Of a DNA stretch of 64,000 nt, positions 1 through 64,000 are shown one piece after another (position 1 is the stretch's first letter; each line of letters starts with the position of its first letter). This DNA is from Rhodobacterales bacterium (GTDB lineage Bacteria; Pseudomonadota; Alphaproteobacteria; Rhodobacterales; Rhodobacteraceae): the NCBI GenBank assembly GCA_002747035.1, contig PDRZ01000018.1, forward strand, positions 62,001 through 126,000, given 5' to 3'. The translations under genes and the position numbers were made by a program. The notes under the pieces are model-generated. The model was not told where the DNA came from. It made no database searches and saw nothing but the letters and a program-made list of their open reading frames with translations.

Positions 1-2
1 GC

Positions 3-170
3 ATGGCTCCGGGCGCGGCCATGTCCTTTGTCATCGCCGGGGGGGTGTCCTGTATCCCCGCAGCCATCGCCGTCTGGGCGCTGGTCAAACCCCGGGTGTT
101 TGCCGCCTATATCGGTTATGCCGTGCTGGGCGCGATGATCGCCGGCATGGCCTGGCAATCGGTGGCGTGA
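3..170 (+). CDS. Permease, C-terminal fragment (cut by window edge)
   Basis: Only the last 55 residues before a TGA are present. They are strongly hydrophobic and contain an AGGVSCIPAAIAVWALV segment. That segment resembles the last membrane helices of predicted permeases of the DUF318/ArsP_1 (YraQ-like) type, where a similar small-residue motif ends in Ile-Pro-Ala. The first ATG seen, at base 3, is probably internal, since the real gene extends to the left of the window. The family assignment rests on this short tail, so it is tentative. The gene is followed by a clear hairpin terminator at 208-232. Confidence 0.55.
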   Translation: MAPGAAMSFVIAGGVSCIPAAIAVWALVKPRVFAAYIGYAVLGAMIAGMAWQSVA

Positions 171-207
171 CCTGCGAAACCCTGCCTTATGCAACGTCAA
201 TTGAGAC

Positions 208-232
208 AAAGGCGACTTTCCGAGTCGCCTTT
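208..232 (+). terminator. Hairpin terminator after the permease gene
   Basis: A perfect 10-bp stem (AAAGGCGACT / AGTCGCCTTT) encloses a 5-base loop. It starts 38 bases after the permease stop. The following bases are only moderately T-rich, and the A/T ends of the stem supply the U tract. Confidence 0.7.
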
Positions 233-265
233 GCGGTCTTGTCTCTTTAGCATTCGGCGCAAACC

Positions 266-320
266 ACTAAAGCGTTTCCAGTTCTTGCTGTGATCCAACA
301 ATAACTGGAAACGCTTTAGT
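266..320. repeat. Palindromic repeat, family C, copy 1
   Basis: Two perfect 18-base arms (ACTAAAGCGTTTCCAGTT and its reverse complement) flank a 19-base spacer. The copy lies 59 bases upstream of the nhaA start. A second copy with the same outer arm (TAAAGCGTTTCC) lies at 25170-25220, and a half copy lies at 53508-53522. The outer TAAAGCG ends are shared with repeat family A. Confidence 0.85.
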
Positions 321-378
321 TTGGCTCAATACACAGCTATAAGAACACCGCATCAAAAACACGGACCCGGGGGAATAC

Positions 379-1626
379 ATGTATCGCGTTTGGGGCTTTC
401 TGACCGACTATTCACTGCTCTTGATCTTTGGTGCGCTGATCGCACTGGGATGGGCCAATACGAACTATGAAAGCTATCATAACTTTGTCGAGTTCGTGAT
501 CTGGGATCATGCCCCGATCGGGCATTATCACCATGGGCATCGCACGCTGACGCTGCATTATCTTATCAATGACGTGGCCATGGCGCTGTTCTTTGCCATC
601 GCCGCGAAAGAGGTGTGGGAGGCGGTGATCCTCAAAAACGGATCGCTGCGCGGGAAAAAGGCCGCGACCCCCTTGTTTGCAACGCTGGGCGGCATGGTCG
701 GGCCGATCTCGGTTTATCTGGGGATCGCTTATTTCATGGGGTCCACCACCTATGACGCCGTCGCCAATGGCTGGGCCATTCCCACGGCAACGGATATTGC
801 GTTTTCCTATCTTGTGGGACGGCTGGTGTTTGGCGCGGGCCACCCTGCGGTGCGCTTCCTGCTGCTTCTGGCCATTGCCGATGATGCGGCGGGTCTGATC
901 ATCCTTGCGATCTTCTATCCAAGCGCCGAGTTGGCCCCGGAATGGCTTTTGCTCTCTGTCGGGGCCGCGCTGGCCGCCTATGCCCTGTTCAACGCCCTGC
1001 CCCGGATCATGGATCGGGGCAACCAGGAGCGGCCCTACTCGACCCGCATACGCAAATTATTGGGCGGTCTGCCCTATATCGTGGGCGGATGCATCAGTTG
1101 GTATGGCTTCATGCGTGCCGGGCTGCACCCCGCGCTGGGGCTGTTGCCGATCATTCCGGCGATCCCCCACGCAGACCGCGCATTCGGGATTTTTTCCGAG
1201 GCAGAACAATACCTTCACGACCTTCTCAACGTCATGGAACACGCGTTGAAATACCCGGTTGAAATCATCCTGTTCTTCTTTGGCCTGATGAATGCAGGGG
1301 TTCAGTTTTCGTCGATCGGCGATGCCACCTGGCTTGTCCTTGTCGGTTTGATCATCGGCAAACCTATTGGCATTCTGCTGTTTGGCTGGCTGGCGGCGAA
1401 CCCGCTTGGCCTTGGAATGCCTGAAGGGATGCGGATCATCGACCTTGTGGTCATCGGCTTTGTCGCTGCCATCGGCTTTACCGTGTCGCTGTTCATCGCC
1501 TCCGTAGCGTTTGAACCCGGAGAGGTGCAGAACGCTGCGAAAATGGGCGCATTGTTCAGCTTCTTTGCTGCGGTTCTGTCCTTTATCGCTGGCAGACTCT
1601 GTAAGGTTGAAAAACAAACCCTTTAA
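379..1626 (+). CDS. nhaA: Na+/H+ antiporter NhaA
   Basis: This is an inner-membrane antiporter expected to exchange cytoplasmic Na+ for external protons. At 415 aa it is close to the usual family length of about 390. The signature region is intact: PTATDIAF around residues 135-142 (the crossed-helix TATD motif) and LAIADD at 164-169, which holds the adjacent aspartates D168-D169 that bind the ion. About a dozen hydrophobic segments are visible. The ATG follows a weak GGGGGAA ribosome-binding site. The gene stands alone between palindromic repeat C1 and a hairpin terminator at 1655-1690, so it is probably monocistronic. Na+ export suits a marine host, but that link is inference. Confidence 0.95.
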   Translation: MYRVWGFLTDYSLLLIFGALIALGWANTNYESYHNFVEFVIWDHAPIGHYHHGHRTLTLHYLINDVAMALFFAIAAKEVWEAVILKNGSLRGKKAATPLFATLGGMVGPISVYLGIAYFMGSTTYDAVANGWAIPTATDIAFSYLVGRLVFGAGHPAVRFLLLLAIADDAAGLIILAIFYPSAELAPEWLLLSVGAALAAYALFNALPRIMDRGNQERPYSTRIRKLLGGLPYIVGGCISWYGFMRAGLHPALGLLPIIPAIPHADRAFGIFSEAEQYLHDLLNVMEHALKYPVEIILFFFGLMNAGVQFSSIGDATWLVLVGLIIGKPIGILLFGWLAANPLGLGMPEGMRIIDLVVIGFVAAIGFTVSLFIASVAFEPGEVQNAAKMGALFSFFAAVLSFIAGRLCKVEKQTL

Positions 1627-1654
1627 CCCTGCCAGCCGCAACACCACGAAACCG

Positions 1655-1690
1655 GGCCCAAACGGCAATTTGCGCTGTTTGGGCCTTAAT
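1655..1690 (+). terminator. Terminator of nhaA
   Basis: An inverted repeat (GGCCCAAAC paired with GTTTGGGCC, extended by three weaker pairs) is followed by TTAATTTT. It begins 28 bases after the nhaA stop. Confidence 0.7.
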
Positions 1691-1814
1691 TTTGCCCGAA
1701 ATCATTGTATATATAGAGGAAACAATACCAGAAAGCCCAAAGGCGGATCTCAACCAAGCCTTAGTAAAACCTCGATAAACAGAGGCAGGGCCAGAGCAGA
1801 ACCGGAGCCTTTTG

Positions 1815-2474
1815 ATGCTCGAATTTGAAAATGTCAGCAAGTCCTTCTGGACCGGCAGCCAACGCAAGGTGATCCTGGATCAGGTCTCCTTTCGTGTGGA
1901 GCTTGGCAATTCCATGGGCATCCTTGCCCCAAACGGCACCGGAAAAACCACTCTTATCAACATGATGGCCGGGCTGGAAAAACCTGATGAAGGCGAAATT
2001 CGCCGTGGTTGCCGCATCTCGTTCCCGCTGGGATTCATGGGCGGGGTTGTGGGCAAACATACGGCGGTCGAAAACAGCCGCTATATCGCCCGTCTTTACG
2101 GGCTTGACCCGGATTATGTCGAAGCCTTCTGTCGCTGGCTGTGCGGTCTGGGCGAATATTTCGACCAACCTCTTGGCACCTACAGTCAGGGGATGCGCGC
2201 GCGGTTTTCCTTTGCCCTCATGCTGGCGCTGGATTTCGACATGTACCTGATTGACGAAGGTATGCCGGGCTCTACCGACGTGGAATTCAACAAAAAGGCG
2301 GGCGACATCTTGCGCGAACGCCTGCGGACAACAACCGTGGTGATCGTGTCACACCAGGCGCAAACTCTGGAAAAGTTTGCAAGATCCGCTGCTGTGCTGA
2401 TGAATGGCAAGCTCCATATGTTTGACACCTTGGAAGAAGCGAAACAGCTCTATGACTACGAAACCCAAGGCTAA
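1815..2474 (+). CDS. kpsT: Capsule polysaccharide export ATPase, KpsT/BexA-like
   Basis: This is the nucleotide-binding subunit of an ABC-2 type exporter that moves capsular or other surface polysaccharide to the periplasm. In its 219 residues the Walker A is APNGTGKTT (38-46), the ABC signature is degenerate (YSQGMRARFSFAL, 123-135), and the Walker B is FDMYLIDEG (141-149). The YSxGMRAR form is typical of polysaccharide and O-antigen exporter ATPases. The first glycine of Walker A is Ala38, which is unusual. I chose the ATG at 1815; a TTG lies one codon upstream. The gene overlaps the kpsE-like gene by 23 bases and kdsA follows. No KpsM-type permease is in the window, so the membrane partner must be encoded elsewhere. 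Confidence 0.88.
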   Translation: MLEFENVSKSFWTGSQRKVILDQVSFRVELGNSMGILAPNGTGKTTLINMMAGLEKPDEGEIRRGCRISFPLGFMGGVVGKHTAVENSRYIARLYGLDPDYVEAFCRWLCGLGEYFDQPLGTYSQGMRARFSFALMLALDFDMYLIDEGMPGSTDVEFNKKAGDILRERLRTTTVVIVSHQAQTLEKFARSAAVLMNGKLHMFDTLEEAKQLYDYETQG

Positions 2475-4152
2475 GAAATTCCGTATTCGCCGAAGCGGAG
2501 CGGCAACACCGGGCGCGACGCAAACCGCTGCGCCCCAACCGGCGGCGGCCCCGCGACCGGTCCGCTCGGCCACGGCCGCTGCGCCTGTTCAGCAACAGGC
2601 ACAACCGGCACAACCAACCCCGCAAGGGGGATATACCCAAACCATTCAGGCGGGCGGCGCGGCGGCTCCCGCCGACATCGCCTCGGCCCGTGAAACCCGG
2701 GCGGAAACCGATATCGACGCCATCCGCCGCGAAGGGTTGACCGGTCGCCAATTGCGCATGGCGCGCCGGGTGGCGCAAAGCCAAGGGCTGGCACCGATCT
2801 CGGATTTCGATGCGGTGCGACAGCTGCGTGCCCGCGGGATCGACCCGTTCCAGCGCACCAATATGCTTGAGCTTGTCGTTCCCAAACAGGGGTCCGCACC
2901 GGGGGATGGTGCGGGCACCCCACAAAAGGATGGCAAGGTGCAATTGCCCCAGACGGTGCCGGTAGAGAAGGCCAACCTGCCCTCGACTGAAACCGTGTCC
3001 CCCGCCGAACGGCGCGTGGCGGAAATATCGCAAATTCAAAAGGATATCGCCAGACGGCGGCGCAAACGGCTTGGCCTCCTGCTGACCCGGCTTTCGGCTT
3101 TCGTGTTCCTGCCGACCATCCTCGCGGGCTGGTATTACTATGCCATCGCCACGCCGATGTATGCGACCAAGTCCGAATTCCTGATCCTGCAGGCGGATAA
3201 TCAGGGGGGCAGCGCGTTGGGCGGCCTTTTGCCCACTCAATATGCCACCAGTCAGGACAGCATCGCGGTGCAATCCTATCTGCAATCCAAAGACGCGATG
3301 CTGCGACTGGACGCGGAACATGGCTATAAACAGCATTTCGCGAGTGCCGAGATTGACCCGATACAGCGGCTTTCAAGCAATCCCACCAATGAAGAGGCCT
3401 ATAAGGTCTACAAGAAAAATGTGAAGATCGGCTATGATCCAACCGAAGGCGTCGTGCGGATGGAAGTCATCGCCGCCGACCCCAGGGTCAGCGCGGATTT
3501 CGCCCGATCCCTGATCACCTATGCCGAAGAGCGGGTGGATGACCTGTCTTTGCAGAAACGGACGGATTCCATGCGCTCCGCCAATGAAAGCTTGGCCAAG
3601 GCCCGGCTGGATCGGCAAAAAGCACAGCGCACTCTCGTGGCGCTACAGGAAAAACTGGGTGCGGACCCGACCGAACAACTGGGCGTATTGCGTCAGCAGA
3701 TTTCCAACTATGAAACCCAGCTACAGGAAAAAGAGCTGCAACTTCAGGCGCTATTGGACAACCCCCGCCCCAACCGGGCCAAGGTGGACGGGGCGCGTGG
3801 CGATGTGCGCCGGCTTAAAACCCTGCTCACCACCCTGCGCCAACGCATGACCGTGGCGGATGACACCGGGCTTTCGCTGGTTGAAAAATCCTCGCAGATC
3901 CAGATCGCTCAGGCCGATCTTGCCGCCGCCGATTCAAACCTGCACCTTGAATTGCAAGGGGCGAAGCAAACCGCGCTGGAGGCCAACCGGCAGGTGCGTT
4001 ACCTGACCGTGCCCGTCCGGCCAATTGCCGCCGACGCGCCCAGCTATCCGCGCAGCTTTGAAAACACGATCTTGGCCTTTCTGATCTTTTCGGGCATTTA
4101 TCTGATGATCTCGCTTACCGCATCCATCCTCAGAGAACAGGTGTCGTCCTAA
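2452..4152 (+). CDS. kpsE: Capsule export inner-membrane/periplasmic protein, KpsE/Wzz-like
   Basis: This is a polysaccharide co-polymerase/adaptor-type protein of the KpsE/BexC/CtrB group, thought to bridge the ABC exporter to the outer-membrane channel. It has 566 residues from the ATG at 2452, longer than the usual 380 or so. The excess is a cytoplasmic N-terminus of about 200 residues, rich in Ala, Pro and Gln (residues 17-75) and then basic. Membrane segments are at about 208-232 and 538-558. The periplasmic part between them has a long Gln/Leu/Arg-rich stretch (about 370-470) that looks coiled-coil. The start overlaps kpsT by 23 bases, which suggests translational coupling, and kdsA begins 1 base after the stop. 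Confidence 0.85.
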   Translation: MTTKPKAKKFRIRRSGAATPGATQTAAPQPAAAPRPVRSATAAAPVQQQAQPAQPTPQGGYTQTIQAGGAAAPADIASARETRAETDIDAIRREGLTGRQLRMARRVAQSQGLAPISDFDAVRQLRARGIDPFQRTNMLELVVPKQGSAPGDGAGTPQKDGKVQLPQTVPVEKANLPSTETVSPAERRVAEISQIQKDIARRRRKRLGLLLTRLSAFVFLPTILAGWYYYAIATPMYATKSEFLILQADNQGGSALGGLLPTQYATSQDSIAVQSYLQSKDAMLRLDAEHGYKQHFASAEIDPIQRLSSNPTNEEAYKVYKKNVKIGYDPTEGVVRMEVIAADPRVSADFARSLITYAEERVDDLSLQKRTDSMRSANESLAKARLDRQKAQRTLVALQEKLGADPTEQLGVLRQQISNYETQLQEKELQLQALLDNPRPNRAKVDGARGDVRRLKTLLTTLRQRMTVADDTGLSLVEKSSQIQIAQADLAAADSNLHLELQGAKQTALEANRQVRYLTVPVRPIAADAPSYPRSFENTILAFLIFSGIYLMISLTASILREQVSS

Positions 4153-4153
4153 G

Positions 4154-4990
4154 ATGAAAAAAGTCGAATTTGGCGGGTTGACGGTTGGCAATGACCAACC
4201 GCTGACCCTGATCGCCGGTCCCTGCCAGCTTGAAAGCGCCGACCATGCTCAGATGATCGCAGGTCTATTGAAAGAGGCCTGTGACGCTGCGGGTGCGCAA
4301 TATGTGTTCAAGGGCAGCTTTGACAAGGCCAACCGCACCTCGCTCAACGCCGCGCCCGCGCTGGGGTTGGATGCCGGTTTGGCGGTGCTGCAATCGGTTA
4401 AGGACGCGATTGGCGTGCCGGTCATCACCGACATCCACGAAAAAGAACACTGCGCCCCGGTGGCAGAGGTCTGCGATGTGATGCAGATCCCCGCCTTTCT
4501 GTGCCGCCAAACCGCGCTGTTGCTGGCCGCCGGGGAAACCGGGGCTGTCATCAATGTGAAAAAGGGACAGTTTCTGGCCCCTTGGGACATGCCTAATGTG
4601 GTCGCCAAGATCGAAAGCACCGGCAACTCGCGGATTTTGTTGACCGAACGCGGGGCCAGCTTTGGCTATAACCGTCTGGTGGTCGATATGCAGTCTTTGC
4701 CGGAAATGGCCAAAACCGGATACCCGGTGGTGATGGATGCAACCCACGCGGTGGCGCAGCCCGGCGGACTGGGCAATGCCTCGGGTGGCCAACGTGAATT
4801 CGCTCCGGTCCTGGCCCGCGCCGCCGTGGCGGTGGGTGTGGGCGCGGTCTTTACCGAAACCCATCAGGATCCGGATAACGCCCCCTGTGACGGGCCCAAC
4901 ATGATCCGTCTGGACGATATGCCCGGATTGATCAAAACCCTGATGGAATTTGACAAACTGGCCAAAGCAAACCCGGTCAGCATCACCTGA
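4154..4990 (+). CDS. kdsA: 3-deoxy-8-phosphooctulonate synthase (Kdo-8-P synthase)
   Basis: This cytoplasmic enzyme condenses phosphoenolpyruvate with arabinose-5-phosphate to form Kdo-8-phosphate, the precursor of Kdo in lipid A core and in Kdo-linked capsules. The 278 residues match the family length. The protein carries the four metal-ligand positions of the metal-dependent class: C24 (in IAGPC), H198 (DATH), E235 (TETH) and D246. Their spacing equals that of Aquifex C11/H185/E222/D233. The E. coli-type enzyme has Asn instead of Cys here. The gene is the third in a cassette after kpsT- and kpsE-like genes. That supports a Kdo-anchored capsule, but the location also fits general LPS supply. 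Confidence 0.96.
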   Translation: MKKVEFGGLTVGNDQPLTLIAGPCQLESADHAQMIAGLLKEACDAAGAQYVFKGSFDKANRTSLNAAPALGLDAGLAVLQSVKDAIGVPVITDIHEKEHCAPVAEVCDVMQIPAFLCRQTALLLAAGETGAVINVKKGQFLAPWDMPNVVAKIESTGNSRILLTERGASFGYNRLVVDMQSLPEMAKTGYPVVMDATHAVAQPGGLGNASGGQREFAPVLARAAVAVGVGAVFTETHQDPDNAPCDGPNMIRLDDMPGLIKTLMEFDKLAKANPVSIT

Positions 4991-5012
4991 CGGGTAACCG
5001 GCTCCCATGTTT

Positions 5013-5065
5013 CTGAAGTGTCCTGCCAAAAAACCGTGATTCAGGTTTTTGGCAGGACACTTCAG
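5013..5065. repeat. Repeat family A, hairpin-only copy (also kdsA terminator-like)
   Basis: Arms at 5013-5035 and 5044-5065 pair almost perfectly around GTGATTCA. The core GTCCTGCCAAAA...TTTTGGCAGGAC is the same hairpin that forms one half of the full family A copies at 16125, 41832 and 48631. The other half of the element is absent. It begins 23 bases after the kdsA stop and may act as its terminator. Confidence 0.75.
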
Positions 5066-5069
5066 ACCT

Positions 5070-5159
5070 GTGGCCCTGATCACCAACGACCGCTACAGCG
5101 ATTGGAGCGAACGCTTCGCTGAAATCGCAAGGCCCGGCCACCTGATCCGCGACATGTGA
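5070..5159 (+). other. Possible short remnant ORF (29 codons)
   Basis: A GTG-started frame directly abutting repeat A encodes 29 residues (starting ALITNDRYSDWSERFAEIA, ending in LIRDM) with coding-like composition. It has no convincing ribosome-binding site and I do not recognise it. It could be the tail of a gene whose front was lost next to the repeat. Support is weak. Confidence 0.2.
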
Positions 5160-5208
5160 ACCAAACGGCCCTGCGACGGACCCGCGACGTCCCTGTTTCC
5201 GCCAACGC

Positions 5209-5251
5209 CCCCTTTGCCGAACGCGGGTGGGTGGGGCGTTTGGCAAAGGGG
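5209..5251 (-). terminator. Long hairpin with GGGT-repeat loop after the M3 peptidase gene
   Basis: Two 16-base arms (5209-5224 and 5236-5251) pair with one G-T type mismatch around the 11-base loop GGGTGGGTGGG (plus strand). The hairpin starts 1 base after the peptidase stop codon. There is no long U tract on the minus strand. A second hairpin with the same loop design lies at 59041-59097. Confidence 0.65.
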
Positions 5252-5252
5252 A

Positions 5253-7265
5253 CTATACCACCAGCCCGCGCCCCCTCAACAAGGCTTCAACCCCCGGCAA
5301 ACGCCCCCGGAACCGCCTGTACAGCTCTTCGGCATCCACCGAACCGCCCTTGGACAGGATATGCTCTTCCAGCGCACGCGCAGTCTCAGGGTCAAATGCA
5401 TTCCCCGCATCCTCGAACGCGACAAAGGCATCAGCATCCATCACCTCGGACCACATGTAGGAATAATAGCCCGACGCATACCCATCCCCGGCAAAGACGT
5501 GGGCGAAATGCGGCGATGCGTGGCGCATGGTGATCGCATGAGGCAGCCCCATCTCCTCCAGAATTTCGGCCTGACGGGCCATCACATCCTGTGGCACCGG
5601 ACCTTCGTGGAACGCAATATCCACCATGGCCGACGCCACGAATTCCACGGTCTGGAATCCCTGATCGAAATTCGCCGCACCCAGCACTTTCTGCAACATC
5701 TCCGGCGGCATCGCTGCGCCCGTTTCCGCATGGGTGGCAAATTCCTGCAAAACTTCCGGCACTTCCAGCCAATGCTCATAAAGCTGAGATGGCAATTCCA
5801 CGAAATCCCGTGCGACCGAGGTGCCGCTGACGCTTTCATAGGTCACATCTGACAGCATCTGGTGCAAGGCATGGCCGAACTCGTGAAACAGGGTTCGGGC
5901 ATCGTCATAAGACAACACCGCCGGGTCGCTTTTGGCGAAATTGCAAACGTTGATGACCACCGGACTTTGATCGGTGGGGAACTTGGCCTGGGCCCTCATC
6001 GCCGAACACCACGCACCGGATCGTTTCGAAGGGCGGGCAAAATAATCCCCAATGAACACCGCCACATGCGCGCCGTTCCGCGTGACCTCCCACGCCCGGC
6101 AATCCGGGTGGTAAAGCGCCACGTCAAGGGCGTGAAACTCCAATCCGAACAGACGGTTGGCACAAGAGAACCCCGCCTCGATCATCCGATCCAGCTGTAA
6201 ATAGGGTTTCAGCGCAGCCTCATCCAGATCATGTTCCGCCTTGCGCCGTTTCTCTGCATAGTAACGCCAGTCCCAGGGTTCCAGTGCGCCATTCACCCCG
6301 TCGGCCTGCATCATGTCCTGCAATATGGCGCCATCCGCCTCGGCCCGCGCCCTGGCCGGTTCCCAGACCGCCATCAACAGGTCTCGCACCGCGCCCGGTG
6401 TGCCTGCCATTTCGGTTTCAAGCTTGTAATCGGCAAAAGAGCTGTACCCCAACAGCGCCGCCCGCTCGGACCGCAGCGCCAGGATTTCGCGGGCGATCTC
6501 GCGGTTGTCGGTTTCGCCCCCGTTGGCCCCACGCGCGGCCCAGGCCCGGAAGGCCGCTTCCCGCAGGTCACGCCGCGCAGAAAACTGCAAAAAAGGCACG
6601 ATCAGCGAGCGCGAAAGCGTGACAACAGGCCCTTCGCACCCCTTTTCCCTGCCTGCCGCCCGTGCGGCCTCGACCAAAAAGCCGGGCAATCCCTCAAGAT
6701 CATCTTCGGCCAGTTCCATGAACCATTCCCGTTCATCCGCCAACAGGTTCTGGGTAAAGGCCGTGCCCAGTTCGGCCAGCCGCGCCTTGATTTCACCCAT
6801 CCGCCTGTCTTCAGCCCCGGTCAGGGCCGCACCCGACCGCACGAATCCCCGATGGGTCAACATCAAAACCCGCGCCTGCTCGTCGCTCAGCCCAAGGCTT
6901 TCACGCCTCGCATAGACCTCGGCGACGCGCCCAAACAAAGCCTTGTTCGAGGATATGGCAGCGAAATGCCGGGCAAGTCTTGGCGAAAAGCTACGCTGCA
7001 ACTCTTCCCGTTTTGGGGTGCTATCAGCCCCGGCAACGGTGAAAAACGTGGCCAGCACCTTGTCCAGCGCCGCGCCCGCCGCCTCCAGCGCCCCGATGAC
7101 ATTGTCAAAATCCGGGGTGTCCCGAGAGGTGGCAATTGCGTCGATCTCGGCCTCGTGCTCGGCCAACGCGGCGTCAAGCGCGGGGGCGAAATCATCGTCG
7201 GAAATCCGGTCGAACGGGGCAAGTTCGAAGGGAGTATCCCATTGGGACAGGATCGGATTGTGCAT
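5253..7265 (-). CDS. dcp: M3 family oligopeptidase / peptidyl-dipeptidase (Dcp-like)
   Basis: This zinc metallopeptidase of family M3A probably cleaves short peptides in the cytoplasm or periplasm. It has 670 residues, as expected for Dcp or oligopeptidase A. The HExxH zinc motif is HEFGH at 461-465, inside the family signature FHEFGHALH. The third ligand is probably E490 in DFVELPSQ. The C-terminal YASGYYSYMWSEV segment is typical of the family. No signal peptide is visible at MHNPILSQW, so a cytoplasmic site is likelier. Dcp and OpdA cannot be told apart by motif alone. The gene is transcribed alone, 92 bases downstream of the MoeB-like gene, and is followed at once by the GGGT-loop hairpin. 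Confidence 0.92.
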   Translation of the reverse strand: MHNPILSQWDTPFELAPFDRISDDDFAPALDAALAEHEAEIDAIATSRDTPDFDNVIGALEAAGAALDKVLATFFTVAGADSTPKREELQRSFSPRLARHFAAISSNKALFGRVAEVYARRESLGLSDEQARVLMLTHRGFVRSGAALTGAEDRRMGEIKARLAELGTAFTQNLLADEREWFMELAEDDLEGLPGFLVEAARAAGREKGCEGPVVTLSRSLIVPFLQFSARRDLREAAFRAWAARGANGGETDNREIAREILALRSERAALLGYSSFADYKLETEMAGTPGAVRDLLMAVWEPARARAEADGAILQDMMQADGVNGALEPWDWRYYAEKRRKAEHDLDEAALKPYLQLDRMIEAGFSCANRLFGLEFHALDVALYHPDCRAWEVTRNGAHVAVFIGDYFARPSKRSGAWCSAMRAQAKFPTDQSPVVINVCNFAKSDPAVLSYDDARTLFHEFGHALHQMLSDVTYESVSGTSVARDFVELPSQLYEHWLEVPEVLQEFATHAETGAAMPPEMLQKVLGAANFDQGFQTVEFVASAMVDIAFHEGPVPQDVMARQAEILEEMGLPHAITMRHASPHFAHVFAGDGYASGYYSYMWSEVMDADAFVAFEDAGNAFDPETARALEEHILSKGGSVDAEELYRRFRGRLPGVEALLRGRGLVV

Positions 7266-7357
7266 GAAGTTCTCCTATTCTTGCGCCACGCTACGGGCTT
7301 TTATCCAGGGTCGCAATCAGGCTTGCAATCGCCCTGATCCGCGTCCACGGGCCGCAA

Positions 7358-8401
7358 TTACCCTTCGTCCACATGCCCACAGTCCGGGCAATCCGCGCGC
7401 CGTTTCACCCTGATCTTGCGGCTTTCGCCCCAAAGCCCGTCCCAGATCACCATCTCTCCGCGCAGAACATGCCCGGTCCGGGCGATCAGCTTGATCGCCT
7501 CCATCGCCATCATCGTGCCGATCACGCCGGGGAGTGGCCCGACCACCCCCGCCTCGGAACAGCTGGGGGCCAATCCAGCCGCCGGGGCCTCTGGGAAAAC
7601 ACATCGGTAGCAGGGCGCACCGCAGGCCGGGTCGAACACGCTCAACTGCCCTTCCCATTGCGACAAAGCGCCGGAAATCAAAGGTTTACCCGTGGCCACA
7701 GCGGCACGATTGACCGCGTATCGTGTGTCGAAGTTATCGGTGCCGTCGATGATCACGTCATATTCGGCAAACAGCAGCTCGGCCTCGTCGGCCCGCAACC
7801 GCCGCGTATAGGGTTTGACCGCCACATGGGGGTTCTGGGCCCGCATGGCCGCCGTCGCCGACTGGGCTTTGGGTATGCCGATATCCGCGTCGCGATGGAT
7901 CACCTGACGCTGCAGGTTGGAATTATCGACCACATCATCATCCACCACGCCAATCGTGCCCACCCCGGCGGCGGCCAGATAAAGCAGAACAGGCGATCCC
8001 AGCCCCCCGGCCCCGATCACCAGAACCCGCGCCTCCTTTAGCCGTTTCTGCCCCGGCCCGCCCAGTTCGCGCAGCACAATATGGCGGGCATAGCGGTTCA
8101 ACTCGGTCTCGGAAAACAGCGGTGCCTCCTCTGCACCGGCATCCGGGAGCTGCGCCCGCGCGCGAAGCCACCTCAACCCGGCGCGGTAGGCCAGCACTAC
8201 GCCCACAACCCCACCGAAAAGCAGCCACCACCGCAGCTCTCCCCCGATGGCGACACGCAACACCGAATCCGCAGGCAGCGTGGCAAGGACCAGCAATACC
8301 GCCACATAAAGCCCGCCAATCGCGCCCCAAACGGTTCCGGCAGACCACCGCAGGGCCCTGCCCAGCCCCCAGATCAACGCGGCGATTCCAAAGAAAAGCA
8401 C
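7358..8401 (-). CDS. moeB: ThiF/MoeB/HesA-family adenylyltransferase with N-terminal membrane segments
   Basis: This E1-like enzyme adenylates the C-terminal glycine of a small sulfur-carrier protein (MoaD or ThiS type). The Rossmann motif GAGGLGS is near residues 130-136, followed by a MoeB-typical DDDVVDNSNLQRQ stretch. The zinc cysteine pairs are CYRC and CPDC. Unusually, about 75 N-terminal residues are hydrophobic with two or three likely transmembrane helices, so the catalytic domain would be membrane-tethered. I chose the GTG at 8401, 4 bases after the dut stop. An alternative GTG at 8443 adds 14 residues but overlaps dut and lacks a ribosome-binding site. MoeB and ThiF roles cannot be separated here. 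Confidence 0.85.
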   Translation of the reverse strand: MLFFGIAALIWGLGRALRWSAGTVWGAIGGLYVAVLLVLATLPADSVLRVAIGGELRWWLLFGGVVGVVLAYRAGLRWLRARAQLPDAGAEEAPLFSETELNRYARHIVLRELGGPGQKRLKEARVLVIGAGGLGSPVLLYLAAAGVGTIGVVDDDVVDNSNLQRQVIHRDADIGIPKAQSATAAMRAQNPHVAVKPYTRRLRADEAELLFAEYDVIIDGTDNFDTRYAVNRAAVATGKPLISGALSQWEGQLSVFDPACGAPCYRCVFPEAPAAGLAPSCSEAGVVGPLPGVIGTMMAMEAIKLIARTGHVLRGEMVIWDGLWGESRKIRVKRRADCPDCGHVDEG

Positions 8402-8405
8402 ACCC

Positions 8406-8861
8406 TCACCCCCGCCCCGTTGATCCGAACCCACCCGCGCCACGCGCGGTCTGGTCCAGCGCTGTTACTTCGGCAAAATCGGCATGTATAACAGGGGCCA
8501 GAACCATCTGGGCGATCCGCTCGCCATGGGCCACGTCAAACGGCGCATCCCCGGCATTCAACAGGATCACCCCCAAAGGACCGCGATAATCGCTGTCGAT
8601 CGTGCCCGGTGTATTGGGCAAAGTGATTCCGTGTTTCAGAGCAAGCCCGGAACGGGGCCGGATCTGTATCTCATAGCCTTCGGGAATGGCCACGCGCAGC
8701 CCGGTGGGGATCAGCACGCGCGCCCCCGGCTCCAGCCGAATTCCCTGACCATCGGCGAAATTGGCACGCAGATCCGCGCCCGCCGCGCCGGGGGTTTCGT
8801 AAGAGGGCAGCGGAATATCCGCGTCAAACCCTTCGTCGCGCATGACCTCGACACGGACCAT
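8406..8861 (-). CDS. dut: dUTP diphosphatase
   Basis: This trimeric dUTPase hydrolyses dUTP to dUMP and pyrophosphate, which keeps uracil out of DNA and feeds thymidylate synthesis. It has 151 residues, the standard length. The conserved motifs are in order: [21 protein letters not shown], the substrate-binding [18 protein letters not shown], and the C-terminal glycine-rich GGFGSTGRG arm that closes over the active site. The gene sits between coaBC (upstream, 75-base gap) and the MoeB-like gene. A coaBC-dut order is common in bacteria. The start ATG has AGGGAGAGTGCC upstream as a plausible ribosome-binding region. Confidence 0.97.
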
Positions 8862-8936
8862 GGCACTCTCCCTTCCATCTTTCTGAAACTGCCCACATGC
8901 CAGATCACACAGGGGTACACGGGGGCGAAACGGCGG

Positions 8937-10142
8937 CTACCCGACCAGAGCCTCGGCAATGCGCGCGGCCAGTTTACGGGCGACCTCGTCCTTGCCCATG
9001 CGGGGCCAGTCCTCGACCCCGGCTTCGGAAATCAGATGCACCGCGTTTTCACTGCCCCCCATGATCCCGGTTTCCGCGCTGACATCATTGGCCACAATCC
9101 AATCGCACCCCTTGCGGTCCCGCTTGGCCGTGGCATGGGCGATCACGTCATCGGTTTCGGCGGCGAACCCCACCACCAGACCGGGCCGCCCCCGCGCCAG
9201 ACGCGATACGGTTTTCAGGATATCCGGGTTTTCGACAAATTCCAGAACAGGCAGCTTGCCGCCCTCTTTCTTGATCTTGGAGCCGGACGACGACGCCACC
9301 CGCCAATCGGCCACCGCCGCTGCGAACACGCCCGCATCCACGGGCAACGCGCCTTCAACCGCCGCCATCATTTCGGCCGCGCTTTCCACCCGGATCACCT
9401 CGACCCCGTCAGGGGCCGGCACGTCCGCAGGGCCGCTGACAAACACCACCTCGGCACCAAGCGCGGCCAGCGCCGCGCCAATCGCCGTGCCCTGCGCCCC
9501 GCTGGAGCGGTTGGCGATATAACGCACCGGGTCAATCGGTTCATGGGTCGGCCCGGATGTCACCAGGATCCGCTTGCCCCGTAACGGACCATCAGCCAGC
9601 TTTGCGCCCACCGCCTCGACGATCTCCATGGGTTCGGACATCCGCCCGGGGCCGTATTCGCCACAGGCCATATCACCTTTGTTCGGCCCCAGAACCGCGA
9701 TCCCGTCACCTTGCAACGTGGCAATATTGCGCTGCGTCGCCGGGTGGTCCCACATGCGCACATTCATCGCCGGCACCACCATCACCGGCGTGTCCGTCGC
9801 CATCAACAGGGTCGAGCCAAGGTCGTCCGCATGTCCTCCCGCCATCTTGGCCAACAGGTCCGCCGTGGCCGGGGCCACAACAACCAGATCGGCCACGCGC
9901 GACAACTGGATATGCCCCATCTCGGCCTCATCGGTCAGGTCGAACAGGTCCGTATACACTTTCTCCCCGGACAGCGCGCTGACCGACAGGGGGGTGACGA
10001 ATTGCTGTGCCGCGCGGGTCAGCACAGGCGTCACCAAGGCTCCGCGTTCCTTCAGCCGCCGGATCAGATCAAGGCATTTATAGGCCGCAATCCCGCCGCC
10101 AATGATCAGCAGAATTCTCTTTGATGCCAATGATACCGACAT
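8937..10142 (-). CDS. coaBC: Bifunctional phosphopantothenoylcysteine decarboxylase / phosphopantothenate-cysteine ligase
   Basis: This enzyme performs two steps of coenzyme A synthesis: CTP-dependent ligation of cysteine to 4'-phosphopantothenate, then FMN-dependent decarboxylation. The 401 residues carry an N-terminal flavoprotein domain (LLIIGGGIAAYK near the start, and the PAMNVRMW signature) and a C-terminal CoaB domain (LVTSGPTHEPIDPVRYIANRSSG, later KIKKEGG). I chose the ATG at 10142 because it follows a strong GGAGGG ribosome-binding site; the frame stays open a further 10 codons upstream. The gene runs towards dut, as in many bacteria. Confidence 0.96.
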   Translation of the reverse strand: MSVSLASKRILLIIGGGIAAYKCLDLIRRLKERGALVTPVLTRAAQQFVTPLSVSALSGEKVYTDLFDLTDEAEMGHIQLSRVADLVVVAPATADLLAKMAGGHADDLGSTLLMATDTPVMVVPAMNVRMWDHPATQRNIATLQGDGIAVLGPNKGDMACGEYGPGRMSEPMEIVEAVGAKLADGPLRGKRILVTSGPTHEPIDPVRYIANRSSGAQGTAIGAALAALGAEVVFVSGPADVPAPDGVEVIRVESAAEMMAAVEGALPVDAGVFAAAVADWRVASSSGSKIKKEGGKLPVLEFVENPDILKTVSRLARGRPGLVVGFAAETDDVIAHATAKRDRKGCDWIVANDVSAETGIMGGSENAVHLISEAGVEDWPRMGKDEVARKLAARIAEALVG

Positions 10143-10208
10143 AGCGCCGCCCTCCCATGGTTCCATCCTCAACAGTTACGGGGCCGGGGCGGTAAAAACA
10201 ATGGGGCA

Positions 10209-11027
10209 TCAGGATTTGCGGAACGCTTCGCAGGGATCGGGGCGCTCGGCGGCGGGGCTGTCGCGCAGCGCATCAAACCTGCCTTCCGGCCCGTTCCCAT
10301 CCTCGGACTGGCCCAGCGCGTGGATCATGACACCGGGCAGGACCCGTTGCAGATAGACCGGCACGCCCCAGTCCCGGCGCGCATGACCATTGCCGGTGAT
10401 CACCGCCACCGGCCCGCCGGTTTCGGCCAAGGCGTCCACCACCGCCCGCGCCAACATCGCATCGCGCAGCCGTTGCAGATCAACCATCCCGGCAAGCATC
10501 TCTTCCGGCATCGCCTCGCAATGGGCAAGGTGCTGGTACTCTTCCCGCGCGGACTGTTCGTCTGGGGCCAAGGGGGTATCCAACCCGAACGCTCCGGCAC
10601 GCGGTCCGAAATAGGTGGCCACGCCCTGTGACATCGCTTTGCGCGCCTCGCCCCGCGGCAGTTGCGCGCCATAAATCACCGCCCCCGGCGCAGTGGCAAA
10701 CAGCGGGTAATACATCGCAAAATCCGGCCATCCGCTGTCGGACCAGCCCAACGCCGCCTCCAACGCCGCCCGATTCCCGCGCAACTCTGGCGTCACGCGA
10801 CTGGCCTGCTCTGGCGTTAGCATCTCGAACACCACCGCCTTTGGCGCAATGCGGGTCAGCATCTCGGACTGCACCGCGTGGTGGTGGGGATTGTCATGCA
10901 CTTCACCAAGAAGCACGACCCCGTTCTGGTCCAACACGGTGGGTAACGGCTCTGCCACTCCGGCACCGGGCCAGAAACCGGGCCAGAAAGCGATCAGCAA
11001 AAGCGTTTTAGTCAGGTATTTTTTCAT
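10209..11027 (-). CDS. ChaN-family (haem-binding/erythromycin-esterase-like fold) exported protein
   Basis: This 272-residue protein has a hydrophobic N-terminal signal sequence (MKKYLTKTLLLIAFWPGFWPGAGVAEP). The mature part starts with LLGEVHDNPHHHAVQ and ends with ITGNGHARRDWGVPVYL, the two histidine-bearing motifs of the ChaN/Tiki-like superfamily. ChaN from Campylobacter binds haem and is iron-regulated. The function here is unknown. The start at 11027 is the only one giving a signal peptide; the frame is open to 11168. A TTGACA at 11057-11062 on the minus strand could be a -35 box but no good -10 follows. It is divergent from cobU. Confidence 0.8.
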   Translation of the reverse strand: MKKYLTKTLLLIAFWPGFWPGAGVAEPLPTVLDQNGVVLLGEVHDNPHHHAVQSEMLTRIAPKAVVFEMLTPEQASRVTPELRGNRAALEAALGWSDSGWPDFAMYYPLFATAPGAVIYGAQLPRGEARKAMSQGVATYFGPRAGAFGLDTPLAPDEQSAREEYQHLAHCEAMPEEMLAGMVDLQRLRDAMLARAVVDALAETGGPVAVITGNGHARRDWGVPVYLQRVLPGVMIHALGQSEDGNGPEGRFDALRDSPAAERPDPCEAFRKS

Positions 11028-11127
11028 GGCGCACACCCTGACGCTTTGTGCCCCGTTGTCAACCCGGCTTTGCCCTTCCCTGCACTGACCGACCCTGCTA
11101 GGCCTACCCCAAACCGAAAGGAACCTG

Positions 11128-11643
11128 ATGGACCTGACCCTGATCCTTGGTGGCATCGCCAGCGGCAAATCCGCCTTTGCCGAAACCGTGGTAACACGCG
11201 CGGGCCTGCCCCGTGTCTATCTGGCCACGGCCCAGGCGTTTGACGACGAAATGCGGGCCAAGCTCGACCGGCATCGGGCACGGCGCGGACCCGATTGGCA
11301 GACGATCGAAGACCCGCTTGATGCCGCCGCCCGCCTGTCTGAAATGACCCCGGGGCGGATCGTGCTTCTGGACTGTGCGACCATGTGGCTTTCCAACCAT
11401 ATGCTGGCCGACAGCGATGTGGAAAAGGAACGCGCCCGCCTGCTCTCGGCCCTCGCCCAATGCCCTGCGCCCGTGGTGGTTGTCAGCAACGAAATCGGCC
11501 TCTCTGGCATTGCTGAAAATGCACTGGCCCGCAGGTTTGCCAATGAACAGGGGCGGTTGAACCAGTCCCTGGCTGAACAGGCCAGCCGCGTGACCTTTGT
11601 GGCCGCGGGATTGCCTCTTGCCCTGAAAGGCCCCCTGCCATGA
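11128..11643 (+). CDS. cobU: Adenosylcobinamide kinase / adenosylcobinamide-phosphate guanylyltransferase
   Basis: This bifunctional enzyme of late cobalamin synthesis phosphorylates adenosylcobinamide and then transfers GMP to give adenosyl-GDP-cobinamide. The 171 residues match the family. The P-loop is GGIASGKS (8-15). The guanylylation region KLDRHRARRG carries the conserved histidine, and a DCATMWLSN segment follows, as in CobU/CobP. An AAAGGAAC site precedes the ATG. The stop overlaps the next gene by 4 bases (ATGA), so the two are co-translated. The B12 product would serve the ethylmalonyl-CoA mutase encoded further along. Confidence 0.95.
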   Translation: MDLTLILGGIASGKSAFAETVVTRAGLPRVYLATAQAFDDEMRAKLDRHRARRGPDWQTIEDPLDAAARLSEMTPGRIVLLDCATMWLSNHMLADSDVEKERARLLSALAQCPAPVVVVSNEIGLSGIAENALARRFANEQGRLNQSLAEQASRVTFVAAGLPLALKGPLP

Positions 11644-12212
11644 GCCGCGTTTTCTGGATCCGCCACGGCCCGACCCATGCCAAATCCATGGTCGGCTGGT
11701 CCGACATCCCCGCCGATTTATCCGATACGGCCCAGATCGCCCGGATCGACGCCCACCTGCCCGGCGATGCGGTGGTCATCTCGTCCGACCTGATCCGTGC
11801 CACCGCCACTGCCGACGCCATTGGCGGCACGCGCACCCGACTGCCCCATGACCCGGACCTGCGGGAAATCCATTTCGGTGCGTGGGAGTTGAAGCGGTTT
11901 AACGAAATAGAAGACCAGACCCATATCCGCCAATACTGGGAAAACCCCGGTGATGTGCGCCCGCCAGGCGGAGAAAGCTGGCATGACGTGGTTACGCGCG
12001 TGGACGGCGCGGTGCAGCGGGTTCTGACCGCGCATCCCGGGCGCGATATCATCGCCGTGGCGCATTTCGGTGTGATCCTGACCCAGTTGCAACAGGCGCT
12101 GGGGCTGACTGCCTATGAAGCGTTCGGGCACAAGATCGACAACCTGTCTGTCACCGAGCTGCATCGCGACGGAACGGGGTGGAGAGCGGAAAGCTTCAAT
12201 CACCTTCCGTGA
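11640..12212 (+). CDS. Histidine phosphatase family protein, possible alpha-ribazole phosphatase (CobC)
   Basis: This 190-residue protein belongs to the phosphoglycerate-mutase-like histidine phosphatase superfamily. The catalytic RHG is in WIRHGPTHA (6-14), with SSDLIRATATA and AVAHFGVIL supplying the second arginine and second histidine. The 4-base overlap with cobU suggests a role in cobalamin assembly, where CobC removes phosphate from alpha-ribazole phosphate. That role is inferred from position, since the superfamily is functionally broad. No terminator follows; instead there is a CCCCATG tandem repeat at 12232-12266. Confidence 0.85.
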   Translation: MSRVFWIRHGPTHAKSMVGWSDIPADLSDTAQIARIDAHLPGDAVVISSDLIRATATADAIGGTRTRLPHDPDLREIHFGAWELKRFNEIEDQTHIRQYWENPGDVRPPGGESWHDVVTRVDGAVQRVLTAHPGRDIIAVAHFGVILTQLQQALGLTAYEAFGHKIDNLSVTELHRDGTGWRAESFNHLP

Positions 12213-12231
12213 TGAGCGGCGCCAACCTTTT

Positions 12232-12266
12232 CCCCATGCCCCATGCCCCATGCCCCATGCCCCATG
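12232..12266. repeat. Tandem repeat, CCCCATG x5
   Basis: Five exact head-to-tail copies of the heptamer CCCCATG occupy 35 bases. The array starts 19 bases after the stop of the histidine phosphatase gene and lies outside any supported gene. A 7-base unit is prone to slipped-strand length changes. Confidence 0.95.
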
Positions 12267-12478
12267 ATCTCTTTACCGGCGACCGCAGTTTTTCAAGCTG
12301 GTCCTTGCCCGGCTGCTGCCTGTCATGAAGGATGTCGAAAGGAATGTGATCGCAGACAGCCTGTCCATGTCCGAAACCCTGGCCGAGCGCCATCCGCAGG
12401 CAGGGCGCAGGCGGGGATTTGCCCCCGCACCCGGGCACATGGCCACGCTTTGCCACACTCCTCCAAGACCGGGCGCAA

Positions 12479-12500
12479 AAGAATTTTATGTAAAATTCTT
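12479..12500. promoter_or_regulatory. Perfect AT-rich palindrome upstream of comM
   Basis: AAGAATTTTA and TAAAATTCTT form perfect 10-base arms around TG. It lies about 95 bases upstream of the comM start. It could be an operator for a dimeric regulator or a hairpin; there is no U tract. The function is not known. Confidence 0.45.
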
Positions 12501-12547
12501 ATCCCCGCTGCGGGCGTTAATCCTTCATCAACCATGTTGGGAATACT

Positions 12548-12563
12548 GTTAACGCGGGTTAAC
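12548..12563 (+). promoter_or_regulatory. CtrA-like site upstream of comM
   Basis: GTTAACGCGGGTTAAC contains two TTAA half-sites 6 bases apart (the consensus spacing is 7), the second followed by C. It ends 32 bases before the comM ATG. A weaker TTAA-N7-TCAAC lies at 12517-12532. In Rhodobacter capsulatus and relatives, CtrA controls competence genes including comM. Binding here is inferred. Confidence 0.6.
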
Positions 12564-12595
12564 AGAATGTAGCCCGGTTGACAGGGGGTTTCACC

Positions 12596-14110
12596 ATGGT
12601 TGCACGAGCCTATACAGTTGCCTTCGAAGGTGTCGAAGCGCGCCCCGTCGAAGTGCAATGCGCGGTCACCCCCGGGATGCCCGCCTTTTCGGTGGTTGGC
12701 CTGCCCGACAAAGCCGTGTCAGAAGCCCGCGACCGTGTACGCACTGCGCTTTCCTCCATGGCGATTGCCCTGCCATCCAAACGCATCACGATCAACCTGT
12801 CCCCCGCCGACCTTCCGAAAGAAGGGAGCCATTTCGATCTTCCGATCGCTCTGGCCCTTCTCGCCGCGCTGGAAATCATCCCTCCGGATGCCGCAGAAGG
12901 TACAACCGCGCTCGGGGAGCTTTCTTTAGATGGGTCCCTGATCCCGGTGATCGGCGCCCTTCCCGCCGCCATGGCTGCGGCCCGGGATGATCGCACCCTC
13001 CTCTGCCCCTCCGCCTCGGGAGCGGAGGCTGCCTGGGTGGAAGCCACCCCCGTTATCGCCGCGCGCTCACTTGCCGATGTTGTGCGTCACTATACCGGGC
13101 AATCTCCCCTGCCCCCTGCCAAACGCGGCGAAGTTCTGGAAACCCTGCAGGGGCGCGATCTGCGCGATGTCAAGGGCCAGGAACGCGCCAAACGTGCCCT
13201 CGAAATCGCTGCGGCGGGCCGACATCATCTGATCATGGTCGGCACGCCAGGGTCCGGCAAGTCCATGCTGGCTGCGCGTATGCCCTCCATCCTGCCCCCC
13301 CTCACAGCCCACGAAGCCCTGGAAACGTCGATGATCCATTCTCTCTCGGGTCTGTTGGACGAAGGCGGCATTTCACGGACCCGCCCCTTTCGAGAGCCTC
13401 ACCACACGGCCTCCATGGCCGCGATTGTCGGCGGGGGGCGCAATGCGAAACCGGGCGAAATCAGCCTCGCCCATAACGGTGTGCTTTTCATGGATGAATT
13501 CCCCGAATTCTCGCGCACCGTGCTGGAAACCCTGCGCCAACCCATCGAAACGGGCAACGTCGTGATCAGCCGCGCCAATGCCCATGTGCGTTACCCCTGC
13601 CGCTTCCTGCTTCTGGCCGCGGCGAATCCTTGCAAATGCGGCTACCTCTCGGACCCTGCCCGCGCCTGTGCCCGGGTGCCTGTGTGTGGACAAGACTACC
13701 TTGGCCGCATTTCGGGCCCCCTCATGGACCGGTTCGACCTCAGGATCGAAGTGCCACCGGTTTCCTTCACCGACCTTGACCTGCCCCCCTCCGGCGAAGG
13801 CTCGGCCGACGTCGCCGCACGGGTCGAAACGGCACGTGCCGTGCAACAGGATCGCTTTGCCACCAGCGCCACCGCGCATCTGAACGCCGACGCGGAAGGC
13901 GAAGAACTGGAAAAAATCGCAACCCCGGATGCAGAGGGCCGTGCCCTGCTGACCCGTGCCGCCGAAAGGTTCGGATTGTCCGCACGTGGCTATCACCGGG
14001 TGTTGCGCGTGGCCCGCACGATTGCCGACCTTGATGGCTCGGATGCCGTGCTGCGCCCGCACGTGGCCGAAGCGCTCAGCTTTCGCCTGACGGGGGTGAA
14101 AGAGACTTGA
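12596..14110 (+). CDS. comM: ComM/YifB family Mg-chelatase-like AAA+ ATPase
   Basis: This hexameric helicase-like AAA+ protein promotes branch migration during natural transformation, and in Rhodobacter it is needed to receive gene-transfer-agent DNA. The 504 residues show an N-terminal Lon-protease-like domain (VVGLPDKAVSEARDRV, INLSPADLPKEG). A Walker A (GTPGSGKS, about 216-223) and a Walker B-type GVLFMDEF follow, then the family signature AANPCKCGY with its zinc-like cysteines. The ATG at 12596 is preceded by GGGGG; an upstream in-frame start at 12578 would add six residues. CtrA-like sites lie directly upstream. The 3' end overlaps the convergent esterase gene by 35 bases. Confidence 0.93.
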   Translation: MVARAYTVAFEGVEARPVEVQCAVTPGMPAFSVVGLPDKAVSEARDRVRTALSSMAIALPSKRITINLSPADLPKEGSHFDLPIALALLAALEIIPPDAAEGTTALGELSLDGSLIPVIGALPAAMAAARDDRTLLCPSASGAEAAWVEATPVIAARSLADVVRHYTGQSPLPPAKRGEVLETLQGRDLRDVKGQERAKRALEIAAAGRHHLIMVGTPGSGKSMLAARMPSILPPLTAHEALETSMIHSLSGLLDEGGISRTRPFREPHHTASMAAIVGGGRNAKPGEISLAHNGVLFMDEFPEFSRTVLETLRQPIETGNVVISRANAHVRYPCRFLLLAAANPCKCGYLSDPARACARVPVCGQDYLGRISGPLMDRFDLRIEVPPVSFTDLDLPPSGEGSADVAARVETARAVQQDRFATSATAHLNADAEGEELEKIATPDAEGRALLTRAAERFGLSARGYHRVLRVARTIADLDGSDAVLRPHVAEALSFRLTGVKET

Positions 14111-15002
14111 TCCACCCGGCCAGCGCCTCCAGCGTGGCGCGTGCTTCGGGCATGTAACCCTGGAACATCGGCCAGGCATGGGGCAGGTCGTGCCCCACGG
14201 TCAGAACCACATCTCCCCCCTGCGATTCCAGATAGCGGGCCATTCTGCGCGTGTCATCCAACAGGATTTCGCTGTCCCCAACAGCAAGCCACACCGGCAC
14301 CTCCCCGGAAAACTCCGCGAATAAAGGGCTGGCCCGGGGATCGCGCGGGTCCGCACCGTCAAGATAAAGCGTACGCAACTCGCCCACACGGGCGGCGGGC
14401 AGCATCGCCTCGGCCCCGGCATTTTCACGCATGGAGGCCCCGGAAAACGTCAGGTCGGTCAGGGGGGAAAAGGCGAAACACCCCGCAGGTTGCGGCAATC
14501 CCCGGGCGGAGATCTCTCCCAGCAAGGCCAGCGCCACACCGCCGCCCGCGCTGTCTCCTCCTATGACGATCTGCTGCGCAGGCATCCGGGAACACAAGGC
14601 CCTATAGGCCGCCACCGCATCCTCGATCGCCCCGGGGAACGGATGCTCGGGCGCTTTACGATAATCGGGCAACCAGGCCACGCCCCCGGTCAGACGCGAA
14701 AGATGCGCGAGCATGGCCCGGTGGCTGCGCGGCGATCCCATGACATAGCCGCCGCCGTGGAAATAAAGCAGGGTCTGCGCCCGGTCGGGCACGGTCTGTG
14801 CAAACCCGGAAACCTCCAACGCCTCCACTCCGCCAAGCGTTGCAGAACGATACCGGCTTCCCCACGGCCCATGAAACAGGATCGCCGTCTGGATCGCGAA
14901 CCCCAGCCGAAGGCTCGCCGGTGACTTTGCCCACGCCAACCGCCGCTTCTCAACATTCCTCACGAACCAGTTGACCACCCGGGCGCGGCGCGACGGAGTC
15001 AT
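14076..15002 (-). CDS. Alpha/beta hydrolase, hormone-sensitive-lipase-like esterase
   Basis: This 308-residue protein belongs to the HSL group (family IV) of carboxylic ester hydrolases. It has the oxyanion-hole motif HGGG (in [12 protein letters not shown]), the nucleophile elbow GDSAGG, and a C-terminal segment [12 protein letters not shown] that can supply the catalytic histidine. There is no signal peptide, so it is likely cytoplasmic. The natural substrate is unknown. Its start overlaps the gshB stop by 4 bases (ATGA), so it is co-translated with gshB. Its 3' end runs into comM. Confidence 0.88.
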
Positions 15003-15946
15003 GCCCGCCTGGCCTCAATCGCAGTCCAGATTTTCTCGGCAATATTCACACCGTCAAACCGCTCCAACTCCTGAATACCGGTAGGAGAGGTGACGTTGAT
15101 TTCGGTCAGATAATCGCCAATCACGTCGATACCCACAAAAACCTGCCCCTTTTCCCGCAACAGCGGGCCAATCGCGGCACAGATTTCAAGGTCACGTTCG
15201 CTCAACCCGATTTTCTCGGGTCGTCCCCCCACATGCATGTTGCTGCGGGTCTCGCCCTTGGCCGGAACGCGATTGATCGCGCCCACCGGCTCGCCATCGA
15301 CAAGAATCACCCGTTTGTCGCCATTGCTGACATCAGGCAGGAATTTCTGCACAATCAACGGCTCGCGCGAAAAACCGGTGAACAACTCGTGCAACGAACT
15401 CAGGTTCTTGTCCCCGTGGGTCAGGCGAAACACCCCGGCCCCCCCGTTGCCGTAAAGCGGCTTCAGGATCACATCGCCATGTTCTTCCTTGAAGGCGCGG
15501 ATGGTGTCCAGATCGCGTGCAATCGTCGTCGGGGGGGTCAGGTCGGGAAAATCCAGAACCAACAGCTTTTCAGGATAGTTGCGCACCCAAAACGGATCGT
15601 TCACCACCAACGTGTCGGGATGAATCCGATCCAACAGATGCGTCGTGGTGATGTAGAACATGTCAAACGGAGGATCCTGGCGTAACCAGACCACATCGAA
15701 CGTGGAAAGATCCACCTCCTGTTCCGCGCCCAGCTCGAAATGATCCCCCTGGATCCGCCGCACGGTCAATGGCCACCCCCGCGCCATGATCCGACCGCCC
15801 TGAAAACTGAGATGCTCGGGCGTGTAATAAAACAGCTCATGGCCCCGCGCCTGTGCTTCTTCGGCCAGCCGGAACGTGCTGTCAGCAGTGATATCAATGG
15901 GGCCGATCGGATCCATCTGGAACGCGACTTTCAAAGGAGATGTCAT
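14999..15946 (-). CDS. gshB: Glutathione synthase
   Basis: This ATP-grasp ligase joins gamma-glutamylcysteine and glycine to form glutathione. The 315 residues match bacterial GshB. The N-terminus [20 protein letters not shown] is characteristic. ATP-grasp elements [14 protein letters not shown] and [20 protein letters not shown] follow, ending in a short C-terminal helix. The ATG is preceded by AAAGGCCCGCCC, a weak site. It is followed, with a 4-base overlap, by the esterase. About 300 bases upstream, containing a small ORF and repeat A, separate it from yraN. Confidence 0.96.
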
Positions 15947-15985
15947 GGGCGGGCCTTTCCTGTTGGTCCTGCCTTACATGGCCCA

Positions 15986-16120
15986 TCACCCCGGGCGGTG
16001 CAATGCCCGACCCCGATACGGTTCGGGGTGTTTCTTCAATAACTCCGCCGTCCAGCCGAAAGGAAACGCGACATCCGCCATGGAACTGCCCGGCAAATCC
16101 CCTTCTACAAGATGAAACAT
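15986..16120 (-). CDS. Small unidentified ORF (44 aa) upstream of gshB
   Basis: The frame starts MFHLVEGDLPGSS and ends RGRALHRPG, with coding-like composition and an internal FPFGWTAELLKKHPEPYR stretch that looks like folded protein. I do not recognise it. The frame stays open upstream of the ATG into repeat A, which starts 5 bases away. It could therefore be the surviving C-terminus of a longer gene cut by the repeat. No strong ribosome-binding site is visible. It is in the same direction as gshB, ending 40 bases before it. Confidence 0.35.
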   Translation of the reverse strand: MFHLVEGDLPGSSMADVAFPFGWTAELLKKHPEPYRGRALHRPG

Positions 16121-16124
16121 CTCG

Positions 16125-16239
16125 CTAAAGCGTCCTGCCAAAACCCTGACTCACGGGTTTTGGCAGAACACGCGCAACACATAAATGTCGCGCTGCGTTC
16201 GCCCTTTTCCTGTCTCAGGTTAAAGGTCGAACGCTTTAG
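16125..16239. repeat. Dispersed repeat family A, copy 1
   Basis: This is a 115-base element bounded by CTAAAGCG and CGCTTTAG. It contains a hairpin (GTCCTGCCAAAACCC ... GGGTTTTGGCAG), then CACATAAATGTCGCGCTG, then CTGTCTCAGGTTAAAGGTCG. Nearly identical copies lie at 41832-41948 (inverted) and 48631-48744 (same orientation). It ends 6 bases from the yraN stop. Confidence 0.92.
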
Positions 16240-16245
16240 GCGAAG

Positions 16246-16662
16246 TCAGAAAAAACCAAACGCATTTTCGTGGATTTCAATCTGCCCTGTCCCATCCACA
16301 AGCGCCACGTCAAAGCGCAGTTCGGTCAGCGACCCGTTGGGTTCGTTGCCGATAAACTCTTCTGCCGCCCCGTATATCCGGCGCATCTGTGCCTCGCTCA
16401 AATGGGACGCGGCACTTGCAAAGCTGCCGCTTTGCTTGACTTCGACAAACACCAACGCCGCCCCATCCCGCATAACAAGGTCGATTTCGCCGCGCGACCC
16501 ACGCCAGCGGCGCGCGGTTGCAACAAACCCCCGTCGTTCATAATCCTGTGCGACGCGTTGTTCCGCGGCCTCTCCGGACAAAAAGGCCCGGCGCCCCCGA
16601 TGGCGACGCGCCGCAACCGGCCTGGCCTGTTCAAACCCTTTGGGATCACATATCGCCGTCAT
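16246..16662 (-). CDS. yraN: YraN family protein (UPF0102, endonuclease fold)
   Basis: This 138-residue protein is of the UPF0102/YraN family, which has a PD-(D/E)xK nuclease-like fold. The core is visible as RGEIDLVMRDGAALVFVEVK, with the acidic residues and lysine in the expected spacing. An upstream helix (GEAAEQRVAQDYERRGF) precedes it. The biochemical role of the family is not settled. The ATG at 16662 overlaps the end of rsmI by 17 bases. The E. coli order rsmI(yraL)-lpoA(yraM)-yraN is echoed here with an LpoA-like gene divergent on the other side of rsmI. Confidence 0.9.
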   Translation of the reverse strand: MTAICDPKGFEQARPVAARRHRGRRAFLSGEAAEQRVAQDYERRGFVATARRWRGSRGEIDLVMRDGAALVFVEVKQSGSFASAASHLSEAQMRRIYGAAEEFIGNEPNGSLTELRFDVALVDGTGQIEIHENAFGFF

Positions 16663-17569
16663 CCTGTTCCCTTTCCGAACCACCCGCGCCAGATTCCGCG
16701 TCGTTCCGTTCCGCATCCTGTGAAATCGCGAGGGCCCGTTGATATACCTGTCGCCGTTTGACCCCGGTCCGTGCCGCCACGATATCCGCAGCGTCCCGTA
16801 CCGACGCATGTTTCAACGTTTCTTTTAGCACACTATCAATGTCCAAGCAGTTAACGCCCACCTCCTGCCCCTGCCCGACCACGACGACGATTTCACCTTT
16901 CAGCGACCGGCTGCTCAGGGTTTCGGCAAGCTCTGCAAGGGTTCCGGTCAGGATTTCCTCGAATTTCTTGGTCAGTTCGCGGCAAATCGCGACCTGACGG
17001 GTTTCGCCCAGAACCTCTGCGGCATCCCGTATCATGGCCGCGATTCGCTTGGGTGATTCGTAAAAAATCAGCGTTCCCGGCACCTCTGACAGCTCCTTCA
17101 GCGCAGATTTTCGCTTACCGCTGCTATTGGGCAGGAAGCCGTTGAACGTGAAACGATCCGTGGGCAGTCCTGACAGGGTCAGCGCGGTAATCACCGCCGA
17201 GGGCCCTGGCGCAGAGACCACCACATGCCCATCGCCGCGCGCCGCGCGGGCAAGGTCAAACCCGGGGTCCGCCACCATGGGCGTGCCTGCCTCGGCCCCG
17301 TAGGCCACGGATTTACCCTCGGCCATCATGGCCAGAAGCCGTGGGCGCACCCGGTCACCGTTATGGTCGTGATAGGAAATCACCGGCCGGTCCGCCAACG
17401 CAACTCCGTGGATTTCGAGCAGGCGGCGCATGGACCGTGTATCCTCGGCGGCAATGACATCGGCACTGGCAAGGATGTCCAGCGTGCGCAACGTGATGTC
17501 TCGCGCGGTGCCTATGGGGGTTGCGACAAGGTACAGGCCCGGCTCAAGTTTCACGGTTTTCGGATTCAC
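16646..17569 (-). CDS. rsmI: 16S rRNA (cytidine-1402 2'-O)-methyltransferase
   Basis: This SAM-dependent enzyme methylates the 2'-hydroxyl of C1402 in the ribosomal P site. Its 307 residues form a tetrapyrrole-methylase fold: LVATPIGTARDITLRTLDIL near the N-terminus, AEDTR, SYHDHN, GTPMVADPG and APGPSAVITALTLSGLP. The translation starts at GTG 17569 in a weak context (GGGGTCC upstream). It overlaps yraN by 17 bases, so the two form one unit, and is divergent from the LpoA-like lipoprotein gene. Confidence 0.95.
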   Translation of the reverse strand: MNPKTVKLEPGLYLVATPIGTARDITLRTLDILASADVIAAEDTRSMRRLLEIHGVALADRPVISYHDHNGDRVRPRLLAMMAEGKSVAYGAEAGTPMVADPGFDLARAARGDGHVVVSAPGPSAVITALTLSGLPTDRFTFNGFLPNSSGKRKSALKELSEVPGTLIFYESPKRIAAMIRDAAEVLGETRQVAICRELTKKFEEILTGTLAELAETLSSRSLKGEIVVVVGQGQEVGVNCLDIDSVLKETLKHASVRDAADIVAARTGVKRRQVYQRALAISQDAERNDAESGAGGSEREQDDGDM

Positions 17570-17688
17570 TACTGGACCCCATGAATGACACGTTTATTAT
17601 CGCCGCCGAAACCGGTGCGAAGGGATGTACGCCCCGTGACACGCCCGAAACACCAAGGCCCGACACGAAGGGGAGTAAGAAGTTGTCC

Positions 17689-18909
17689 ATGTTTGCTGTT
17701 TTCAATTCATTTCGCAAGGGTCCGCTGCACAAGATGCGCACCGGCTCCGCTCGTCTTCTTGCAGCCGCTTCGATCGCGCTGGTCGCGGCCTGTGAACCGA
17801 TTGCGCTGGGCGGGCTGGGGGGTGGCAACCCCAATTCGGGTCAGATGATCGACCCGACCCAACCCGTACCCGTGGCATTGCTGGTCCCCCGTGGGTCGGG
17901 CAATGGCACCGACGACACCCTTGCCCAGAACCTTGAAAACGCGGCGCGCCTGGCCATGGCCGATCTGGATGGCGTGAAAATCGACCTGCGGGTTTATTCC
18001 ACCGCCGGAAATGCCGCCAAGGCACAGACAGCGGCGCTTCAGGCGGTGAATGACGGTGCCCTGATCATCCTGGGTCCGGTCTTTGGCGAAGCGGCCAATG
18101 CCGCCGGGGTCGCGGTGGCCAGCAAGAACGTGAACGTTCTGGCCTTTTCCAACAACGCCACCATTGCCGGGGGCAACGTCTTTGTGCTTGGCCCCACCTT
18201 TGACAACATCGCCAACCGGCTGACCCAGTTTGCCCGCAAACAGGGCAAGAGCCGCATCCTCGTGGTGTCCTCGGACAATGCTGCCGGGCAACTGGGCAAC
18301 GCCGCGATCCAGAAGGCGATCGCCCGCAACGGGGCCACCCTTGCCGGTGCCGTATCCTATGAATTCAGCCAACCGGGCGTGATCGCTGCCGTACCGAAGA
18401 TCAAGGCCGCGGCGGTCGCGGGCAATGCCGATGCGATCTTCATGACCTCGAACACCGCCGGATCGTTGCCGCTGTTTTCGCAAATGCTGCCCGAGGCCGG
18501 AATCGGCCCGGACGTGGCCCAGTATATCGGCCTGACCCGCTGGGACATCCCGGCCCAGACCACATCGCTCCCCGGGGTGCAAGGCAGCTGGTTCGCCCTG
18601 CCCGACCCGAACAAATCCGCCGCGTTCTCGTCGCGTTACAATGCCGCCTATGGCAGCAGCCCGCACCCGATTGCCGGGCTGGCCTATGACGGCATCGCCG
18701 CCATTGGTGCGCTGGCCAAGGCGGGCAAGCGCGACGCGCTGACCCATGCGGCCCTGACCCAGGGCGCGGGCTTCCAGGGGGCCACAGGCATCTTCCGCCT
18801 GCGCCCGGACGGAACCAACCAACGCGGGCTGGCCGTGGCCCAGATCAAGAACAAAAAGGTTGTCGTGATCGACGCGGCACCCGGTTCCTTTGCAGGTGCG
18901 GGATTCTGA
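17689..18909 (+). CDS. Penicillin-binding protein activator, LpoA/LppC-like lipoprotein
   Basis: This 406-residue protein has a lipoprotein signal (lipobox LVAAC, about 35 residues in) and a periplasmic-binding-protein type I fold of the LppC/LpoA C-terminal kind. Characteristic pieces are VPVALLVPRGSG, IILGPVFGEAANAAGVAVASKNVNVLAFSNN and AYDGIAAIGALAK. In enterobacteria LpoA stimulates PBP1A from the outer membrane. Here it is shorter, lacking the N-terminal TPR-like domain. A TTG at 17683 has better spacing to the GGGGAG site than the ATG at 17689, and either may be used. Its stop overlaps the glnD start (TGATG). Confidence 0.85.
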   Translation: MFAVFNSFRKGPLHKMRTGSARLLAAASIALVAACEPIALGGLGGGNPNSGQMIDPTQPVPVALLVPRGSGNGTDDTLAQNLENAARLAMADLDGVKIDLRVYSTAGNAAKAQTAALQAVNDGALIILGPVFGEAANAAGVAVASKNVNVLAFSNNATIAGGNVFVLGPTFDNIANRLTQFARKQGKSRILVVSSDNAAGQLGNAAIQKAIARNGATLAGAVSYEFSQPGVIAAVPKIKAAAVAGNADAIFMTSNTAGSLPLFSQMLPEAGIGPDVAQYIGLTRWDIPAQTTSLPGVQGSWFALPDPNKSAAFSSRYNAAYGSSPHPIAGLAYDGIAAIGALAKAGKRDALTHAALTQGAGFQGATGIFRLRPDGTNQRGLAVAQIKNKKVVVIDAAPGSFAGAGF

Positions 18910-21728
18910 TGACACCCACCAAAGACACGGCGACCGGTCTTTTCCTCGCTGATCTGCCCGACGCTCCTGAAAACCTGGTCTGTGATGCAGACCAGGTTTT
19001 TGATCGTAAGGCCATCTGTGCGGCGCTGACCAAAGCGGCGCGCGAGGCGAAGGATGAAACCGACCTGCGCCGCGCCGCTGTCGATCTTCTGGGCACGGCC
19101 CGCAAGAACGGGTTTGCCGCCATCGAAGCCGGGTTTCTCGCCGCGCCCTTTGATGCGCGCCCCGCCACACGGGCCTATACCTGGCTCAGCGATTGCATCA
19201 TTGGCTGCACCTTCCGGCTGGTCACCACCTTTGCCCACCCCATCGGCGACGCGACCGGGGATGTCGGGAAGACCAACGGGGACGAACAAATCGCGCTTCT
19301 TGCCGTTGGCGGCTATGGGCGGGGCGAAATGGCACCGCAATCGGATGTGGACCTGCTTTTCCTGAGCCCGCGGGAAATCACGCCGCGCGCGGAAAAGATT
19401 ATTGAATCCATGCTCTACATCCTGTGGGATCTGCGGCTCAAGGTGGGCCACGCAAGCCGCACGGTGCGCGACTGTGTCCAACTTGGGCACGAAGACTTCA
19501 CCATCCGCACCGCCTTGCTGGAAAGCCGGTTCCTGATCGGTGATGAAACGCTGGCGAAAGAGCTGGACAAAACCCTGCGGCGCGAGCTTTTCAAAGGCAC
19601 CGCGCGCGAATTCATCGAGGCCAAGCTGGCCGAACGCGATGCCCGCCACCTCAAGCAGGGCCAGCGTTACGTGGTTGAACCCAATGTAAAAGAGGGCAAG
19701 GGCGGGCTGCGTGACCTGCAATCGCTGTTCTGGATCGCCAAATACCTTTACGGCGTTGATGACGTGGCCGAACTGGTCGATCTGAAACTGTTTACGCCGG
19801 AAGAGTTTTCCCAATTCGAACGGGCCGAGAATTTCCTGTGGGCCGTGCGCTGTCATCTTCACCTCGTGACCCGGCGCGCCACCGAACAGCTGACCTTTGA
19901 CATGCAGGTCGAAGTGGCCGAACGCATGGGTTATGCCGACAAGAGCGGGCGCCGCGCGGTGGAACACTTCATGCAGGACTATTTCCGCCACGCCACCCGC
20001 GTGGGCGATTTGACCCGGATTTTCCTGACCAAGCTGGAAGCGACCCATGCCAAGGGCAAGGCGCTGCTGGAGCGGCTGTTCAAACGCCGCCGCAAGTTGA
20101 AGGCGGGTTACAAGGAAGTGCATGGCCGACTAGCCATCGACAATGAAAAGAAATTCCTGTCCGACCCGCTGAATCTTCTGCGGCTGTTCGAAGAGGGGTT
20201 GCGCACCGGCATGTTGATCCACCCGGACGCCATGCGGTTGGTGACGGCAAATCTTGACATGATCGACGACGCGCTACGCGCGGACAAGGTCGCACAACGG
20301 ATCTTTCTTGACCTGTTGTTGAAACACGGCAACCCGGAACGGGCGCTGCGGCGGATGAACGAACTGGGCGTGTTGTCCGCCTTTATCCCCGAATTCGAAC
20401 CCATCGTGGCGATGATGCAGTTCAACATGTATCACTCCTATACCGTGGATGAACACACCATCCAGGTGATCTCGAATCTCGCACAGATCGAACGCGGTGA
20501 GCTGGATGACGAATTGCCGGTTTCGGCGGAAATCCTGCGGGCCGGGCTTAATCGCAAGGTGTTGATGGTGGCCATGCTGCTGCATGACATCGGCAAGGGG
20601 CGCGATGTGGACCATTCTGTGCTGGGGGCCCAGATCGCGCGCAAGGTGGCTCCGCGTCTTGGCTTGTCCAGGGCGGAATGCGACACGGTCGAATGGCTGG
20701 TGCGCTATCACCTGTTGATGTCGGACATGGCCCAGAAACGCGACATTTCCGACCCGCGCACGGTGCGCGACTTCGCCAAGGCGGTGGGCAGCGTCAAACG
20801 GCTTGACCTTCTGCTGGTGCTCACCGTTTGCGATATTCGCGGCGTGGGGCCGGGCACCTGGAACAACTGGAAGGCCGCTCTGCTGCGCGCGCTGTACAAA
20901 CACACCCGCATGGCGTTGGAAGATGGGGTCGAGGCAACAAGCCGCGAATTGCGCGGCAACGAGGCCAAGAAACTGTTGCGCGCCGAATTGTCCGACTGGG
21001 ACCCGGCCGAGCTGAAACGTGAAACCGGGCGCCATTACGACCCCTATTGGCAGGGGCTGCACATCACCGCGCACAAGGTGTTTGCCGAACTGCTGCGCGA
21101 CATCGACGACGGTGAAATCCGCATTGACCTGCACCCGGACATTGATCGCGACGCAACCCGCGCCTGTTTTGCCATGGCCGATCACCCCGGTATCTTTTCG
21201 CGTATGTGCGGGGCGCTGGCGCTTGTGGGGGCCAATATCGTCGATGCGCGCACCTTTACGTCCAAAGACGGCTACGCCACCGCCGCCTTCTGGGTTCAGG
21301 ACGCCGACGGCCACCCGTTCGAAGCCCGCAAGCTCAAGCGACTGGAACAGATGATCCACAAGACCCTGAAAGGCGAAGTGGTGGCGCGCGAGGCGATGCT
21401 GAACCGCGACAAGTTCAAGAAACGTGAAAAAGCGTTCCGTGTGCCCACCACCATCACCTTCGACAATGAAGGGTCCGAAATTTATACGATCATCGAGGTG
21501 GACACCCGCGACCGTCCCGGCCTGCTTTACGATCTGACCCGGACGCTGGCCGATGCCAATGTCTATATCGCCTCTGCGGTGATCGCGACCTATGGGGAAC
21601 AGGTGGTGGATACCTTTTATGTCAAGGACATGTTCGGGCTGAAATTCCATTCGGAAAGCAAACAGAAAACGCTTGAAAAGAAACTGCGTGAGGCCATCAT
21701 ACAGGGCGTTGAACGCGCCAACGCCTGA
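18909..21728 (+). CDS. glnD: [Protein-PII] uridylyltransferase / uridylyl-removing enzyme
   Basis: This is the glutamine sensor of the nitrogen regulatory cascade. It uridylylates PII proteins when glutamine is low and removes UMP when it is high. The 939 residues are full length. The nucleotidyltransferase motif is GGYGRGEMAPQSDVDLLFL (about 137-155), the HD domain is LLHDIGKGRDVDHS (about 558-571), and two C-terminal ACT domains bind glutamine (about ADHPGIFSRMCGALA and DTRDRPGLLYDLTRTLA). It overlaps the lipoprotein gene by 1 base and a CBS-domain gene follows 43 bases downstream. Confidence 0.98.
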   Translation: MTPTKDTATGLFLADLPDAPENLVCDADQVFDRKAICAALTKAAREAKDETDLRRAAVDLLGTARKNGFAAIEAGFLAAPFDARPATRAYTWLSDCIIGCTFRLVTTFAHPIGDATGDVGKTNGDEQIALLAVGGYGRGEMAPQSDVDLLFLSPREITPRAEKIIESMLYILWDLRLKVGHASRTVRDCVQLGHEDFTIRTALLESRFLIGDETLAKELDKTLRRELFKGTAREFIEAKLAERDARHLKQGQRYVVEPNVKEGKGGLRDLQSLFWIAKYLYGVDDVAELVDLKLFTPEEFSQFERAENFLWAVRCHLHLVTRRATEQLTFDMQVEVAERMGYADKSGRRAVEHFMQDYFRHATRVGDLTRIFLTKLEATHAKGKALLERLFKRRRKLKAGYKEVHGRLAIDNEKKFLSDPLNLLRLFEEGLRTGMLIHPDAMRLVTANLDMIDDALRADKVAQRIFLDLLLKHGNPERALRRMNELGVLSAFIPEFEPIVAMMQFNMYHSYTVDEHTIQVISNLAQIERGELDDELPVSAEILRAGLNRKVLMVAMLLHDIGKGRDVDHSVLGAQIARKVAPRLGLSRAECDTVEWLVRYHLLMSDMAQKRDISDPRTVRDFAKAVGSVKRLDLLLVLTVCDIRGVGPGTWNNWKAALLRALYKHTRMALEDGVEATSRELRGNEAKKLLRAELSDWDPAELKRETGRHYDPYWQGLHITAHKVFAELLRDIDDGEIRIDLHPDIDRDATRACFAMADHPGIFSRMCGALALVGANIVDARTFTSKDGYATAAFWVQDADGHPFEARKLKRLEQMIHKTLKGEVVAREAMLNRDKFKKREKAFRVPTTITFDNEGSEIYTIIEVDTRDRPGLLYDLTRTLADANVYIASAVIATYGEQVVDTFYVKDMFGLKFHSESKQKTLEKKLREAIIQGVERANA

Positions 21729-21771
21729 ACGCGACGCCAAGACGACGACCAGACAAGGAAAGACCGGTAAC

Positions 21772-22197
21772 ATGACCACAACCCTGCGCAACATTCTGGG
21801 CGACCGTCCGGTTCACAGCCTGCCTCGCGACGCAACCGTGGCCCGGGCCGCGCGAATGATGACCGAAAACCGCGTCGGCGCGCTGGTCGTGCTGGACGGC
21901 GACACGCTTGTGGGCATCGTCACCGAACGCGATGTGGTGTTCCGCTGTGTCGGTGTGGACCGCAGGCCCGACACCACGACCGTGGCCGACATCATGACTG
22001 CCGACCCGGTGACCATCGACATCAACGACGCCGTGTCCAACGCGCTCGCGGCCAAGCTGGGCAATAACTTCCGCCACCTGCCGGTGATGGAGAACGGGCG
22101 GATCGCCGGGCTCTTGTCCTTCCGCGATATCCCGGCGGAATATGTCATGCTTTATGAACGTTTCCGCGAAATGACCATGTCCCGCGCCGATTCCTGA
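21772..22197 (+). CDS. Two-CBS-domain protein
   Basis: This 141-residue stand-alone protein has a pair of CBS domains: residues about 8-65, with LVVLDGDTLVGIVTERDVVFR, and about 73-128, with LPVMENGRIAGLLSFRDI. Such modules bind adenosyl ligands (AMP, ATP, SAM) and usually regulate a partner. No partner domain is attached. I chose the ATG at 21772, with an AAGGAAAG site, 43 bases after glnD and in the same direction, which suggests co-transcription. It ends in a convergent arrangement with the SMP-30-like gene, with a hairpin between. Confidence 0.9.
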   Translation: MTTTLRNILGDRPVHSLPRDATVARAARMMTENRVGALVVLDGDTLVGIVTERDVVFRCVGVDRRPDTTTVADIMTADPVTIDINDAVSNALAAKLGNNFRHLPVMENGRIAGLLSFRDIPAEYVMLYERFREMTMSRADS

Positions 22198-22239
22198 TCG
22201 CCGCGCGCGAAAATACCCGGCAACACGGCCCGGTAACAC

Positions 22240-22263
22240 GGTTTGTGCGAAGGTTTGTGCGAA
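22240..22263. repeat. Tandem 12-mer x2
   Basis: The 12-mer GGTTTGTGCGAA occurs twice with no gap, in the convergent gap after the CBS gene. The role is unknown. Confidence 0.8.
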
Positions 22264-22295
22264 ACGGACCCGCGCCTCTGCTGTAAACAGGGCAC

Positions 22296-22319
22296 GCCGG
22301 GGGATGAATACCCCCCGGC
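22296..22319. terminator. Bidirectional-type hairpin between convergent genes
   Basis: GCCGGGGG and CCCCCCGGC pair around ATGAATA. It lies between the ends of the CBS gene (plus) and the SMP-30-like gene (minus), 14 bases from the latter's stop. There is no U tract. Confidence 0.55.
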
Positions 22320-22333
22320 ACTGGTCTCATGTC

Positions 22334-23416
22334 TCATTCGGGGATCAACACCCCAAGATCAGGTTCCGTGAGGGACGACACGTAAAGCCGACCATCCGGC
22401 CCTTCGATCATGCCAGTGGTCAGCGCATAGGCACCGCTTGGGTCCTGCATCGTCTCCAACACCTTACCGGTGTCGTCGATGCGGATCACGAACCCGTATC
22501 TCTTTGGCTTGGGCCGGGCCTCGGCGGGCAGCCGTTGCACCACCTTGCGCAGGAACGGTTTGCTGGCCAACACATCCATAGCATCCGACCGCGGGCTGAC
22601 CAGTCCAACCCAGAACGTGCCGTCCGGGTTGCGGTTGATATTGTCGGGAAAGCCCGGAAGGTTTTCGACGATCTTCTCGGCCTTGCCTCCCCCCGCCACG
22701 GGCAGTTTCCAGATGGCATAGGTCCCGGTTTCCACCACCAGCACATGCGCCCCATCCGCCGTCAACGCGATACCGTTGGCAAAACTCAGACCCGTATGGA
22801 AAACCGACACCGCGCCGGTCGCCGGGTCATATTTCAACACGCGGCCATGGGAGCCATGATCCATCAGATCCAACAGGCTGGCCTGCAACGTGCCACCCCA
22901 CTCTTCGGCCCCGAACATGGTAGAGGCATCCGAGAAATAGATCGTGCCATCGGCCGCGATATCAAGGTCATCGGCATATTTGATCGCTTTGCCATCGGGC
23001 ATGGTGTCGGCCAGCACCTCGATGTCACCGGACGCGGTCAGACGCAGCAACCCGCGATAGGCGTCCGCGATGTACAGCAACCCGTCCGGTCCGAATTCCA
23101 CCCCCAGAGCCCGCCCGCCGGTGCGGGCAATTTCGCTGACACTGCCATCGGTGGGATCATACCGCAGGATCGCCCCGTCATGGGTGGGCATGTAAAGCCT
23201 GCCGTCAGGGCCAAAGGCCACATCCTCGGGGCCAGAATGGTTGCCAATATCCACCCGTTTGATGCCGGACAGCCGGTCATTGGGGGCAAAGTCTCCGACA
23301 TACCCGGCGTTTTCCGGGGCGTCCCAGGCCACCGGATCAATCGGCACGGGCCACAGGCACAGATAGGCCGCCCCGGCCACGATGACCATACCCAACAGAC
23401 GTCTGATCGCTTTCAT
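22334..23416 (-). CDS. SMP-30/strictosidine-synthase-like beta-propeller protein
   Basis: This 360-residue protein has one N-terminal membrane anchor or signal (LLGMVIVAGAAYLCLWPVP). It is followed by propeller repeats of the SMP-30/gluconolactonase/strictosidine-synthase-like superfamily, seen as repeated GPDGRLYM, GPDGLLYIAD, AADGTIYFSD and GPDGRLYVSS blades. The closest type is the membrane-anchored APMAP/SSL group with lactonase or arylesterase-like activity. The substrate is unknown. The ATG at 23416 follows AGGAGGG, a strong ribosome-binding site. The upstream open frame to 23590 overlaps the murJ promoter region and is not used. Confidence 0.85.
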   Translation of the reverse strand: MKAIRRLLGMVIVAGAAYLCLWPVPIDPVAWDAPENAGYVGDFAPNDRLSGIKRVDIGNHSGPEDVAFGPDGRLYMPTHDGAILRYDPTDGSVSEIARTGGRALGVEFGPDGLLYIADAYRGLLRLTASGDIEVLADTMPDGKAIKYADDLDIAADGTIYFSDASTMFGAEEWGGTLQASLLDLMDHGSHGRVLKYDPATGAVSVFHTGLSFANGIALTADGAHVLVVETGTYAIWKLPVAGGGKAEKIVENLPGFPDNINRNPDGTFWVGLVSPRSDAMDVLASKPFLRKVVQRLPAEARPKPKRYGFVIRIDDTGKVLETMQDPSGAYALTTGMIEGPDGRLYVSSLTEPDLGVLIPE

Positions 23417-23599
23417 TTTTCCCTCCTGCTCACCATTCTGCTCACCATTGCGACAAGCATGGCTTGAGTATGCCGCGAAACGCAAGGATGACGTGTTATT
23501 CCGTTGGGTCGGAAATATCCGCGCAAACGGCCGAACCCCGCCATTTCCCCTAGGCGGTCCATGTTCTATAAGGCAGGAAACAAAGGACACGAGCAGCCC

Positions 23600-25144
23600 A
23601 TGAAACCCATCCGCCTGATGAAAGGCTTCCTGACCGTCGGCTTCTGGACCCTGGCCAGCCGTATCCTCGGGTTTGTGCGCGAAATGATGATTCTGGCCTT
23701 TATCGGCCCCGGTCCGTTCATGGATGCATTCGTCGCAGCCTTCCGCCTGCCCAACATGTTCCGCCGGTTCTTTGCCGAAGGCGCGTTCAACGCCGCCTTT
23801 GTGCCGATGTTTTCCAAGCGGCTTGAGGGCGATGAAAACCCACAGGGCTTTGCCAACGACGCCTTCAACGGGCTGGCTTTTGTCGTGCTGATCCTGACCG
23901 GGGTGGCGATGATCTTCATGCCCGCCTTCGTCTGGGCCACCGCCGAAGGCTTCGCGGGCGATGACCGATTCGACCTGACCGTCGGCTATGGCCGTATCGT
24001 GTTTCCCTATATCCTCTTCATGTCCCTGTCGGCGCTGTTTTCCGGCATTCTCAATGCCTCTGGGCGGTTTGCTGCTGCCGCCGCCGCGCCGGTGCTACTT
24101 AACATCCTCGTGATCCCCGCCATGGCCATCGGGGCCTTTGTGGAGGGCGAGGTAATCCTGTGGCTGATCTGGACCATCCCCGTGGCCGGGATTGCCCAGC
24201 TTGTGCTGGTTTGGACCGCGGCCCACCGCGCAGGTATCCGCATCCGCCCGGGCCGCCCCCGCTGGACGCCGGAAATGAAACACCTTGTCATCGTCGCCCT
24301 GCCCGCCGCGCTGTCATCCGGGGTCATGCAGATCAACCTCCTGGTTGGCCAACAGGTGGCAAGCCAGTTCGACAAGGCTGTCAGCTGGCTTTTCGCGGCC
24401 GACCGGCTCTATCAACTGCCCCTTGGCGTGGTCGGCATTGCGGTGGGCATCGTGCTGCTGCCCGACCTCTCGCGCCGCTTGCGGGACCGGGACGACGATG
24501 GTGCCCGCAACGCCTTTTCCCGGGCAGGAGAAATCTGTCTCGCGCTCACCATTCCGTCGGCCGTGGCGCTTGTGGTGATCCCCCTGCCTCTGGTCTCGGT
24601 CCTGTTTGAACGGGGCAACCACACCGCCGATGACAGCGCCGCGATTGCCTTTGCCGTAGCGATCTATGGGCTGGGCCTGCCCGCCTTTGTGTTGCAAAAA
24701 GTGCTTCAGCCACTGTTTTTTTCCCGCGAGGATACGCGCCGCCCCTTCCACTATGCGCTGGTCGCAATGGTGGTGAATGCGGTGATTGCCATCGGGCTTT
24801 TCCCCACCATCGGCTGGATTGCCCCGGCCTTTGCCACCACGATCGCGGGCTGGGCCATGGTGGCGCTGCTCGCGCTGGGGGCGCGGCAGTATGGCGCGGT
24901 GGCGCGGTTCGATGCCCGTTTCCACCGTCGCCTGTGGCGCATCCTGGCCGCGTCGCTGGTGATGGGGGCCGTCCTTTGGGCGCTGAACCTGTTGCTGATC
25001 GGGCTGCTGGGCCTGCCCGGCTGGCGGTATCTCGGTTTCCTGATCCTGATTGCCGGGGGGATGATCAGCTATTTCCTGACGGGTCAGGCTCTGGGTGCCT
25101 TTGCCCTGCATGAGTTCAAATCGGCCCTGCGCCGGGGGGGATGA
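23600..25144 (+). CDS. murJ: Lipid II flippase MurJ
   Basis: This inner-membrane MOP-superfamily flippase moves lipid II across the membrane for peptidoglycan synthesis. Its 514 residues have about 14 hydrophobic segments. The conserved N-terminus GFWTLASRILGFVREMMILAF and RLPNMFRRFFAEGAFNAAFVP are characteristic of MurJ/MviN. I chose the ATG at 23600; the in-frame ORF extends to 23504 without a good site. The glnD-murJ-trpS order is common in alphaproteobacteria, and here it is interrupted by the CBS, SMP-30-like and rhomboid genes. Confidence 0.96.
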   Translation: MKPIRLMKGFLTVGFWTLASRILGFVREMMILAFIGPGPFMDAFVAAFRLPNMFRRFFAEGAFNAAFVPMFSKRLEGDENPQGFANDAFNGLAFVVLILTGVAMIFMPAFVWATAEGFAGDDRFDLTVGYGRIVFPYILFMSLSALFSGILNASGRFAAAAAAPVLLNILVIPAMAIGAFVEGEVILWLIWTIPVAGIAQLVLVWTAAHRAGIRIRPGRPRWTPEMKHLVIVALPAALSSGVMQINLLVGQQVASQFDKAVSWLFAADRLYQLPLGVVGIAVGIVLLPDLSRRLRDRDDDGARNAFSRAGEICLALTIPSAVALVVIPLPLVSVLFERGNHTADDSAAIAFAVAIYGLGLPAFVLQKVLQPLFFSREDTRRPFHYALVAMVVNAVIAIGLFPTIGWIAPAFATTIAGWAMVALLALGARQYGAVARFDARFHRRLWRILAASLVMGAVLWALNLLLIGLLGLPGWRYLGFLILIAGGMISYFLTGQALGAFALHEFKSALRRGG

Positions 25145-25169
25145 GGACCACGCCGCCATTAAGCCGCCA

Positions 25170-25220
25170 TTAAAGCGTTTCCGCATTACGTTGACTCAGC
25201 GTGATTTGGAAACGCTTTAA
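25170..25220. repeat. Palindromic repeat, family C, copy 2
   Basis: Arms TTAAAGCGTTTCC (25170-25182) and its complement (25208-25220) enclose a 25-base spacer. The arm sequence is shared with 266-320 and with the half copy at 53508-53522. It lies 25 bases after the murJ stop. Confidence 0.85.
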
Positions 25221-25435
25221 CCTTTCCCCCGCCCGTGCAAATCGCCAAAAAACGATGCCGCTCCGGTGCCGCCTTGGCACCCGTTTGTCACCCCCCTGCC
25301 GCGACACGAAATACGACAGGTAAACGCACCGTTCCGCGCGCTCCTTGTGCGGCACGACAACGGGTAAAATCACGGCGAAAGCCACCGGAAAACCCCGCCC
25401 GAAAGCGCCCATCCGTTAAACAATCCTGCCAAAAC

Positions 25436-25455
25436 GTTAACCCGAAAAGGTTAAC
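25436..25455 (-). terminator. Small hairpin downstream of the rhomboid-like gene
   Basis: GTTAACC and GGTTAAC pair perfectly around CGAAAA, 32 bases beyond the rhomboid-like stop. On the minus strand the right arm is followed by GTTTTGGC, a short U run. It may be a weak terminator. Confidence 0.4.
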
Positions 25456-25487
25456 AAAACAGCGCCACTCCGCACCCGTTCCCGGAC

Positions 25488-26177
25488 CTATCCCCGGGTG
25501 CGCAACCGGGCGCGCAAACGCCGCCATCCGCCCGGGCTGACCACGAATGACATCAGGAACCCAACCAGGAACCCGGCCACATCCGCGACCCATTGGGTGT
25601 CAGAGCCGAACAGGATGCCGAACACCAATTGAATCCCCATCAGGAACCCGATCATGGTAAAGGCGCGCATCTGGTTTTCGCCCAACTGCCCAAGACGCAG
25701 CCACAACAGGAAGGTGAAGGCGCCGATCAACCCGTAAACCCCCGGAAATGCACCGATAAGCGGGTATTTGCTGTCCAGAAGCAGCGCCCAGATCACAGCC
25801 CCGCCAATGGCCGAAGCAAAGAAAACCACCGCCACGGCCCAGCCCGCGAAAACATCACCCACGAATTTCCCCATGGCCAGCAACATCACACCCCCCATGA
25901 TCATGTGGGTCATGCTGCCATGAAGAAACGGATAGGTAATAAGCCGCATCAATTCACGTGCAAACCACGTGTTGGTTTTGACCATGTAATCGAACCGGTC
26001 ATTGATGAACCCGTATTCAGACAGCGCCGCCAAACGCCATCCCACCGCCTGTGGCCCGCCTATAAACCCCTGGTTTCCAAGGGTAAATGCGGCCTCAACC
26101 ACCAACATGATCAGAAAAATCGCGACCACGACGGGGGGCACCGGATTGACGGGGCTTGTGTTTGGATTGCTGCTCAT
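25488..26177 (-). CDS. Rhomboid-family membrane protein lacking catalytic residues
   Basis: This 229-residue protein has about six hydrophobic segments arranged as in rhomboids. The fold landmarks are visible, but the active-site positions are changed. The serine motif GxSG reads GVYG (146-149, Tyr148 in place of Ser). The TM6 histidine, three residues before the Gly of GFLVGF, is Asp199. The HxxxN oxyanion motif is H91-MIM-Gly95. It should therefore be a pseudoprotease, comparable in principle to iRhoms, perhaps acting in membrane-protein binding. I chose the ATG at 26177, divergent from trpS with a 76-base shared promoter region. Confidence 0.85.
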
Positions 26178-26253
26178 TCCGGGCCTCTCCTTGACGGGGC
26201 ATTTATGCATGGGTAAGCCACCCGCACAGATAAATCCAGACGGAGTGAACATC

Positions 26254-27270
26254 ATGACAGAGGCGGTCCACACGCCCCGCGTCTTTTCGGGTATCCAGCC
26301 CTCGGGCGGCCTGACCCTTGGCAACTATCTTGGTGCCATGAAGCGTTTTGTCGATATGCAGGAAAGCGGGGTCGAAACCCTGTACTGCATGGTCGATCAA
26401 CACGCGATCACCGTCTGGCAGGATCCCGATGCGCTGCGGCACCAGACCCGCGAATTGGCCGCCGGGTTCATAGCGTCGGGGCTTGATCCGAAAAAGTCCA
26501 TTCTTTTCAACCAGTCACAGGTGCCCGAACATGCGCAACTGGGTTGGATCTTCAACTGTGTCGCCCGCATGGGATGGATGCAGCGCATGACGCAATGGAA
26601 AGACAAGGCGGGCAAGAATTCGCAGAATGCGTCGCTGGGGCTATTTGCCTATCCGGCGTTGATGGCGGCGGATATCCTGCTTTACCACGCGACCCAGGTG
26701 CCGGTGGGCGAGGATCAGAAACAGCATGTGGAGCTGACCCGCGACATCGCGGCCAAGTTCAACCATGATTACGGGGTTGATTTCTTTCCCATCACCGAAC
26801 CGGTGATCGAAGGCGCGGCAACGCGGGTCATGTCACTGCGGGACGGGGCCAAGAAGATGTCGAAATCCGACCCGTCGGATGCCAGCCGGATCAACATGAC
26901 CGACGATGCCGACACGATCGCAAGGAAGATCCGCAAGGCCAAGACCGACCCGGATGCCCTGCCGTCCGAGGTGGACGGGCTGACCGACCGTCCGGAGGCA
27001 CGTAACCTTGTTAACATCTATGCGGCATTATCGGACCAGAGCGTCGCGCAAGTGTTAACGGATGTGGGCGGTCGCGCGTTTTCCGAGTTCAAGCCGATGC
27101 TGTCGGAACTGGCGGTGGAAAAACTTGCGCCGATCTCGGGGGAAATGGCCCGGCTGATGGCCGCCCCGGAAGAGATCGACCAGATCTTGCGGGATGGTGC
27201 CACCCGCGCGCGGGTGATTGCGACGCCAATTCTGGAGAAGACCTACGACATCGTGGGGATGATCCGATAG
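26254..27270 (+). CDS. trpS: Tryptophanyl-tRNA synthetase
   Basis: This class I aminoacyl-tRNA synthetase charges tRNA-Trp. The 338 residues match bacterial TrpRS. The N-terminal [17 protein letters not shown] contains the HIGH-equivalent (LTLGNYLG), and KKMSKSD is the KMSKS loop. [12 protein letters not shown] and [16 protein letters not shown] are family signatures. I chose the ATG at 26254, with GGAG 6 bases upstream; the open frame extending to 26002 overlaps the rhomboid-like gene on the other strand. The gene is followed by two overlapping CtrA-type sites that probably belong to the next gene. Confidence 0.97.
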
Positions 27271-27310
27271 CCCCCTTCCGCCAGCGCCCTACCGGGTGTT
27301 GGGCCTGGCG

Positions 27311-27337
27311 TTAATCGCTCGTTAACCGCTCCTTAAC
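27311..27337 (+). promoter_or_regulatory. Two overlapping perfect CtrA-type boxes
   Basis: Three TTAA units at 27311, 27322 and 27333 are spaced exactly 11 bases apart. This makes two TTAA-N7-TTAAC sites that share the middle unit. They lie 158 bases upstream of the aminotransferase ATG. The motif match is exact; occupancy by CtrA is inferred. Confidence 0.7.
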
Positions 27338-27360
27338 CAGAGTGAACAAAGCCCTGCCCT

Positions 27361-27419
27361 CGCGCCCGCTCCGGGCGCGGGAATTTGCCTTGCTGCCTAT
27401 ACCTTTGTGACCAAAAGGT
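27361..27419 (+). other. Structured leader upstream of the aminotransferase gene
   Basis: Two hairpins occur between the CtrA boxes and the gene: CGCGCCCG/CGGGCGCG (27361-27379) and ACCTTT/AAAGGT (27401-27419). No leader peptide rich in branched-chain codons is seen, so attenuation is not supported. This may be untranslated leader or trpS 3' structure. Confidence 0.3.
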
Positions 27420-27494
27420 GCCCTGTACTTTCGCCCTTTACCGCTCCGTTTAACGGGCCTAGGCTCGCCTCAGCGAGTGTTGGGAGATCACGTC

Positions 27495-28364
27495 ATGGCA
27501 ATCAGCAAAAATGTCAAAACTTACTACAACGGCACCTGGCATGATCGTGATGTGCCCATCATGTCTGCGGCTGATCACGGTGCCTGGCTGGGCACCACCG
27601 TGTTTGATGGCGCGCGGTTTTTCGAGGGGCTAACCCCCGACCTGGAGGCGCACTGTGCCCGGGTCAACCGGTCGGCCAGGGCGTTGATGCTGACCCCGAC
27701 GATCACCACGGACGACATGGTGCATATTGCCCGCGAAGGGCTTGGTATGTTTGACAAAAACGCCGCCGTCTATATCCGCCCGATGTATTGGGGAATCGAT
27801 GCCGACATGAGCGCAAGTGCAATTGCCCCCAGCGCAGAGACCACCGGGTTTGCCCTGTGTCTCGAAGAAATTCCCATGGCCGCACCCACGGCCAGCACCA
27901 CCCTGACCCGAACCCGTTTCCGCCGCCCCGTTCTGGAAAATGCGGTGGTGGGTGCCAAAGCCGGATGTCTTTACCCCAACAACGCCCGCATGTTGATGGA
28001 AGCAAAGTCCAAAGGGTTCGGTAACGCGCTGGTCGCTGATGCCATGGGCAACGTGGCCGAAACCGCAACCGCCAATGTGTTCATGGTCAAGGATGGCGAG
28101 GTGTTTACACCGATTGCCAACGGCACCTTCCTGTCGGGCATCACCCGGGCGCGTCATATCAAAAACCTCGCCGCCGATGGCACCAAGGTGCATGAAACCG
28201 TTCTGAGCTTTGATGATTTCCACCACGCAGACGAAGTGTTCCTGTCGGGCAACATGGCCAAAGTGACCCCCGTCACCGCCTTTGACGACACCCGGTTCCA
28301 GGTCGGGCCGGTCACGCGCCGGGTGCGCGAGCTTTATTGGGACTGGGCGGCTTCAGCCGGGTAA
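27495..28364 (+). CDS. Class IV (branched-chain-type) aminotransferase
   Basis: This PLP enzyme of fold type IV probably transaminates branched-chain amino acids or a related substrate. Its 289 residues show the family pattern: NGTWHDRDVPIMSAADHG near the start, the likely PLP lysine in VVGAKAGCLYPNN, and the ETATANVFMVKDG segment that binds cofactor phosphate. BCAT, D-amino-acid transaminase and aminodeoxychorismate lyase share this fold, so the substrate is not certain. The ATG at 27495 follows GGGAG; a TTG at 27477 is also in frame. The gene is preceded by CtrA boxes. Confidence 0.88.
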   Translation: MAISKNVKTYYNGTWHDRDVPIMSAADHGAWLGTTVFDGARFFEGLTPDLEAHCARVNRSARALMLTPTITTDDMVHIAREGLGMFDKNAAVYIRPMYWGIDADMSASAIAPSAETTGFALCLEEIPMAAPTASTTLTRTRFRRPVLENAVVGAKAGCLYPNNARMLMEAKSKGFGNALVADAMGNVAETATANVFMVKDGEVFTPIANGTFLSGITRARHIKNLAADGTKVHETVLSFDDFHHADEVFLSGNMAKVTPVTAFDDTRFQVGPVTRRVRELYWDWAASAG

Positions 28365-28424
28365 TTGGCCAGTTGCCACGCCGCCGCCCATACTCCATGA
28401 TCACCCGGTAAGGGAGAGACATAC

Positions 28425-28880
28425 ATGCGTAAGTTCCTTGTCGTGCTGGACGACACCCGCGAATGCCTCAACGCCATGCGTTTTGCCGCTATGCGCGCGG
28501 CCCATACGGGTGGCGGTGTCGAAGTGCTGGCAGTGATCCAGCCGGAAGAATTCAATCACTGGATTGGCGTGGGTGACCTGATGCGTGAAGAGGCCCGTGA
28601 AAGCATCGAAGCCCATTACGAGGTTTTCGCGAAATGGATGCGCGACCGGCAAGGGGTGGAACCCGAACTGGTAATCCGCGAAGGGGATGTGCTGACCGAG
28701 GTTCTGGCGCAATGCCGCGATGATCCCGAAGTGGGCGTGTTGGTCCTGGGGGCCGGTACAGACAAGAAAGGGCCGGGTCCGCTTGTCACCCAACTGGCGC
28801 GATCTTCCGGGACGTTGGACATTCCCGTGACGCTTGTCCCCGGGAACCTGTCAAAGGAACGGCTGGAGGCGATCACCTGA
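28425..28880 (+). CDS. Universal stress protein (UspA family)
   Basis: This 151-residue single UspA domain starts MRKFLVVLDDTRECLNAMRFA, with an ATP-binding-type C-terminal loop VLVLGAGTDKKGPGPLVTQLARSSGTLDIPVTLVPG. The G-x2-G-x9-G(S/T) nucleotide signature is only loosely matched, so nucleotide binding is uncertain. It is probably a small cytoplasmic dimer involved in stress survival. It lies 60 bases after the aminotransferase in the same direction, with GGGAGAG before the ATG, and upstream of the nfu control region. Confidence 0.87.
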   Translation: MRKFLVVLDDTRECLNAMRFAAMRAAHTGGGVEVLAVIQPEEFNHWIGVGDLMREEARESIEAHYEVFAKWMRDRQGVEPELVIREGDVLTEVLAQCRDDPEVGVLVLGAGTDKKGPGPLVTQLARSSGTLDIPVTLVPGNLSKERLEAIT

Positions 28881-28907
28881 TCCCGTTCCGCACTCTGTCG
28901 GCCTCAA

Positions 28908-28924
28908 TTTAGAATCGCTCTAAA
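28908..28924 (+). promoter_or_regulatory. ICE-like (Irr) iron-control element upstream of nfu
   Basis: TTTAGAATCGCTCTAAA is a near-perfect dyad (6 of 7 arm positions) matching the ICE motif TTTAGAA-N3-TTCTAAA described for Irr in alphaproteobacteria. It abuts a TTGACT -35-like box at 28927-28932 with TATCAA at 28952-28957 (19-base spacing). Irr control of an Fe-S scaffold gene is plausible, as inference. Confidence 0.65.
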
Positions 28925-28984
28925 CCTTGACTTTTCCCCCGTGCAGGCGCATATCAAACGCCTGACAAAAAAGGCGCGTATCCG

Positions 28985-29557
28985 ATGTTCATCCAAACCG
29001 AATCCACTCCCAACCCCGCAACGTTGAAATTTCTTCCGGGTCAGACCGTGTTGGAAGCGGGCACTGCGGATTTCCCTTCAACCGTCGCTGCGGACACCTC
29101 GCCCCTTGCCGCGCGCATCTTTGCGGTTTCCGGGGTGACCGGGGTGTTTTTCGGCACCGATTTCGTGACGGTCACCAAGGATGACGACACCGAGTGGGAT
29201 CACGTAAAACCGGCGATCCTTGGCGCAATCATGGAACATTACCAATCGGGGCAACCGGTGATGGCCGATGGATCCGAAGGGGGTGCGGGCCATGCCGATA
29301 ACGGAGATGAAACCGGCCCGGATGGTGAGGTGATCAAACAGATCAAGGTTCTGCTCGATAGCCGCGTGCGCCCTGCCGTGGCTCAGGACGGCGGCGACAT
29401 CACCTTCCACGGCTTTGACCGTGGTGTTGTTTATCTCCACATGCAAGGCGCCTGCGCCGGGTGTCCGTCTTCGACGCTGACGTTGAAAATGGGGATCGAA
29501 AACCTGTTGCGGCACTACATCCCGGAAGTCACCGAGGTGCGCCCTGTTGTCGCCTGA
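28985..29557 (+). CDS. nfuA: NfuA-like Fe-S cluster scaffold/carrier (NifU C-terminal domain)
   Basis: This 190-residue carrier protein holds and delivers [4Fe-4S] clusters to client apoproteins. It has an N-terminal Nfu_N domain (MFIQTESTPNPATLKFLPG) and, after an acidic Gly-rich linker (about 93-114), a NifU-type domain with the cluster cysteines C157 and C160 in GACAGCPSST. Preceding this is VRPAVAQDGGDITF, the family hallmark. It stands upstream of tsaB and rimI, an arrangement frequent in Rhodobacterales. The ICE-like site and promoter directly upstream suggest iron-responsive expression. Confidence 0.95.
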   Translation: MFIQTESTPNPATLKFLPGQTVLEAGTADFPSTVAADTSPLAARIFAVSGVTGVFFGTDFVTVTKDDDTEWDHVKPAILGAIMEHYQSGQPVMADGSEGGAGHADNGDETGPDGEVIKQIKVLLDSRVRPAVAQDGGDITFHGFDRGVVYLHMQGACAGCPSSTLTLKMGIENLLRHYIPEVTEVRPVVA

Positions 29558-29923
29558 CACCGGGTCACCCCAGGTCTCCGGCCAGTATTTTGGCCAGTAT
29601 TTCGGGCAGTATTCCGGTCTATGGTCCGGGCGCGGATATTGCGGCGCGTATTCCCAGAACATCACCAGCGAACGCCCCACGGTGGCTGTGTGCCGTTGTG
29701 ACGACGGTTGCCGGTGGGCCGGGTCGCCGCGACCCGGTTTTGCCAGTCAGCCCCATGTCCCCCTTGGCGTGTTGGATCAAGCGGCGAACCTCGCGGCGCA
29801 TTTACACTGCCATGCCGACAAGACCCTCCCCTGGGTGCATCCTGGCGATGGATTGCCCCGGGACCGCGGCGCAACACGCCCCCGTTTGAGCAACTTGAGC
29901 AACCTCGCAGCAGGGCGTTGAAG
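29558..29923. other. Intergenic region between nfuA and tsaB
   Basis: This 366-base gap begins with short direct repeats (GGCCAGTATTT-like units at 29580-29612) and contains a hairpin terminator at 29719-29741. Open frames across it lack ribosome-binding sites or recognisable content. A short untranslated RNA between nfuA and the terminator is possible but not shown. Confidence 0.5.
29719..29741 (+). terminator. Intrinsic terminator downstream of nfuA
   Basis: CCGGGTCG and CGACCCGG pair perfectly around CCG and are followed by TTTT. It lies about 160 bases after the nfuA stop. Confidence 0.75.
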
Positions 29924-30544
29924 ATGCCTGGGACCATCCTTGCCTTTGACACCTCTGCCGCCCATTGCGCCGCCGCGTTGTTTCAGGATGACACCTGCCT
30001 TGCCGCAATATGTGAACCCATGAAACGCGGACAGGGAGAGCGCCTGTTTCCCCTGTTGGAGGAGCTTCTTGCCGGAGTGGGCAAGGATTGGCGTGACCTC
30101 GCGGTGATCGGGGTTGGAGTTGGCCCGGGAAACTTCACAGGCATCCGTTTGTCGGTATCGGCGGCGCGCGGGCTGTCCTTGTCGCTGAACATCCCTGCGG
30201 TGGGGGTGACATCGCTTGAGGCGCTGGCCCACGGGCACCCACGCCCCTGCGTGGCGCTGGTCGACGCCCGTCTTGGGCGCGCTTATGCCCAAACTTTTGA
30301 GAACTCGGAAAACCGCGAGAACAGTTCGCCGACACTTCTTGAGATGGATGAGATCGAGACCCTGTACCCCGCACTCCCAAGACTGACCCTTGAACACACC
30401 GATGGGGCCGAGATTGCGAAATCCATCGCCCAGATTGCCGCCACGCGCTGGCAGAACGCCCCTGCGCCTGCACCGCTCTATATCCGCGCGGCGGATGCCG
30501 CCCCATCCTCGGATCCGCCCCCGGTGATCCTTGATGCCACATAA
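29924..30544 (+). CDS. tsaB: tRNA threonylcarbamoyladenosine biosynthesis protein TsaB
   Basis: TsaB partners with TsaD and TsaE in forming t6A37 on tRNAs that read ANN codons. The 206 residues show the N-terminal ASKHA fold LAFDTSAAHCAAAL and the signature GVGPGNFTGIRLSVSAARGLSL. The C-terminal half is short, as usual for TsaB. I chose the ATG at 29924; the upstream in-frame extension to 29708 runs through the terminator and is not coding-like. It overlaps rimI by 11 bases, so the two are translationally coupled. Confidence 0.94.
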   Translation: MPGTILAFDTSAAHCAAALFQDDTCLAAICEPMKRGQGERLFPLLEELLAGVGKDWRDLAVIGVGVGPGNFTGIRLSVSAARGLSLSLNIPAVGVTSLEALAHGHPRPCVALVDARLGRAYAQTFENSENRENSSPTLLEMDEIETLYPALPRLTLEHTDGAEIAKSIAQIAATRWQNAPAPAPLYIRAADAAPSSDPPPVILDAT

Positions 30545-30995
30545 TCTTAACGATCCATCTCCAGACTGGCTGGCACGGCTTCACGCACGCGCATTTCGCG
30601 GTCAGCGACCGTGGAGCGCAGACGAGTTTCGAAACCTGCTGGACAGCCCCCATGTGTTTCTCTCCGCTCACCCTCATGGCTTTGCCCTTGGGCGCGTGAT
30701 CGCGGACGAAGCCGAGCTTTTGACCCTCGCCGTCGACCCTGAGCTGCGCCGACAAGGTACGGGGCGCGCCTGTCTTACGGGGTTTTGCGACACGGCCCGT
30801 GCGCGGGCGGCCACAACCGCGTTTCTTGAGGTCGCCGCCGATAATGCGGCTGCCATCGCTCTCTACAAGACCGCTGGGTTTGCGCTGACCGCCATCCGCC
30901 GCGCCTATTACAAACGGCAAAATGCACCAGACGTTGACGCATTGGTTATGACGCTTTCCCTGGCGCAACCCGCTCAAACTCTGCGGCCCCGCTGA
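30534..30995 (+). CDS. rimI: GNAT acetyltransferase, RimI-like
   Basis: This 153-residue GCN5-related N-acetyltransferase has the acetyl-CoA loop LRRQGTGRA (motif A, following LTLAVDPE) and the AADNAAAIALYKTAGF motif B typical of RimI. RimI acetylates the N-terminal alanine of ribosomal protein S18. Adjacency to tsaB is the classic tsaB-rimI arrangement and supports this name. I chose the ATG at 30534, inside the end of tsaB; a TTG lies one codon upstream. No obvious terminator follows. Confidence 0.88.
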   Translation: MPHNLNDPSPDWLARLHARAFRGQRPWSADEFRNLLDSPHVFLSAHPHGFALGRVIADEAELLTLAVDPELRRQGTGRACLTGFCDTARARAATTAFLEVAADNAAAIALYKTAGFALTAIRRAYYKRQNAPDVDALVMTLSLAQPAQTLRPR

Positions 30996-31129
30996 GATTC
31001 GCTCAGAATCCTGTTGACCCTCCCCGCGCTCTGCGGCCTAAATTGCGGATGATCCAATGAGATCTGCTGCTTCTTTGGGTGCGCGGTCCCTATGACTTGG
31101 CACCTGTGATAACCAATTGGGAGAAAACA

Positions 31130-32119
31130 ATGACCCTGATGCAGAAACTTCTGGGCGCTGCGGCGGCCGTGGCGCTGTCTGCTGGTGCCGCAATGGCCGA
31201 ACCTGCGCTGATCTTCGATCTTGGCGGAAAGTTCGACAAATCGTTCAACGAAGCCGCCTTTGGCGGTGCGACCCGCTGGGCCGAAGAAACCGGGGGGACC
31301 TTCCGCGAAATCGAACTGCAATCCGAAGCCCAACGGGAACAGGCGCTGCGCCGCTTTGCCGAAGCCGGGGCAAACCCGATCGTGATGACCGGGTTCGCCT
31401 TTGGCAACGTGCTGGGTGAAGTTGCCCCGGATTATCCCGACACCAAGTTCGCGATCATCGATATGGTGGTAGAGCAACCCAACGTGCGCTCGGTGGTTTT
31501 CAATGAACACGAAGGCTCCTATCTTGTCGGCATGATGGCCGCCAAGGCCTCTAAAACCGGCACTGTCGGCTTCATCGGTGGTATGGACATTCCGTTGATC
31601 CGCAAATTCGCCTGTGGCTATGTTCAGGGCGTGAAGGCGGTGAATCCCGATGCCACCGTGATCCAGAACATGACCGGCACCACCCCTGCCGCATGGAACG
31701 ACCCGGTGAAAGGATCCGAGTTGACCAAAGCCCAGATTTCGCAAGGTGCGGACGTGGTTTACGCAGCCGCGGGCGGCACCGGTGTGGGTGTGCTGCAAAC
31801 CGCCGCGGACGAGGGCATTCTGTCGGTCGGCGTTGATAGCAACCAAAACCACCTGCATCCGGGCAAGGTTCTGACCTCGATGATGAAACGCGTCGACAAC
31901 GCCGTGTACAACGCGATGAAAGACGGCACCGATATGGAAACCGGGTTCAATGTCATGGGTGTTGCGAATGGCGGCATCGACTATGCGCTGGATGAACACA
32001 ACGCTTCGCTGGTCAATGACGACATGAAAGCCGCCGTGGACGCCGCAAAGGCGAAAATCGCTGACGGCTCGCTCATCGTGCATGACTACATGTCCGACAA
32101 CACCTGCCCGGTAGAGTAA
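31130..32119 (+). CDS. BMP-family ABC transporter substrate-binding protein
   Basis: This 329-residue periplasmic binding protein of the basic membrane protein (BMP/PnrA/Med) family typically binds purine nucleosides. A cleavable signal peptide is evident (LLGAAAAVALSAGAAMAEP). The mature part starts ALIFDLGGKFDKSFNEAAFGGA, with the DKSFN motif of the family, and includes GFIGGMDIPLIRKFACGYVQG and SVGVDSNQN. I chose the ATG at 31130 with GGGAGAAAAC upstream. It is the first gene of an operon with the ATPase and two permeases; the ligand is inferred. A hairpin follows the stop. Confidence 0.93.
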   Translation: MTLMQKLLGAAAAVALSAGAAMAEPALIFDLGGKFDKSFNEAAFGGATRWAEETGGTFREIELQSEAQREQALRRFAEAGANPIVMTGFAFGNVLGEVAPDYPDTKFAIIDMVVEQPNVRSVVFNEHEGSYLVGMMAAKASKTGTVGFIGGMDIPLIRKFACGYVQGVKAVNPDATVIQNMTGTTPAAWNDPVKGSELTKAQISQGADVVYAAAGGTGVGVLQTAADEGILSVGVDSNQNHLHPGKVLTSMMKRVDNAVYNAMKDGTDMETGFNVMGVANGGIDYALDEHNASLVNDDMKAAVDAAKAKIADGSLIVHDYMSDNTCPVE

Positions 32120-32141
32120 GGCGGCAATGTCACAAAATGCG

Positions 32142-32165
32142 AAGGGCCATGATTTCATGGCCCTT
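32142..32165 (+). terminator. Stem-loop between the binding-protein gene and the transporter genes
   Basis: AAGGGCCATGA and TCATGGCCCTT pair perfectly around TT and are followed by TCC. The position suggests an mRNA-stabilising or attenuating hairpin that lets the binding protein be made in excess over the downstream ATPase and permeases. Confidence 0.7.
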
Positions 32166-32188
32166 TCCGCAACACGGGGGGAGAGTAA

Positions 32189-32368
32189 ATGAGCAAAATG
32201 ATCGAAGCGTTTTTCGACGCCTGGGCAGAAACGGACAGCGATCTGCGCGCGGCGGCATTGCGTGGCGTGATGGCCGAAAGCTTTGTTTATCTCGGCCTAC
32301 ACCCAAACGATCCAATCACCGACGCCAACGCCCTGACTGGCTGTGTTGGCACAGGAGCCCTCGTATGA
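32189..32368 (+). pseudogene. Truncated NTF2/SnoaL-like ORF (59 aa) inside the transporter operon
   Basis: A 59-codon frame starts at ATG 32189 after a good GGGGGAGAG site. It reads MSKMIEAFFDAWAETD, later GVMAESFVYLGLHPNDPITDANAL. This resembles the first helices of nuclear-transport-factor-2/SnoaL-like proteins, which normally run to 110-140 residues. The remaining beta-sheet half is missing, so it is either a remnant or a retained leader. Its stop overlaps the ATPase start (ATGA), so its translation may couple to that gene. The family call rests on a short segment. Confidence 0.5.
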
Positions 32369-33894
32369 CGGCCCCGGCAATTGAATTGAAAGGCATATCC
32401 AAGGCCTTTGGCCCGGTTCAGGCCAACAAGGACATCTCGATTTCCGTGCAACCCGGCACAATCCACGGCATCATTGGGGAAAACGGTGCGGGAAAATCTA
32501 CGCTGATGTCAATTCTCTATGGGTTTTACAGGGCGGATAAGGGCGAAATCTGGATCAAGGGTCATAAGACCCATATCCCGGACAGCCAGGCCGCGATTGC
32601 CGTCGGGATTGGCATGGTTTTCCAACATTTCAAGCTGGTTGAAAACTTCACGGTTCTGGAAAATGTCATACTGGGTGCCGAAGACGGTGCCTTGCTGCGC
32701 CCCTCTCTCGCCAAGGCCCGCAAAAGCCTGCAGGAGCTTGCTGACGAGTATGAACTCAACGTCGACCCCGATGCGGTGATCGAAGAAATCGGCGTGGGCA
32801 TGCAGCAACGTGTGGAAATCCTGAAGGCGCTGTATCGTCAGGCGAATATCCTGATTCTGGACGAACCGACCGGGGTTCTGACGCCAACCGAAGCGGATCA
32901 GCTTTTCCGCATCCTCCACCGTCTGCGCGAAGAAGGCAAAACGATCATCCTGATTACCCACAAGCTGCGCGAAATCATGGATATCACCGATACCGTAAGC
33001 GTGATGCGGCGGGGCGAAATGACCGCGACCGTAAAAACCAGCGAAACCAACCCGGAACATCTCGCCGAACTCATGGTGGGTCGAAAAGTGTTGCTGCGCG
33101 TGGACAAAGTCCCCGCCACACCCGGCGATCTGGTGCTTGAAGTTGAAAACCTTCAGGTCAGTGACGACAAAGGCGTGGAGCGGCTCAAAGGTGTGTCGCT
33201 GAATCTGCGCGCGGGTGAAATCCTTGGCATCGCCGGTGTGGCCGGCAACGGCCAGTCCGAATTACTTGAGGTGCTGGGTGGCATGATCCACGGCACCGGT
33301 ACGATCCGGGTGAATGGCCAGGAAATCGCCCTGACCGGTACTGGGTCAGACGGGCAATCCCGCCGTGCACACGGGATTGGCCATGTTCCCGAAGACCGCC
33401 AGCGCGAAGGGTTGATCATGGAGTATTCCGCCTGGGAAAACAGCGTATTCGGCTATCACAACGACCCCCGTTATCATACCGGGCCGGTGATGAACAACGC
33501 AGCCATTGTTGCCGCGGCACAGGAACAGATGGACCGTTTCGATGTGCGCCCGCCGCACCCAAGGCTTACCGCCAAGAATTTTTCCGGGGGAAACCAACAA
33601 AAGATCGTTGTGGCGCGCGAAATCGACCGCAACCCCGATCTTTTGCTGATTGGGCAACCGACACGGGGTGTGGACATTGGCGCGATCGAGTTCATTCATA
33701 AACAGATCATCGCCCTGCGCGATCAGGGCAAGGCAATCCTGTTGGTCAGCGTGGAACTGGATGAAATCATGTCCCTTTCCGACCGTATCGCGGTGATGTT
33801 TGACGGCCATATCATGGGAGAACGGCTACCCGGCGAAACGGATGAAACCGAACTGGGCCTGCTTATGGCCGGAATCAACGAGGAGGCCGCATAA
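32365..33894 (+). CDS. ABC transporter ATPase, two nucleotide-binding domains (BMP/nucleoside type)
   Basis: This 509-residue protein carries tandem ABC domains like RbsA or the NupA/YufO group. Domain 1 has Walker A GENGAGKST, a degenerate signature VGMQQRVEIL and Walker B ILDEPTGVLTP. Domain 2 has GVAGNGQSELL in place of Walker A, signature FSGGNQQK and Walker B GQPTRGVDIGA. Domain 2 thus lacks a canonical GKS/T loop, usual for this family. It energises the two permeases downstream. The start overlaps the truncated NTF2-like ORF, and the first permease begins 1 base after its stop. Confidence 0.95.
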   Translation: MTAPAIELKGISKAFGPVQANKDISISVQPGTIHGIIGENGAGKSTLMSILYGFYRADKGEIWIKGHKTHIPDSQAAIAVGIGMVFQHFKLVENFTVLENVILGAEDGALLRPSLAKARKSLQELADEYELNVDPDAVIEEIGVGMQQRVEILKALYRQANILILDEPTGVLTPTEADQLFRILHRLREEGKTIILITHKLREIMDITDTVSVMRRGEMTATVKTSETNPEHLAELMVGRKVLLRVDKVPATPGDLVLEVENLQVSDDKGVERLKGVSLNLRAGEILGIAGVAGNGQSELLEVLGGMIHGTGTIRVNGQEIALTGTGSDGQSRRAHGIGHVPEDRQREGLIMEYSAWENSVFGYHNDPRYHTGPVMNNAAIVAAAQEQMDRFDVRPPHPRLTAKNFSGGNQQKIVVAREIDRNPDLLLIGQPTRGVDIGAIEFIHKQIIALRDQGKAILLVSVELDEIMSLSDRIAVMFDGHIMGERLPGETDETELGLLMAGINEEAA

Positions 33895-33895
33895 C

Positions 33896-34990
33896 ATGGA
33901 AAAGATGCCTGCCTGGGCGGACGGAATCCTTGTGCCTGTGTTCAGCCTGCTTCTGGCCGCGATCCTGTCGGCGCTCGTGATCCTCGCGATTGGCGAAGAC
34001 CCGGTGGCCGCTTTCAAACTGATGGTAGACGGCGCGCTGATGCGGAGTGCGGGCTGGGGTTATACACTTTACTACACCACCAACTTCATCTTTACCGGCC
34101 TCGCGGTTTCGGTGGCGTTCCACGCACGCATGTTCAATATCGGTGGCGAGGGACAGGCGATGCTGGGCGGATTGGGGGTGGCTCTGGCCTGTCTCTACAT
34201 CCCCTGGCCGCACTGGTCCCTTGCTCTCGTTGGCTCCATGGTCGGCGCGGCGCTGTTCGGAGCCGCCTGGGCGCTGATCCCGGCTTATCTGCAAGCCAAG
34301 CGCGGGAGCCACGTGGTAATCACCACGATCATGTTCAACTATATCGCCTTTTCCGTGCTGGGCTATCTTCTGGTCAACGTCCTGCGTCCGGTTGGAGCAA
34401 TGGACCCGGCGACCCCGAAATTCCCCGAAGCCACACATCTTCCGACCTTTCGCGACATGTTTTCCACCGCAGATACGATCCTGTTCCGGGGCGCGCCGGC
34501 CAATGTGTCATTCTTTGTTGCCCTGCTGGCCTGTGTCCTTGTGTATCTGCTGATCTGGCGCACACGGCTGGGCTATGAAATCCGCGCCTTCGGCTTTTCG
34601 GAAACCGGAGCGAACTATGCCGGGATTTCAGCGGTCAAGATCACCATCATCTCCATGCTCATTTCCGGCGCTCTGGCCGGGTTGATGGCTGTGAACACGA
34701 CACAGGGCGAGGCCGAGCGGCTTATCCTCAACTCGACCGAAGGGGCCGGTTTCATCGGGATCGCCGTTGCGCTGATGGGGCGCAATCATCCTGTGGGGGT
34801 CTTCATCGCCGCGCTTTTGTTCGGGTTTCTTTATCAGGGCGGGGCGGAATTGGCGCTTTGGACCAAGATCCCGCGAGAGTTGATCGTGGTGATCCAGGCG
34901 CTGGTCATCCTGTTTACCGGAGCATTGGACAATATGGTGCGGATGCCGCTTGAACGCCTTTTCCTGGCCATGCGCAGGGAGACTGACTGA
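33896..34990 (+). CDS. ABC transporter permease, BMP/nucleoside type, subunit 1
   Basis: This 364-residue inner-membrane permease of the BPD_transp_2 family (PF02653, as in ribose and nucleoside importers) has about nine or ten hydrophobic segments. Characteristic parts are FHARMFNIGGEGQAMLGGLG (the family FNIGGEGQ motif), TTIMFNYIAF and SEGAGFIGIAVALMGRNHP-like text near the C-terminus. The ATG at 33896 follows GAGGAGG inside the end of the ATPase gene. The stop overlaps the next permease start (TGATG). Confidence 0.93.
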   Translation: MEKMPAWADGILVPVFSLLLAAILSALVILAIGEDPVAAFKLMVDGALMRSAGWGYTLYYTTNFIFTGLAVSVAFHARMFNIGGEGQAMLGGLGVALACLYIPWPHWSLALVGSMVGAALFGAAWALIPAYLQAKRGSHVVITTIMFNYIAFSVLGYLLVNVLRPVGAMDPATPKFPEATHLPTFRDMFSTADTILFRGAPANVSFFVALLACVLVYLLIWRTRLGYEIRAFGFSETGANYAGISAVKITIISMLISGALAGLMAVNTTQGEAERLILNSTEGAGFIGIAVALMGRNHPVGVFIAALLFGFLYQGGAELALWTKIPRELIVVIQALVILFTGALDNMVRMPLERLFLAMRRETD

Positions 34991-35955
34991 TGGATTTCAT
35001 GACTCTTCTCCAGGTGCTGGACAGCACCGTGCGCCTTGCAACACCGCTTTTGCTGGCCTGTTTGGCCGGACTGTTTTCGGAACGGGCCGGTATTTTTGAC
35101 ATCGGACTGGAAGGCAAGATGCTGATGGCCGCGTTTTTCTCAGCGGCGATTGCATCCGTAACCGGTTCGGTATGGCTTGGCCTTCTGGCCGGGATTGCGT
35201 CTTCGATGGTGCTGTCGGGACTACATGGGCTTGCCTCGATCACATTCAGGGGAAACCAGTTGATTTCGGGCGTGGCGATCAACTTCCTGGCAGCGGGGAT
35301 GACCGTTCTTGTGGCCCAGGACTGGTTCGCTCAAGGCGGGCGCACCCCTTCATTGATGAGCGGCGGGCGTTTTGAGCCAATCACCCTTCCCCTGGCTGAA
35401 ACACTGCGTGGGGTCCCCTTTCTGGGGCCAATCTATCATGACCTGATTTCGGGCCACACGATCCTTGTCTATGCTGCATTTGCCTGTGTCCCCCTGACCT
35501 GGTGGGTGCTTTTTCGCACGCGGTTCGGTCTGCGCCTGCGTGCGGTGGGAGAAAACCCGGCAGCGGTGGACACGGCCGGAGTATCGGTTGTGGGTCTGCG
35601 TTTTGCCGCCGTCGCCATCGCCGGTGTTCTCTGTGGTATTGCCGGGGCTTACCTTGCAACTGCGCTTCAGGCCGGTTTCGTCAAGGAAATGACCGCCGGG
35701 CGCGGGTTTATCGCACTCGCCGCGTTAATCTTTGCCAAATGGCGCCCGTGGTACGCCTTGTCTGCAACCTTGCTGTTTGGGTTGCTACAGGCCATTGCCG
35801 TGCGGTTTCAAAACATTGATCTGGGCGGTTTCATCATTCCTGTCCAGTTCATGGAGGCCCTGCCCTATATCTTAACCGTTGTAATTCTGGCTGGTTTCGT
35901 AGGCAAAGCGATCCCGCCCCGTGCTGGCGGTGAACCCTACATCAAGGAACGATAA
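34990..35955 (+). CDS. ABC transporter permease, BMP/nucleoside type, subunit 2
   Basis: This 321-residue second permease of the operon is also BPD_transp_2. It has the shorter form of the motif, FSERAGIFDIGLEGKMLMAAF, and FRGNQLISGVAINFLAAG. About eight or nine hydrophobic segments are visible. It pairs with the preceding permease to form the heterodimeric channel. It is the last gene of the operon; 107 bases separate it from the TauE/SafE gene and no strong terminator is visible. Confidence 0.93.
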   Translation: MDFMTLLQVLDSTVRLATPLLLACLAGLFSERAGIFDIGLEGKMLMAAFFSAAIASVTGSVWLGLLAGIASSMVLSGLHGLASITFRGNQLISGVAINFLAAGMTVLVAQDWFAQGGRTPSLMSGGRFEPITLPLAETLRGVPFLGPIYHDLISGHTILVYAAFACVPLTWWVLFRTRFGLRLRAVGENPAAVDTAGVSVVGLRFAAVAIAGVLCGIAGAYLATALQAGFVKEMTAGRGFIALAALIFAKWRPWYALSATLLFGLLQAIAVRFQNIDLGGFIIPVQFMEALPYILTVVILAGFVGKAIPPRAGGEPYIKER

Positions 35956-36062
35956 GTCCAACCAAAGGAAAACATCTGCATTCTGGCCTTATGCTCGGGA
36001 AGTTGGAAAAAACACCCGTCGCTGTGGTTGCGAATCTCTAACCCGTGACGCTAGGAAAGGTC

Positions 36063-36986
36063 ATGCAAATCTACCTCCCCATCGCTGAGGTCTCGGTCAA
36101 CGCCTTCCTGCTTCTTGGGCTGGGCGGGCTTGTTGGTGTGTTGTCGGGTATGTTCGGCGTCGGCGGCGGGTTTCTGATGACGCCTTTGCTGTTCTTCATC
36201 GGCATCCCCCCTGCTGTTGCCGTCGCAACCGAAGCAAATCAAATCGTCGCCTCGTCCTTTTCGGGCGTGTTGGCGCATTTACGTCGAAAAACCGTGGATC
36301 TCAAAATGGGAACGGTGCTTTTGATCGGCGGACTCGCTGGCGCGGCATTGGGTGTCGTTCTCTTCAACTACCTGAAAGCATTGGGACAAGTCGATCTTCT
36401 CGTCCGGCTTTGCTATGTTGTCTTTCTTGGTGTCGTCGGCGCGTTGATGTTTCTCGAAAGTCTGAACGCCATGCGTCGAGCCCGGGCAGAGGGAGGGGCA
36501 ACTTCTCCCAAGCGGCGGCAACGCAACTGGGTCCATGCGCTTCCCTTCAAGATGCGATTTCGTACATCCGGTCTATACATCTCGGTCATTCCACCATTGC
36601 TGGTGGGGCTGTGCGTTGGCATCCTCGCCGCCATCATGGGCGTCGGCGGTGGTTTTATCATGGTCCCTGCCATGATCTACCTGTTGGGAATGCCCACCAA
36701 AGTGGTCGTCGGCACCTCGCTGTTTCAAATCATCTTTGTGACCGGGTTTACCACCCTGCTGCACGCGACCACCAACTATACCGTGGATATGGCCCTAGCT
36801 GTTCTGCTGTTGGTCGGGGGTGTAATCGGGGCCCAGATCGGCACCCGTATCGGGGTTCGCATGAAGGCCGAGCAACTGCGCATTCTGCTGGCTCTCATGG
36901 TTCTGGTCGTCTGTGGCAAACTGGCGCTTGATCTTTTGCTTCAACCGACCGAGCTTTTTTCGATCGGTGCGGGTGGGGGGCACTAA
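36063..36986 (+). CDS. TauE/SafE-family sulfite/organic anion exporter-like membrane protein
   Basis: This 307-residue membrane protein has the internal duplication of the TauE/SafE (DUF81) family: GMFGVGGGFLMTPLLFFIGIPP near residues 30-50 and IMGVGGGFIMVPAMIYLLGMPT in the second half. About eight hydrophobic segments are separated by a basic central loop. Family members export sulfite, sulfoacetate or other anions. The substrate is not known. The ATG at 36063 has AGGAAAGG 2 bases away; a GTG at 36045 is an in-frame alternative. The next gene starts 1 base after its stop. Confidence 0.9.
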   Translation: MQIYLPIAEVSVNAFLLLGLGGLVGVLSGMFGVGGGFLMTPLLFFIGIPPAVAVATEANQIVASSFSGVLAHLRRKTVDLKMGTVLLIGGLAGAALGVVLFNYLKALGQVDLLVRLCYVVFLGVVGALMFLESLNAMRRARAEGGATSPKRRQRNWVHALPFKMRFRTSGLYISVIPPLLVGLCVGILAAIMGVGGGFIMVPAMIYLLGMPTKVVVGTSLFQIIFVTGFTTLLHATTNYTVDMALAVLLLVGGVIGAQIGTRIGVRMKAEQLRILLALMVLVVCGKLALDLLLQPTELFSIGAGGGH

Positions 36987-36987
36987 G

Positions 36988-37749
36988 GTGTTGCGCTGGC
37001 TGATCCTTTTCATGTTCGCGGCACTGCCCTTGCAGGCCAACGAAGAGGTTGTGCTGGGGTTAAGCCAGAACCGCGTGGCGATTACCGCCAATTTTGACGG
37101 GTCCGAGATTCTGATCTTTGGCGCGGTCAAGCGCGAAACCGCGATCCCGAAAGGTGAGCCGCTGCACGTTATCGTTGCCATCGAGGGACCAAAACAAAAA
37201 CTGACCGTGCGTCGCAAGGACAAGAGATTCGGCATCTGGATCAACACTGAATCCGTGGATATTTCCGCAGCTCCAGCTTTTTATGCCATCGCCACAAGCG
37301 CGCCCTTTGACGATATCCTGACCGCGACCGAAGACCTGCGGTATCACGTGTCCGTTCCTCTGGCGATCCGCTCGGTCGGAGCCGCGTCCCAGGCGGAACA
37401 TCCGGAGGAATTCACCGACGCCATCATCCGAATCCGAAGCAATTCGGGCCTTTACCAACTTCTGGAGGGGGCAGTCAGGTTCGACCAGCAAACATTGTTT
37501 CGCACCAATATTGCGCTGCCTTCGAACCTGACCGAAGGGGATTACAAAACCCGCATCCTGCTGACCCGCAGCGGTAAAGTGGTTTCACACTATGAAACCA
37601 CCATCGACGTGCGCAAGGTGGGTCTGGAGCGTTTTCTGTTTAACCTCTCTCGGGAAAAGCCGTTGATTTACGGTCTTTTGTCGCTGACCATCGCGATCGC
37701 CGCCGGTTGGGGGGCCTCTGCGATTTTCCGTGTATTCCAAATAGGTTAA
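36988..37749 (+). CDS. TIGR02186-like exported membrane protein
   Basis: This 253-residue protein has a signal sequence (VLRWLILFMFAALPLQA), a soluble domain of mostly beta character and one C-terminal membrane helix (LIYGLLSLTIAIAAGWGASAIF). It matches what is known of the TIGR02186 group of alphaproteobacterial conserved proteins, which occur next to TauE/SafE genes. No activity is known. The GTG start at 36988 comes 1 base after the TauE/SafE stop, with a GGTGGGGGG stretch as ribosome-binding site. The pair may form a transport unit, as inference. The stop codon shares bases with the convergent SDR gene (37746-37749). Confidence 0.8.
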   Translation: MLRWLILFMFAALPLQANEEVVLGLSQNRVAITANFDGSEILIFGAVKRETAIPKGEPLHVIVAIEGPKQKLTVRRKDKRFGIWINTESVDISAAPAFYAIATSAPFDDILTATEDLRYHVSVPLAIRSVGAASQAEHPEEFTDAIIRIRSNSGLYQLLEGAVRFDQQTLFRTNIALPSNLTEGDYKTRILLTRSGKVVSHYETTIDVRKVGLERFLFNLSREKPLIYGLLSLTIAIAAGWGASAIFRVFQIG

Positions 37750-38462
37750 CCCCTTCCGATATAGGGCATTTTTGTTGCCATAACAGTCAGGAACTGCACA
37801 TTTGCCTCGCGCGGCATTGTCGCCATGTAAAACACCGAGTCCGCCACCTGTTCGACATCCATCATCGGCGGCGGAGCGTCCGGCGCTTGCGCTGCCAACT
37901 TTTCCAACAGCTCGGTTTTCGCATTGCCGATATCAATCTGACCACAGGCGATATCGAAAGCACGGCCATCCAGAGACAGGCTTTTCGTCAACCCGGTGAT
38001 CGCGTGTTTGGTCGTGGTATAGGACACGGACAAAGGGCGCGGCACATGCGCCGAAAGCGAACCGTTGTTGATAATCCTGCCACCCTGCGGTTCCTGCGCC
38101 CGCATCTTTCGAAACGCAGCACGTGCGGCCAGGAACATCCCGTTCAAATTCACATCGACCACGGAACGCCAATCTTCAAACGTCATCTCGTCAATCGTCA
38201 CCGGCACCCAAAACATGCCTGCGTTGTTGAACAGCACATCCAGGTTCCCACCCTGACAAAACGCATCGAACTGTGCATCGACCGCGTGTTCATCTGTAAC
38301 ATCCGCAGGTAGAACAACCGCGTTGGCATAGCCTGACGCGACCTCGTGCAACAGCTCCTCGCGACGGGCTACAAGGCCAACGCGCCACCCCTCTTTGAGG
38401 AATTTCAATGCTGTGGCACGCCCAATCCCCGCACTCGCCCCGGTGATCACAATGCTTTTCAT
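37746..38462 (-). CDS. Short-chain dehydrogenase/reductase (classical SDR)
   Basis: This 238-residue NAD(P)-dependent oxidoreductase has cofactor motif GASAGIG (8-14), NNAG, and the catalytic Ser and YTTTK (the YxxxK motif). An Arg-rich segment after the second strand (ARREE) hints at NADP preference. The substrate is unknown. Its ATG overlaps the helicase stop by 4 bases (ATGA), so it is co-translated with the helicase. The functional link between the two is not apparent. Confidence 0.92.
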   Translation of the reverse strand: MKSIVITGASAGIGRATALKFLKEGWRVGLVARREELLHEVASGYANAVVLPADVTDEHAVDAQFDAFCQGGNLDVLFNNAGMFWVPVTIDEMTFEDWRSVVDVNLNGMFLAARAAFRKMRAQEPQGGRIINNGSLSAHVPRPLSVSYTTTKHAITGLTKSLSLDGRAFDIACGQIDIGNAKTELLEKLAAQAPDAPPPMMDVEQVADSVFYMATMPREANVQFLTVMATKMPYIGRG

Positions 38463-39988
38463 GCCTCCTCGCCTTGCAATTGCAACGCCGGAGCCGCCAC
38501 GTGTAAATCATCCGTTCTCAAGGGCGACTGCGGTTTTGCCAATCGATTCCGCACAACCCAGAACAGCCGCTCCTGTGAGCGTGTGATTGCCACATAAGCC
38601 AACCGTTTCCACAATGGCTGCCCGGCCTCGCTGCGCCCCATGCGCGCGGCGGCATAAAGGTCCGGGGCAAACACCTGAACATTTTCCCACTGCGACCCTT
38701 GGGCCTTGTGAATCGTGACGGCCGCACCATGAAGGAACACCGCGCCCATTCTTGCGGCAAAGGGGATAAACGGCTCTTCCTCATCTGGTTTCTCGATCTG
38801 GATGATCGAAGCCGCCGACAATTGCGGATCGGGCGCTCCGATCACATGCAACCTTGAAAAACCGGGCTTGCGGCCGGGGCCAAGATATACAACCTGTGCC
38901 CCCTTGATCAGCCCGCGCGCTTCAAGATCCAACCGTTTTTTGCGGTGCTTCGCGGGCAGTTCAACCCCATCACAAATCAACGGTTCACCGGGCAAGAGCT
39001 CGGTCTCGGGTGCACCGTGTACGGCGCGGAACGCGTTGATCAACCGAATCCGGGTCGCATTTCGCCAAACCAAAACGGGGCTGCGCGCCATCAAGTCCAC
39101 CTCGACACGCTGCGCCCACACAACCCGGTCATCACGCCGCGCGGTTTCCTCGACCAGATTTTCAAAGCTCTGGAAATCCAGATCGGGGTCGGACAGGGCA
39201 TGCGCAAGGTCAAGAATAGGGCTATCGGCCTCTTGCCGGTGGATACGTTGAAGCGAAAGCCTGGCAGGTTCGGGCAGCTTGTCGAACACCATGGTGCCGG
39301 ATTGATTCACCGGGGCCAACTGGGCCGGATCGCCGAACAGAACCAGCGTCGGAAAAATCTCTTTCAAATCCTCGAACTGTCGGTCGTCCAGCATCGAGCT
39401 TTCATCGATAAACCCGACATCGAGCGGATCTTCACGCCGCTTCCATCCCGTAATGAAATCCGAACCGCGCAGCCCAGCGGCAGCCAAAGCTCCGGGAATG
39501 GACTTGTGGATTTTGAAGAACTCTGCCGCCCGATCCAACGCCTGATCGGTCAACCCCTCGATCTCGGGGCGATCTCCTTCCCCATTCAGCCATTCTGCGA
39601 TCCGTTCGTATTCTGGATCATAGACCGGCGAATACAGAATACGGTGGATGGTTGTGGCCGGCACGCCCTTCATGCGCAGGACACTTGCCGCCTTATTCGT
39701 TGGAGCAAGCACAGCAAGCGTGCGCGCGTCGCGACCGCGCTTACCTTCATAGTCGCCGGAAACCACCTCGACACCCGCCTCAACCATCGCCTTGTAAAGC
39801 TCTGAAAGTAATAGTGTTTTCCCCGATCCGGCCTTGCCCATGATCGCCACCACCTGATCCTTGCCTTTTCCAGGTGGGAGCGTGGTGCCATTGGCAAGGT
39901 CAATACCGGCGGGGCGCAGCACATCTGTGAGGCGGTCAAAGGCATCGGCCTGGTCCGAAGACAGCGTGATAGGGGTGAAATTGTTCAT
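38459..39988 (-). CDS. RecD-like SF1B DNA helicase
   Basis: This 509-residue ATP-dependent DNA helicase is of the RecD2/Dda type. Motif I is GKAGSGKTLL (51-60), motif II GFIDESSMLDD, motif III FGDPAQLAPV, and the C-terminal motifs are HKAQGSQWENV (V) and AYVAITRSQERLFWV (VI). It has no long N-terminal RecD2 extension and no nuclease domain. It is probably involved in replication-fork or recombination repair. Its start is 20 bases past the end of the luxI gene, all on the minus strand, so read-through from luxI is possible. Confidence 0.93.
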   Translation of the reverse strand: MNNFTPITLSSDQADAFDRLTDVLRPAGIDLANGTTLPPGKGKDQVVAIMGKAGSGKTLLLSELYKAMVEAGVEVVSGDYEGKRGRDARTLAVLAPTNKAASVLRMKGVPATTIHRILYSPVYDPEYERIAEWLNGEGDRPEIEGLTDQALDRAAEFFKIHKSIPGALAAAGLRGSDFITGWKRREDPLDVGFIDESSMLDDRQFEDLKEIFPTLVLFGDPAQLAPVNQSGTMVFDKLPEPARLSLQRIHRQEADSPILDLAHALSDPDLDFQSFENLVEETARRDDRVVWAQRVEVDLMARSPVLVWRNATRIRLINAFRAVHGAPETELLPGEPLICDGVELPAKHRKKRLDLEARGLIKGAQVVYLGPGRKPGFSRLHVIGAPDPQLSAASIIQIEKPDEEEPFIPFAARMGAVFLHGAAVTIHKAQGSQWENVQVFAPDLYAAARMGRSEAGQPLWKRLAYVAITRSQERLFWVVRNRLAKPQSPLRTDDLHVAAPALQLQGEEA

Positions 39989-40035
39989 GGTGCGACCCTA
40001 CAGGCCGCACCATGGAGAAACAACAGAAGGCAGGA

Positions 40036-40668
40036 TCAGGCGGTGGCAGCAAACCGCTGGGTGGTTCCGAATGAACGTTCAAACCACAGCGTCATCAGCC
40101 GAGGCGAAATCCCGGCACGTTTTGAAACGATCTGCTGAGACGTGTCCGTAAATTCCCACAGCCCGACGCTGGTGCGGTCCCGCCCCTTGCCAGCGCTTCC
40201 CAGCACGGTCGGATTGGCCCCAATCTGTTTGTAAATGCGCACCATGGGGGCGTCGAACACCCCAACATAGTGTTTGATCCCGAACTGGCGCATGACCTCC
40301 CCACCTGCGAGCATAAGAGCAGCCGCCGTTTGCGCCGACGCGTTGCGGGACAGACAGAACCGGGTGCATTCCCAGATCAACGGGCTCTCCACCCTGACCC
40401 CATCAGTAAGGTGCAGAAAATGATCATTAACCATCGTGCGCCCCATGGTCGGCAACAGACGCATAGAACCACCATGGCTATGGTCCGTGTTTTGCCAAAT
40501 GACATAAAGCGGGTTTTCGGCGTCGTACTCATCCCGCTCTTCACCGGCATCATTCACGTTGACAGGCCAGCCCAGACGATCCCGAAACTGGGCCGTCCGA
40601 TCAGTGAACATGCTATGGGCAAGCTTGGGATAATCGTTCAGTTCGTCGGCATAAACAAATCGTATCAT
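40036..40668 (-). CDS. luxI: Acyl-homoserine-lactone synthase (LuxI family)
   Basis: This enzyme synthesises an N-acyl-homoserine-lactone signal from SAM and an acyl-carrier or CoA donor. Its 210 residues carry the invariant LuxI residues in the expected order and spacing: R24, F28, W34, D46, D49, R70 (in GSMRLLPT), E100 and R103 (in WECTRF). The acyl chain length cannot be read from sequence. The ATG at 40668 follows AGGGGAAC. It lies 85 bases downstream of luxR in the same direction. The gap has an AGAACA-N5-AGAACA direct repeat (plus strand 40693-40709) but no clear lux-box dyad. Confidence 0.94.
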   Translation of the reverse strand: MIRFVYADELNDYPKLAHSMFTDRTAQFRDRLGWPVNVNDAGEERDEYDAENPLYVIWQNTDHSHGGSMRLLPTMGRTMVNDHFLHLTDGVRVESPLIWECTRFCLSRNASAQTAAALMLAGGEVMRQFGIKHYVGVFDAPMVRIYKQIGANPTVLGSAGKGRDRTSVGLWEFTDTSQQIVSKRAGISPRLMTLWFERSFGTTQRFAATA

Positions 40669-40727
40669 CTGAGTTCCCCTCGTTTCCGAATGAGAACACA
40701 ATTAGAACATATTGGTTAATGGTCCCG

Positions 40728-40755
40728 GAATCCTGCGCACGCAAGCGCAGGATTC
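40728..40755 (-). other. Hairpin at the luxR 3' end
   Basis: GAATCCTGCGC and GCGCAGGATTC pair perfectly around six bases and overlap the luxR stop codon. No U tract follows on the minus strand. It may attenuate or process the luxR-luxI transcript rather than terminate it. Confidence 0.5.
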
Positions 40756-41482
40756 AGATAAAGATCACACCTCTGGTCAGCGCCTTGGCCACGGCATGAG
40801 TTGTATTGAGCGCGCCCAGTTTGAAACGGGCAGACTCGATATAGACGCGCAGCGTGTGTTCCGAGATCGACAGAGTATCCGCCACCTGCGCCCGACTGTA
40901 CCCCATCGCCAGAAACGTCATTGCGTCCACCTCACGCGGTGAGAGGCTCGGTGCGGGTTCGGGGGTGCGATCCGGTTCGAACTCGATCGCCTTCTGATTG
41001 AAAAAATGTGCGATCAGAATCAGATGACGCCGATTTTTTTCAATGAACTCGCTCCAGGTGTCGTCGTCACAGGAATGGTTGATCGAAAACAAGGCGAACT
41101 GGCCGTTCGGGCCACGGATCGGGATGGAATACCCTTGGTTGCCAACGCCATACCCCATTGCATCGGCCTGGAACGCGCGCGACGCTTTAGAGGACCAATC
41201 AAGCCGCTTCCAATCCACGGGATGAAACCGCTGGTAACATCCTTGAATCACGGGATCGACCCTCAGGTAATCCTTCTCGACATATTTCTGGACCCATTCG
41301 TCTGAATAGGTGCCGCAGCCATATTGCTCGCCATCACTGCTGACCCAGTGATAGAGTAGATGATCCACCTGAAAATAGTCTCTAAGCTGTTCGGACACAT
41401 GTTGAAGCTGCTCCAGTTCAGAGGCCTGTTCCAACCCCTCCAGTATCAGCTCGAGTCCTGCCACCCGCATTATTCGCGTCAA
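40754..41482 (-). CDS. luxR: LuxR-family autoinducer-binding transcription regulator
   Basis: This 242-residue quorum-sensing regulator has an N-terminal autoinducer-binding domain (about 20-165, with YHWVSSDG, DYLRVDP and VDW segments containing the conserved Trp, Tyr, Asp and Pro). Its C-terminal LuxR helix-turn-helix (about 178-238) contains LSPREVDAMTFLAMGYS and AQVADTLSISEHTLRVYI. It is expected to respond to the signal made by the adjacent LuxI. The TTG at 41482 has GGGAAGG 8 bases upstream; the ATG at 41470 is an alternative without a site. Either way it overlaps the small upstream ORF. A perfect CtrA box lies upstream of that ORF. Confidence 0.92.
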   Translation of the reverse strand: MTRIMRVAGLELILEGLEQASELEQLQHVSEQLRDYFQVDHLLYHWVSSDGEQYGCGTYSDEWVQKYVEKDYLRVDPVIQGCYQRFHPVDWKRLDWSSKASRAFQADAMGYGVGNQGYSIPIRGPNGQFALFSINHSCDDDTWSEFIEKNRRHLILIAHFFNQKAIEFEPDRTPEPAPSLSPREVDAMTFLAMGYSRAQVADTLSISEHTLRVYIESARFKLGALNTTHAVAKALTRGVIFI

Positions 41483-41627
41483 CGATCAAACCTTCCCGTT
41501 GGGATGCAATCTCGCCCGCCGCAACCAAAGCCGTGTCTTCCAACTGTTCGGCCAGTGCATTAAGACCATTTGCTTGCGCAAATGTCCTCAGGTCCGCGAG
41601 AACATCCAATATCCAGTCATTTTTCAT
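41418..41627 (-). CDS. Small conserved-type protein upstream of and overlapping luxR
   Basis: This 69-residue ORF starts MKNDWILDVLADLRTFAQANG and continues NALAEQLEDTALVAAGEIAS, two clear amphipathic helices followed by a less ordered tail. It is the promoter-proximal reading frame of the luxR unit and overlaps luxR by 65 bases in another frame, so the two may be translationally coupled. I believe similar short proteins accompany luxR genes in other roseobacters, but no function is known to me. A DNA-bending, chaperone or regulator-binding role is possible and untested. A CtrA box sits 23 bases upstream. Confidence 0.65.
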   Translation of the reverse strand: MKNDWILDVLADLRTFAQANGLNALAEQLEDTALVAAGEIASQREGLIVDANNAGGRTRADTGGVGTGL

Positions 41628-41649
41628 GTCGATCCTCGCCTTCGAGTGG

Positions 41650-41665
41650 TTAACAAAGTATTAAC
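41650..41665 (-). promoter_or_regulatory. Perfect CtrA box upstream of the luxR unit
   Basis: TTAACAAAGTATTAAC is an exact TTAA-N7-TTAAC match. It lies 23 bases upstream of the small ORF that precedes luxR. Links between quorum sensing and CtrA are established in Dinoroseobacter and Rhodobacter; control here is inferred. Confidence 0.7.
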
Positions 41666-41780
41666 TACAGCCTAGCATATGGAAACTTTTTGCAAAATTC
41701 GCGCATTTCAACTCCCCAGAAATAGGGAGAGCCAAAATTATAACGATTTGAAATCACACAAATGGGTGCAAAACAGCAAC

Positions 41781-41812
41781 CGCCCGTGAATGGCCTTAGC
41801 GATTCACGGGCG
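41781..41812. other. Hairpin between ccr and luxR
   Basis: CGCCCGTGAAT and ATTCACGGGCG form a perfect 11-bp stem with a 10-base loop. There is no U tract on either side. The function is unknown. Confidence 0.5.
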
Positions 41813-41831
41813 ATCATGAGTATCAGGTCTG

Positions 41832-41948
41832 TTAAAGCGTTCGACCTTTAACCTGAGACAGGGCAAAGAGCGAACACAGCGCGACAGTTATGTGTTTCGC
41901 GCGTCCTGCCAAAAACCCGTGATTCAGGGTTTTGGCAGGACGCTTTAG
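41832..41948. repeat. Dispersed repeat family A, copy 2 (inverted)
   Basis: This is a full-length copy in the orientation opposite to 16125-16239. It begins TTAAAGCGTTCGACC and ends with the hairpin arm GGCAGGACGCTTTAGG. It ends 7 bases from the ccr stop codon, so the hairpin half could serve as a ccr terminator. Confidence 0.92.
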
Positions 41949-41954
41949 GGACGC

Positions 41955-43244
41955 TTACTTCTTCCCGGCTTCCAAAACATCCTCAACAGTGCGCAAGCCG
42001 GTCGTCGGGGCCTGAACCAGAACCGCCATGTTGCCGGGCTTGTGCTCGTTGCGGTACATTTTCATGTGCGCGTCCGGAATTTCGGACCAGGGGAACACTT
42101 CCGACATGCACGGATCAAGACGACGCTCAACCATCAACTGGTTCGCGGCCGCGGCCTGTTTCAGGTGGGCAAAGTGCGACCCTTGCAAACGCTTCTGATG
42201 CATCCAGACATACCGCACGTCAAAGGTACAGTTGAACCCGGTGGTGCCGGCGCAGATCACGACCATGCCGCCCTTTTTACAGACAAAGGAGCTCACCGGG
42301 AAAGTTGCCTCGCCGGGGTGTTCAAAGACGATGTCGACGTTATTGCCTTTGCCGGTGATGTCCCAGATGGCTTTGCCGAACTTGCGGGCTTCCTTGAACC
42401 ACTCGGCATATTCCGGGGTGTTCACCGTGGGCAGTTGGCCCCAGCAGTTGAAGTCCTTGCGGTTCAGAACGCCCCTGGCACCAAGCCCCATGACGAACTC
42501 GCGCTTGTCCTCTTCCGAGATCACGCCGATTGCGTTGCCGCCTGCCGCATTGATCAACTGGATCGCATAGGAGCCCAGACCGCCCGACGCGCCCCAGACC
42601 AAGACGTTCTGACCGGGCTTCAGCTCGTGCGGGTGGTGACCGAACAACATACGGTACGCAGTCGCAAGCGTCAGCGTATAACAGGCCGACTCTTCCCAGG
42701 TCAGATGCTTGGGACGCGGTAACAGCTGTTGTGCCTGCACATTTGTGAACTGGGCAAAAGACCCGTCGGGGGTTTCATAGCCCCAGATCCGTTGGCTGGG
42801 CGAATACATCGGGTCGCCACCGTTGCAATGTTCGTCATCACCATCGTCCTGGTTACAATGGATCACGACCTCGTCGCCTACTTTCCAGTTCTTGATCTTG
42901 TCACCCACGGCCCAGACGATGCCCGAGGCATCGGACCCAGCAATGTGATAATCCTGTTTATGAACGTCGAACATGCTGACCGGCACGCCCAGACCGGCCC
43001 AGATACCGTTATAGTTCACGCCAGCGGCCATCACCAGAACCAGAACTTCGTGGCTGTCCAGCTTGGGTACATCGACCACTTCGACCTGCATGGCCTGATT
43101 GGGTTCTCCCTGCCGTTCGCGGCGGATCGCCCATGCATACATCTGCTTGGGGACATATCCCAACGGGGGCATTTCGCCCACTTCATAAAGATCCTTTTCA
43201 GGCGCTTCGTAGGGTGCAATACCCGTTTCGTTATCCAAGGCCAT
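41955..43244 (-). CDS. ccr: Crotonyl-CoA carboxylase/reductase
   Basis: This is the key enzyme of the ethylmalonyl-CoA pathway: NADPH-dependent reductive carboxylation of crotonyl-CoA to ethylmalonyl-CoA, which allows growth on acetate and other C2 units without glyoxylate bypass. The 429 residues match Ccr of Rhodobacter. It is an MDR (zinc-type alcohol-dehydrogenase-like) fold with cofactor loop VWGASGGLGSYAIQL and Ccr-specific stretches such as HCNQDDGDDEHCNGGDPMYS and FEHPGEATFPVS. The ATG follows GGAGG. It is oriented opposite to ecm, with a PlsB-like acyltransferase and a decayed gene between. Confidence 0.97.
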   Translation of the reverse strand: MALDNETGIAPYEAPEKDLYEVGEMPPLGYVPKQMYAWAIRRERQGEPNQAMQVEVVDVPKLDSHEVLVLVMAAGVNYNGIWAGLGVPVSMFDVHKQDYHIAGSDASGIVWAVGDKIKNWKVGDEVVIHCNQDDGDDEHCNGGDPMYSPSQRIWGYETPDGSFAQFTNVQAQQLLPRPKHLTWEESACYTLTLATAYRMLFGHHPHELKPGQNVLVWGASGGLGSYAIQLINAAGGNAIGVISEEDKREFVMGLGARGVLNRKDFNCWGQLPTVNTPEYAEWFKEARKFGKAIWDITGKGNNVDIVFEHPGEATFPVSSFVCKKGGMVVICAGTTGFNCTFDVRYVWMHQKRLQGSHFAHLKQAAAANQLMVERRLDPCMSEVFPWSEIPDAHMKMYRNEHKPGNMAVLVQAPTTGLRTVEDVLEAGKK

Positions 43245-43354
43245 ATCTACCTCCGTTTGGTGTCACTTGCCGCAACGCAGAATCGCGGCGCTTGCCCAAG
43301 GAGATATCGACGGGCGCGCAACAATGCAATGCCGCTTCCGCCGTTTTTGAAACT

Positions 43355-44758
43355 TTATAACCTCGCAGGCGCAGAAAGTTCCGCCACGTCACGCTGCACT
43401 GGCGAAATTAAGTGGCTGATCGACGCCGCGTAAAACTCTGCAATGTGGTGTTCCGTATCGTTGAGAACAATTCCGGCATCGGTTTTCCGCAGGATGTCAC
43501 CTTGTGACAATCCCCGCACCCCCACCTTAACCACATAGGCCGGGTCCCCCCTTGGTACATGTACATGCGCATTGCGCAGTTGTTCCATCAACTCTCTGAC
43601 CCCCGCTTCCAATGTTTCCAGCGGAATCGCTTTTTTCTGACGCAGCATGACGGTCGCCACCAACGGCACAGGCAGAACAGGAACTTCCTCCCCAATCCGA
43701 TCCATCAACTCACGGGCCAGGTTCTCGACTACCTCACCGGGATATTCGCGCATGAAATCATGTAACAGGACCGGCGCGCCAAAGCTTACTGCGGCATAGC
43801 CAAACCGGTGATATTTTCCGCGCAGTCGCAACCAGAGCTGTTTTATAATGAAACGGACCACCACGGATATCCGGGCGTGAAAACGCCGCTCTCCGGCCTG
43901 ATTTGCCGCGACGAGGATGCGATCTTCGAACACCCTGTCATAGTTCAACGCCACGGGGACAAAGGCGACATCGCGCGAGTCGGCGTCATGCCCGTCCACG
44001 ATATACTTGAGAATACCCAGCTTTGGCTCGGCCAATGCACCATCAAGCGAAAGCCCGCCTTCGGGAAATAAGGCCTGCATGACCCCTGCATCCGTCGCCA
44101 GCCGCACGTAGCGCGCCAAGACCCGGCGATACAACCCATCACGGGATTTGCGCCTGATGAAATAGGCTCCCATCGCCTTGATCAACCGGCTCAGAGGCCA
44201 GACCCGCGCCCACTCTCCGACCGCATAAGACAGGGCACTGTTTTCCGCCGCCAGATAGGTGACAAGCACGTAATCCATGTTGCTTCGGTGGTTCATCACG
44301 AACACAATCGTAGTTTCACGGTCAATCCGATCCAGCGCCTCCTGATCGTAATGCCCCAGCCGCACACGATACATGGATTGGCTGATGAACCGCGCCAGAC
44401 GGATGGCAACGCCATAGTAGAGCGACGCGCTGAACGAAGGGACAATTTCACGGGCATAGCGTTGCGCCAGTTCAAAGGCGACGTTCTCCGGCACCCCTTC
44501 GTCACGCGCATGATCGGCAATGGCGCGAGACACGTCGGGGTCATAGATCAACCTTTGAATCATGTCGTGACGCCGGGCCAGTTTGAAAGGTTGGATCGGG
44601 CGTTCCAGCCGTTCGTTCAGCCGTGTCACCACCTTCTCCATCCGCCGACGGAAATACCAGCGCACCGAAGGAAACATCACCCGTTCGATTGCGGCGAAAA
44701 TGGCAAACCCCAACAAGGGAACGAAAAGCCACAGGGGAATAGAGATTGTGTCCGTCAT
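43355..44758 (-). CDS. PlsB-like glycerol-3-phosphate/lysophospholipid acyltransferase
   Basis: This 467-residue membrane-associated acyltransferase has one N-terminal hydrophobic helix (LWLFVPLLGFAIFAAIE), the HX4D catalytic block NHRSNMDY, and the substrate-binding FPEGGLS. The arrangement resembles the PlsB/GPAT group more than the small PlsC proteins. The likely reaction is transfer of an acyl group to glycerol-3-phosphate or a lysophospholipid in phospholipid synthesis. It lies 110 bases upstream of ccr, same direction, so co-transcription with ccr is possible. The specific acceptor is not certain. Confidence 0.88.
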   Translation of the reverse strand: MTDTISIPLWLFVPLLGFAIFAAIERVMFPSVRWYFRRRMEKVVTRLNERLERPIQPFKLARRHDMIQRLIYDPDVSRAIADHARDEGVPENVAFELAQRYAREIVPSFSASLYYGVAIRLARFISQSMYRVRLGHYDQEALDRIDRETTIVFVMNHRSNMDYVLVTYLAAENSALSYAVGEWARVWPLSRLIKAMGAYFIRRKSRDGLYRRVLARYVRLATDAGVMQALFPEGGLSLDGALAEPKLGILKYIVDGHDADSRDVAFVPVALNYDRVFEDRILVAANQAGERRFHARISVVVRFIIKQLWLRLRGKYHRFGYAAVSFGAPVLLHDFMREYPGEVVENLARELMDRIGEEVPVLPVPLVATVMLRQKKAIPLETLEAGVRELMEQLRNAHVHVPRGDPAYVVKVGVRGLSQGDILRKTDAGIVLNDTEHHIAEFYAASISHLISPVQRDVAELSAPARL

Positions 44759-44830
44759 GGGTGCGCACTACTGCTTTGGGTGTTTGGGGGTCTGCCCCGG
44801 ATTGATCACAGCATTAAGAGTACCCCAAAT

Positions 44831-45277
44831 ATGAGACGTCCCGCCATGGTTCTTTCCCTCTTTCTGCCTTTCGCAGCTCAAGCTCAGGACTGTGCCACGT
44901 CTGCCGATATGAAAAAGGGAATCAAAGTCATATATGAAATCGACCGAAGCCGAATTTTTATTGAAACTTTTCCGAACCTTGGCAAGAGCATTGTTCGGTT
45001 AAACAGCTAGACCAACTCCAACTATGGGACCGTGCGGTTGATGTCCGATCACGTGGGCGGCATGTTCCCCACCGGGGCCACGACCTTTGATCGCAAGGAC
45101 AAGGTTCTGGCGCGGTCCACCATGGAATACGGGCCCGGCATCCTCAGGAAGCTGATCCTGACCAACGGCACCCGGGTTGCGTTCAGCGTGACCAGCACGA
45201 ACTGGATCGCAGCCAACCGCAAGACGCGACCTCAAACCCATCACCCTGTCCCATATAGCCAAACGACACAATTCTGA
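44831..45277 (+). pseudogene. Decayed secreted-protein gene with in-frame TAG, 3' end replaced by repeat B
   Basis: The ATG at 44831 begins a signal peptide (MVLSLFLPFAAQAQDCAT), and the frame is interrupted by TAG at 45008-45010. The same frame continues open for 88 more codons (TVRLMSDHVGGMFPTGATTF ... RVAFSVTSTNWIAANRK) to a TGA at 45275, with protein-like content on both sides. The last dozen codons lie inside repeat B (45253-45362), so the native C-terminus is missing. This looks like an exported protein of unknown function inactivated by a point mutation and truncation. A terminator that may have belonged to it remains at 45493-45518. Confidence 0.7.
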
Positions 45278-45362
45278 TTGTGTCTTTTGATTATAAGTCT
45301 CTGATTTTACGCTGATACTTCGTGGATTATGGAATCAAAACCCGCTCCCGTCAGCTATACCT
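45253..45362. repeat. Dispersed repeat family B, copy 1 (inverted)
   Basis: A 110-base copy, reading on the plus strand from ATATAGCCAAACGACACAAT to GTCAGCTATACC, is the reverse complement of the copies at 53016-53126 and 58875-58995. It carries an internal hairpin of the ATAGCCAAA/TTTGGCTAT type. It covers the 3' end of the decayed gene. The rest of the 340-base gap up to ecm has no supported gene. Confidence 0.9.
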
Positions 45363-45492
45363 ATCGTTTCCGGGGGCGTCAGACCCTGCGCCTGCGCCAA
45401 TCCAATGGCGGTTCGTATCGCGGGACGGGATACACCGTATATAAGGGAAGCTCGGACCGGGCCAGGAAACACTTTAGTCGAAACCCGACGTC

Positions 45493-45518
45493 AAAGCGCC
45501 CTCACCCGGGCGCTTTTT
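45493..45518 (+). terminator. Intrinsic terminator upstream of ecm
   Basis: AAAGCGCCC and GGGCGCTTT pair perfectly around TCACCC, with five T in a row at the end. No intact gene precedes it; it probably belonged to the decayed gene now separated by repeat B. Confidence 0.85.
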
Positions 45519-45541
45519 CATTTGCGCCGCAGCGCAGCGAA

Positions 45542-45571
45542 TTGACAGCGCCACAAAATTCCAAGTATCAA
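45542..45571 (+). promoter_or_regulatory. Sigma70-type promoter of ecm
   Basis: A perfect -35 TTGACA (45542-45547) is followed after 18 bases by TATCAA (45566-45571), placing transcription start about 40 bases before the ecm ATG. It stands directly after the terminator. Confidence 0.6.
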
Positions 45572-45617
45572 CACTCTAACGAAAGAAAATTACCGCCACC
45601 GATTCACGAGGCCCCCC

Positions 45618-47597
45618 ATGTCGCAGATGCAGCAAGAGACCAAGAAAGACCGCCCGTGGTTGATCCGCACCTATGCCGGACACTCGACCGCCGCCGCCTC
45701 TAACGCGCTTTACCGTGCCAACCTGGCCAAGGGCCAGACCGGGCTTTCCGTGGCTTTCGACCTGCCCACCCAGACCGGGTATGACAGCGACCACGTGCTG
45801 GCCCGTGGTGAAGTGGGAAAAGTTGGCGTTCCCGTCTGTCACCTTGGCGATATGCGCAGCCTGTTTGACCAGATCCCTCTGGAACAGATGAACACCTCGA
45901 TGACCATCAACGCCACCGCCCCGTGGCTGTTGGCACTTTACATCGCGGTGGCCGAAGAACAGGGCGCGGATGTGTCCAAACTTCAGGGGACAGTACAAAA
46001 CGATTTGATTAAGGAATACCTAAGCCGGGGCACGTATGTCTGCCCGCCCAAGCCATCGCTCAAGATGATCGCGGATGTGGCCGAGTATTGCTATACCAAC
46101 GTGCCCAAATGGAACCCGATGAACGTGTGTTCCTATCACCTGCAAGAGGCGGGTGCGACACCGGAACAGGAACTGGCCTTTGCGCTGGCCACTGCCATCG
46201 CGGTTCTGGACGAGCTGCAACCGCGCGTTCCGGCCGAGGATTTTCCGGCGCTGTGCGGGCGGATTTCCTTCTTCGTCAACGCGGGCATCCGCTTTGTCAC
46301 CGAGATGTGCAAGATGCGTGCCTTTGTGGACCTTTGGGATGAAATCCTGCGCGACCGCTATGGTGTAGAAGACCCGAAAATGCGCCGGTTCCGTTATGGG
46401 GTTCAGGTGAACTCGCTTGGGCTGACCGAACAACAGCCTGAAAACAACGTCTATCGCATCCTGATCGAAATGCTGGCCGTGACCCTGTCGAAAAAAGCCC
46501 GTGCCCGCGCGGTGCAGTTGCCGGCCTGGAACGAGGCGCTTGGCCTGCCCCGTCCCTGGGATCAGCAATGGTCGATGCGGATGCAGCAGATCATGGCATA
46601 CGAGACCGACCTGCTTGAATACGAAGACCTTTTTGACGGCAATCCGGCAGTCGATGCCAAGGTCGAGGCGCTCAAAGAGGGCGCGCGGCACGAGCTGGCC
46701 AACCTGGACGCCATGGGCGGTGCCGTGGCGTCGATCGAATACATGAAATCGCGTCTGGTGGATTCCAATGCCGAACGGTTGAACCGCATCGAAGCAGGCG
46801 AAGTCACCGTGGTGGGCGTCAACCGCTGGACCGAAGGCGAACCATCGCCGTTGATGACCGGCGATGGCGGCATCATGACCGTGGACCCCGCAGTTGAGGC
46901 CGAACAGGTCGACCGTTTGAACGAATGGCGCGCCGAGCGGGACGAAGACGCGGTCAAATCCACGCTGGCCGATCTGCGCGAGGCGGCAAAGTCGGGTGCC
47001 AATGTCATGGGCCCCTCGATTGCCGCCGCCAAGGCCGGTGTGACCACCGGCGAATGGGCCGCGCAAATGCGCAGTACCTACGGAGAATATCGTGGTCCCA
47101 CAGGGGTTTCCGCATCCGTTTCGAACAAGACCGAAGGTCTGGACGACATCCGCGCGGCGGTGGACGAGGTCAGCGACCGTCTGGGTCGCCGGTTGAAATT
47201 CGTGGTCGGCAAACCCGGGCTGGACGGCCATTCCAACGGTGCCGAACAGATCGCCTTCCGCGCACGCGATTGCGGAATGGACATTGATTACCAGGGTATC
47301 CGCCTGACCCCGGAAGAGATCGTCACAGCCGCACAGGAGCAGGACGCCCACGTGGTTGGACTGTCGATCCTGTCCGGCAGCCACATGCCCCTGGTCGAAG
47401 AGCTGATGACCCGGATGCGCGACGCCGGGCTTGGTCATGTGCCTGTGATCGTCGGCGGCATCATCCCCGATGATGACGCCAAACACCTTCTGGAACAAGG
47501 GGTTGCCCGGGTTTACACGCCCAAGGATTTCGAATTGAACGCAATCATGATGGACATCGTGGCCATGGTTGACCCAGCAGCGCAAGCCGCTGAGTGA
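45618..47597 (+). CDS. ecm: Ethylmalonyl-CoA mutase (B12-dependent)
   Basis: This coenzyme-B12-dependent mutase converts (2R)-ethylmalonyl-CoA to methylsuccinyl-CoA in the ethylmalonyl-CoA pathway. Its 659 residues comprise a methylmalonyl-CoA-mutase-like barrel (FDLPTQTGYDSDH, MNTSMTINATAPWLLALY) and a C-terminal cobalamin domain. That domain has the base-off DxHxxG motif (GLDGHSNGAEQ), SGSHMPLVEEL and GGIIPDDD. Its linkage to ccr and the MeaA-like single-chain size favour Ecm over methylmalonyl-CoA mutase. It has its own promoter and a GAGGCCCCCC leader before the ATG. B12 supply may involve cobU in the same window. Confidence 0.95.
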   Translation: MSQMQQETKKDRPWLIRTYAGHSTAAASNALYRANLAKGQTGLSVAFDLPTQTGYDSDHVLARGEVGKVGVPVCHLGDMRSLFDQIPLEQMNTSMTINATAPWLLALYIAVAEEQGADVSKLQGTVQNDLIKEYLSRGTYVCPPKPSLKMIADVAEYCYTNVPKWNPMNVCSYHLQEAGATPEQELAFALATAIAVLDELQPRVPAEDFPALCGRISFFVNAGIRFVTEMCKMRAFVDLWDEILRDRYGVEDPKMRRFRYGVQVNSLGLTEQQPENNVYRILIEMLAVTLSKKARARAVQLPAWNEALGLPRPWDQQWSMRMQQIMAYETDLLEYEDLFDGNPAVDAKVEALKEGARHELANLDAMGGAVASIEYMKSRLVDSNAERLNRIEAGEVTVVGVNRWTEGEPSPLMTGDGGIMTVDPAVEAEQVDRLNEWRAERDEDAVKSTLADLREAAKSGANVMGPSIAAAKAGVTTGEWAAQMRSTYGEYRGPTGVSASVSNKTEGLDDIRAAVDEVSDRLGRRLKFVVGKPGLDGHSNGAEQIAFRARDCGMDIDYQGIRLTPEEIVTAAQEQDAHVVGLSILSGSHMPLVEELMTRMRDAGLGHVPVIVGGIIPDDDAKHLLEQGVARVYTPKDFELNAIMMDIVAMVDPAAQAAE

Positions 47598-47745
47598 ACG
47601 GCATTCACGGGGCTGAGTTGCGCGGATTCCAAGGTCGGGTTCTCCGCCCCTGAATTTGCCGAACCTGGCTTGGCCAAGCGACTTTTCTTCATACGCGATC
47701 GCGGTTAACCTCGGACCCCGAGACGTCAGAAAAGAGCCACAGAAC

Positions 47746-48453
47746 ATGACCATCCATATAGGTGCCCAACCGGGTGAAATTGCCGAAACCGTATTGATGC
47801 CGGGGGATCCCCTGCGGGCGAAATGGGCGGCGGAAACGTTTTTACAAGACGTCAAATGTGTCAATGAAGTCAGGGGGATGTATGGGTTCACGGGGACCTG
47901 GAACGGCAACCCCGTGACGATTCAGGGCAGCGGAATGGGGATGCCGTCCCTGTCGATCTATGCCAACGAGTTGATCCGGGATTACGGGGCGAAAACGTTG
48001 ATCCGCATCGGCTCCTGTGGCGCGATGCAGACCCATGTGGGCATTCGCGACGTGATCATCGCAATGACCGCCTCCACCCTGTCCACCCCGTCACGGGGCA
48101 TTTTCAAAGAACTGAATTTCGCCCCTTGCGCAGATTATGGACTGTTGCGTGCCGCCGTATCGGCGGCTGAAACCCGCGACGTGTCCACCCATGTGGGCGG
48201 CATTTATTCCGCAGATGTGTTTTACGACGAACGTCCTGATTTAAATGAACAAATGACCCGCCATGGCATTCTGGGCGTGGAAATGGAGGCGGCCGAGCTT
48301 TACAATGTGGCCACCCGTTACGGGGCGCGGGCGCTTGCTGTTTTGACCGTGTCCGACCACCTTTTAACCGGCGACGCGCTGCCCAGCGATCAGCGGGAAC
48401 GCAGCTTTGGCGACATGGTCGAAATCGCGCTGGAGGCCGCGTTCCCTCAGTAG
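47746..48453 (+). CDS. deoD: Purine nucleoside phosphorylase, DeoD type
   Basis: This hexameric, low-specificity phosphorylase of purine salvage splits purine (deoxy)ribonucleosides to base and sugar-1-phosphate. The 235 residues match DeoD. It opens [27 protein letters not shown] and contains [24 protein letters not shown] and [10 protein letters not shown], the family hallmarks. I chose the ATG at 47746; the frame extends to 47656 without support. It complements the nucleoside-type BMP importer at 31-36 kb. The stop overlaps a LysR remnant on the other strand by 7 bases. Confidence 0.96.
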
Positions 48454-48605
48454 CGCACATAACTGATCCAGCGCTGCGCCAGCGCCACCGGCGACACGCC
48501 AAGCTCTTGTGCCGCCTTGGAAAACCCACCCAGCCGCGCCGCGCTTTCAAAGGCGCGCAACGCGTTCAAGGACGGCCCACGCGAGCGGGGTGGATTAATG
48601 GTCAT
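48447..48605 (-). pseudogene. Truncated LysR-type regulator (helix-turn-helix only)
   Basis: The frame encodes 52 residues. SLNALRAFESAARLGGFSKAAQELGVSPVALAQ matches the N-terminal helix-turn-helix of GcvA-like LysR regulators, which are normally about 300 residues. It then ends in an unrelated ISYVRY tail and TGA. The dimerisation helix and the whole effector domain are absent. The remnant faces deoD tail-to-tail, and its start is 26 bases from repeat A copy 3. It probably lost its downstream part by deletion, and a regulatory role is unlikely. Confidence 0.75.
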
Positions 48606-48630
48606 GACATAAGCCCCGGTTTTTCTAGCC

Positions 48631-48744
48631 CTAAAGCGTCCTGCCAAAAACCTGAATCACGGGTTTTCGGCAGGACGCACGAAACACATAAATGTCGCGC
48701 TGCGTTCGCCTTTTTCCCTGTCTCAGGTTAAAGGTCGAACGCTT
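48631..48744. repeat. Dispersed repeat family A, copy 3
   Basis: This is a 114-base copy in the same orientation as 16125-16239, from CTAAAGCGTCCTGCC to GGTCGAACGCTT. The last CGCTTTAG is changed to CGCTTGAG. It lies just upstream of the LysR remnant and about 90 bases before the SHMT-like gene. Confidence 0.92.
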
Positions 48745-48834
48745 GAGTTATCACAAATTCTGGTTTGCGCGAGGCGACATTTTTCGTTTTCCTCTCAATA
48801 GTCCCGTTTCAACCCGTTTCAAAAGGAGGCAACC

Positions 48835-50160
48835 ATGCCCCAACTTGCCCCCCGCCCCTGGCTTGCGGATGTCAGCACAACGTTGATTGACAAGATCGCA
48901 ACCCAAACGTCAAAAATGCCCAGCGCCGAAATCGCGGCGCGAGTCGCGCAGTTGGCCGAGGACAACCGCAGGATTCACGAAAGAGATTGTTTTAACCTTA
49001 ACCCGGCGACCAACGTCATGAATCCCCGCGCCGAAGCCTTGCTGGCCAGCGGGATCGGTACCCGCCCGTCGCTTGGCGCGCCCGGTGACAAATACGAAAT
49101 GGGGCTGGAAGCCATTGAAGAGATCGAGGTGATCGCCGCCGAGCTTTGCGCAGAAGTGTTCAACGCGCGGTTCGCGGAAATCCGGGTGCCGTCGGGGGCA
49201 ATTGCCAATCTTTACGGGTTCATGGCGCTGGCCAAACCCGGGGACAACATCATCGCGCCCCCCGCCACCATCGGCGGGCACGTGACCCATCACCAGGCGG
49301 GCTGTGCCGGGCTTTATGGTTTGAACAGCCACCCCGCCCCGGTGAATGCGGACGGGTATAGCGTTGATTTAGAAGCCCTTTCCGAACTGGCCCAAAGCGT
49401 GAAACCAAAAATCATCACCATTGGCGGATCGCTCAACCTGTTTGAACACCCCGTGCGCGAAATCCGCGGAATCGCCGATGGCGTGGGCGCGCATGTCCTG
49501 TTCGACGCCGCCCACCAATGCGGCATTATCGCCGGGGGCACCTGGAAAAACCCGTTGGACAACGGCGCGCATCTCATGACGATGAGCACCTATAAATCGC
49601 TCGGCGGCCCGCCGTCGGGTTTGATTGTCACCAATGACGAAGAGATCGCCAAACGGCTGGATTCCATCGCTTTTCCCGGCATGACCGCAAATTTTGATGC
49701 GGCGAAATCGGCGGCGTTGGCCGTGTCCATGCTGGATTGGCGGGACCACGGTGCGGCCTATGGCGCGATGATGGTTGAAACCGCACAGACGCTGGCCAAA
49801 GCGTTGAAAGATCAAGGTATTGCGCTGTTCGAAGGGCGCGAAGGGGCCACCAGATCGCACCAGTTCGCAGTGCTGGCCGCCCCGTTTGGCGGCGGTCAGA
49901 CCGCGTCGAAAAAGCTGCGCAAGGCCGGGTTTCTGGCCTGTGGCATCGGCCTGCCCGTATCAGAAGTTCCGAATGATCTCAACGGCTTGCGAATCGGGAC
50001 CCCGGAGTTGGTGCGGTGGGGCATGAATGCCGAGCACATGCCCGAACTGGCCCGACGGATCGCAGCCGCGCTGCGCGCAAACGCCCCCGAAGAGATGGCC
50101 CGGGACACGGCCAGATGGCGCGCAGGTTTCGACCGGTTGCATTTTGTCCATCGCGGTTAA
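48835..50160 (+). CDS. Serine hydroxymethyltransferase-like PLP enzyme
   Basis: This 441-residue fold-type I PLP enzyme is of the SHMT family. The PLP lysine is probably K254 in MSTYKSLGGPPSG, preceded by VLFDAAHQCGIIAGG, which carries the cofactor-binding Asp and His. The lysine loop differs from canonical GlyA (TTTHKTLRGPRGG), so a specialised role is likely, such as alpha-methylserine hydroxymethyltransferase or an aldolase for a beta-hydroxy amino acid, rather than housekeeping glycine synthesis. The ATG has a strong AGGAGG site. A clear terminator follows. Neighbouring DUF1989 and FAD dehydrogenase genes run the other way. Confidence 0.82.
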   Translation: MPQLAPRPWLADVSTTLIDKIATQTSKMPSAEIAARVAQLAEDNRRIHERDCFNLNPATNVMNPRAEALLASGIGTRPSLGAPGDKYEMGLEAIEEIEVIAAELCAEVFNARFAEIRVPSGAIANLYGFMALAKPGDNIIAPPATIGGHVTHHQAGCAGLYGLNSHPAPVNADGYSVDLEALSELAQSVKPKIITIGGSLNLFEHPVREIRGIADGVGAHVLFDAAHQCGIIAGGTWKNPLDNGAHLMTMSTYKSLGGPPSGLIVTNDEEIAKRLDSIAFPGMTANFDAAKSAALAVSMLDWRDHGAAYGAMMVETAQTLAKALKDQGIALFEGREGATRSHQFAVLAAPFGGGQTASKKLRKAGFLACGIGLPVSEVPNDLNGLRIGTPELVRWGMNAEHMPELARRIAAALRANAPEEMARDTARWRAGFDRLHFVHRG

Positions 50161-50173
50161 CGACTCCCTGTTT

Positions 50174-50190
50174 CCCCCCGAATCGGGGGG
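50174..50190 (+). terminator. Terminator of the SHMT-like gene
   Basis: CCCCCCG and CGGGGGG pair perfectly around AAT, then TGACTTTT. It begins 13 bases after the stop. Confidence 0.75.
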
Positions 50191-50276
50191 TGACTTTTGC
50201 GCACCGGGCCGACACAGATGCGGCACCGGGGCGGGCGTCGAAATTCGGGGGGGCGTTTGTTAACGCAGCGCACGCG

Positions 50277-51125
50277 TCACAGCCCGTGGCTGCGGTCATA
50301 GCCGTTCACGGCCGGGCTGCTCCACCCCGCGAGCGCCCCGTCGACCGGGGCGAACAGCTCGACCAGCAGCGGATGACAGGCGGCACGGTCCGAGGAATGC
50401 TCGGCCGAACAATCCCCGCCCGGACAGGCAGACAAGGCCCCCAGCACATCAATCTCGGCAAAGAACTCAAGATAGTCGCCGGGGCGCACGGGCGAGGCCT
50501 TCATGAAATACTGGCCCGTGTCGCGGGTGAAACCGGTACACATGAATACGTTCAGCACATCATGCACATGAGGTTCCGCCTCGGCCAGCGTCATGCCGGT
50601 TTCGGCGGCCAGCGCGCGGGTGAGGTTGGAATGACAGCAATGGTGATATTGCGTCCCTGACAACAGGGTGCCGGTATAAGGGTCACAGCGCGTACCGATC
50701 ACGTCATGAACCGAACCGCCATATTGGTCGATCCCGTACCAACCCAGCGTGTCGGTGGTGATCGTCGCCATGGGGCGCAGGGTCGGAAAGCTGCTCCACA
50801 TCCGTTCGCCCGTGGTCAGGTGCGTGCCATGCAGCGCGCGGGATTTGCCGGAATAGAACCGTTCAGACAGGTCATGGGCGTTCCAGAGATTGAGATCGCC
50901 GACCTGCGGCCCTTCGACCGACGAAATCCGAAAAAACTGCCCTGCGCTGGCACGAAAACAGGCGGCATCCCGGGCGGGCACCAGAACCTCGTCCACTTTT
51001 TCGGCCCCTGCTCTGGCCGACGCATATAACGCAAGGTCGGGTTTGGGCAGGGCGGTATTGGGATAGCAAATCACCGGCGCGATGGCGCGGCGGGCTGCGG
51101 CGTCCTTTGGGGGGGTGTCGGGCAT
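50277..51125 (-). CDS. DUF1989 urea-carboxylase-associated family protein
   Basis: This 282-residue protein is of the DUF1989 family (aminomethyltransferase-like fold), often annotated urea carboxylase-associated. Conserved pieces include GPQVGDLNLWNAHDLSERFYSGKSRALHGTHL, DVIGTRCDPYT, HHCCHSNL and HDVLNVFMCTGF. The clustered Cys and His residues could bind metal. Members near urea amidolyase genes are linked to guanidine or urea use; no urea carboxylase is present here, so the role is open. It lies 117 bases downstream of the FAD dehydrogenase, same strand. Confidence 0.85.
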   Translation of the reverse strand: MPDTPPKDAAARRAIAPVICYPNTALPKPDLALYASARAGAEKVDEVLVPARDAACFRASAGQFFRISSVEGPQVGDLNLWNAHDLSERFYSGKSRALHGTHLTTGERMWSSFPTLRPMATITTDTLGWYGIDQYGGSVHDVIGTRCDPYTGTLLSGTQYHHCCHSNLTRALAAETGMTLAEAEPHVHDVLNVFMCTGFTRDTGQYFMKASPVRPGDYLEFFAEIDVLGALSACPGGDCSAEHSSDRAACHPLLVELFAPVDGALAGWSSPAVNGYDRSHGL

Positions 51126-51242
51126 GGGGGGTCTCCTCGTCTTGCGCGGGTCATGGGGGGCGGCGTGACAAGGTTTGTCAAGATGGCAGGCGGACCCGGC
51201 CTGTTGGCCAGACGGTTTCTCCGGTCGCCTCGTGGGAACCGA

Positions 51243-52892
51243 TCAGGCGTTCTGACCAGCCGCCTTGCCGGAAAAGATACAGCCGCCCAGAAAGGTGCCT
51301 TCCAACGCATTATACCCGTGATAGCCGCCACCGCCGAAACCCGACACCTCGCCGGCGGCAAAAAGCCCTTCGAACACCGTGCCATCGGGGCGCAGCACGC
51401 GGGATTGCAGGTCTGTATGCAGGCCACCCAGCGATTTGCGGGTCAGGATGTTGAGCCGGACGGCAATCAATGGTCCCTTGGCAGGGTCCAGAATCCTGTG
51501 CGGTTTGGCCGTGCGCACCAGCCTGTCGCCGCGATAGTTACGGGCGGTATGGATAAACGACACCTGACTGTCCTTGGTAAAGGCATTGTCCATCTGCAAA
51601 TCGCGCGCCATGATCTGGGCGCGGATTTTGGCGGGGTCCAGCGGCGCGTCGGGCGTGATCGCATTCATGCCCGCAATCAGCGTCTCAAGCTCATCGGCGA
51701 CGACGAAATCTTCGCCATGCTGTTTAAAGGCCTCAACCGCGCGGGTCGCACCCTTTGAAAAGGTCCGTTCTTTCAACACTTCCAGCATCTTCCCCGACAC
51801 GAAATCAGGGTTCTGTTCCGAGCCCGAAAGCGCAAATTCCTTTTCGATGATTTTCTGGGTCAGCACGAACCAGCTGTGGTCATGCCCGGTCGACAGGATG
51901 CGTTTCAGCGTGGCGAGCGAGTCAAAACCGGGCAGGAAGGGGGCCTCCATCCGGTCCCCCAGCGCGTCGAACCACATGGAGGACGGCCCGGGCAAAACCC
52001 GGATGCCGTGATTGGGCCAGATCGGATCCCAATTGGACAGCCCTTCGGTGTAATGCCACATGCGGTCTTCGTTGATCGCCCCTGCCCCGGCGGATTTGGC
52101 GACCTGGGCCAGTTGGCCATCCACATAATCGGGCACCCCGGCCACCATGCGTTTGGGCGCGGGGCCAAGCCGCTCTGTCGGCCATTGGCGGCGCACCTGA
52201 TCATGATCCCCGCCAATCCCGCCGGTGGTGATGACGATACTGTCGGCCTCGTATTCGAATTGCCCCAGAACCTCGCGATTGGTCGAGGCCCCGCGCACCG
52301 CAGTGTCATCGGCGAGGATATCGCCGGTGACGCCCGTGGCGCGCCCATCGGTTTGCACCAGCCCGGTGACCTTGTGACGATGGCAAAAGATCAACCTGCC
52401 CGCCGCCGCGTGGTCGTGGGCAAACCGGGCATAGGGGGCCACGATACCCTCGCCCGCGCCCCAGGTGATATGAAAGCGTGGCACCGAATTGCCATGCCCG
52501 TGGGCCATGCCACCGCCCCGTTCGGCCCAGCCCACCACGGGGAACCAGCGCATCCCGATGGCGGCGAGATCTTCGCGCATCCGCCCGGCGGCATATTCCA
52601 GATAGGCCATGGCCACACGGCGCGGGTTTTCGTCTTCGGGGCGGTCAAATTGCGCCGAGCCGAGCCAGTCGCTGGTGGCCAGTTCCAGACTGTCGCGAAT
52701 GCCCATCCGGCGCTGTTCGGGCGTGTCGATCATGAACAGCCCGCCAAGGGACCAAAACGCCTGTCCCCCCAGAGATTGCGGGCCTTCCTGATCAATCAGG
52801 CGCACGGATCGCCCGCGCCCCACCGCCTCGTGCGCGGCGACAAGACCGGCCAATCCGCCGCCAATGATGATGATATCGGTTTTGTCCGCCAT
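51243..52892 (-). CDS. FAD-binding dehydrogenase (flavocytochrome c/ketosteroid-dehydrogenase-like)
   Basis: This 549-residue flavoprotein has the N-terminal dinucleotide fold DIIIIGGGLAGLVAAHEA (6-23) and a C-terminal FAD contact EGLFAAGEVSGFGGGGYHGYNALEGTFLGGCIFSG. Together they define the FAD_binding_2 family of fumarate reductase/3-ketosteroid dehydrogenase-like enzymes. The protein belongs to the group annotated simply as FAD-binding dehydrogenase, whose substrate is unknown. No signal peptide or haem motif is present. It may be co-transcribed with DUF1989. Repeat B copy 2 lies about 125 bases upstream of its start. Confidence 0.87.
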   Translation of the reverse strand: MADKTDIIIIGGGLAGLVAAHEAVGRGRSVRLIDQEGPQSLGGQAFWSLGGLFMIDTPEQRRMGIRDSLELATSDWLGSAQFDRPEDENPRRVAMAYLEYAAGRMREDLAAIGMRWFPVVGWAERGGGMAHGHGNSVPRFHITWGAGEGIVAPYARFAHDHAAAGRLIFCHRHKVTGLVQTDGRATGVTGDILADDTAVRGASTNREVLGQFEYEADSIVITTGGIGGDHDQVRRQWPTERLGPAPKRMVAGVPDYVDGQLAQVAKSAGAGAINEDRMWHYTEGLSNWDPIWPNHGIRVLPGPSSMWFDALGDRMEAPFLPGFDSLATLKRILSTGHDHSWFVLTQKIIEKEFALSGSEQNPDFVSGKMLEVLKERTFSKGATRAVEAFKQHGEDFVVADELETLIAGMNAITPDAPLDPAKIRAQIMARDLQMDNAFTKDSQVSFIHTARNYRGDRLVRTAKPHRILDPAKGPLIAVRLNILTRKSLGGLHTDLQSRVLRPDGTVFEGLFAAGEVSGFGGGGYHGYNALEGTFLGGCIFSGKAAGQNA

Positions 52893-53015
52893 ACCCGCGC
52901 GCCCCTATGCCCTGTGCCGAACCTGTTTGGGTTCAGGCAAGCATAGCGCGCCGGACGTCAGGGCACGCATTTGACGTAACGTCGAAGAAGAAGCGGGATG
53001 CAGGGTCGACCGCAC

Positions 53016-53126
53016 GAGGTATAGCTGACGGGCGTGGATTTTGATCCCAAAACCCACAAAGCATCCGCGTAATATCAGGGACTTATAGCCAAAAGGCCCA
53101 ATCAGAACTGTGTCGTGTGGCTATAT
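53016..53126. repeat. Dispersed repeat family B, copy 2
   Basis: This 111-base copy starts GAGGTATAGCTGACGGG and ends GTGTGGCTATAT, the same orientation as 58875-58995. It has GTGGATTTTGATCCCAAA near one end and a TATAGCCAAAAG...GTGGCTATA hairpin at the other. It lies between the FAD dehydrogenase and a 50-aa gene. Confidence 0.9.
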
Positions 53127-53181
53127 CGCGACCGCCCCGGAAAGGTGCCCCGTCATGAACAGGTCAGGACGGGGCCGATGA

Positions 53182-53334
53182 TCAGGCGGCGGCCTTCACA
53201 TATTCATAATAGCCTTCCTCACCCTCGCCTGCCTGGGCACGGGGCGGGGTGGTTTCAGAGGGCGTATAGTACGACCAAGCCTGTTCCAGATGTTGCAGAG
53301 CCTTGGCAGCGATTTCTTTTTGCGAGTTCGACAT
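53182..53334 (-). CDS. Small acidic/aromatic protein (50 aa)
   Basis: This 50-residue ORF starts MSNSQKEIAAKALQHLEQAW, a likely amphipathic helix. It continues with SYYTPSETTPPRAQ and a Gly/Glu/Tyr-rich end EGYYEYVKAAA. TGGAGA precedes the ATG at 53334 at good spacing. I recall similar short proteins in roseobacters but know no function. A longer in-frame start at 53427 has no support. It stands alone between repeat B and the GNAT gene. Confidence 0.6.
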   Translation of the reverse strand: MSNSQKEIAAKALQHLEQAWSYYTPSETTPPRAQAGEGEEGYYEYVKAAA

Positions 53335-53507
53335 TGCGGTCTCCACTGATATGTCAGAACTCCTCCCGTGGGGGAACATATAGTGGAAAAAACTCTTTTG
53401 CACCCGCTGCGCACGCAGACCAGCCATGCAACAGGGGCAATTTTCCCTACGTCACCCAAGTGTGGGCACAAGTGACAGAAGAACACGCGGTACCAGGGCG
53501 GATGAGT

Positions 53508-53522
53508 GCGGAAACGCTTTAA
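53508..53522. repeat. Palindromic repeat, family C, half copy
   Basis: GCGGAAACGCTTTAA matches one arm of the copies at 266-320 and 25170-25220 (read TTAAAGCGTTTCCGC on the minus strand). The partner arm is missing. Its TTAAAG supplies the stop codon of the GNAT gene. Confidence 0.65.
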
Positions 53523-54010
53523 CCCGATTGCCCAAATGCCGACGGGTAGGTCAGCGTGACCTCTGGTGCCTGTTCTCCCGGGCCAGCCAGCAGGGTGTGG
53601 GAAATCGGATAGGGCGAGGTCATCCGCGCCGCACGGGCATGGGAAAATCCGGCCTTTTCATAGAATCCCGGCTCTCCCAGTACAACAACATGCGCCCTGG
53701 CCAGCCGGGCCCATTCTGTCAATTGACCGATCATGCGTCTGCCATGCCCCTGACCCTGGTAATCGGGGTGGATGGCGACGGGGGCAAGGCAAAGCCACCC
53801 CTTGGGGGATTTCATATGCGAAAGCGCGTAATAACCGATGATCCGCTCCCCCAGCGGCAAGACCTGTTCTCCGGCCATGTCGCCCTGTTTGCGCAAATGA
53901 CGCACCAGTGCCGCCTGGTCATTTCCACGAAACGCTTTTTGCAAAAGCTGTTCCACGGCGGTTTCTTCACCGGGGTGGAGTTCGCGAATGAAATCTGGGG
54001 ATTGGGGCAT
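53519..54010 (-). CDS. GNAT-family N-acetyltransferase
   Basis: This 163-residue acetyltransferase has LAPVAIHPDYQGQGHGRRMIGQL (beta4 and the acetyl-CoA loop Q/RxxGxG/A) and VVVLGEPGFYEKAGF, typical of the YhbS-like group. The substrate is unknown. I chose the ATG at 54010; the in-frame extension to 54292 covers a terminator and is not used. The stop codon falls inside a half palindromic repeat, so the native C-terminus may have been altered when the repeat arrived, though the fold appears complete. Confidence 0.85.
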   Translation of the reverse strand: MPQSPDFIRELHPGEETAVEQLLQKAFRGNDQAALVRHLRKQGDMAGEQVLPLGERIIGYYALSHMKSPKGWLCLAPVAIHPDYQGQGHGRRMIGQLTEWARLARAHVVVLGEPGFYEKAGFSHARAARMTSPYPISHTLLAGPGEQAPEVTLTYPSAFGQSG

Positions 54011-54348
54011 GGGTCGGTTCCGGGGTCTTTGTGGGCGTTGGAGGCGTTGGGGGGTCGCGTCACCATAGAAGGGTTCGGGAATAAGGGAAGAGAGCAACGG
54101 GATGAGGAGGTAAACCGCGCAGTCGCCGTCCCACAGGAACGTAAACAAGACCCGTTGAACAAGAAACCAGTGAACACGAAAAAGGGCCGCCTCGGTGGAG
54201 CGGCCCTTTCTTGATCTTTGTGACGATCTGACCCTTTCGACATGCGCGCGATGCGCGCCGGTCTGTCGGGTAACGAAGCTCCTGGCATTCACCCCATGGG
54301 GGTGAACACCTATCGCCTGACGGTCAATTTCCCTTTGGGAAACTAACC
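54011..54348. other. Intergenic region between groEL and the GNAT gene
   Basis: This 338-base gap holds the groESL terminator (54181-54209) and a short hairpin, TTCACCCC/GGGGTGAA, at 54288-54306 between the groEL stop and the terminator. No gene is seen. Confidence 0.6.
54181..54209 (-). terminator. Terminator of the groESL operon
   Basis: AAAGGGCCGC and GCGGCCCTTT form a perfect 10-bp stem with a 9-base loop. Read on the minus strand, the right arm runs into a five-T tract. It is about 140 bases beyond the groEL stop. Confidence 0.8.
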
Positions 54349-56013
<1,665 letters not shown>

Positions 56014-56046
56014 TCAGATTTTTGGTGACAGAAATGGGTTCGGCAA

Positions 56047-56334
56047 TCAGCCGATGATGCCCATGATGTCGGATTCTTTCATGATCAGCAGCTCTTCACC
56101 GTCCAGGGTGATTTCGGTGCCGGACCATTTGCCGAACAGGATCTTGTCGCCTTCCTTGACGTCCATCGGAATCCGGTCGCCATCATCGTCACGCGCACCG
56201 GCGCCCACGGCAACAACCACGCCTTCGGCGGGTTTTTCTTTTGCGCTATCGGGAATGATCAGCCCGCCTGCGGTTTTCTCTTCGCTTTCAACGCGGCGAA
56301 CGACCACGCGGTCATGAAGCGGTGTAAATGCCAT
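56047..56334 (-). CDS. groES: 10 kDa co-chaperonin GroES
   Basis: This lid of the GroEL chamber has 95 residues, the standard length. It starts [33 protein letters not shown], which includes the mobile loop, and ends [11 protein letters not shown]. It is the first gene of the groESL operon, with AAGGAGCC ribosome-binding sequence ahead of its start. Transcription probably comes from the promoter at 56436-56464 and is repressed through the CIRCE element by HrcA. Confidence 0.98.
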
Positions 56335-56401
56335 CCTTGAGGCTCCTTAAGCTCAAAGTTTCTCACAAAGGACCCCTGTGCCCAATGGCACCCCGGGGCC
56401 G

Positions 56402-56428
56402 CTATCACTCATTCGGTTCGAGTGCTAA
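56402..56428 (-). promoter_or_regulatory. CIRCE operator (HrcA) of groESL
   Basis: On the minus strand TTAGCACTC-N9-GAGTGATAG matches the CIRCE consensus TTAGCACTC-N9-GAGTGCTAA with two differences in the second arm. It lies directly downstream of a good promoter and 68 bases before the groES start. HrcA itself is not in the window. The 358-base gap up to the TraB/GumN-like gene has no further gene. Confidence 0.92.
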
Positions 56429-56435
56429 CGACGCA

Positions 56436-56464
56436 TAGCTAAGGAGCCGGTGCGGGTGAGTCAA
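56436..56464 (-). promoter_or_regulatory. groESL promoter
   Basis: On the minus strand TTGACT (-35, 56464-56459) and TAGCTA (-10, 56441-56436) are 17 bases apart. The CIRCE dyad begins 7 bases further on, so it would cover the transcription start. Confidence 0.7.
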
Positions 56465-56692
56465 GCAAGGGGTGGAGAAAATTTTACCCGGACGAACCGG
56501 GATCTGCGGTGCGGTGGAGCCTGTTGGGGGTGGGGATCGCTCGAGTGCGGCGGGTGCGGAAGCCGCGCAAACGGGTTTGAGTGACGCATTTGCGCAGGGC
56601 TGGACCCGGCGCTCATCTGTCAGGGCATTGCCTTTGCCCCGGCTTGCGGGCAAAGCTGGGGTCACGGTTTTTGCTACTCATAGGTGTTCGTG

Positions 56693-57715
56693 ATGGGACT
56701 GCGCGCGTTTCTTTTGACCTTGCTGCTGGGGCTGACTGGGCTGAACCTGCCCGGTGCGGCCCGCGCCCAGTGCCAGGGGCGCGACCTGTTGCCCGATATG
56801 GCCCCCGACGCGCGTGCCGCCCTGCAAGCCCGCGCCGAAAAGGTGCCCTATGGCACCGGGCTATTGTGGCGCGCCACGCGGAGCGAAGCCGACGGCGCGC
56901 GCACAGTGCTGACCATATTCGGCAGCTATCATCTGCATCACGCCCGGACACAGGCGCATTTCGAACTGTTGCGTCCGATTGGCGAAGCCGCCGACGTTGC
57001 GTGGTTCGAGATGAACGCAACCGACATGGCCACGTTTGAACGCGAGGCGGCGCAGAACCCCGCGGTCTTGTTCCGCAACGAAGGCCCCACCCTGCCCGAA
57101 CAGCTGTCCGAAGCAGATTGGCAGCTTGTACGCGAAAAGATGGCGGCGCGGGGGTTTCCCGGCTTTCTGACCGCGAAGATGAAACCGATTTTCGTGTCGA
57201 TGATGCTGGGCCTGTCGCCCTGTCAGATGCGTGCCATGCAGGACCCCGACAAAAAGGGGATCGACGATGTGCTGGCCCGGCATTTCGAAGGGGCAGGAAA
57301 GGACACGCGGTCCCTGGAACATTACCTTACCGCGCTGTCGGTGATGGACGGGGTGTCCCATAAGGATCAGATCGACATGCTGCGCCTGTCGCTTTACCTT
57401 CCACAGGACCCGGACGACATTCTTGAAACCATGTACCGCGCCTATCTGCGCGAAGAAATCGCGGTGTTCTGGGAATATGGTCGGTACCTGTCGCTGGCCC
57501 ATGGGGGCGACGGGGTGGAAGAGGATTTCGCGCAGCTCGAAGACCTGCTTCTGAGCCGACGCAACCGGGCCTGGGTTGATCTTTTGCTGCGTGACGCGGT
57601 GGGGGGCACCCATTTTTTGACCTTTGGTGCGGCGCATCTGATCGGGGAAAACGGGGTTCTGGCGCTGCTTCGGGGCGCGGGGTTCACGATCGAACGGATG
57701 CCTCTGGGCACATGA
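56693..57715 (+). CDS. TraB/GumN family exported protein
   Basis: This 340-residue protein has a signal peptide (FLLTLLLGLTGLNLPGAARAQ). A TraB/GumN-type domain of the Tiki-like superfamily follows, with GSYHLHHARTQAHFELL near the N-terminus and a C-terminal FLTFGAAHLIGENGVLALLRGAGF. The conserved GxxH motifs could bind metal. Family functions are mostly unknown, and Tiki proteins are metalloproteases. I chose the ATG at 56693; two GTG codons lie just upstream. It is distantly related in fold to the ChaN-like protein at 10.2 kb. The downstream hydrolase is 120 bases away. Confidence 0.83.
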   Translation: MGLRAFLLTLLLGLTGLNLPGAARAQCQGRDLLPDMAPDARAALQARAEKVPYGTGLLWRATRSEADGARTVLTIFGSYHLHHARTQAHFELLRPIGEAADVAWFEMNATDMATFEREAAQNPAVLFRNEGPTLPEQLSEADWQLVREKMAARGFPGFLTAKMKPIFVSMMLGLSPCQMRAMQDPDKKGIDDVLARHFEGAGKDTRSLEHYLTALSVMDGVSHKDQIDMLRLSLYLPQDPDDILETMYRAYLREEIAVFWEYGRYLSLAHGGDGVEEDFAQLEDLLLSRRNRAWVDLLLRDAVGGTHFLTFGAAHLIGENGVLALLRGAGFTIERMPLGT

Positions 57716-57835
57716 GCGCAGGAAAGGTTGAGGAATCGGCGCACGGGGTGTTTGCCAGAGGGCAGTGTCACGGGCCGGATTGAGCCGGTCATTGAGCCAC
57801 CCCGGGCGGAAAAGCCCGCGTGGAAAGGGATTACC

Positions 57836-58717
57836 ATGCAAATAAAATGCAACGGCATCACTCTTGAGGTCGAAGACCACGGCGATCCGGCGCATCCGGC
57901 GCTGATCCTGATCCGGGGGCTGGGCACCCAACTGGTCCATTGGCCGGGCAATTTCATCCAGGGTTTCGTGAAGGCCGGGTTTCGCACCGTGGTGTTTGAC
58001 AACCGCGACGTGGGTCTGTCCGCCCGCTGTCCGGTCAACGGGGTGAACAGCGACCCACGGGCGATCACTGATGCGGTTCTGGCGGGGGAAATACCCCGGG
58101 CGGCCTATACGCTGGAGGATATGGCCGCGGATGTGGTTGGGATGCTGGATACGCTGGGGATTGAACGCGCCCATGTGTTCGGCATCTCGATGGGCGGGAC
58201 GATTGCCCAGATATTGGCGCTGAACCACGCCGAGAGGGTGATCACCGACACGATTGTGATGACCGCCTGTCGCCCACTGTTTGACCCGGCCCATGCGGGT
58301 GAGATCCTGCCCCGCCTGCTGGCCTGGCCCGAAACGCTGGACGAGGCGCAGGACAACTGGGTCGCCGGCCATGCCTCGTTCGGATCGCCGGGATATCCGA
58401 TGGCCGAAGCCGATATCCGCGCCGAAGCCCGCGCGGCCTTTGCCCGCGGATCAGATGCGGAGGGCGTGAACCGGCAATTGCTGGCAATCCTGCACGGGGC
58501 AGATCGGCGCGAGGCGTTGCGGGCGGTGGACATGCCGTGCCTGATCATCCACGGCGTGGACGACACGTTGATTCCGGTCGAGATGGGGGCAGAAATCGCG
58601 GACTGTATCCCCGGATCGGAATACCATGCGATCAAGGGCATGGGGCATATCATCACGCCGCTTCTGGCCCCGGAAATCGTGTCGCTCGTGGCAGATTTCA
58701 TACGGCGCAACGGTTAA
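57836..58717 (+). CDS. Alpha/beta hydrolase
   Basis: This 293-residue alpha/beta-hydrolase has nucleophile elbow GISMGG (Ser), acid in IIHGVDDTLIP, and base in GMGHIITP. The N-terminus IKCNGITLEVEDHGDPAHPALILIRGLGTQ is typical of esterase/aclacinomycin methylesterase-like proteins. No signal peptide is seen and the substrate is unknown. GAAAGGGA precedes the ATG at 57836. It is in the same direction as the TraB/GumN-like gene. Confidence 0.88.
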   Translation: MQIKCNGITLEVEDHGDPAHPALILIRGLGTQLVHWPGNFIQGFVKAGFRTVVFDNRDVGLSARCPVNGVNSDPRAITDAVLAGEIPRAAYTLEDMAADVVGMLDTLGIERAHVFGISMGGTIAQILALNHAERVITDTIVMTACRPLFDPAHAGEILPRLLAWPETLDEAQDNWVAGHASFGSPGYPMAEADIRAEARAAFARGSDAEGVNRQLLAILHGADRREALRAVDMPCLIIHGVDDTLIPVEMGAEIADCIPGSEYHAIKGMGHIITPLLAPEIVSLVADFIRRNG

Positions 58718-58746
58718 ACCGACGCCGGGTTGGCGCAGGGGAGCCA

Positions 58747-58887
58747 ATGAGGGTTGCACATGTGGTTTCGTCGCCCATCGGGCACCGACCGGGACCGTTT
58801 GAGCAACTTGACCAAACGCCCCATTTCCCGACCCCCGATCGAAGCCTTGCGACGGGCTTTGCCCATTGGATCGCGAGGTATAGCTGA
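58747..58887 (+). other. Possible truncated ORF ending in repeat B
   Basis: After a GGGGAG site the ATG at 58747 opens 46 codons (starting MRVAHVVSSPIGHRPGPFEQ, ending FAHWIARYS). The stop and last three residues come from repeat B. It may be the front of a gene cut by the repeat, or chance coding. I do not recognise it. Confidence 0.25.
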
Positions 58888-58995
58888 CAGGAGTGGATTT
58901 TGATCCCAAACTCCACGAAGCATCAGCGTAAAATCAGAGACTTTCAGAGACTTATAGCCAAAAGGCACAATCACGATTGTGTCGTTTGGCTATAT
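58875..58995. repeat. Dispersed repeat family B, copy 3
   Basis: This 121-base copy runs from GAGGTATAGCTGACAGG to GTTTGGCTATAT. It is 10 bases longer than the copy at 53016-53126 because TTTCAGAGAC is duplicated in tandem. The ATAGCCAAA...CACAATC/GATTGTG...TTTGGCTAT hairpin is best preserved here. Confidence 0.9.
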
Positions 58996-59040
58996 TTCGC
59001 TGCGCTCGGCCCGGCACCACTCTGCCACGTGGGACACCCG

Positions 59041-59097
59041 GAAAAGCCCCCGGCAAGGTCGGGGTGGGTGGGTGGGCGACCTTGCCGGGGGCTTTTC
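59041..59097 (-). terminator. 21-bp hairpin with a four-tract G-quadruplex loop
   Basis: Perfect 21-base arms (59041-59061 and 59077-59097) enclose exactly GGGTGGGTGGGTGGG on the plus strand. The hairpin starts 5 bases after the DUF2161 stop and its outer arm ends in AAAAG/CTTTT. It is the likely terminator of that gene; the template strand carries the G-rich loop. Confidence 0.85.
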
Positions 59098-59102
59098 TCA
59101 GG

Positions 59103-59768
59103 TCAGAGCGCCGCGTCTGCGATTTCGCTTCGTCCATGATCGCTTAGTGCATAGATTCCCTTTTCCACCCGCATGAACCAACCGTAATGATTGTCTGCCA
59201 TCATGCGCGTTGCACGGGTCACGCCGGTCTCGCGCGCGACCACCGCCCCTTTGGAAGGGCCTTCGCAGGCCAGATATTCGGCGCATTTGACCGCGTCCTG
59301 GCGATAGGCTGTCACGATGATGTCGCGCGCCATTCCGCCCTTGTTCGGATCGCCCCTGCGCCCCGCAAATTCCTTTAACAACGCCGTCTTGTGTCGTCTG
59401 GACTTGCGCGGCTGAAACGGCACCGGATCGCAATGGGCCTGTACCTGCCCATCCGCCAGCCGCACCGACAGCACCCCGATCCCCAACCGTTTGCACAGGC
59501 CGACATTGCCCTTGAATGCACGCCAGCCCGCCTTTCCTTTCCACCGGGGCACCGCCACATAAACCGTATCGCTGACCCGTTGACGCGCCACCGCCTGTTG
59601 CAGCAGGGTCAGCGAAAACCCGAGCTTGAGTTCGACGATCAGCGGGTCATCGCCATCCCGCACCGCCACCACGTCGGCGGCCCCCACCTCTCCCTTAACC
59701 TCATATCCCTGCCCCAGCAGGAAGGCCTTTACCGGCGCATAAAGATCAGTTTCCGAGATACGTGTCAT
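59103..59768 (-). CDS. DUF2161 family PD-(D/E)xK-type protein
   Basis: This 221-residue protein is of DUF2161, described as putative PD-(D/E)xK-type phosphodiesterases. The nuclease-like core is ADVVAVRDGDDPLIVELK, with D32, E46 and K48 in the usual arrangement. A basic stretch (RKSRRHKT) follows, then a C-terminal region resembling a winged-helix (EGPSKGAVVARETGVTRATRMM). Both features fit DNA or nucleic-acid processing. No methylase or other defence gene is adjacent, so I do not propose a restriction system. It is divergent from ppaC with a 154-base gap. Confidence 0.82.
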   Translation of the reverse strand: MTRISETDLYAPVKAFLLGQGYEVKGEVGAADVVAVRDGDDPLIVELKLGFSLTLLQQAVARQRVSDTVYVAVPRWKGKAGWRAFKGNVGLCKRLGIGVLSVRLADGQVQAHCDPVPFQPRKSRRHKTALLKEFAGRRGDPNKGGMARDIIVTAYRQDAVKCAEYLACEGPSKGAVVARETGVTRATRMMADNHYGWFMRVEKGIYALSDHGRSEIADAAL

Positions 59769-59922
59769 CGCCCCAGCCTAGCCGCTTGCTCCGCACTTGA
59801 AAACCTCTGTCCACCCGCCACGCCGCAGCGCGGCAAAATGGCCGGTGCAAGCAGAGGTGACAAGCCCGCCCACCCGCTCTATAAGCCCCCAAAACCGCTT
59901 TTATTCACAGGAATGACACATC

Positions 59923-60846
59923 ATGACCACGCTTGTTTTTGGCCATAAATCCCCCGACACCGACTCCACCGGTTCGCCGCTGATCTGGGAATGGTATCTC
60001 AACGACGTCAAGGGCGAAGCCGCTGAGGCGCGCCTGCTGGGGGAACCCAACACCGAAGCCCTGTTCATGCTGGACCGCTGGAACCTGAACAAACCGACCA
60101 TCATGTCGGACATCGAGGACGGTCAGGCCTGTGTCATCGTCGACACCAACAACCCTGCCGAGCTTCCCGCCAATATCAATGGTGCGGATGTGCGTGCGAT
60201 CATCGACCACCACAAGCTGGTTGGCGGTCTTGAAACCGCGGGTCCGATCGACATCACCATCCGTCCGCTGGCCTGTACCGCGACCCTGATGATCGACCTG
60301 ATGGGCAATGACGCCTATGCCAGGATGCCCGAAGCCATCAAGGGCGCGGCGCTGACCTGTATTCTCAGCGACACGCTGGAATTCCGTTCGCCCACCACCA
60401 CCGACCACGACCGTGCCGTGGCCGAAAAGCTGGCCGTCGATCTGGGCGTGTCGATCCCGGATTACGCCGCCGACATGTTCGCCGCGAAATCCGATGTCTC
60501 GGCCTTCTCGGATGCCGAATTGCTGCGGATGGACAGCAAGGAATACGCTGTGGGCGACACCAGGTTCCGCGTCTCGGTTCTTGAAACCACCGCCCCCGCC
60601 ACGGTTCTGGACCGCAAGGCCAGCCTGATGGCCGCGATGACCTCGGTGGCCGCCGAAGACGGTGTCGATCAGGTGCTGTTGTTCGTGGTCGACATCCTGA
60701 ATGAAGAGGCCACCCTGCTGGTTCCCAACGACCTTGTGAAAACCGTTGCGAAAAAGAGCTTTGACGCCGACGCCACCGGCGATGCCGTGGTCCTGCCCGG
60801 CATCATGAGCCGCAAGAAACAGATCATCCCCAACCTCGCGGTGTGA
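59923..60846 (+). CDS. ppaC: Manganese-dependent inorganic pyrophosphatase (family II)
   Basis: This cytoplasmic DHH-family enzyme hydrolyses pyrophosphate and so drives biosynthetic reactions. The 307 residues match PpaC. Metal motifs are in order: GHKSPDTDST (9-16 region), a VDTN-type segment in VIVDTNNP, and DHHK. The C-terminal DHHA2 domain ends in LPGIMSRKKQIIPNL, with the substrate-binding SRKKQ. The start is preceded by an AGGAATG site. A terminator follows at 60875-60904, so the gene is probably monocistronic. Confidence 0.96.
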   Translation: MTTLVFGHKSPDTDSTGSPLIWEWYLNDVKGEAAEARLLGEPNTEALFMLDRWNLNKPTIMSDIEDGQACVIVDTNNPAELPANINGADVRAIIDHHKLVGGLETAGPIDITIRPLACTATLMIDLMGNDAYARMPEAIKGAALTCILSDTLEFRSPTTTDHDRAVAEKLAVDLGVSIPDYAADMFAAKSDVSAFSDAELLRMDSKEYAVGDTRFRVSVLETTAPATVLDRKASLMAAMTSVAAEDGVDQVLLFVVDILNEEATLLVPNDLVKTVAKKSFDADATGDAVVLPGIMSRKKQIIPNLAV

Positions 60847-60874
60847 TCCGTTTTATCTGTTTTACCAATCCACG

Positions 60875-60904
60875 AAAGGGCGTCCCATGTGGGGTGCCCT
60901 TTTG
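60875..60904 (+). terminator. Terminator of ppaC
   Basis: AAAGGGC and GCCCTTT with inner CCC/GGG pairing form a stem followed by TTGCATTTTT. It begins 28 bases after the stop. Confidence 0.8.
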
Positions 60905-60996
60905 CATTTTTGCTATTTTGCATTGCGTGCGCCTGTTTGCCAGCATGGCCCAACGTCACCGTTTTCAACACCCGAAAAACCCGGCACCCTCTTCCC

Positions 60997-61722
60997 ATGC
61001 CCCTAGCCCATGACAATATCGCCAAAATTGCCCTTGCCCCTCTGCTGATCGCTCAGGCACTTTATGTGCGTCAGAAAGCGTTGATCCTGCCCGAACCGCC
61101 CGGCGCACGCAGCGGCACGACAGGCGACGGCCCGCCCCTGCGGGTGTTGATTGCCGGGGACAGTTCGGGCGCGGGGGTTGGGGCCTCGCATCAATCCAGG
61201 GCCCTGTCGGGACAGCTGGCCACGGCGCTTGGCCGCCATTACCGCGTCTTCTGGCAACTGGAGGCGGCAACCGGGGCAACCACCCGTGCCACGCTGAACC
61301 GCTTGCGCACCCTGACGGAGGGAGAATTTGACGTGGCCGTTCTGGCGCTTGGGGTCAATGACGTGACTAGGGGCGTGCGGCTGAAGCATTGGGTACAGGA
61401 TCACGCGGCCCTCGCCGATCTGTTGCGCAACAGGTTCGGGGTGCGGCGCATTCTGGTTTCCGGGCTGCCGCCCATGGGCCAGTTCCCGCTTCTGCCGCAA
61501 CCGCTGCGTCGCATTCTTGGGCAAACCGCACAGAGATTCGACACCGCGCTTGCCGCGCACTGTGCGCGCAGCCCGGGCATAACCCACCTGCCCTTTACCC
61601 TGCCTTTTCGACCGGACTATATCGCGCGGGACGGGTTTCACCCGTCCGAGGGGGCCTATACGCTCTGGGCCGATATGGTAGCAGGCAAGATCCTTTCTTC
61701 ATCTGGTCCTTCATCTGATTGA
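60997..61722 (+). CDS. SGNH/GDSL-type hydrolase
   Basis: This 241-residue SGNH hydrolase has block I GDSSGAG (S56), block III LALGVNDV (Gly-x-Asn), and block V DGFHPSEGAY with catalytic Asp and His. A hydrophobic N-terminal stretch (IAKIALAPLLIAQALYV) may be a membrane anchor or signal. It is probably an esterase, lipase or acyl-transfer enzyme; the substrate is unknown. The ATG at 60997 has a poor ribosome-binding context. The extension to 60889 overlaps the ppaC terminator and is not used. Confidence 0.87.
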   Translation: MPLAHDNIAKIALAPLLIAQALYVRQKALILPEPPGARSGTTGDGPPLRVLIAGDSSGAGVGASHQSRALSGQLATALGRHYRVFWQLEAATGATTRATLNRLRTLTEGEFDVAVLALGVNDVTRGVRLKHWVQDHAALADLLRNRFGVRRILVSGLPPMGQFPLLPQPLRRILGQTAQRFDTALAAHCARSPGITHLPFTLPFRPDYIARDGFHPSEGAYTLWADMVAGKILSSSGPSSD

Positions 61723-61858
61723 AACGCATTGCCCCCTGTTGAGGGGCAGCGTTGGCGGCAACGCCCCGTTCACCCCGCAGCCCCCGAATCCACTGGCCAT
61801 GCGGCAACGGCTTTGCCATACCTGCGCACAAGGTCGAAAACCGGCAAAGGACATCCAC

Positions 61859-62734
61859 ATGACCCGCATCATCTCTGCTCTCTCCGAGGTTTCCGCAAAT
61901 TACGACGCGCTGTTCGTCGATCTCTGGGGCTGTGTGCATGACGGGGTGCGGGCGATCCCCTCTGCGGTGGCCGCGCTGCAAGCCTATCGTCAAACCGGAG
62001 GCACCGTGGTTCTGGTGACCAATTCGCCCAAAACCCGCGCAGGTGTGGCGACCCAGCTGGCACAGTTCGGCGTGCCAGACGATGCCTGGGACACCATCGC
62101 CACGTCGGGGGACAGCGCCCGGGCGGCGATGTTTCGCGGCATGGTGGGGAAAAATGTCTATTTCATGGGCGAATGGCACCGGGACGAAGGGTTTTTCGAA
62201 GCTTTGTCGGTGATCGACTCGCCTGTCGAAATCACCCGCGTGCCGTTGGACGAGGCCGAAGGTATCGTCTGTTGCGGCCCCTTTGATCCCATGGCCGACC
62301 CGGATGTGAACCGCGCCGATTTCCTTTATGCCAAGCAAAAGGGGCTCAAACTGCTCTGTGCCAACCCCGATATCGTGGTGGACCGGGGCGACGTGCGGGA
62401 ATGGTGCGCCGGAGCACTGGCGCGGCTTTATACCGAAATGGGGGGCGAAAGCCTTTATTTCGGTAAACCCCACCCGCCCATTTATGACCTGGCCCGCCGC
62501 CGTTTGACCGCCACGGGGCGCGATGTGGAGAACCGCCGAATCCTTGCCATCGGCGACGGCATCCACACCGATATTCAGGGGGCATTGGGTGAGGATATCG
62601 ATTCTCTCTTTATCACCGGCGGATTGGCGCGGACCCAGACCGGGACCACGGATCAACCGGATGAAAGCGCTCTAACTGCCTATCTTGAAAAGGAAATGAT
62701 CGAACCCAGCTTTTCAATCGGGCAGTTGCGATAG
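61859..62734 (+). CDS. HAD-superfamily class IIA hydrolase (TIGR01459-like)
   Basis: This 291-residue HAD-IIA (NagD/p-nitrophenylphosphatase-like) protein has motif I DLWGCVHDG (D21), motif II VTNSPKTRAG, and motif III/IV near FGKPHPPIYDLARR and AIGDGIHTDIQGA. The second Asp of the usual DxD motif I, the general acid, is Trp23, which fits the TIGR01459 subgroup. Catalytic efficiency and substrate are unknown. GGCAAAGGACATCC lies before the ATG at 61859. Confidence 0.87.
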   Translation: MTRIISALSEVSANYDALFVDLWGCVHDGVRAIPSAVAALQAYRQTGGTVVLVTNSPKTRAGVATQLAQFGVPDDAWDTIATSGDSARAAMFRGMVGKNVYFMGEWHRDEGFFEALSVIDSPVEITRVPLDEAEGIVCCGPFDPMADPDVNRADFLYAKQKGLKLLCANPDIVVDRGDVREWCAGALARLYTEMGGESLYFGKPHPPIYDLARRRLTATGRDVENRRILAIGDGIHTDIQGALGEDIDSLFITGGLARTQTGTTDQPDESALTAYLEKEMIEPSFSIGQLR

Positions 62735-62837
62735 GCAAATTAGCCCTTGATTTTCTGCGACCGCAAAGTAATAAAGTTGCCAGCAGGCGGACGAATACGC
62801 CCGAATATTACCTAACGGAAGGCCCAGGGAGGGCGGT

Positions 62838-63281
62838 ATGTTGGACAATCTGCCACGCGGAACCATCACCATTGAAGAAATCGAAATGGGGATGACACGC
62901 CATTTGCGCAAAGTGGTGACGGACGAAGATATCGAAATGTTCGCGCAGGTGTCCACGGACCGGAACCCAGTGCATTTGGACGACGACTATGCCCGCGACA
63001 CGATTTTCGAGGGCCGCATTGCCCATGGGATGCTGACCGCCGGGCTGATTTCCGCCGTGATCGGGGAACAGCTTCCCGGCCATGGCACGATCTATATGGG
63101 CCAGTCGCTCAAATTTCTTGCCCCTGTGCGCCCCGGCGACACGGTTCTGGCCGAGGTTGAGGTGATCGACATCGACCCCGCCAAACGTCGCGTACAGCTG
63201 GATTGCCGCTGTCTTGTGGATGGCAAGAAGGTGCTGGTGGGCCAGGCCACCGTTCTGGCCCCCTCGGCCAAGTTCGACTAA
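62838..63281 (+). CDS. MaoC-like (R)-specific enoyl-CoA hydratase
   Basis: This 147-residue hot-dog-fold hydratase hydrates trans-2-enoyl-CoA to (R)-3-hydroxyacyl-CoA, for example feeding polyhydroxyalkanoate synthesis (PhaJ). The catalytic Asp and His fall in the motif STDRNPVHLDDDYARDT, and IAHGMLTAGLISAVIG completes hydratase 2 motif text. The ATG follows GGGAGGGCGGT. In Rhodobacter a similar enzyme (Mch) serves the ethylmalonyl-CoA pathway, but Mch is longer, so PhaJ-like function is the better guess. Confidence 0.9.
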   Translation: MLDNLPRGTITIEEIEMGMTRHLRKVVTDEDIEMFAQVSTDRNPVHLDDDYARDTIFEGRIAHGMLTAGLISAVIGEQLPGHGTIYMGQSLKFLAPVRPGDTVLAEVEVIDIDPAKRRVQLDCRCLVDGKKVLVGQATVLAPSAKFD

Positions 63282-63329
63282 CCCGGGATCACACTTGCAC
63301 CGGGGCGCGGGGGCGGCTAACCAAGCCGC

Positions 63330-64000
63330 ATGCGTATCATCCGTGACTATCAATTCGTAACCGATCAGGACCGTGGCGCCGCCGCGGCGATTGGCAATTT
63401 CGACGGTGTTCATATCGGGCACCAGGCGGTGATCGATCTGACCCGGGCCGAGGCCGACAGGATCGGTGCCCCCCTTGGGATCATGACCTTTGAACCCCAC
63501 CCGCGGCAGTTTTTTGCCCCCGACGCCCCGGCCTTTCGCCTGATGGGGACCGAGGCGCGGGCGCATCGGTTGGAAAAGCTGGGGGTTGAGCGGCTATACG
63601 AGCTGAATTTCAATGCCACCCTGTCGGCGCTGACGCCCGAGGAGTTCGCCGCCAAGGTGGTTGTCGAAGGGTTGGGGTTGAAACACGTGGTCGTGGGCGC
63701 GGATTTCTGTTTCGGCAAGGGGCGCGCGGGGTCGGTCGAGGACCTGCAAACCTTTGGCGCGGAGATGGGGTTTGGCGTGACCATTGCAGAGTTGCTCCAT
63801 GGCGCGCAGGGCGAGGTCAGTTCAACCGCCATCCGGGCCGCGTTAACCGAGGGCCGTCCGCGCGACGCGGCCGATATGCTGGGCCATTGGCACCGGATCG
63901 GCGGCGTGGTGATCGGCGGCGAACAACGGGGCCGCGAATTGGGTTATCCCACCGCCAACATGTCGATCGAGGGGTTGCACCCGCCCAAATTCGGCGTTTA
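63330..64000 (+). CDS. ribF: Bifunctional riboflavin kinase/FAD synthetase, 5' part
   Basis: This gene is cut by the right window edge after 223 codons of about 310. The FAD synthetase (nucleotidyltransferase) domain is complete: AIGNFDGVHIGHQAVI, TFEPHPRQFF, VVGADFCFGKGRAG and SSTAIRAAL (the ISST-like motif). The riboflavin kinase domain begins at RELGYPTANMS, with the PTAN motif, and runs off the end. It makes FMN and then FAD. The ATG at 63330 lies 48 bases after the MaoC gene, with GGCTAACC upstream and no strong site. Confidence 0.95.
   Translation, partial: MRIIRDYQFVTDQDRGAAAAIGNFDGVHIGHQAVIDLTRAEADRIGAPLGIMTFEPHPRQFFAPDAPAFRLMGTEARAHRLEKLGVERLYELNFNATLSALTPEEFAAKVVVEGLGLKHVVVGADFCFGKGRAGSVEDLQTFGAEMGFGVTIAELLHGAQGEVSSTAIRAALTEGRPRDAADMLGHWHRIGGVVIGGEQRGRELGYPTANMSIEGLHPPKFGV

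What the first reader, a model, noticed from the sequence alone, without database searches (positions are those of the whole stretch)
16125..48744. Dispersed ~115-bp repeat family A with conserved hairpin
Three full copies (16125-16239, 41832-41948 inverted, 48631-48744) share boundaries CTAAAGCG...CGCTTTAG, an internal GTCCTGCCAAAA hairpin, CACATAAATGTCGCGCTG and CTGTCTCAGGTTAAAGGTCG. A hairpin-only version sits after kdsA (5013-5065). Full copies lie 6-7 bases from the stops of yraN and ccr, and next to the LysR remnant. This is too conserved and too modular for chance. It may be a non-autonomous mobile element, a REP-like element or a structured RNA.
Basis: seen in the sequence. Interest (0 to 1): 0.75.

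Follow-up and report, generated by a model that had tools for sequence, protein, structure and literature searches.

The report
Hairpin-ended mini-transposons of Rhodobacterales bacteria
The repeats are tiny jumping DNA elements without genes of their own, about 115 bases long and able to fold into three hairpins, which most likely spread by borrowing the enzyme of a larger known jumping element and often sit in the stop signals of genes.

Summary
The window holds three full copies and three one-arm derivatives; the 2.5 Mb draft genome holds at least 44 full copies of this family (A) and a sister family B with the same plan but other letters. They are best read as non-autonomous transposons (MITEs) of the IS630 family. 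Nested copies and filled/empty plasmid sites fit a 2-bp TA duplication; the target is mostly Y-TA-R. All 10 plasmid IS630 loci fetched have a related right end 15 bp past the transposase stop; 7 show a left end. Each arm is a transposon end followed by its own inverted copy, which the 6 IS630 folded lack. Across 26 representatives the arms changed letters but stayed paired (27 of 36 pairs changed on both sides). 25 of 93 insertions sit exactly in a TAA/TAG stop codon, which the element rebuilds. The anatomy matches the description of alphaproteobacterial CIR repeats (two arms, linker, TA ends, GANTC at a tip), whose mobility a 2007 review left open; CIR letters could not be compared. No intact mover was found in the host draft, and transposition was not observed. 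A new variant of a known kind.

The parts
16126..16238 (+). Full family-A element (113 bp, TA to TA; left end at 16126, right end at 16238)
16130..16171 (+). Arm 1: left transposon end plus its inverted copy (hairpin; tip TGACTCA holds GACTC, a GANTC site)
   Evidence: fold; resemblance to IS630 left ends
16172..16193 (+). Arm 2: short central hairpin (linker)
16195..16234 (+). Arm 3: right transposon end plus its inverted copy (hairpin)
41833..41947 (-). Full family-A element (115 bp), inverted; 7 bp from the end of the ccr-like ORF (41955)
48632..48746 (+). Full family-A element (115 bp); last TA decayed to GA
268..318 (.). One-arm palindrome TA..TA = arm 1 of sister family B
5013..5065 (.). 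One-arm palindrome = arm 1 of family A; terminal TA decayed to TG/CA
25171..25219 (.). One-arm palindrome TA..TA = arm 3 of family B
   Evidence: (G000:C23:87171-87219)

Best explanation
The repeats are miniature, gene-less derivatives of IS630-family transposons, moved in trans by an IS630-type DDE transposase. The transposase recognises the outer ~28-31 nt of both ends (left TAAAGCG...AACCTGAATCAC, right TAAAGCG...TTAACCTGAGRCA), inserts mostly at Y-TA-R and duplicates TA. Each end continues into an inverted copy of itself, so each end is a long hairpin; a short third hairpin joins them. Loss of one arm by deletion between the GCG/CGC triplets that border the arms leaves 46-56 bp one-arm palindromes. 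Insertions survive mainly between genes or exactly in stop codons, because the element begins with TAA at either end and so restores the stop. Shown: multicopy, ends shared with IS630, 2-bp duplication by length, filled and empty sites, arm covariation between lineages. Inferred: trans-mobilisation, the deletion route of the one-arm forms, and the reason the arms stay paired (most likely a need during transposition, such as doubled transposase-binding sites or extruded ends, since compensation is strong between lineages and weak among copies in one genome).
For: Copies: at least 44 full A copies; by my reading of the 49 rows, 22 A, 23 B, 1 C and 3 nested double counts. Duplication: nested insertions whose host sequence is known give the right length only if one TA is removed (L130 and L132; L022); two abutting pairs share one TA (L133, L136). 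Eight Aliiroseovarius crassostreae plasmid records: modC-phosphatase site 6 filled, 2 empty, length difference 113 = 115-2; TamB-katG site 7 filled, 1 empty, difference 114. Target: at -1 C or T in 83 of 93 and G in none, at +1 G or A in 82 of 93 and C in one. Partner: all 10 plasmid IS630 loci fetched have TA[AG]AGC ... CATA as right end 15 bp after the CDS, 7 of 10 a left end (one of the three misses, L252, was not properly searched because its annotated CDS starts late); the host has an IS630 remnant whose right end matches the B right end at 28 of 30; a Rhodovulum locus has a right end matching A at 27 of 28 next to a short IS630-like frame (by eye). Arms: 73 of 93 loci found by the outer right-end strand alone have the inner strand (at least 14 of 18 pairs) against 0 of 93 shuffles; on 26 representatives 87.1% of cells pair against 72.9 shuffled and 36-43 slid, 27 of 36 pairs changed on both sides. 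Stop codons: 25 of 93 against 5.8 expected for motif-matched TA sites.
Against: No intact partner transposase was found in the host draft (77.7% complete), only remnants, and no partner with the A left end was found. The empty alleles carry CA (site 1) or diverged letters (site 2) instead of TA, one filled record (S202) has itself lost the left TA, and the direction (insertion or loss) is unknown. One nested case (L128) does not give a clean length. The 26 representatives had been filtered for arm pairing (132 of 172 candidates kept; 26 of the 29 resulting clusters used) and the tested structure was voted from them. The plasmid IS630 loci are not all intact (L252, L255, L257, L258 have short or split CDS). 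Transposition was not observed.
Confidence: 0.88

Rival explanations
1. Structured RNA elements kept by the host, for example 3' mRNA stabilisers or terminators, spread by recombination.
For: Stable folds (z -6 to -10 for the four folded); copies near gene ends; within family A stems change less than unpaired sites (0.044 against 0.065 per site and copy) and two-sided changes slightly exceed shuffles (10 against 6.2).
Against: Within family A most one-sided changes break the pair (117, of which 32 still pair). No orientation preference (9 of 17 co-directional A copies, my reading). 2-bp duplication, shared transposon ends and nested copies show transposition. No Rfam match in the window.
Confidence: 0.06
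2. REPIN-like elements moved by a REP-associated tyrosine transposase acting on single-stranded hairpins.
For: Two inverted hairpins with a spacer; one-arm forms beside two-arm forms.
Against: 2-bp duplication, symmetric target, ends shared with IS630. No GTAG-type tetranucleotide at the hairpin foot, by eye. A search for a REP-type transposase was not made.
Confidence: 0.02
3. They are IS630 MITEs, but the arm covariation is no selection for structure: template switching inside an imperfect palindrome (quasipalindrome correction, recalled) copies one strand of the arm onto the other, or whole arms are exchanged.
For: Arms are near-perfect palindromes; chimeric and one-arm forms exist; a slight excess of two-sided paired changes within family A (8 against 3.6 in shuffles).
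Against: That excess is small, so correction does not seem frequent after insertion. Arm tips stay alike across many lineages while the stem bases differ, which exchange of whole arms would not give.
Confidence: 0.3

Closest known systems
CIR, CcrM-associated intergenic repeats of Caulobacter, Brucella and other alphaproteobacteria (Chen and Shapiro 2003, known to me only through Delihas 2007, PMC2229807, section 4 and part 1 of section 5)
   Same: About 110 bp, two hairpin arms joined by a linker, TA at the ends, GANTC at an arm tip, many copies.
   Different: Here GANTC is frequent but not universal (own A left tip 28 of 33; other genomes 50 of 85; own B/C left tip 2 of 14, right tip 8 of 14), a third hairpin lies in the linker, and copies are not strictly intergenic by mechanical ORF calls. 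The review lists the target duplication with a question mark and the mechanism of mobility as open; here an IS630 partner and a TA target are supported. Letters of CIR1-4 could not be compared.
RUP of Streptococcus pneumoniae (107 bp; IS630-Spn1)
   Same: MITE thought to be moved by an IS630-family transposase at TA targets (Delihas 2007, PMC2229807).
   Different: Other phylum; that review says repeats other than CIR have no separate arms.
Correia/NEMIS and ERIC elements
   Same: Short MITEs with target duplication, TA at the ends and strong hairpins (PMC2229807).
   Different: Stem-loop formed by pairing of the two ends instead of separate arms, according to that review.
IS630-family insertion sequences of Rhodobacterales plasmids (L251-L258)
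   Same: Left and right ends, TA flanks.
   Different: About 1.06 kb with a transposase gene; the 6 folded do not form a hairpin from the terminal GCG inward, though L256's left end has an internal 10-bp stem.

Membership tests
MITE of the IS630 family | Short, multicopy, no transposase gene | tested here: met
   113-116 bp in 38 A copies; at least 44 A copies
MITE of the IS630 family | 2-bp TA target duplication | tested here: met
   Nested copies, one filled/empty site differing by 113 bp; met by length, but the empty alleles carry CA or diverged letters and the second site differs by 114 bp
MITE of the IS630 family | Ends shared with IS630 transposase-bearing elements | tested here: met
   Right end 10 of 10 (the two Rhizobiaceae ones diverged, TAGAGC), left end 7 of 10
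MITE of the IS630 family | Mobilised in trans by the IS630 transposase | not testable with these tools
   Needs a transposition assay
CIR repeats | Two hairpin arms joined by a linker, about 110 bp, TA at the ends | tested here: met
CIR repeats | Conserved GANTC at an arm tip | tested here: inconclusive
   Own A 28 of 33, other genomes 50 of 85, own B/C left tip 2 of 14, right tip 8 of 14
CIR repeats | Sequence similarity to published CIR1-4 | not tested
   Source paper not held
CIR repeats | Strictly intergenic | tested here: inconclusive
   19 of 93 fall inside a mechanically called ORF of at least 100 aa, 25 of 93 in stop codons, 49 between ORFs; ORFs not curated
REP/REPIN | No target duplication; 5' tetranucleotide plus hairpin (features recalled) | tested here: not met
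   2-bp duplication and IS630 ends
REP/REPIN | REP-type Y1 transposase in the genome (recalled) | not tested
   No search made
Known RNA family | Match to an Rfam model | tested here: not met
   0 matches in the window at gathering thresholds

The most novel reading that the evidence does not exclude
An ancient lineage of two-armed mini-transposons spanning the Alphaproteobacteria, the CIR repeats included, lives off IS630 transposases. Its hairpin ends are kept by compensatory change because the transposase handles doubled or extruded ends, and a CcrM site (GANTC) that is part of the IS630 left end times transposition to the passage of the replication fork, as Dam sites do for IS10 (recalled).
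Probability: 0.22. Interest if true: 0.75.

Novelty: new variant of a known kind. Interest (0 to 1): 0.58.

Why it matters
It offers a likely mover for a kind of alphaproteobacterial repeat whose mobility a review listed as open, and a possible reason why such repeats carry CcrM sites: GAATC lies in 6 of the 7 IS630 left ends found and in none of 10 right ends (my reading). The arms are a case where covariation suggests that a mobile element's shape, and not only its end letters, is inherited. The stop-codon niche suggests how more than 90 counted copies (44 A, 23 B, 1 C, about 26 one-arm) are tolerated in a 2.5 Mb draft genome.

Tried and rejected
Blast of A and B copies in plasmid records: no match; a Roseovarius-type region matched 2 records and a Brevirhabdus-type copy 10 records. 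Same-genus genomes: none held besides the host. B consensus at family level: 6 of 394 genomes, host included, with only 2 candidates scored per genome. Viral contigs: no match to the right-end pattern. The generic end pattern at family level matched 52 of 394 genomes, but many are single chance hits (the reversed control is of like size) and the list of matches was cut; by eye I recognised structured elements in 11 genomes, host included. Class-level model search: 5 other genomes of 289 matched weakly (only 12 candidates scored per genome, strict filters); by eye 4 look two-armed and L265 looks like chance. RAMA/CcrM domain: not found in the host draft, found in 10 of 10 relatives with the element. 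One search misoriented part of the copies and is discarded in favour. The left-tip parse reached only 14 of 38 copies and is replaced. A first count of pairs failed on string length and was redone. Three of 29 clusters (c03, c11, c28) were left out.

Full report
Observation. Aligning 30 genome copies with flanks shows that conservation runs from TA-AAGCG to CGCTT-TA and stops there. In 46 copies (38 A, 8 B) the 5' dinucleotide is TA in 41 and the 3' one in 39. Family A has at least 44 full copies, window copies included: 40 scored in each (of 88 and 85 candidates), their union being 43 by my count, plus one more seen.

A sister family and one-arm forms. The pattern TAAAGCGN{90,118}CGCTTTA gave 49 forward matches against 2 for the control; by my reading 22 A, 23 of a second family B, one of a third (C), and 3 nested double counts. 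B has the same plan (end, hairpin, short hairpin, hairpin, end) with other letters. The short pattern gave 30 against 2: by my reading 18 B arm-3 palindromes, 5 B arm-1, one A arm-1, one A arm-3, one A chimera, and 4 decayed, chance or double rows. Window examples: 268-318, 25171-25219 and, with decayed ends, 5013-5065.

Target duplication. Copies inserted in other copies give internal empty sites. In L130 a C element interrupts an A copy; removing it with one TA leaves GACCTTTATCCTGAG against the consensus GACCTTTAACCTGAG. In L132 the arms of the host copy are of equal length only if one TA is counted. In L022 the host is a one-arm B. Two abutting pairs share one TA (L133, L136). L128 is not clean. 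Eight plasmid records of Aliiroseovarius crassostreae are polymorphic: at modC-phosphatase six are filled and two empty, differing by 113 bp, with CA in the empty allele where filled ones have TA (five of the eight aligned, where filled S202 has lost its left TA); at TamB-katG seven are filled and one is empty, differing by 114 bp with diverged letters at the junction (three aligned). Whether the empty alleles are ancestral is not known.

Target site and stop codons. For 93 insertions with intact ends (24 full and 13 one-arm in the host; 55 full and 1 one-arm in named genomes) the base before TA is C or T in 83 and never G, the base after is G or A in 82 and C once. Twenty-five lie exactly in a TAA/TAG stop codon of an ORF of at least 100 aa, 49 between ORFs, 19 inside. 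For TA sites matched by motif 5.8 stop sites and 52.1 inside sites are expected, or 9.7 stop sites among the 74 non-coding insertions. ORFs were called mechanically and sites were reconstructed assuming one TA.

Partner. A DDE_3 search of 11 genomes with the element found matches in 5, over the curated cut-off in 3. Among them are an internally deleted IS630 in G244 flanked by TAAAGCGTTTCGCGTT ends and, in the host, a remnant ending in TAAAGCGTTTCCGCATTATGTTGACTCAGG, which matches the B right end at 28 of 30. A second host remnant is interrupted by a B copy. On plasmids a piece of the G243 transposase found 968 records. I fetched 10 of them, not all intact: all 10 have a right end TA[AG]AGC...CATA 15 bp after the CDS; in the eight from Rhodobacterales it begins TAAAGC, in the two from Rhizobiaceae TAGAGC. 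Seven have a recognisable left end such as TAAAGCGTTTCGAAGAAAACCTGAATCGC, 81-85 bp before the start of the reading frame as I set it (L252 was not properly searched for a left end). Left and right ends differ in the same way as arms 1 and 3 of the repeats. The 6 folded do not form a hairpin from the terminal GCG inward; L256's left end has an internal 10-bp stem. Rhodovulum L186 has a right end matching A at 27 of 28, next to a short frame that resembles the IS630 C-terminus by eye and is interrupted by another transposase-like ORF.

Spread. The right-end pattern found 93 stretches in genome contigs, by title mostly Rhodobacterales: Roseovarius, Aliiroseovarius, Celeribacter, Sulfitobacter, Pelagivirga, Yoonia, Shimia, Rhodovulum, Loktanella, Brevirhabdus, Rhodophyticola and others; 3 of 93 are in bins labelled Verrucomicrobia or only Alphaproteobacteria. 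Of these 93, 76 close at 114-119 bp (116 in 55, 115 in 18, 114 in 2, 119 in 1); 73 have the inner arm strand at 14 or more of 18 positions, against none of 93 shuffles, whose best is 13. A model built from 26 representatives found weak matches in 5 other genomes of 289 across the class, 4 of them two-armed by eye with TAAAGC or TAGAGC ends; an exact end pattern was not enriched in those 5 genomes (19 against 62 for the control), so reach beyond the family is a lead only.

Covariation. On the 26 representatives (26 of 29 clusters, one from a bin labelled Verrucomicrobia) 36 pairs in three helices are 87.1% paired, 27 pairs have changes on both sides and 128 cells are doubly changed, against 47.7 in shuffles; slid structures pair at 36-43%. 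The set was filtered for arm pairing (132 of 172 kept) and the structure was voted from it, so one search is the fairer test. Within family A (38 copies) the picture is weaker: 117 one-sided changes, 32 still paired, and 10 two-sided, 8 paired, against 6.2 and 3.6 in shuffles; stems change at 0.044 and unpaired sites at 0.065 per site and copy. Compensation is thus strong between lineages and slight among resident copies, which points to a need in propagation. This is inference; palindrome correction remains a rival.

CcrM. GANTC is at the left tip in 28 of 33 own A copies and 50 of 85 others, at the right tip in 1 of 33 and 1 of 85, with a background of 1.4% of 13-mers in the window; B/C differ (2 of 14 left, 8 of 14 right) (orientation assigned by script, copies that passed the arm filter only). 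By my reading GAATC is in 6 of the 7 left ends found. A RAMA-domain protein is in 10 of 10 relatives (one, L287, read as CcrM by eye) and not found in the host draft.

Literature. Delihas 2007 (PMC2229807: abstract, section 4 and part 1 of 2 of section 5 seen) describes CIRs and RUP as cited above. Seen in passages only: PMC10969869, PMC2267715, PMC3646047, PMC11578231, PMC2573895, PMC3973325, PMC5172544. In the listings I saw no description of these elements or of an IS630 partner for CIRs; most subscription papers are not held.

Noticed in passing
window 45253-45377, 53015-53126, 58874-58995: A third repeat family, about 105-110 bp with TATAGC...GCTATA ends and what look like two arms of its own; 38 match rows in the host genome, ten copies aligned. 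It may be another two-armed TA-ended MITE.
   Followed up: partly
L149 1288-1402 (G000:C6:70139-70253): A family-B copy sits in an IS630 transposase remnant: a MITE inserted in a relative of its possible mover.
   Followed up: partly
L169, L175, L215, L219, L220, L250 (Sulfitobacter): A different, roughly 105-bp element with the same right end and no separate arms.
   Followed up: no
L104, L112, L121 (G145, G213, G312): About 105-bp elements with TAAAGCG ends and another middle part.
   Followed up: no
L131 (G000:C44:17768-17832): A one-arm B palindrome lies beside a TAAAGCGTGTCGAGAT sequence, perhaps a decayed older element.
   Followed up: no
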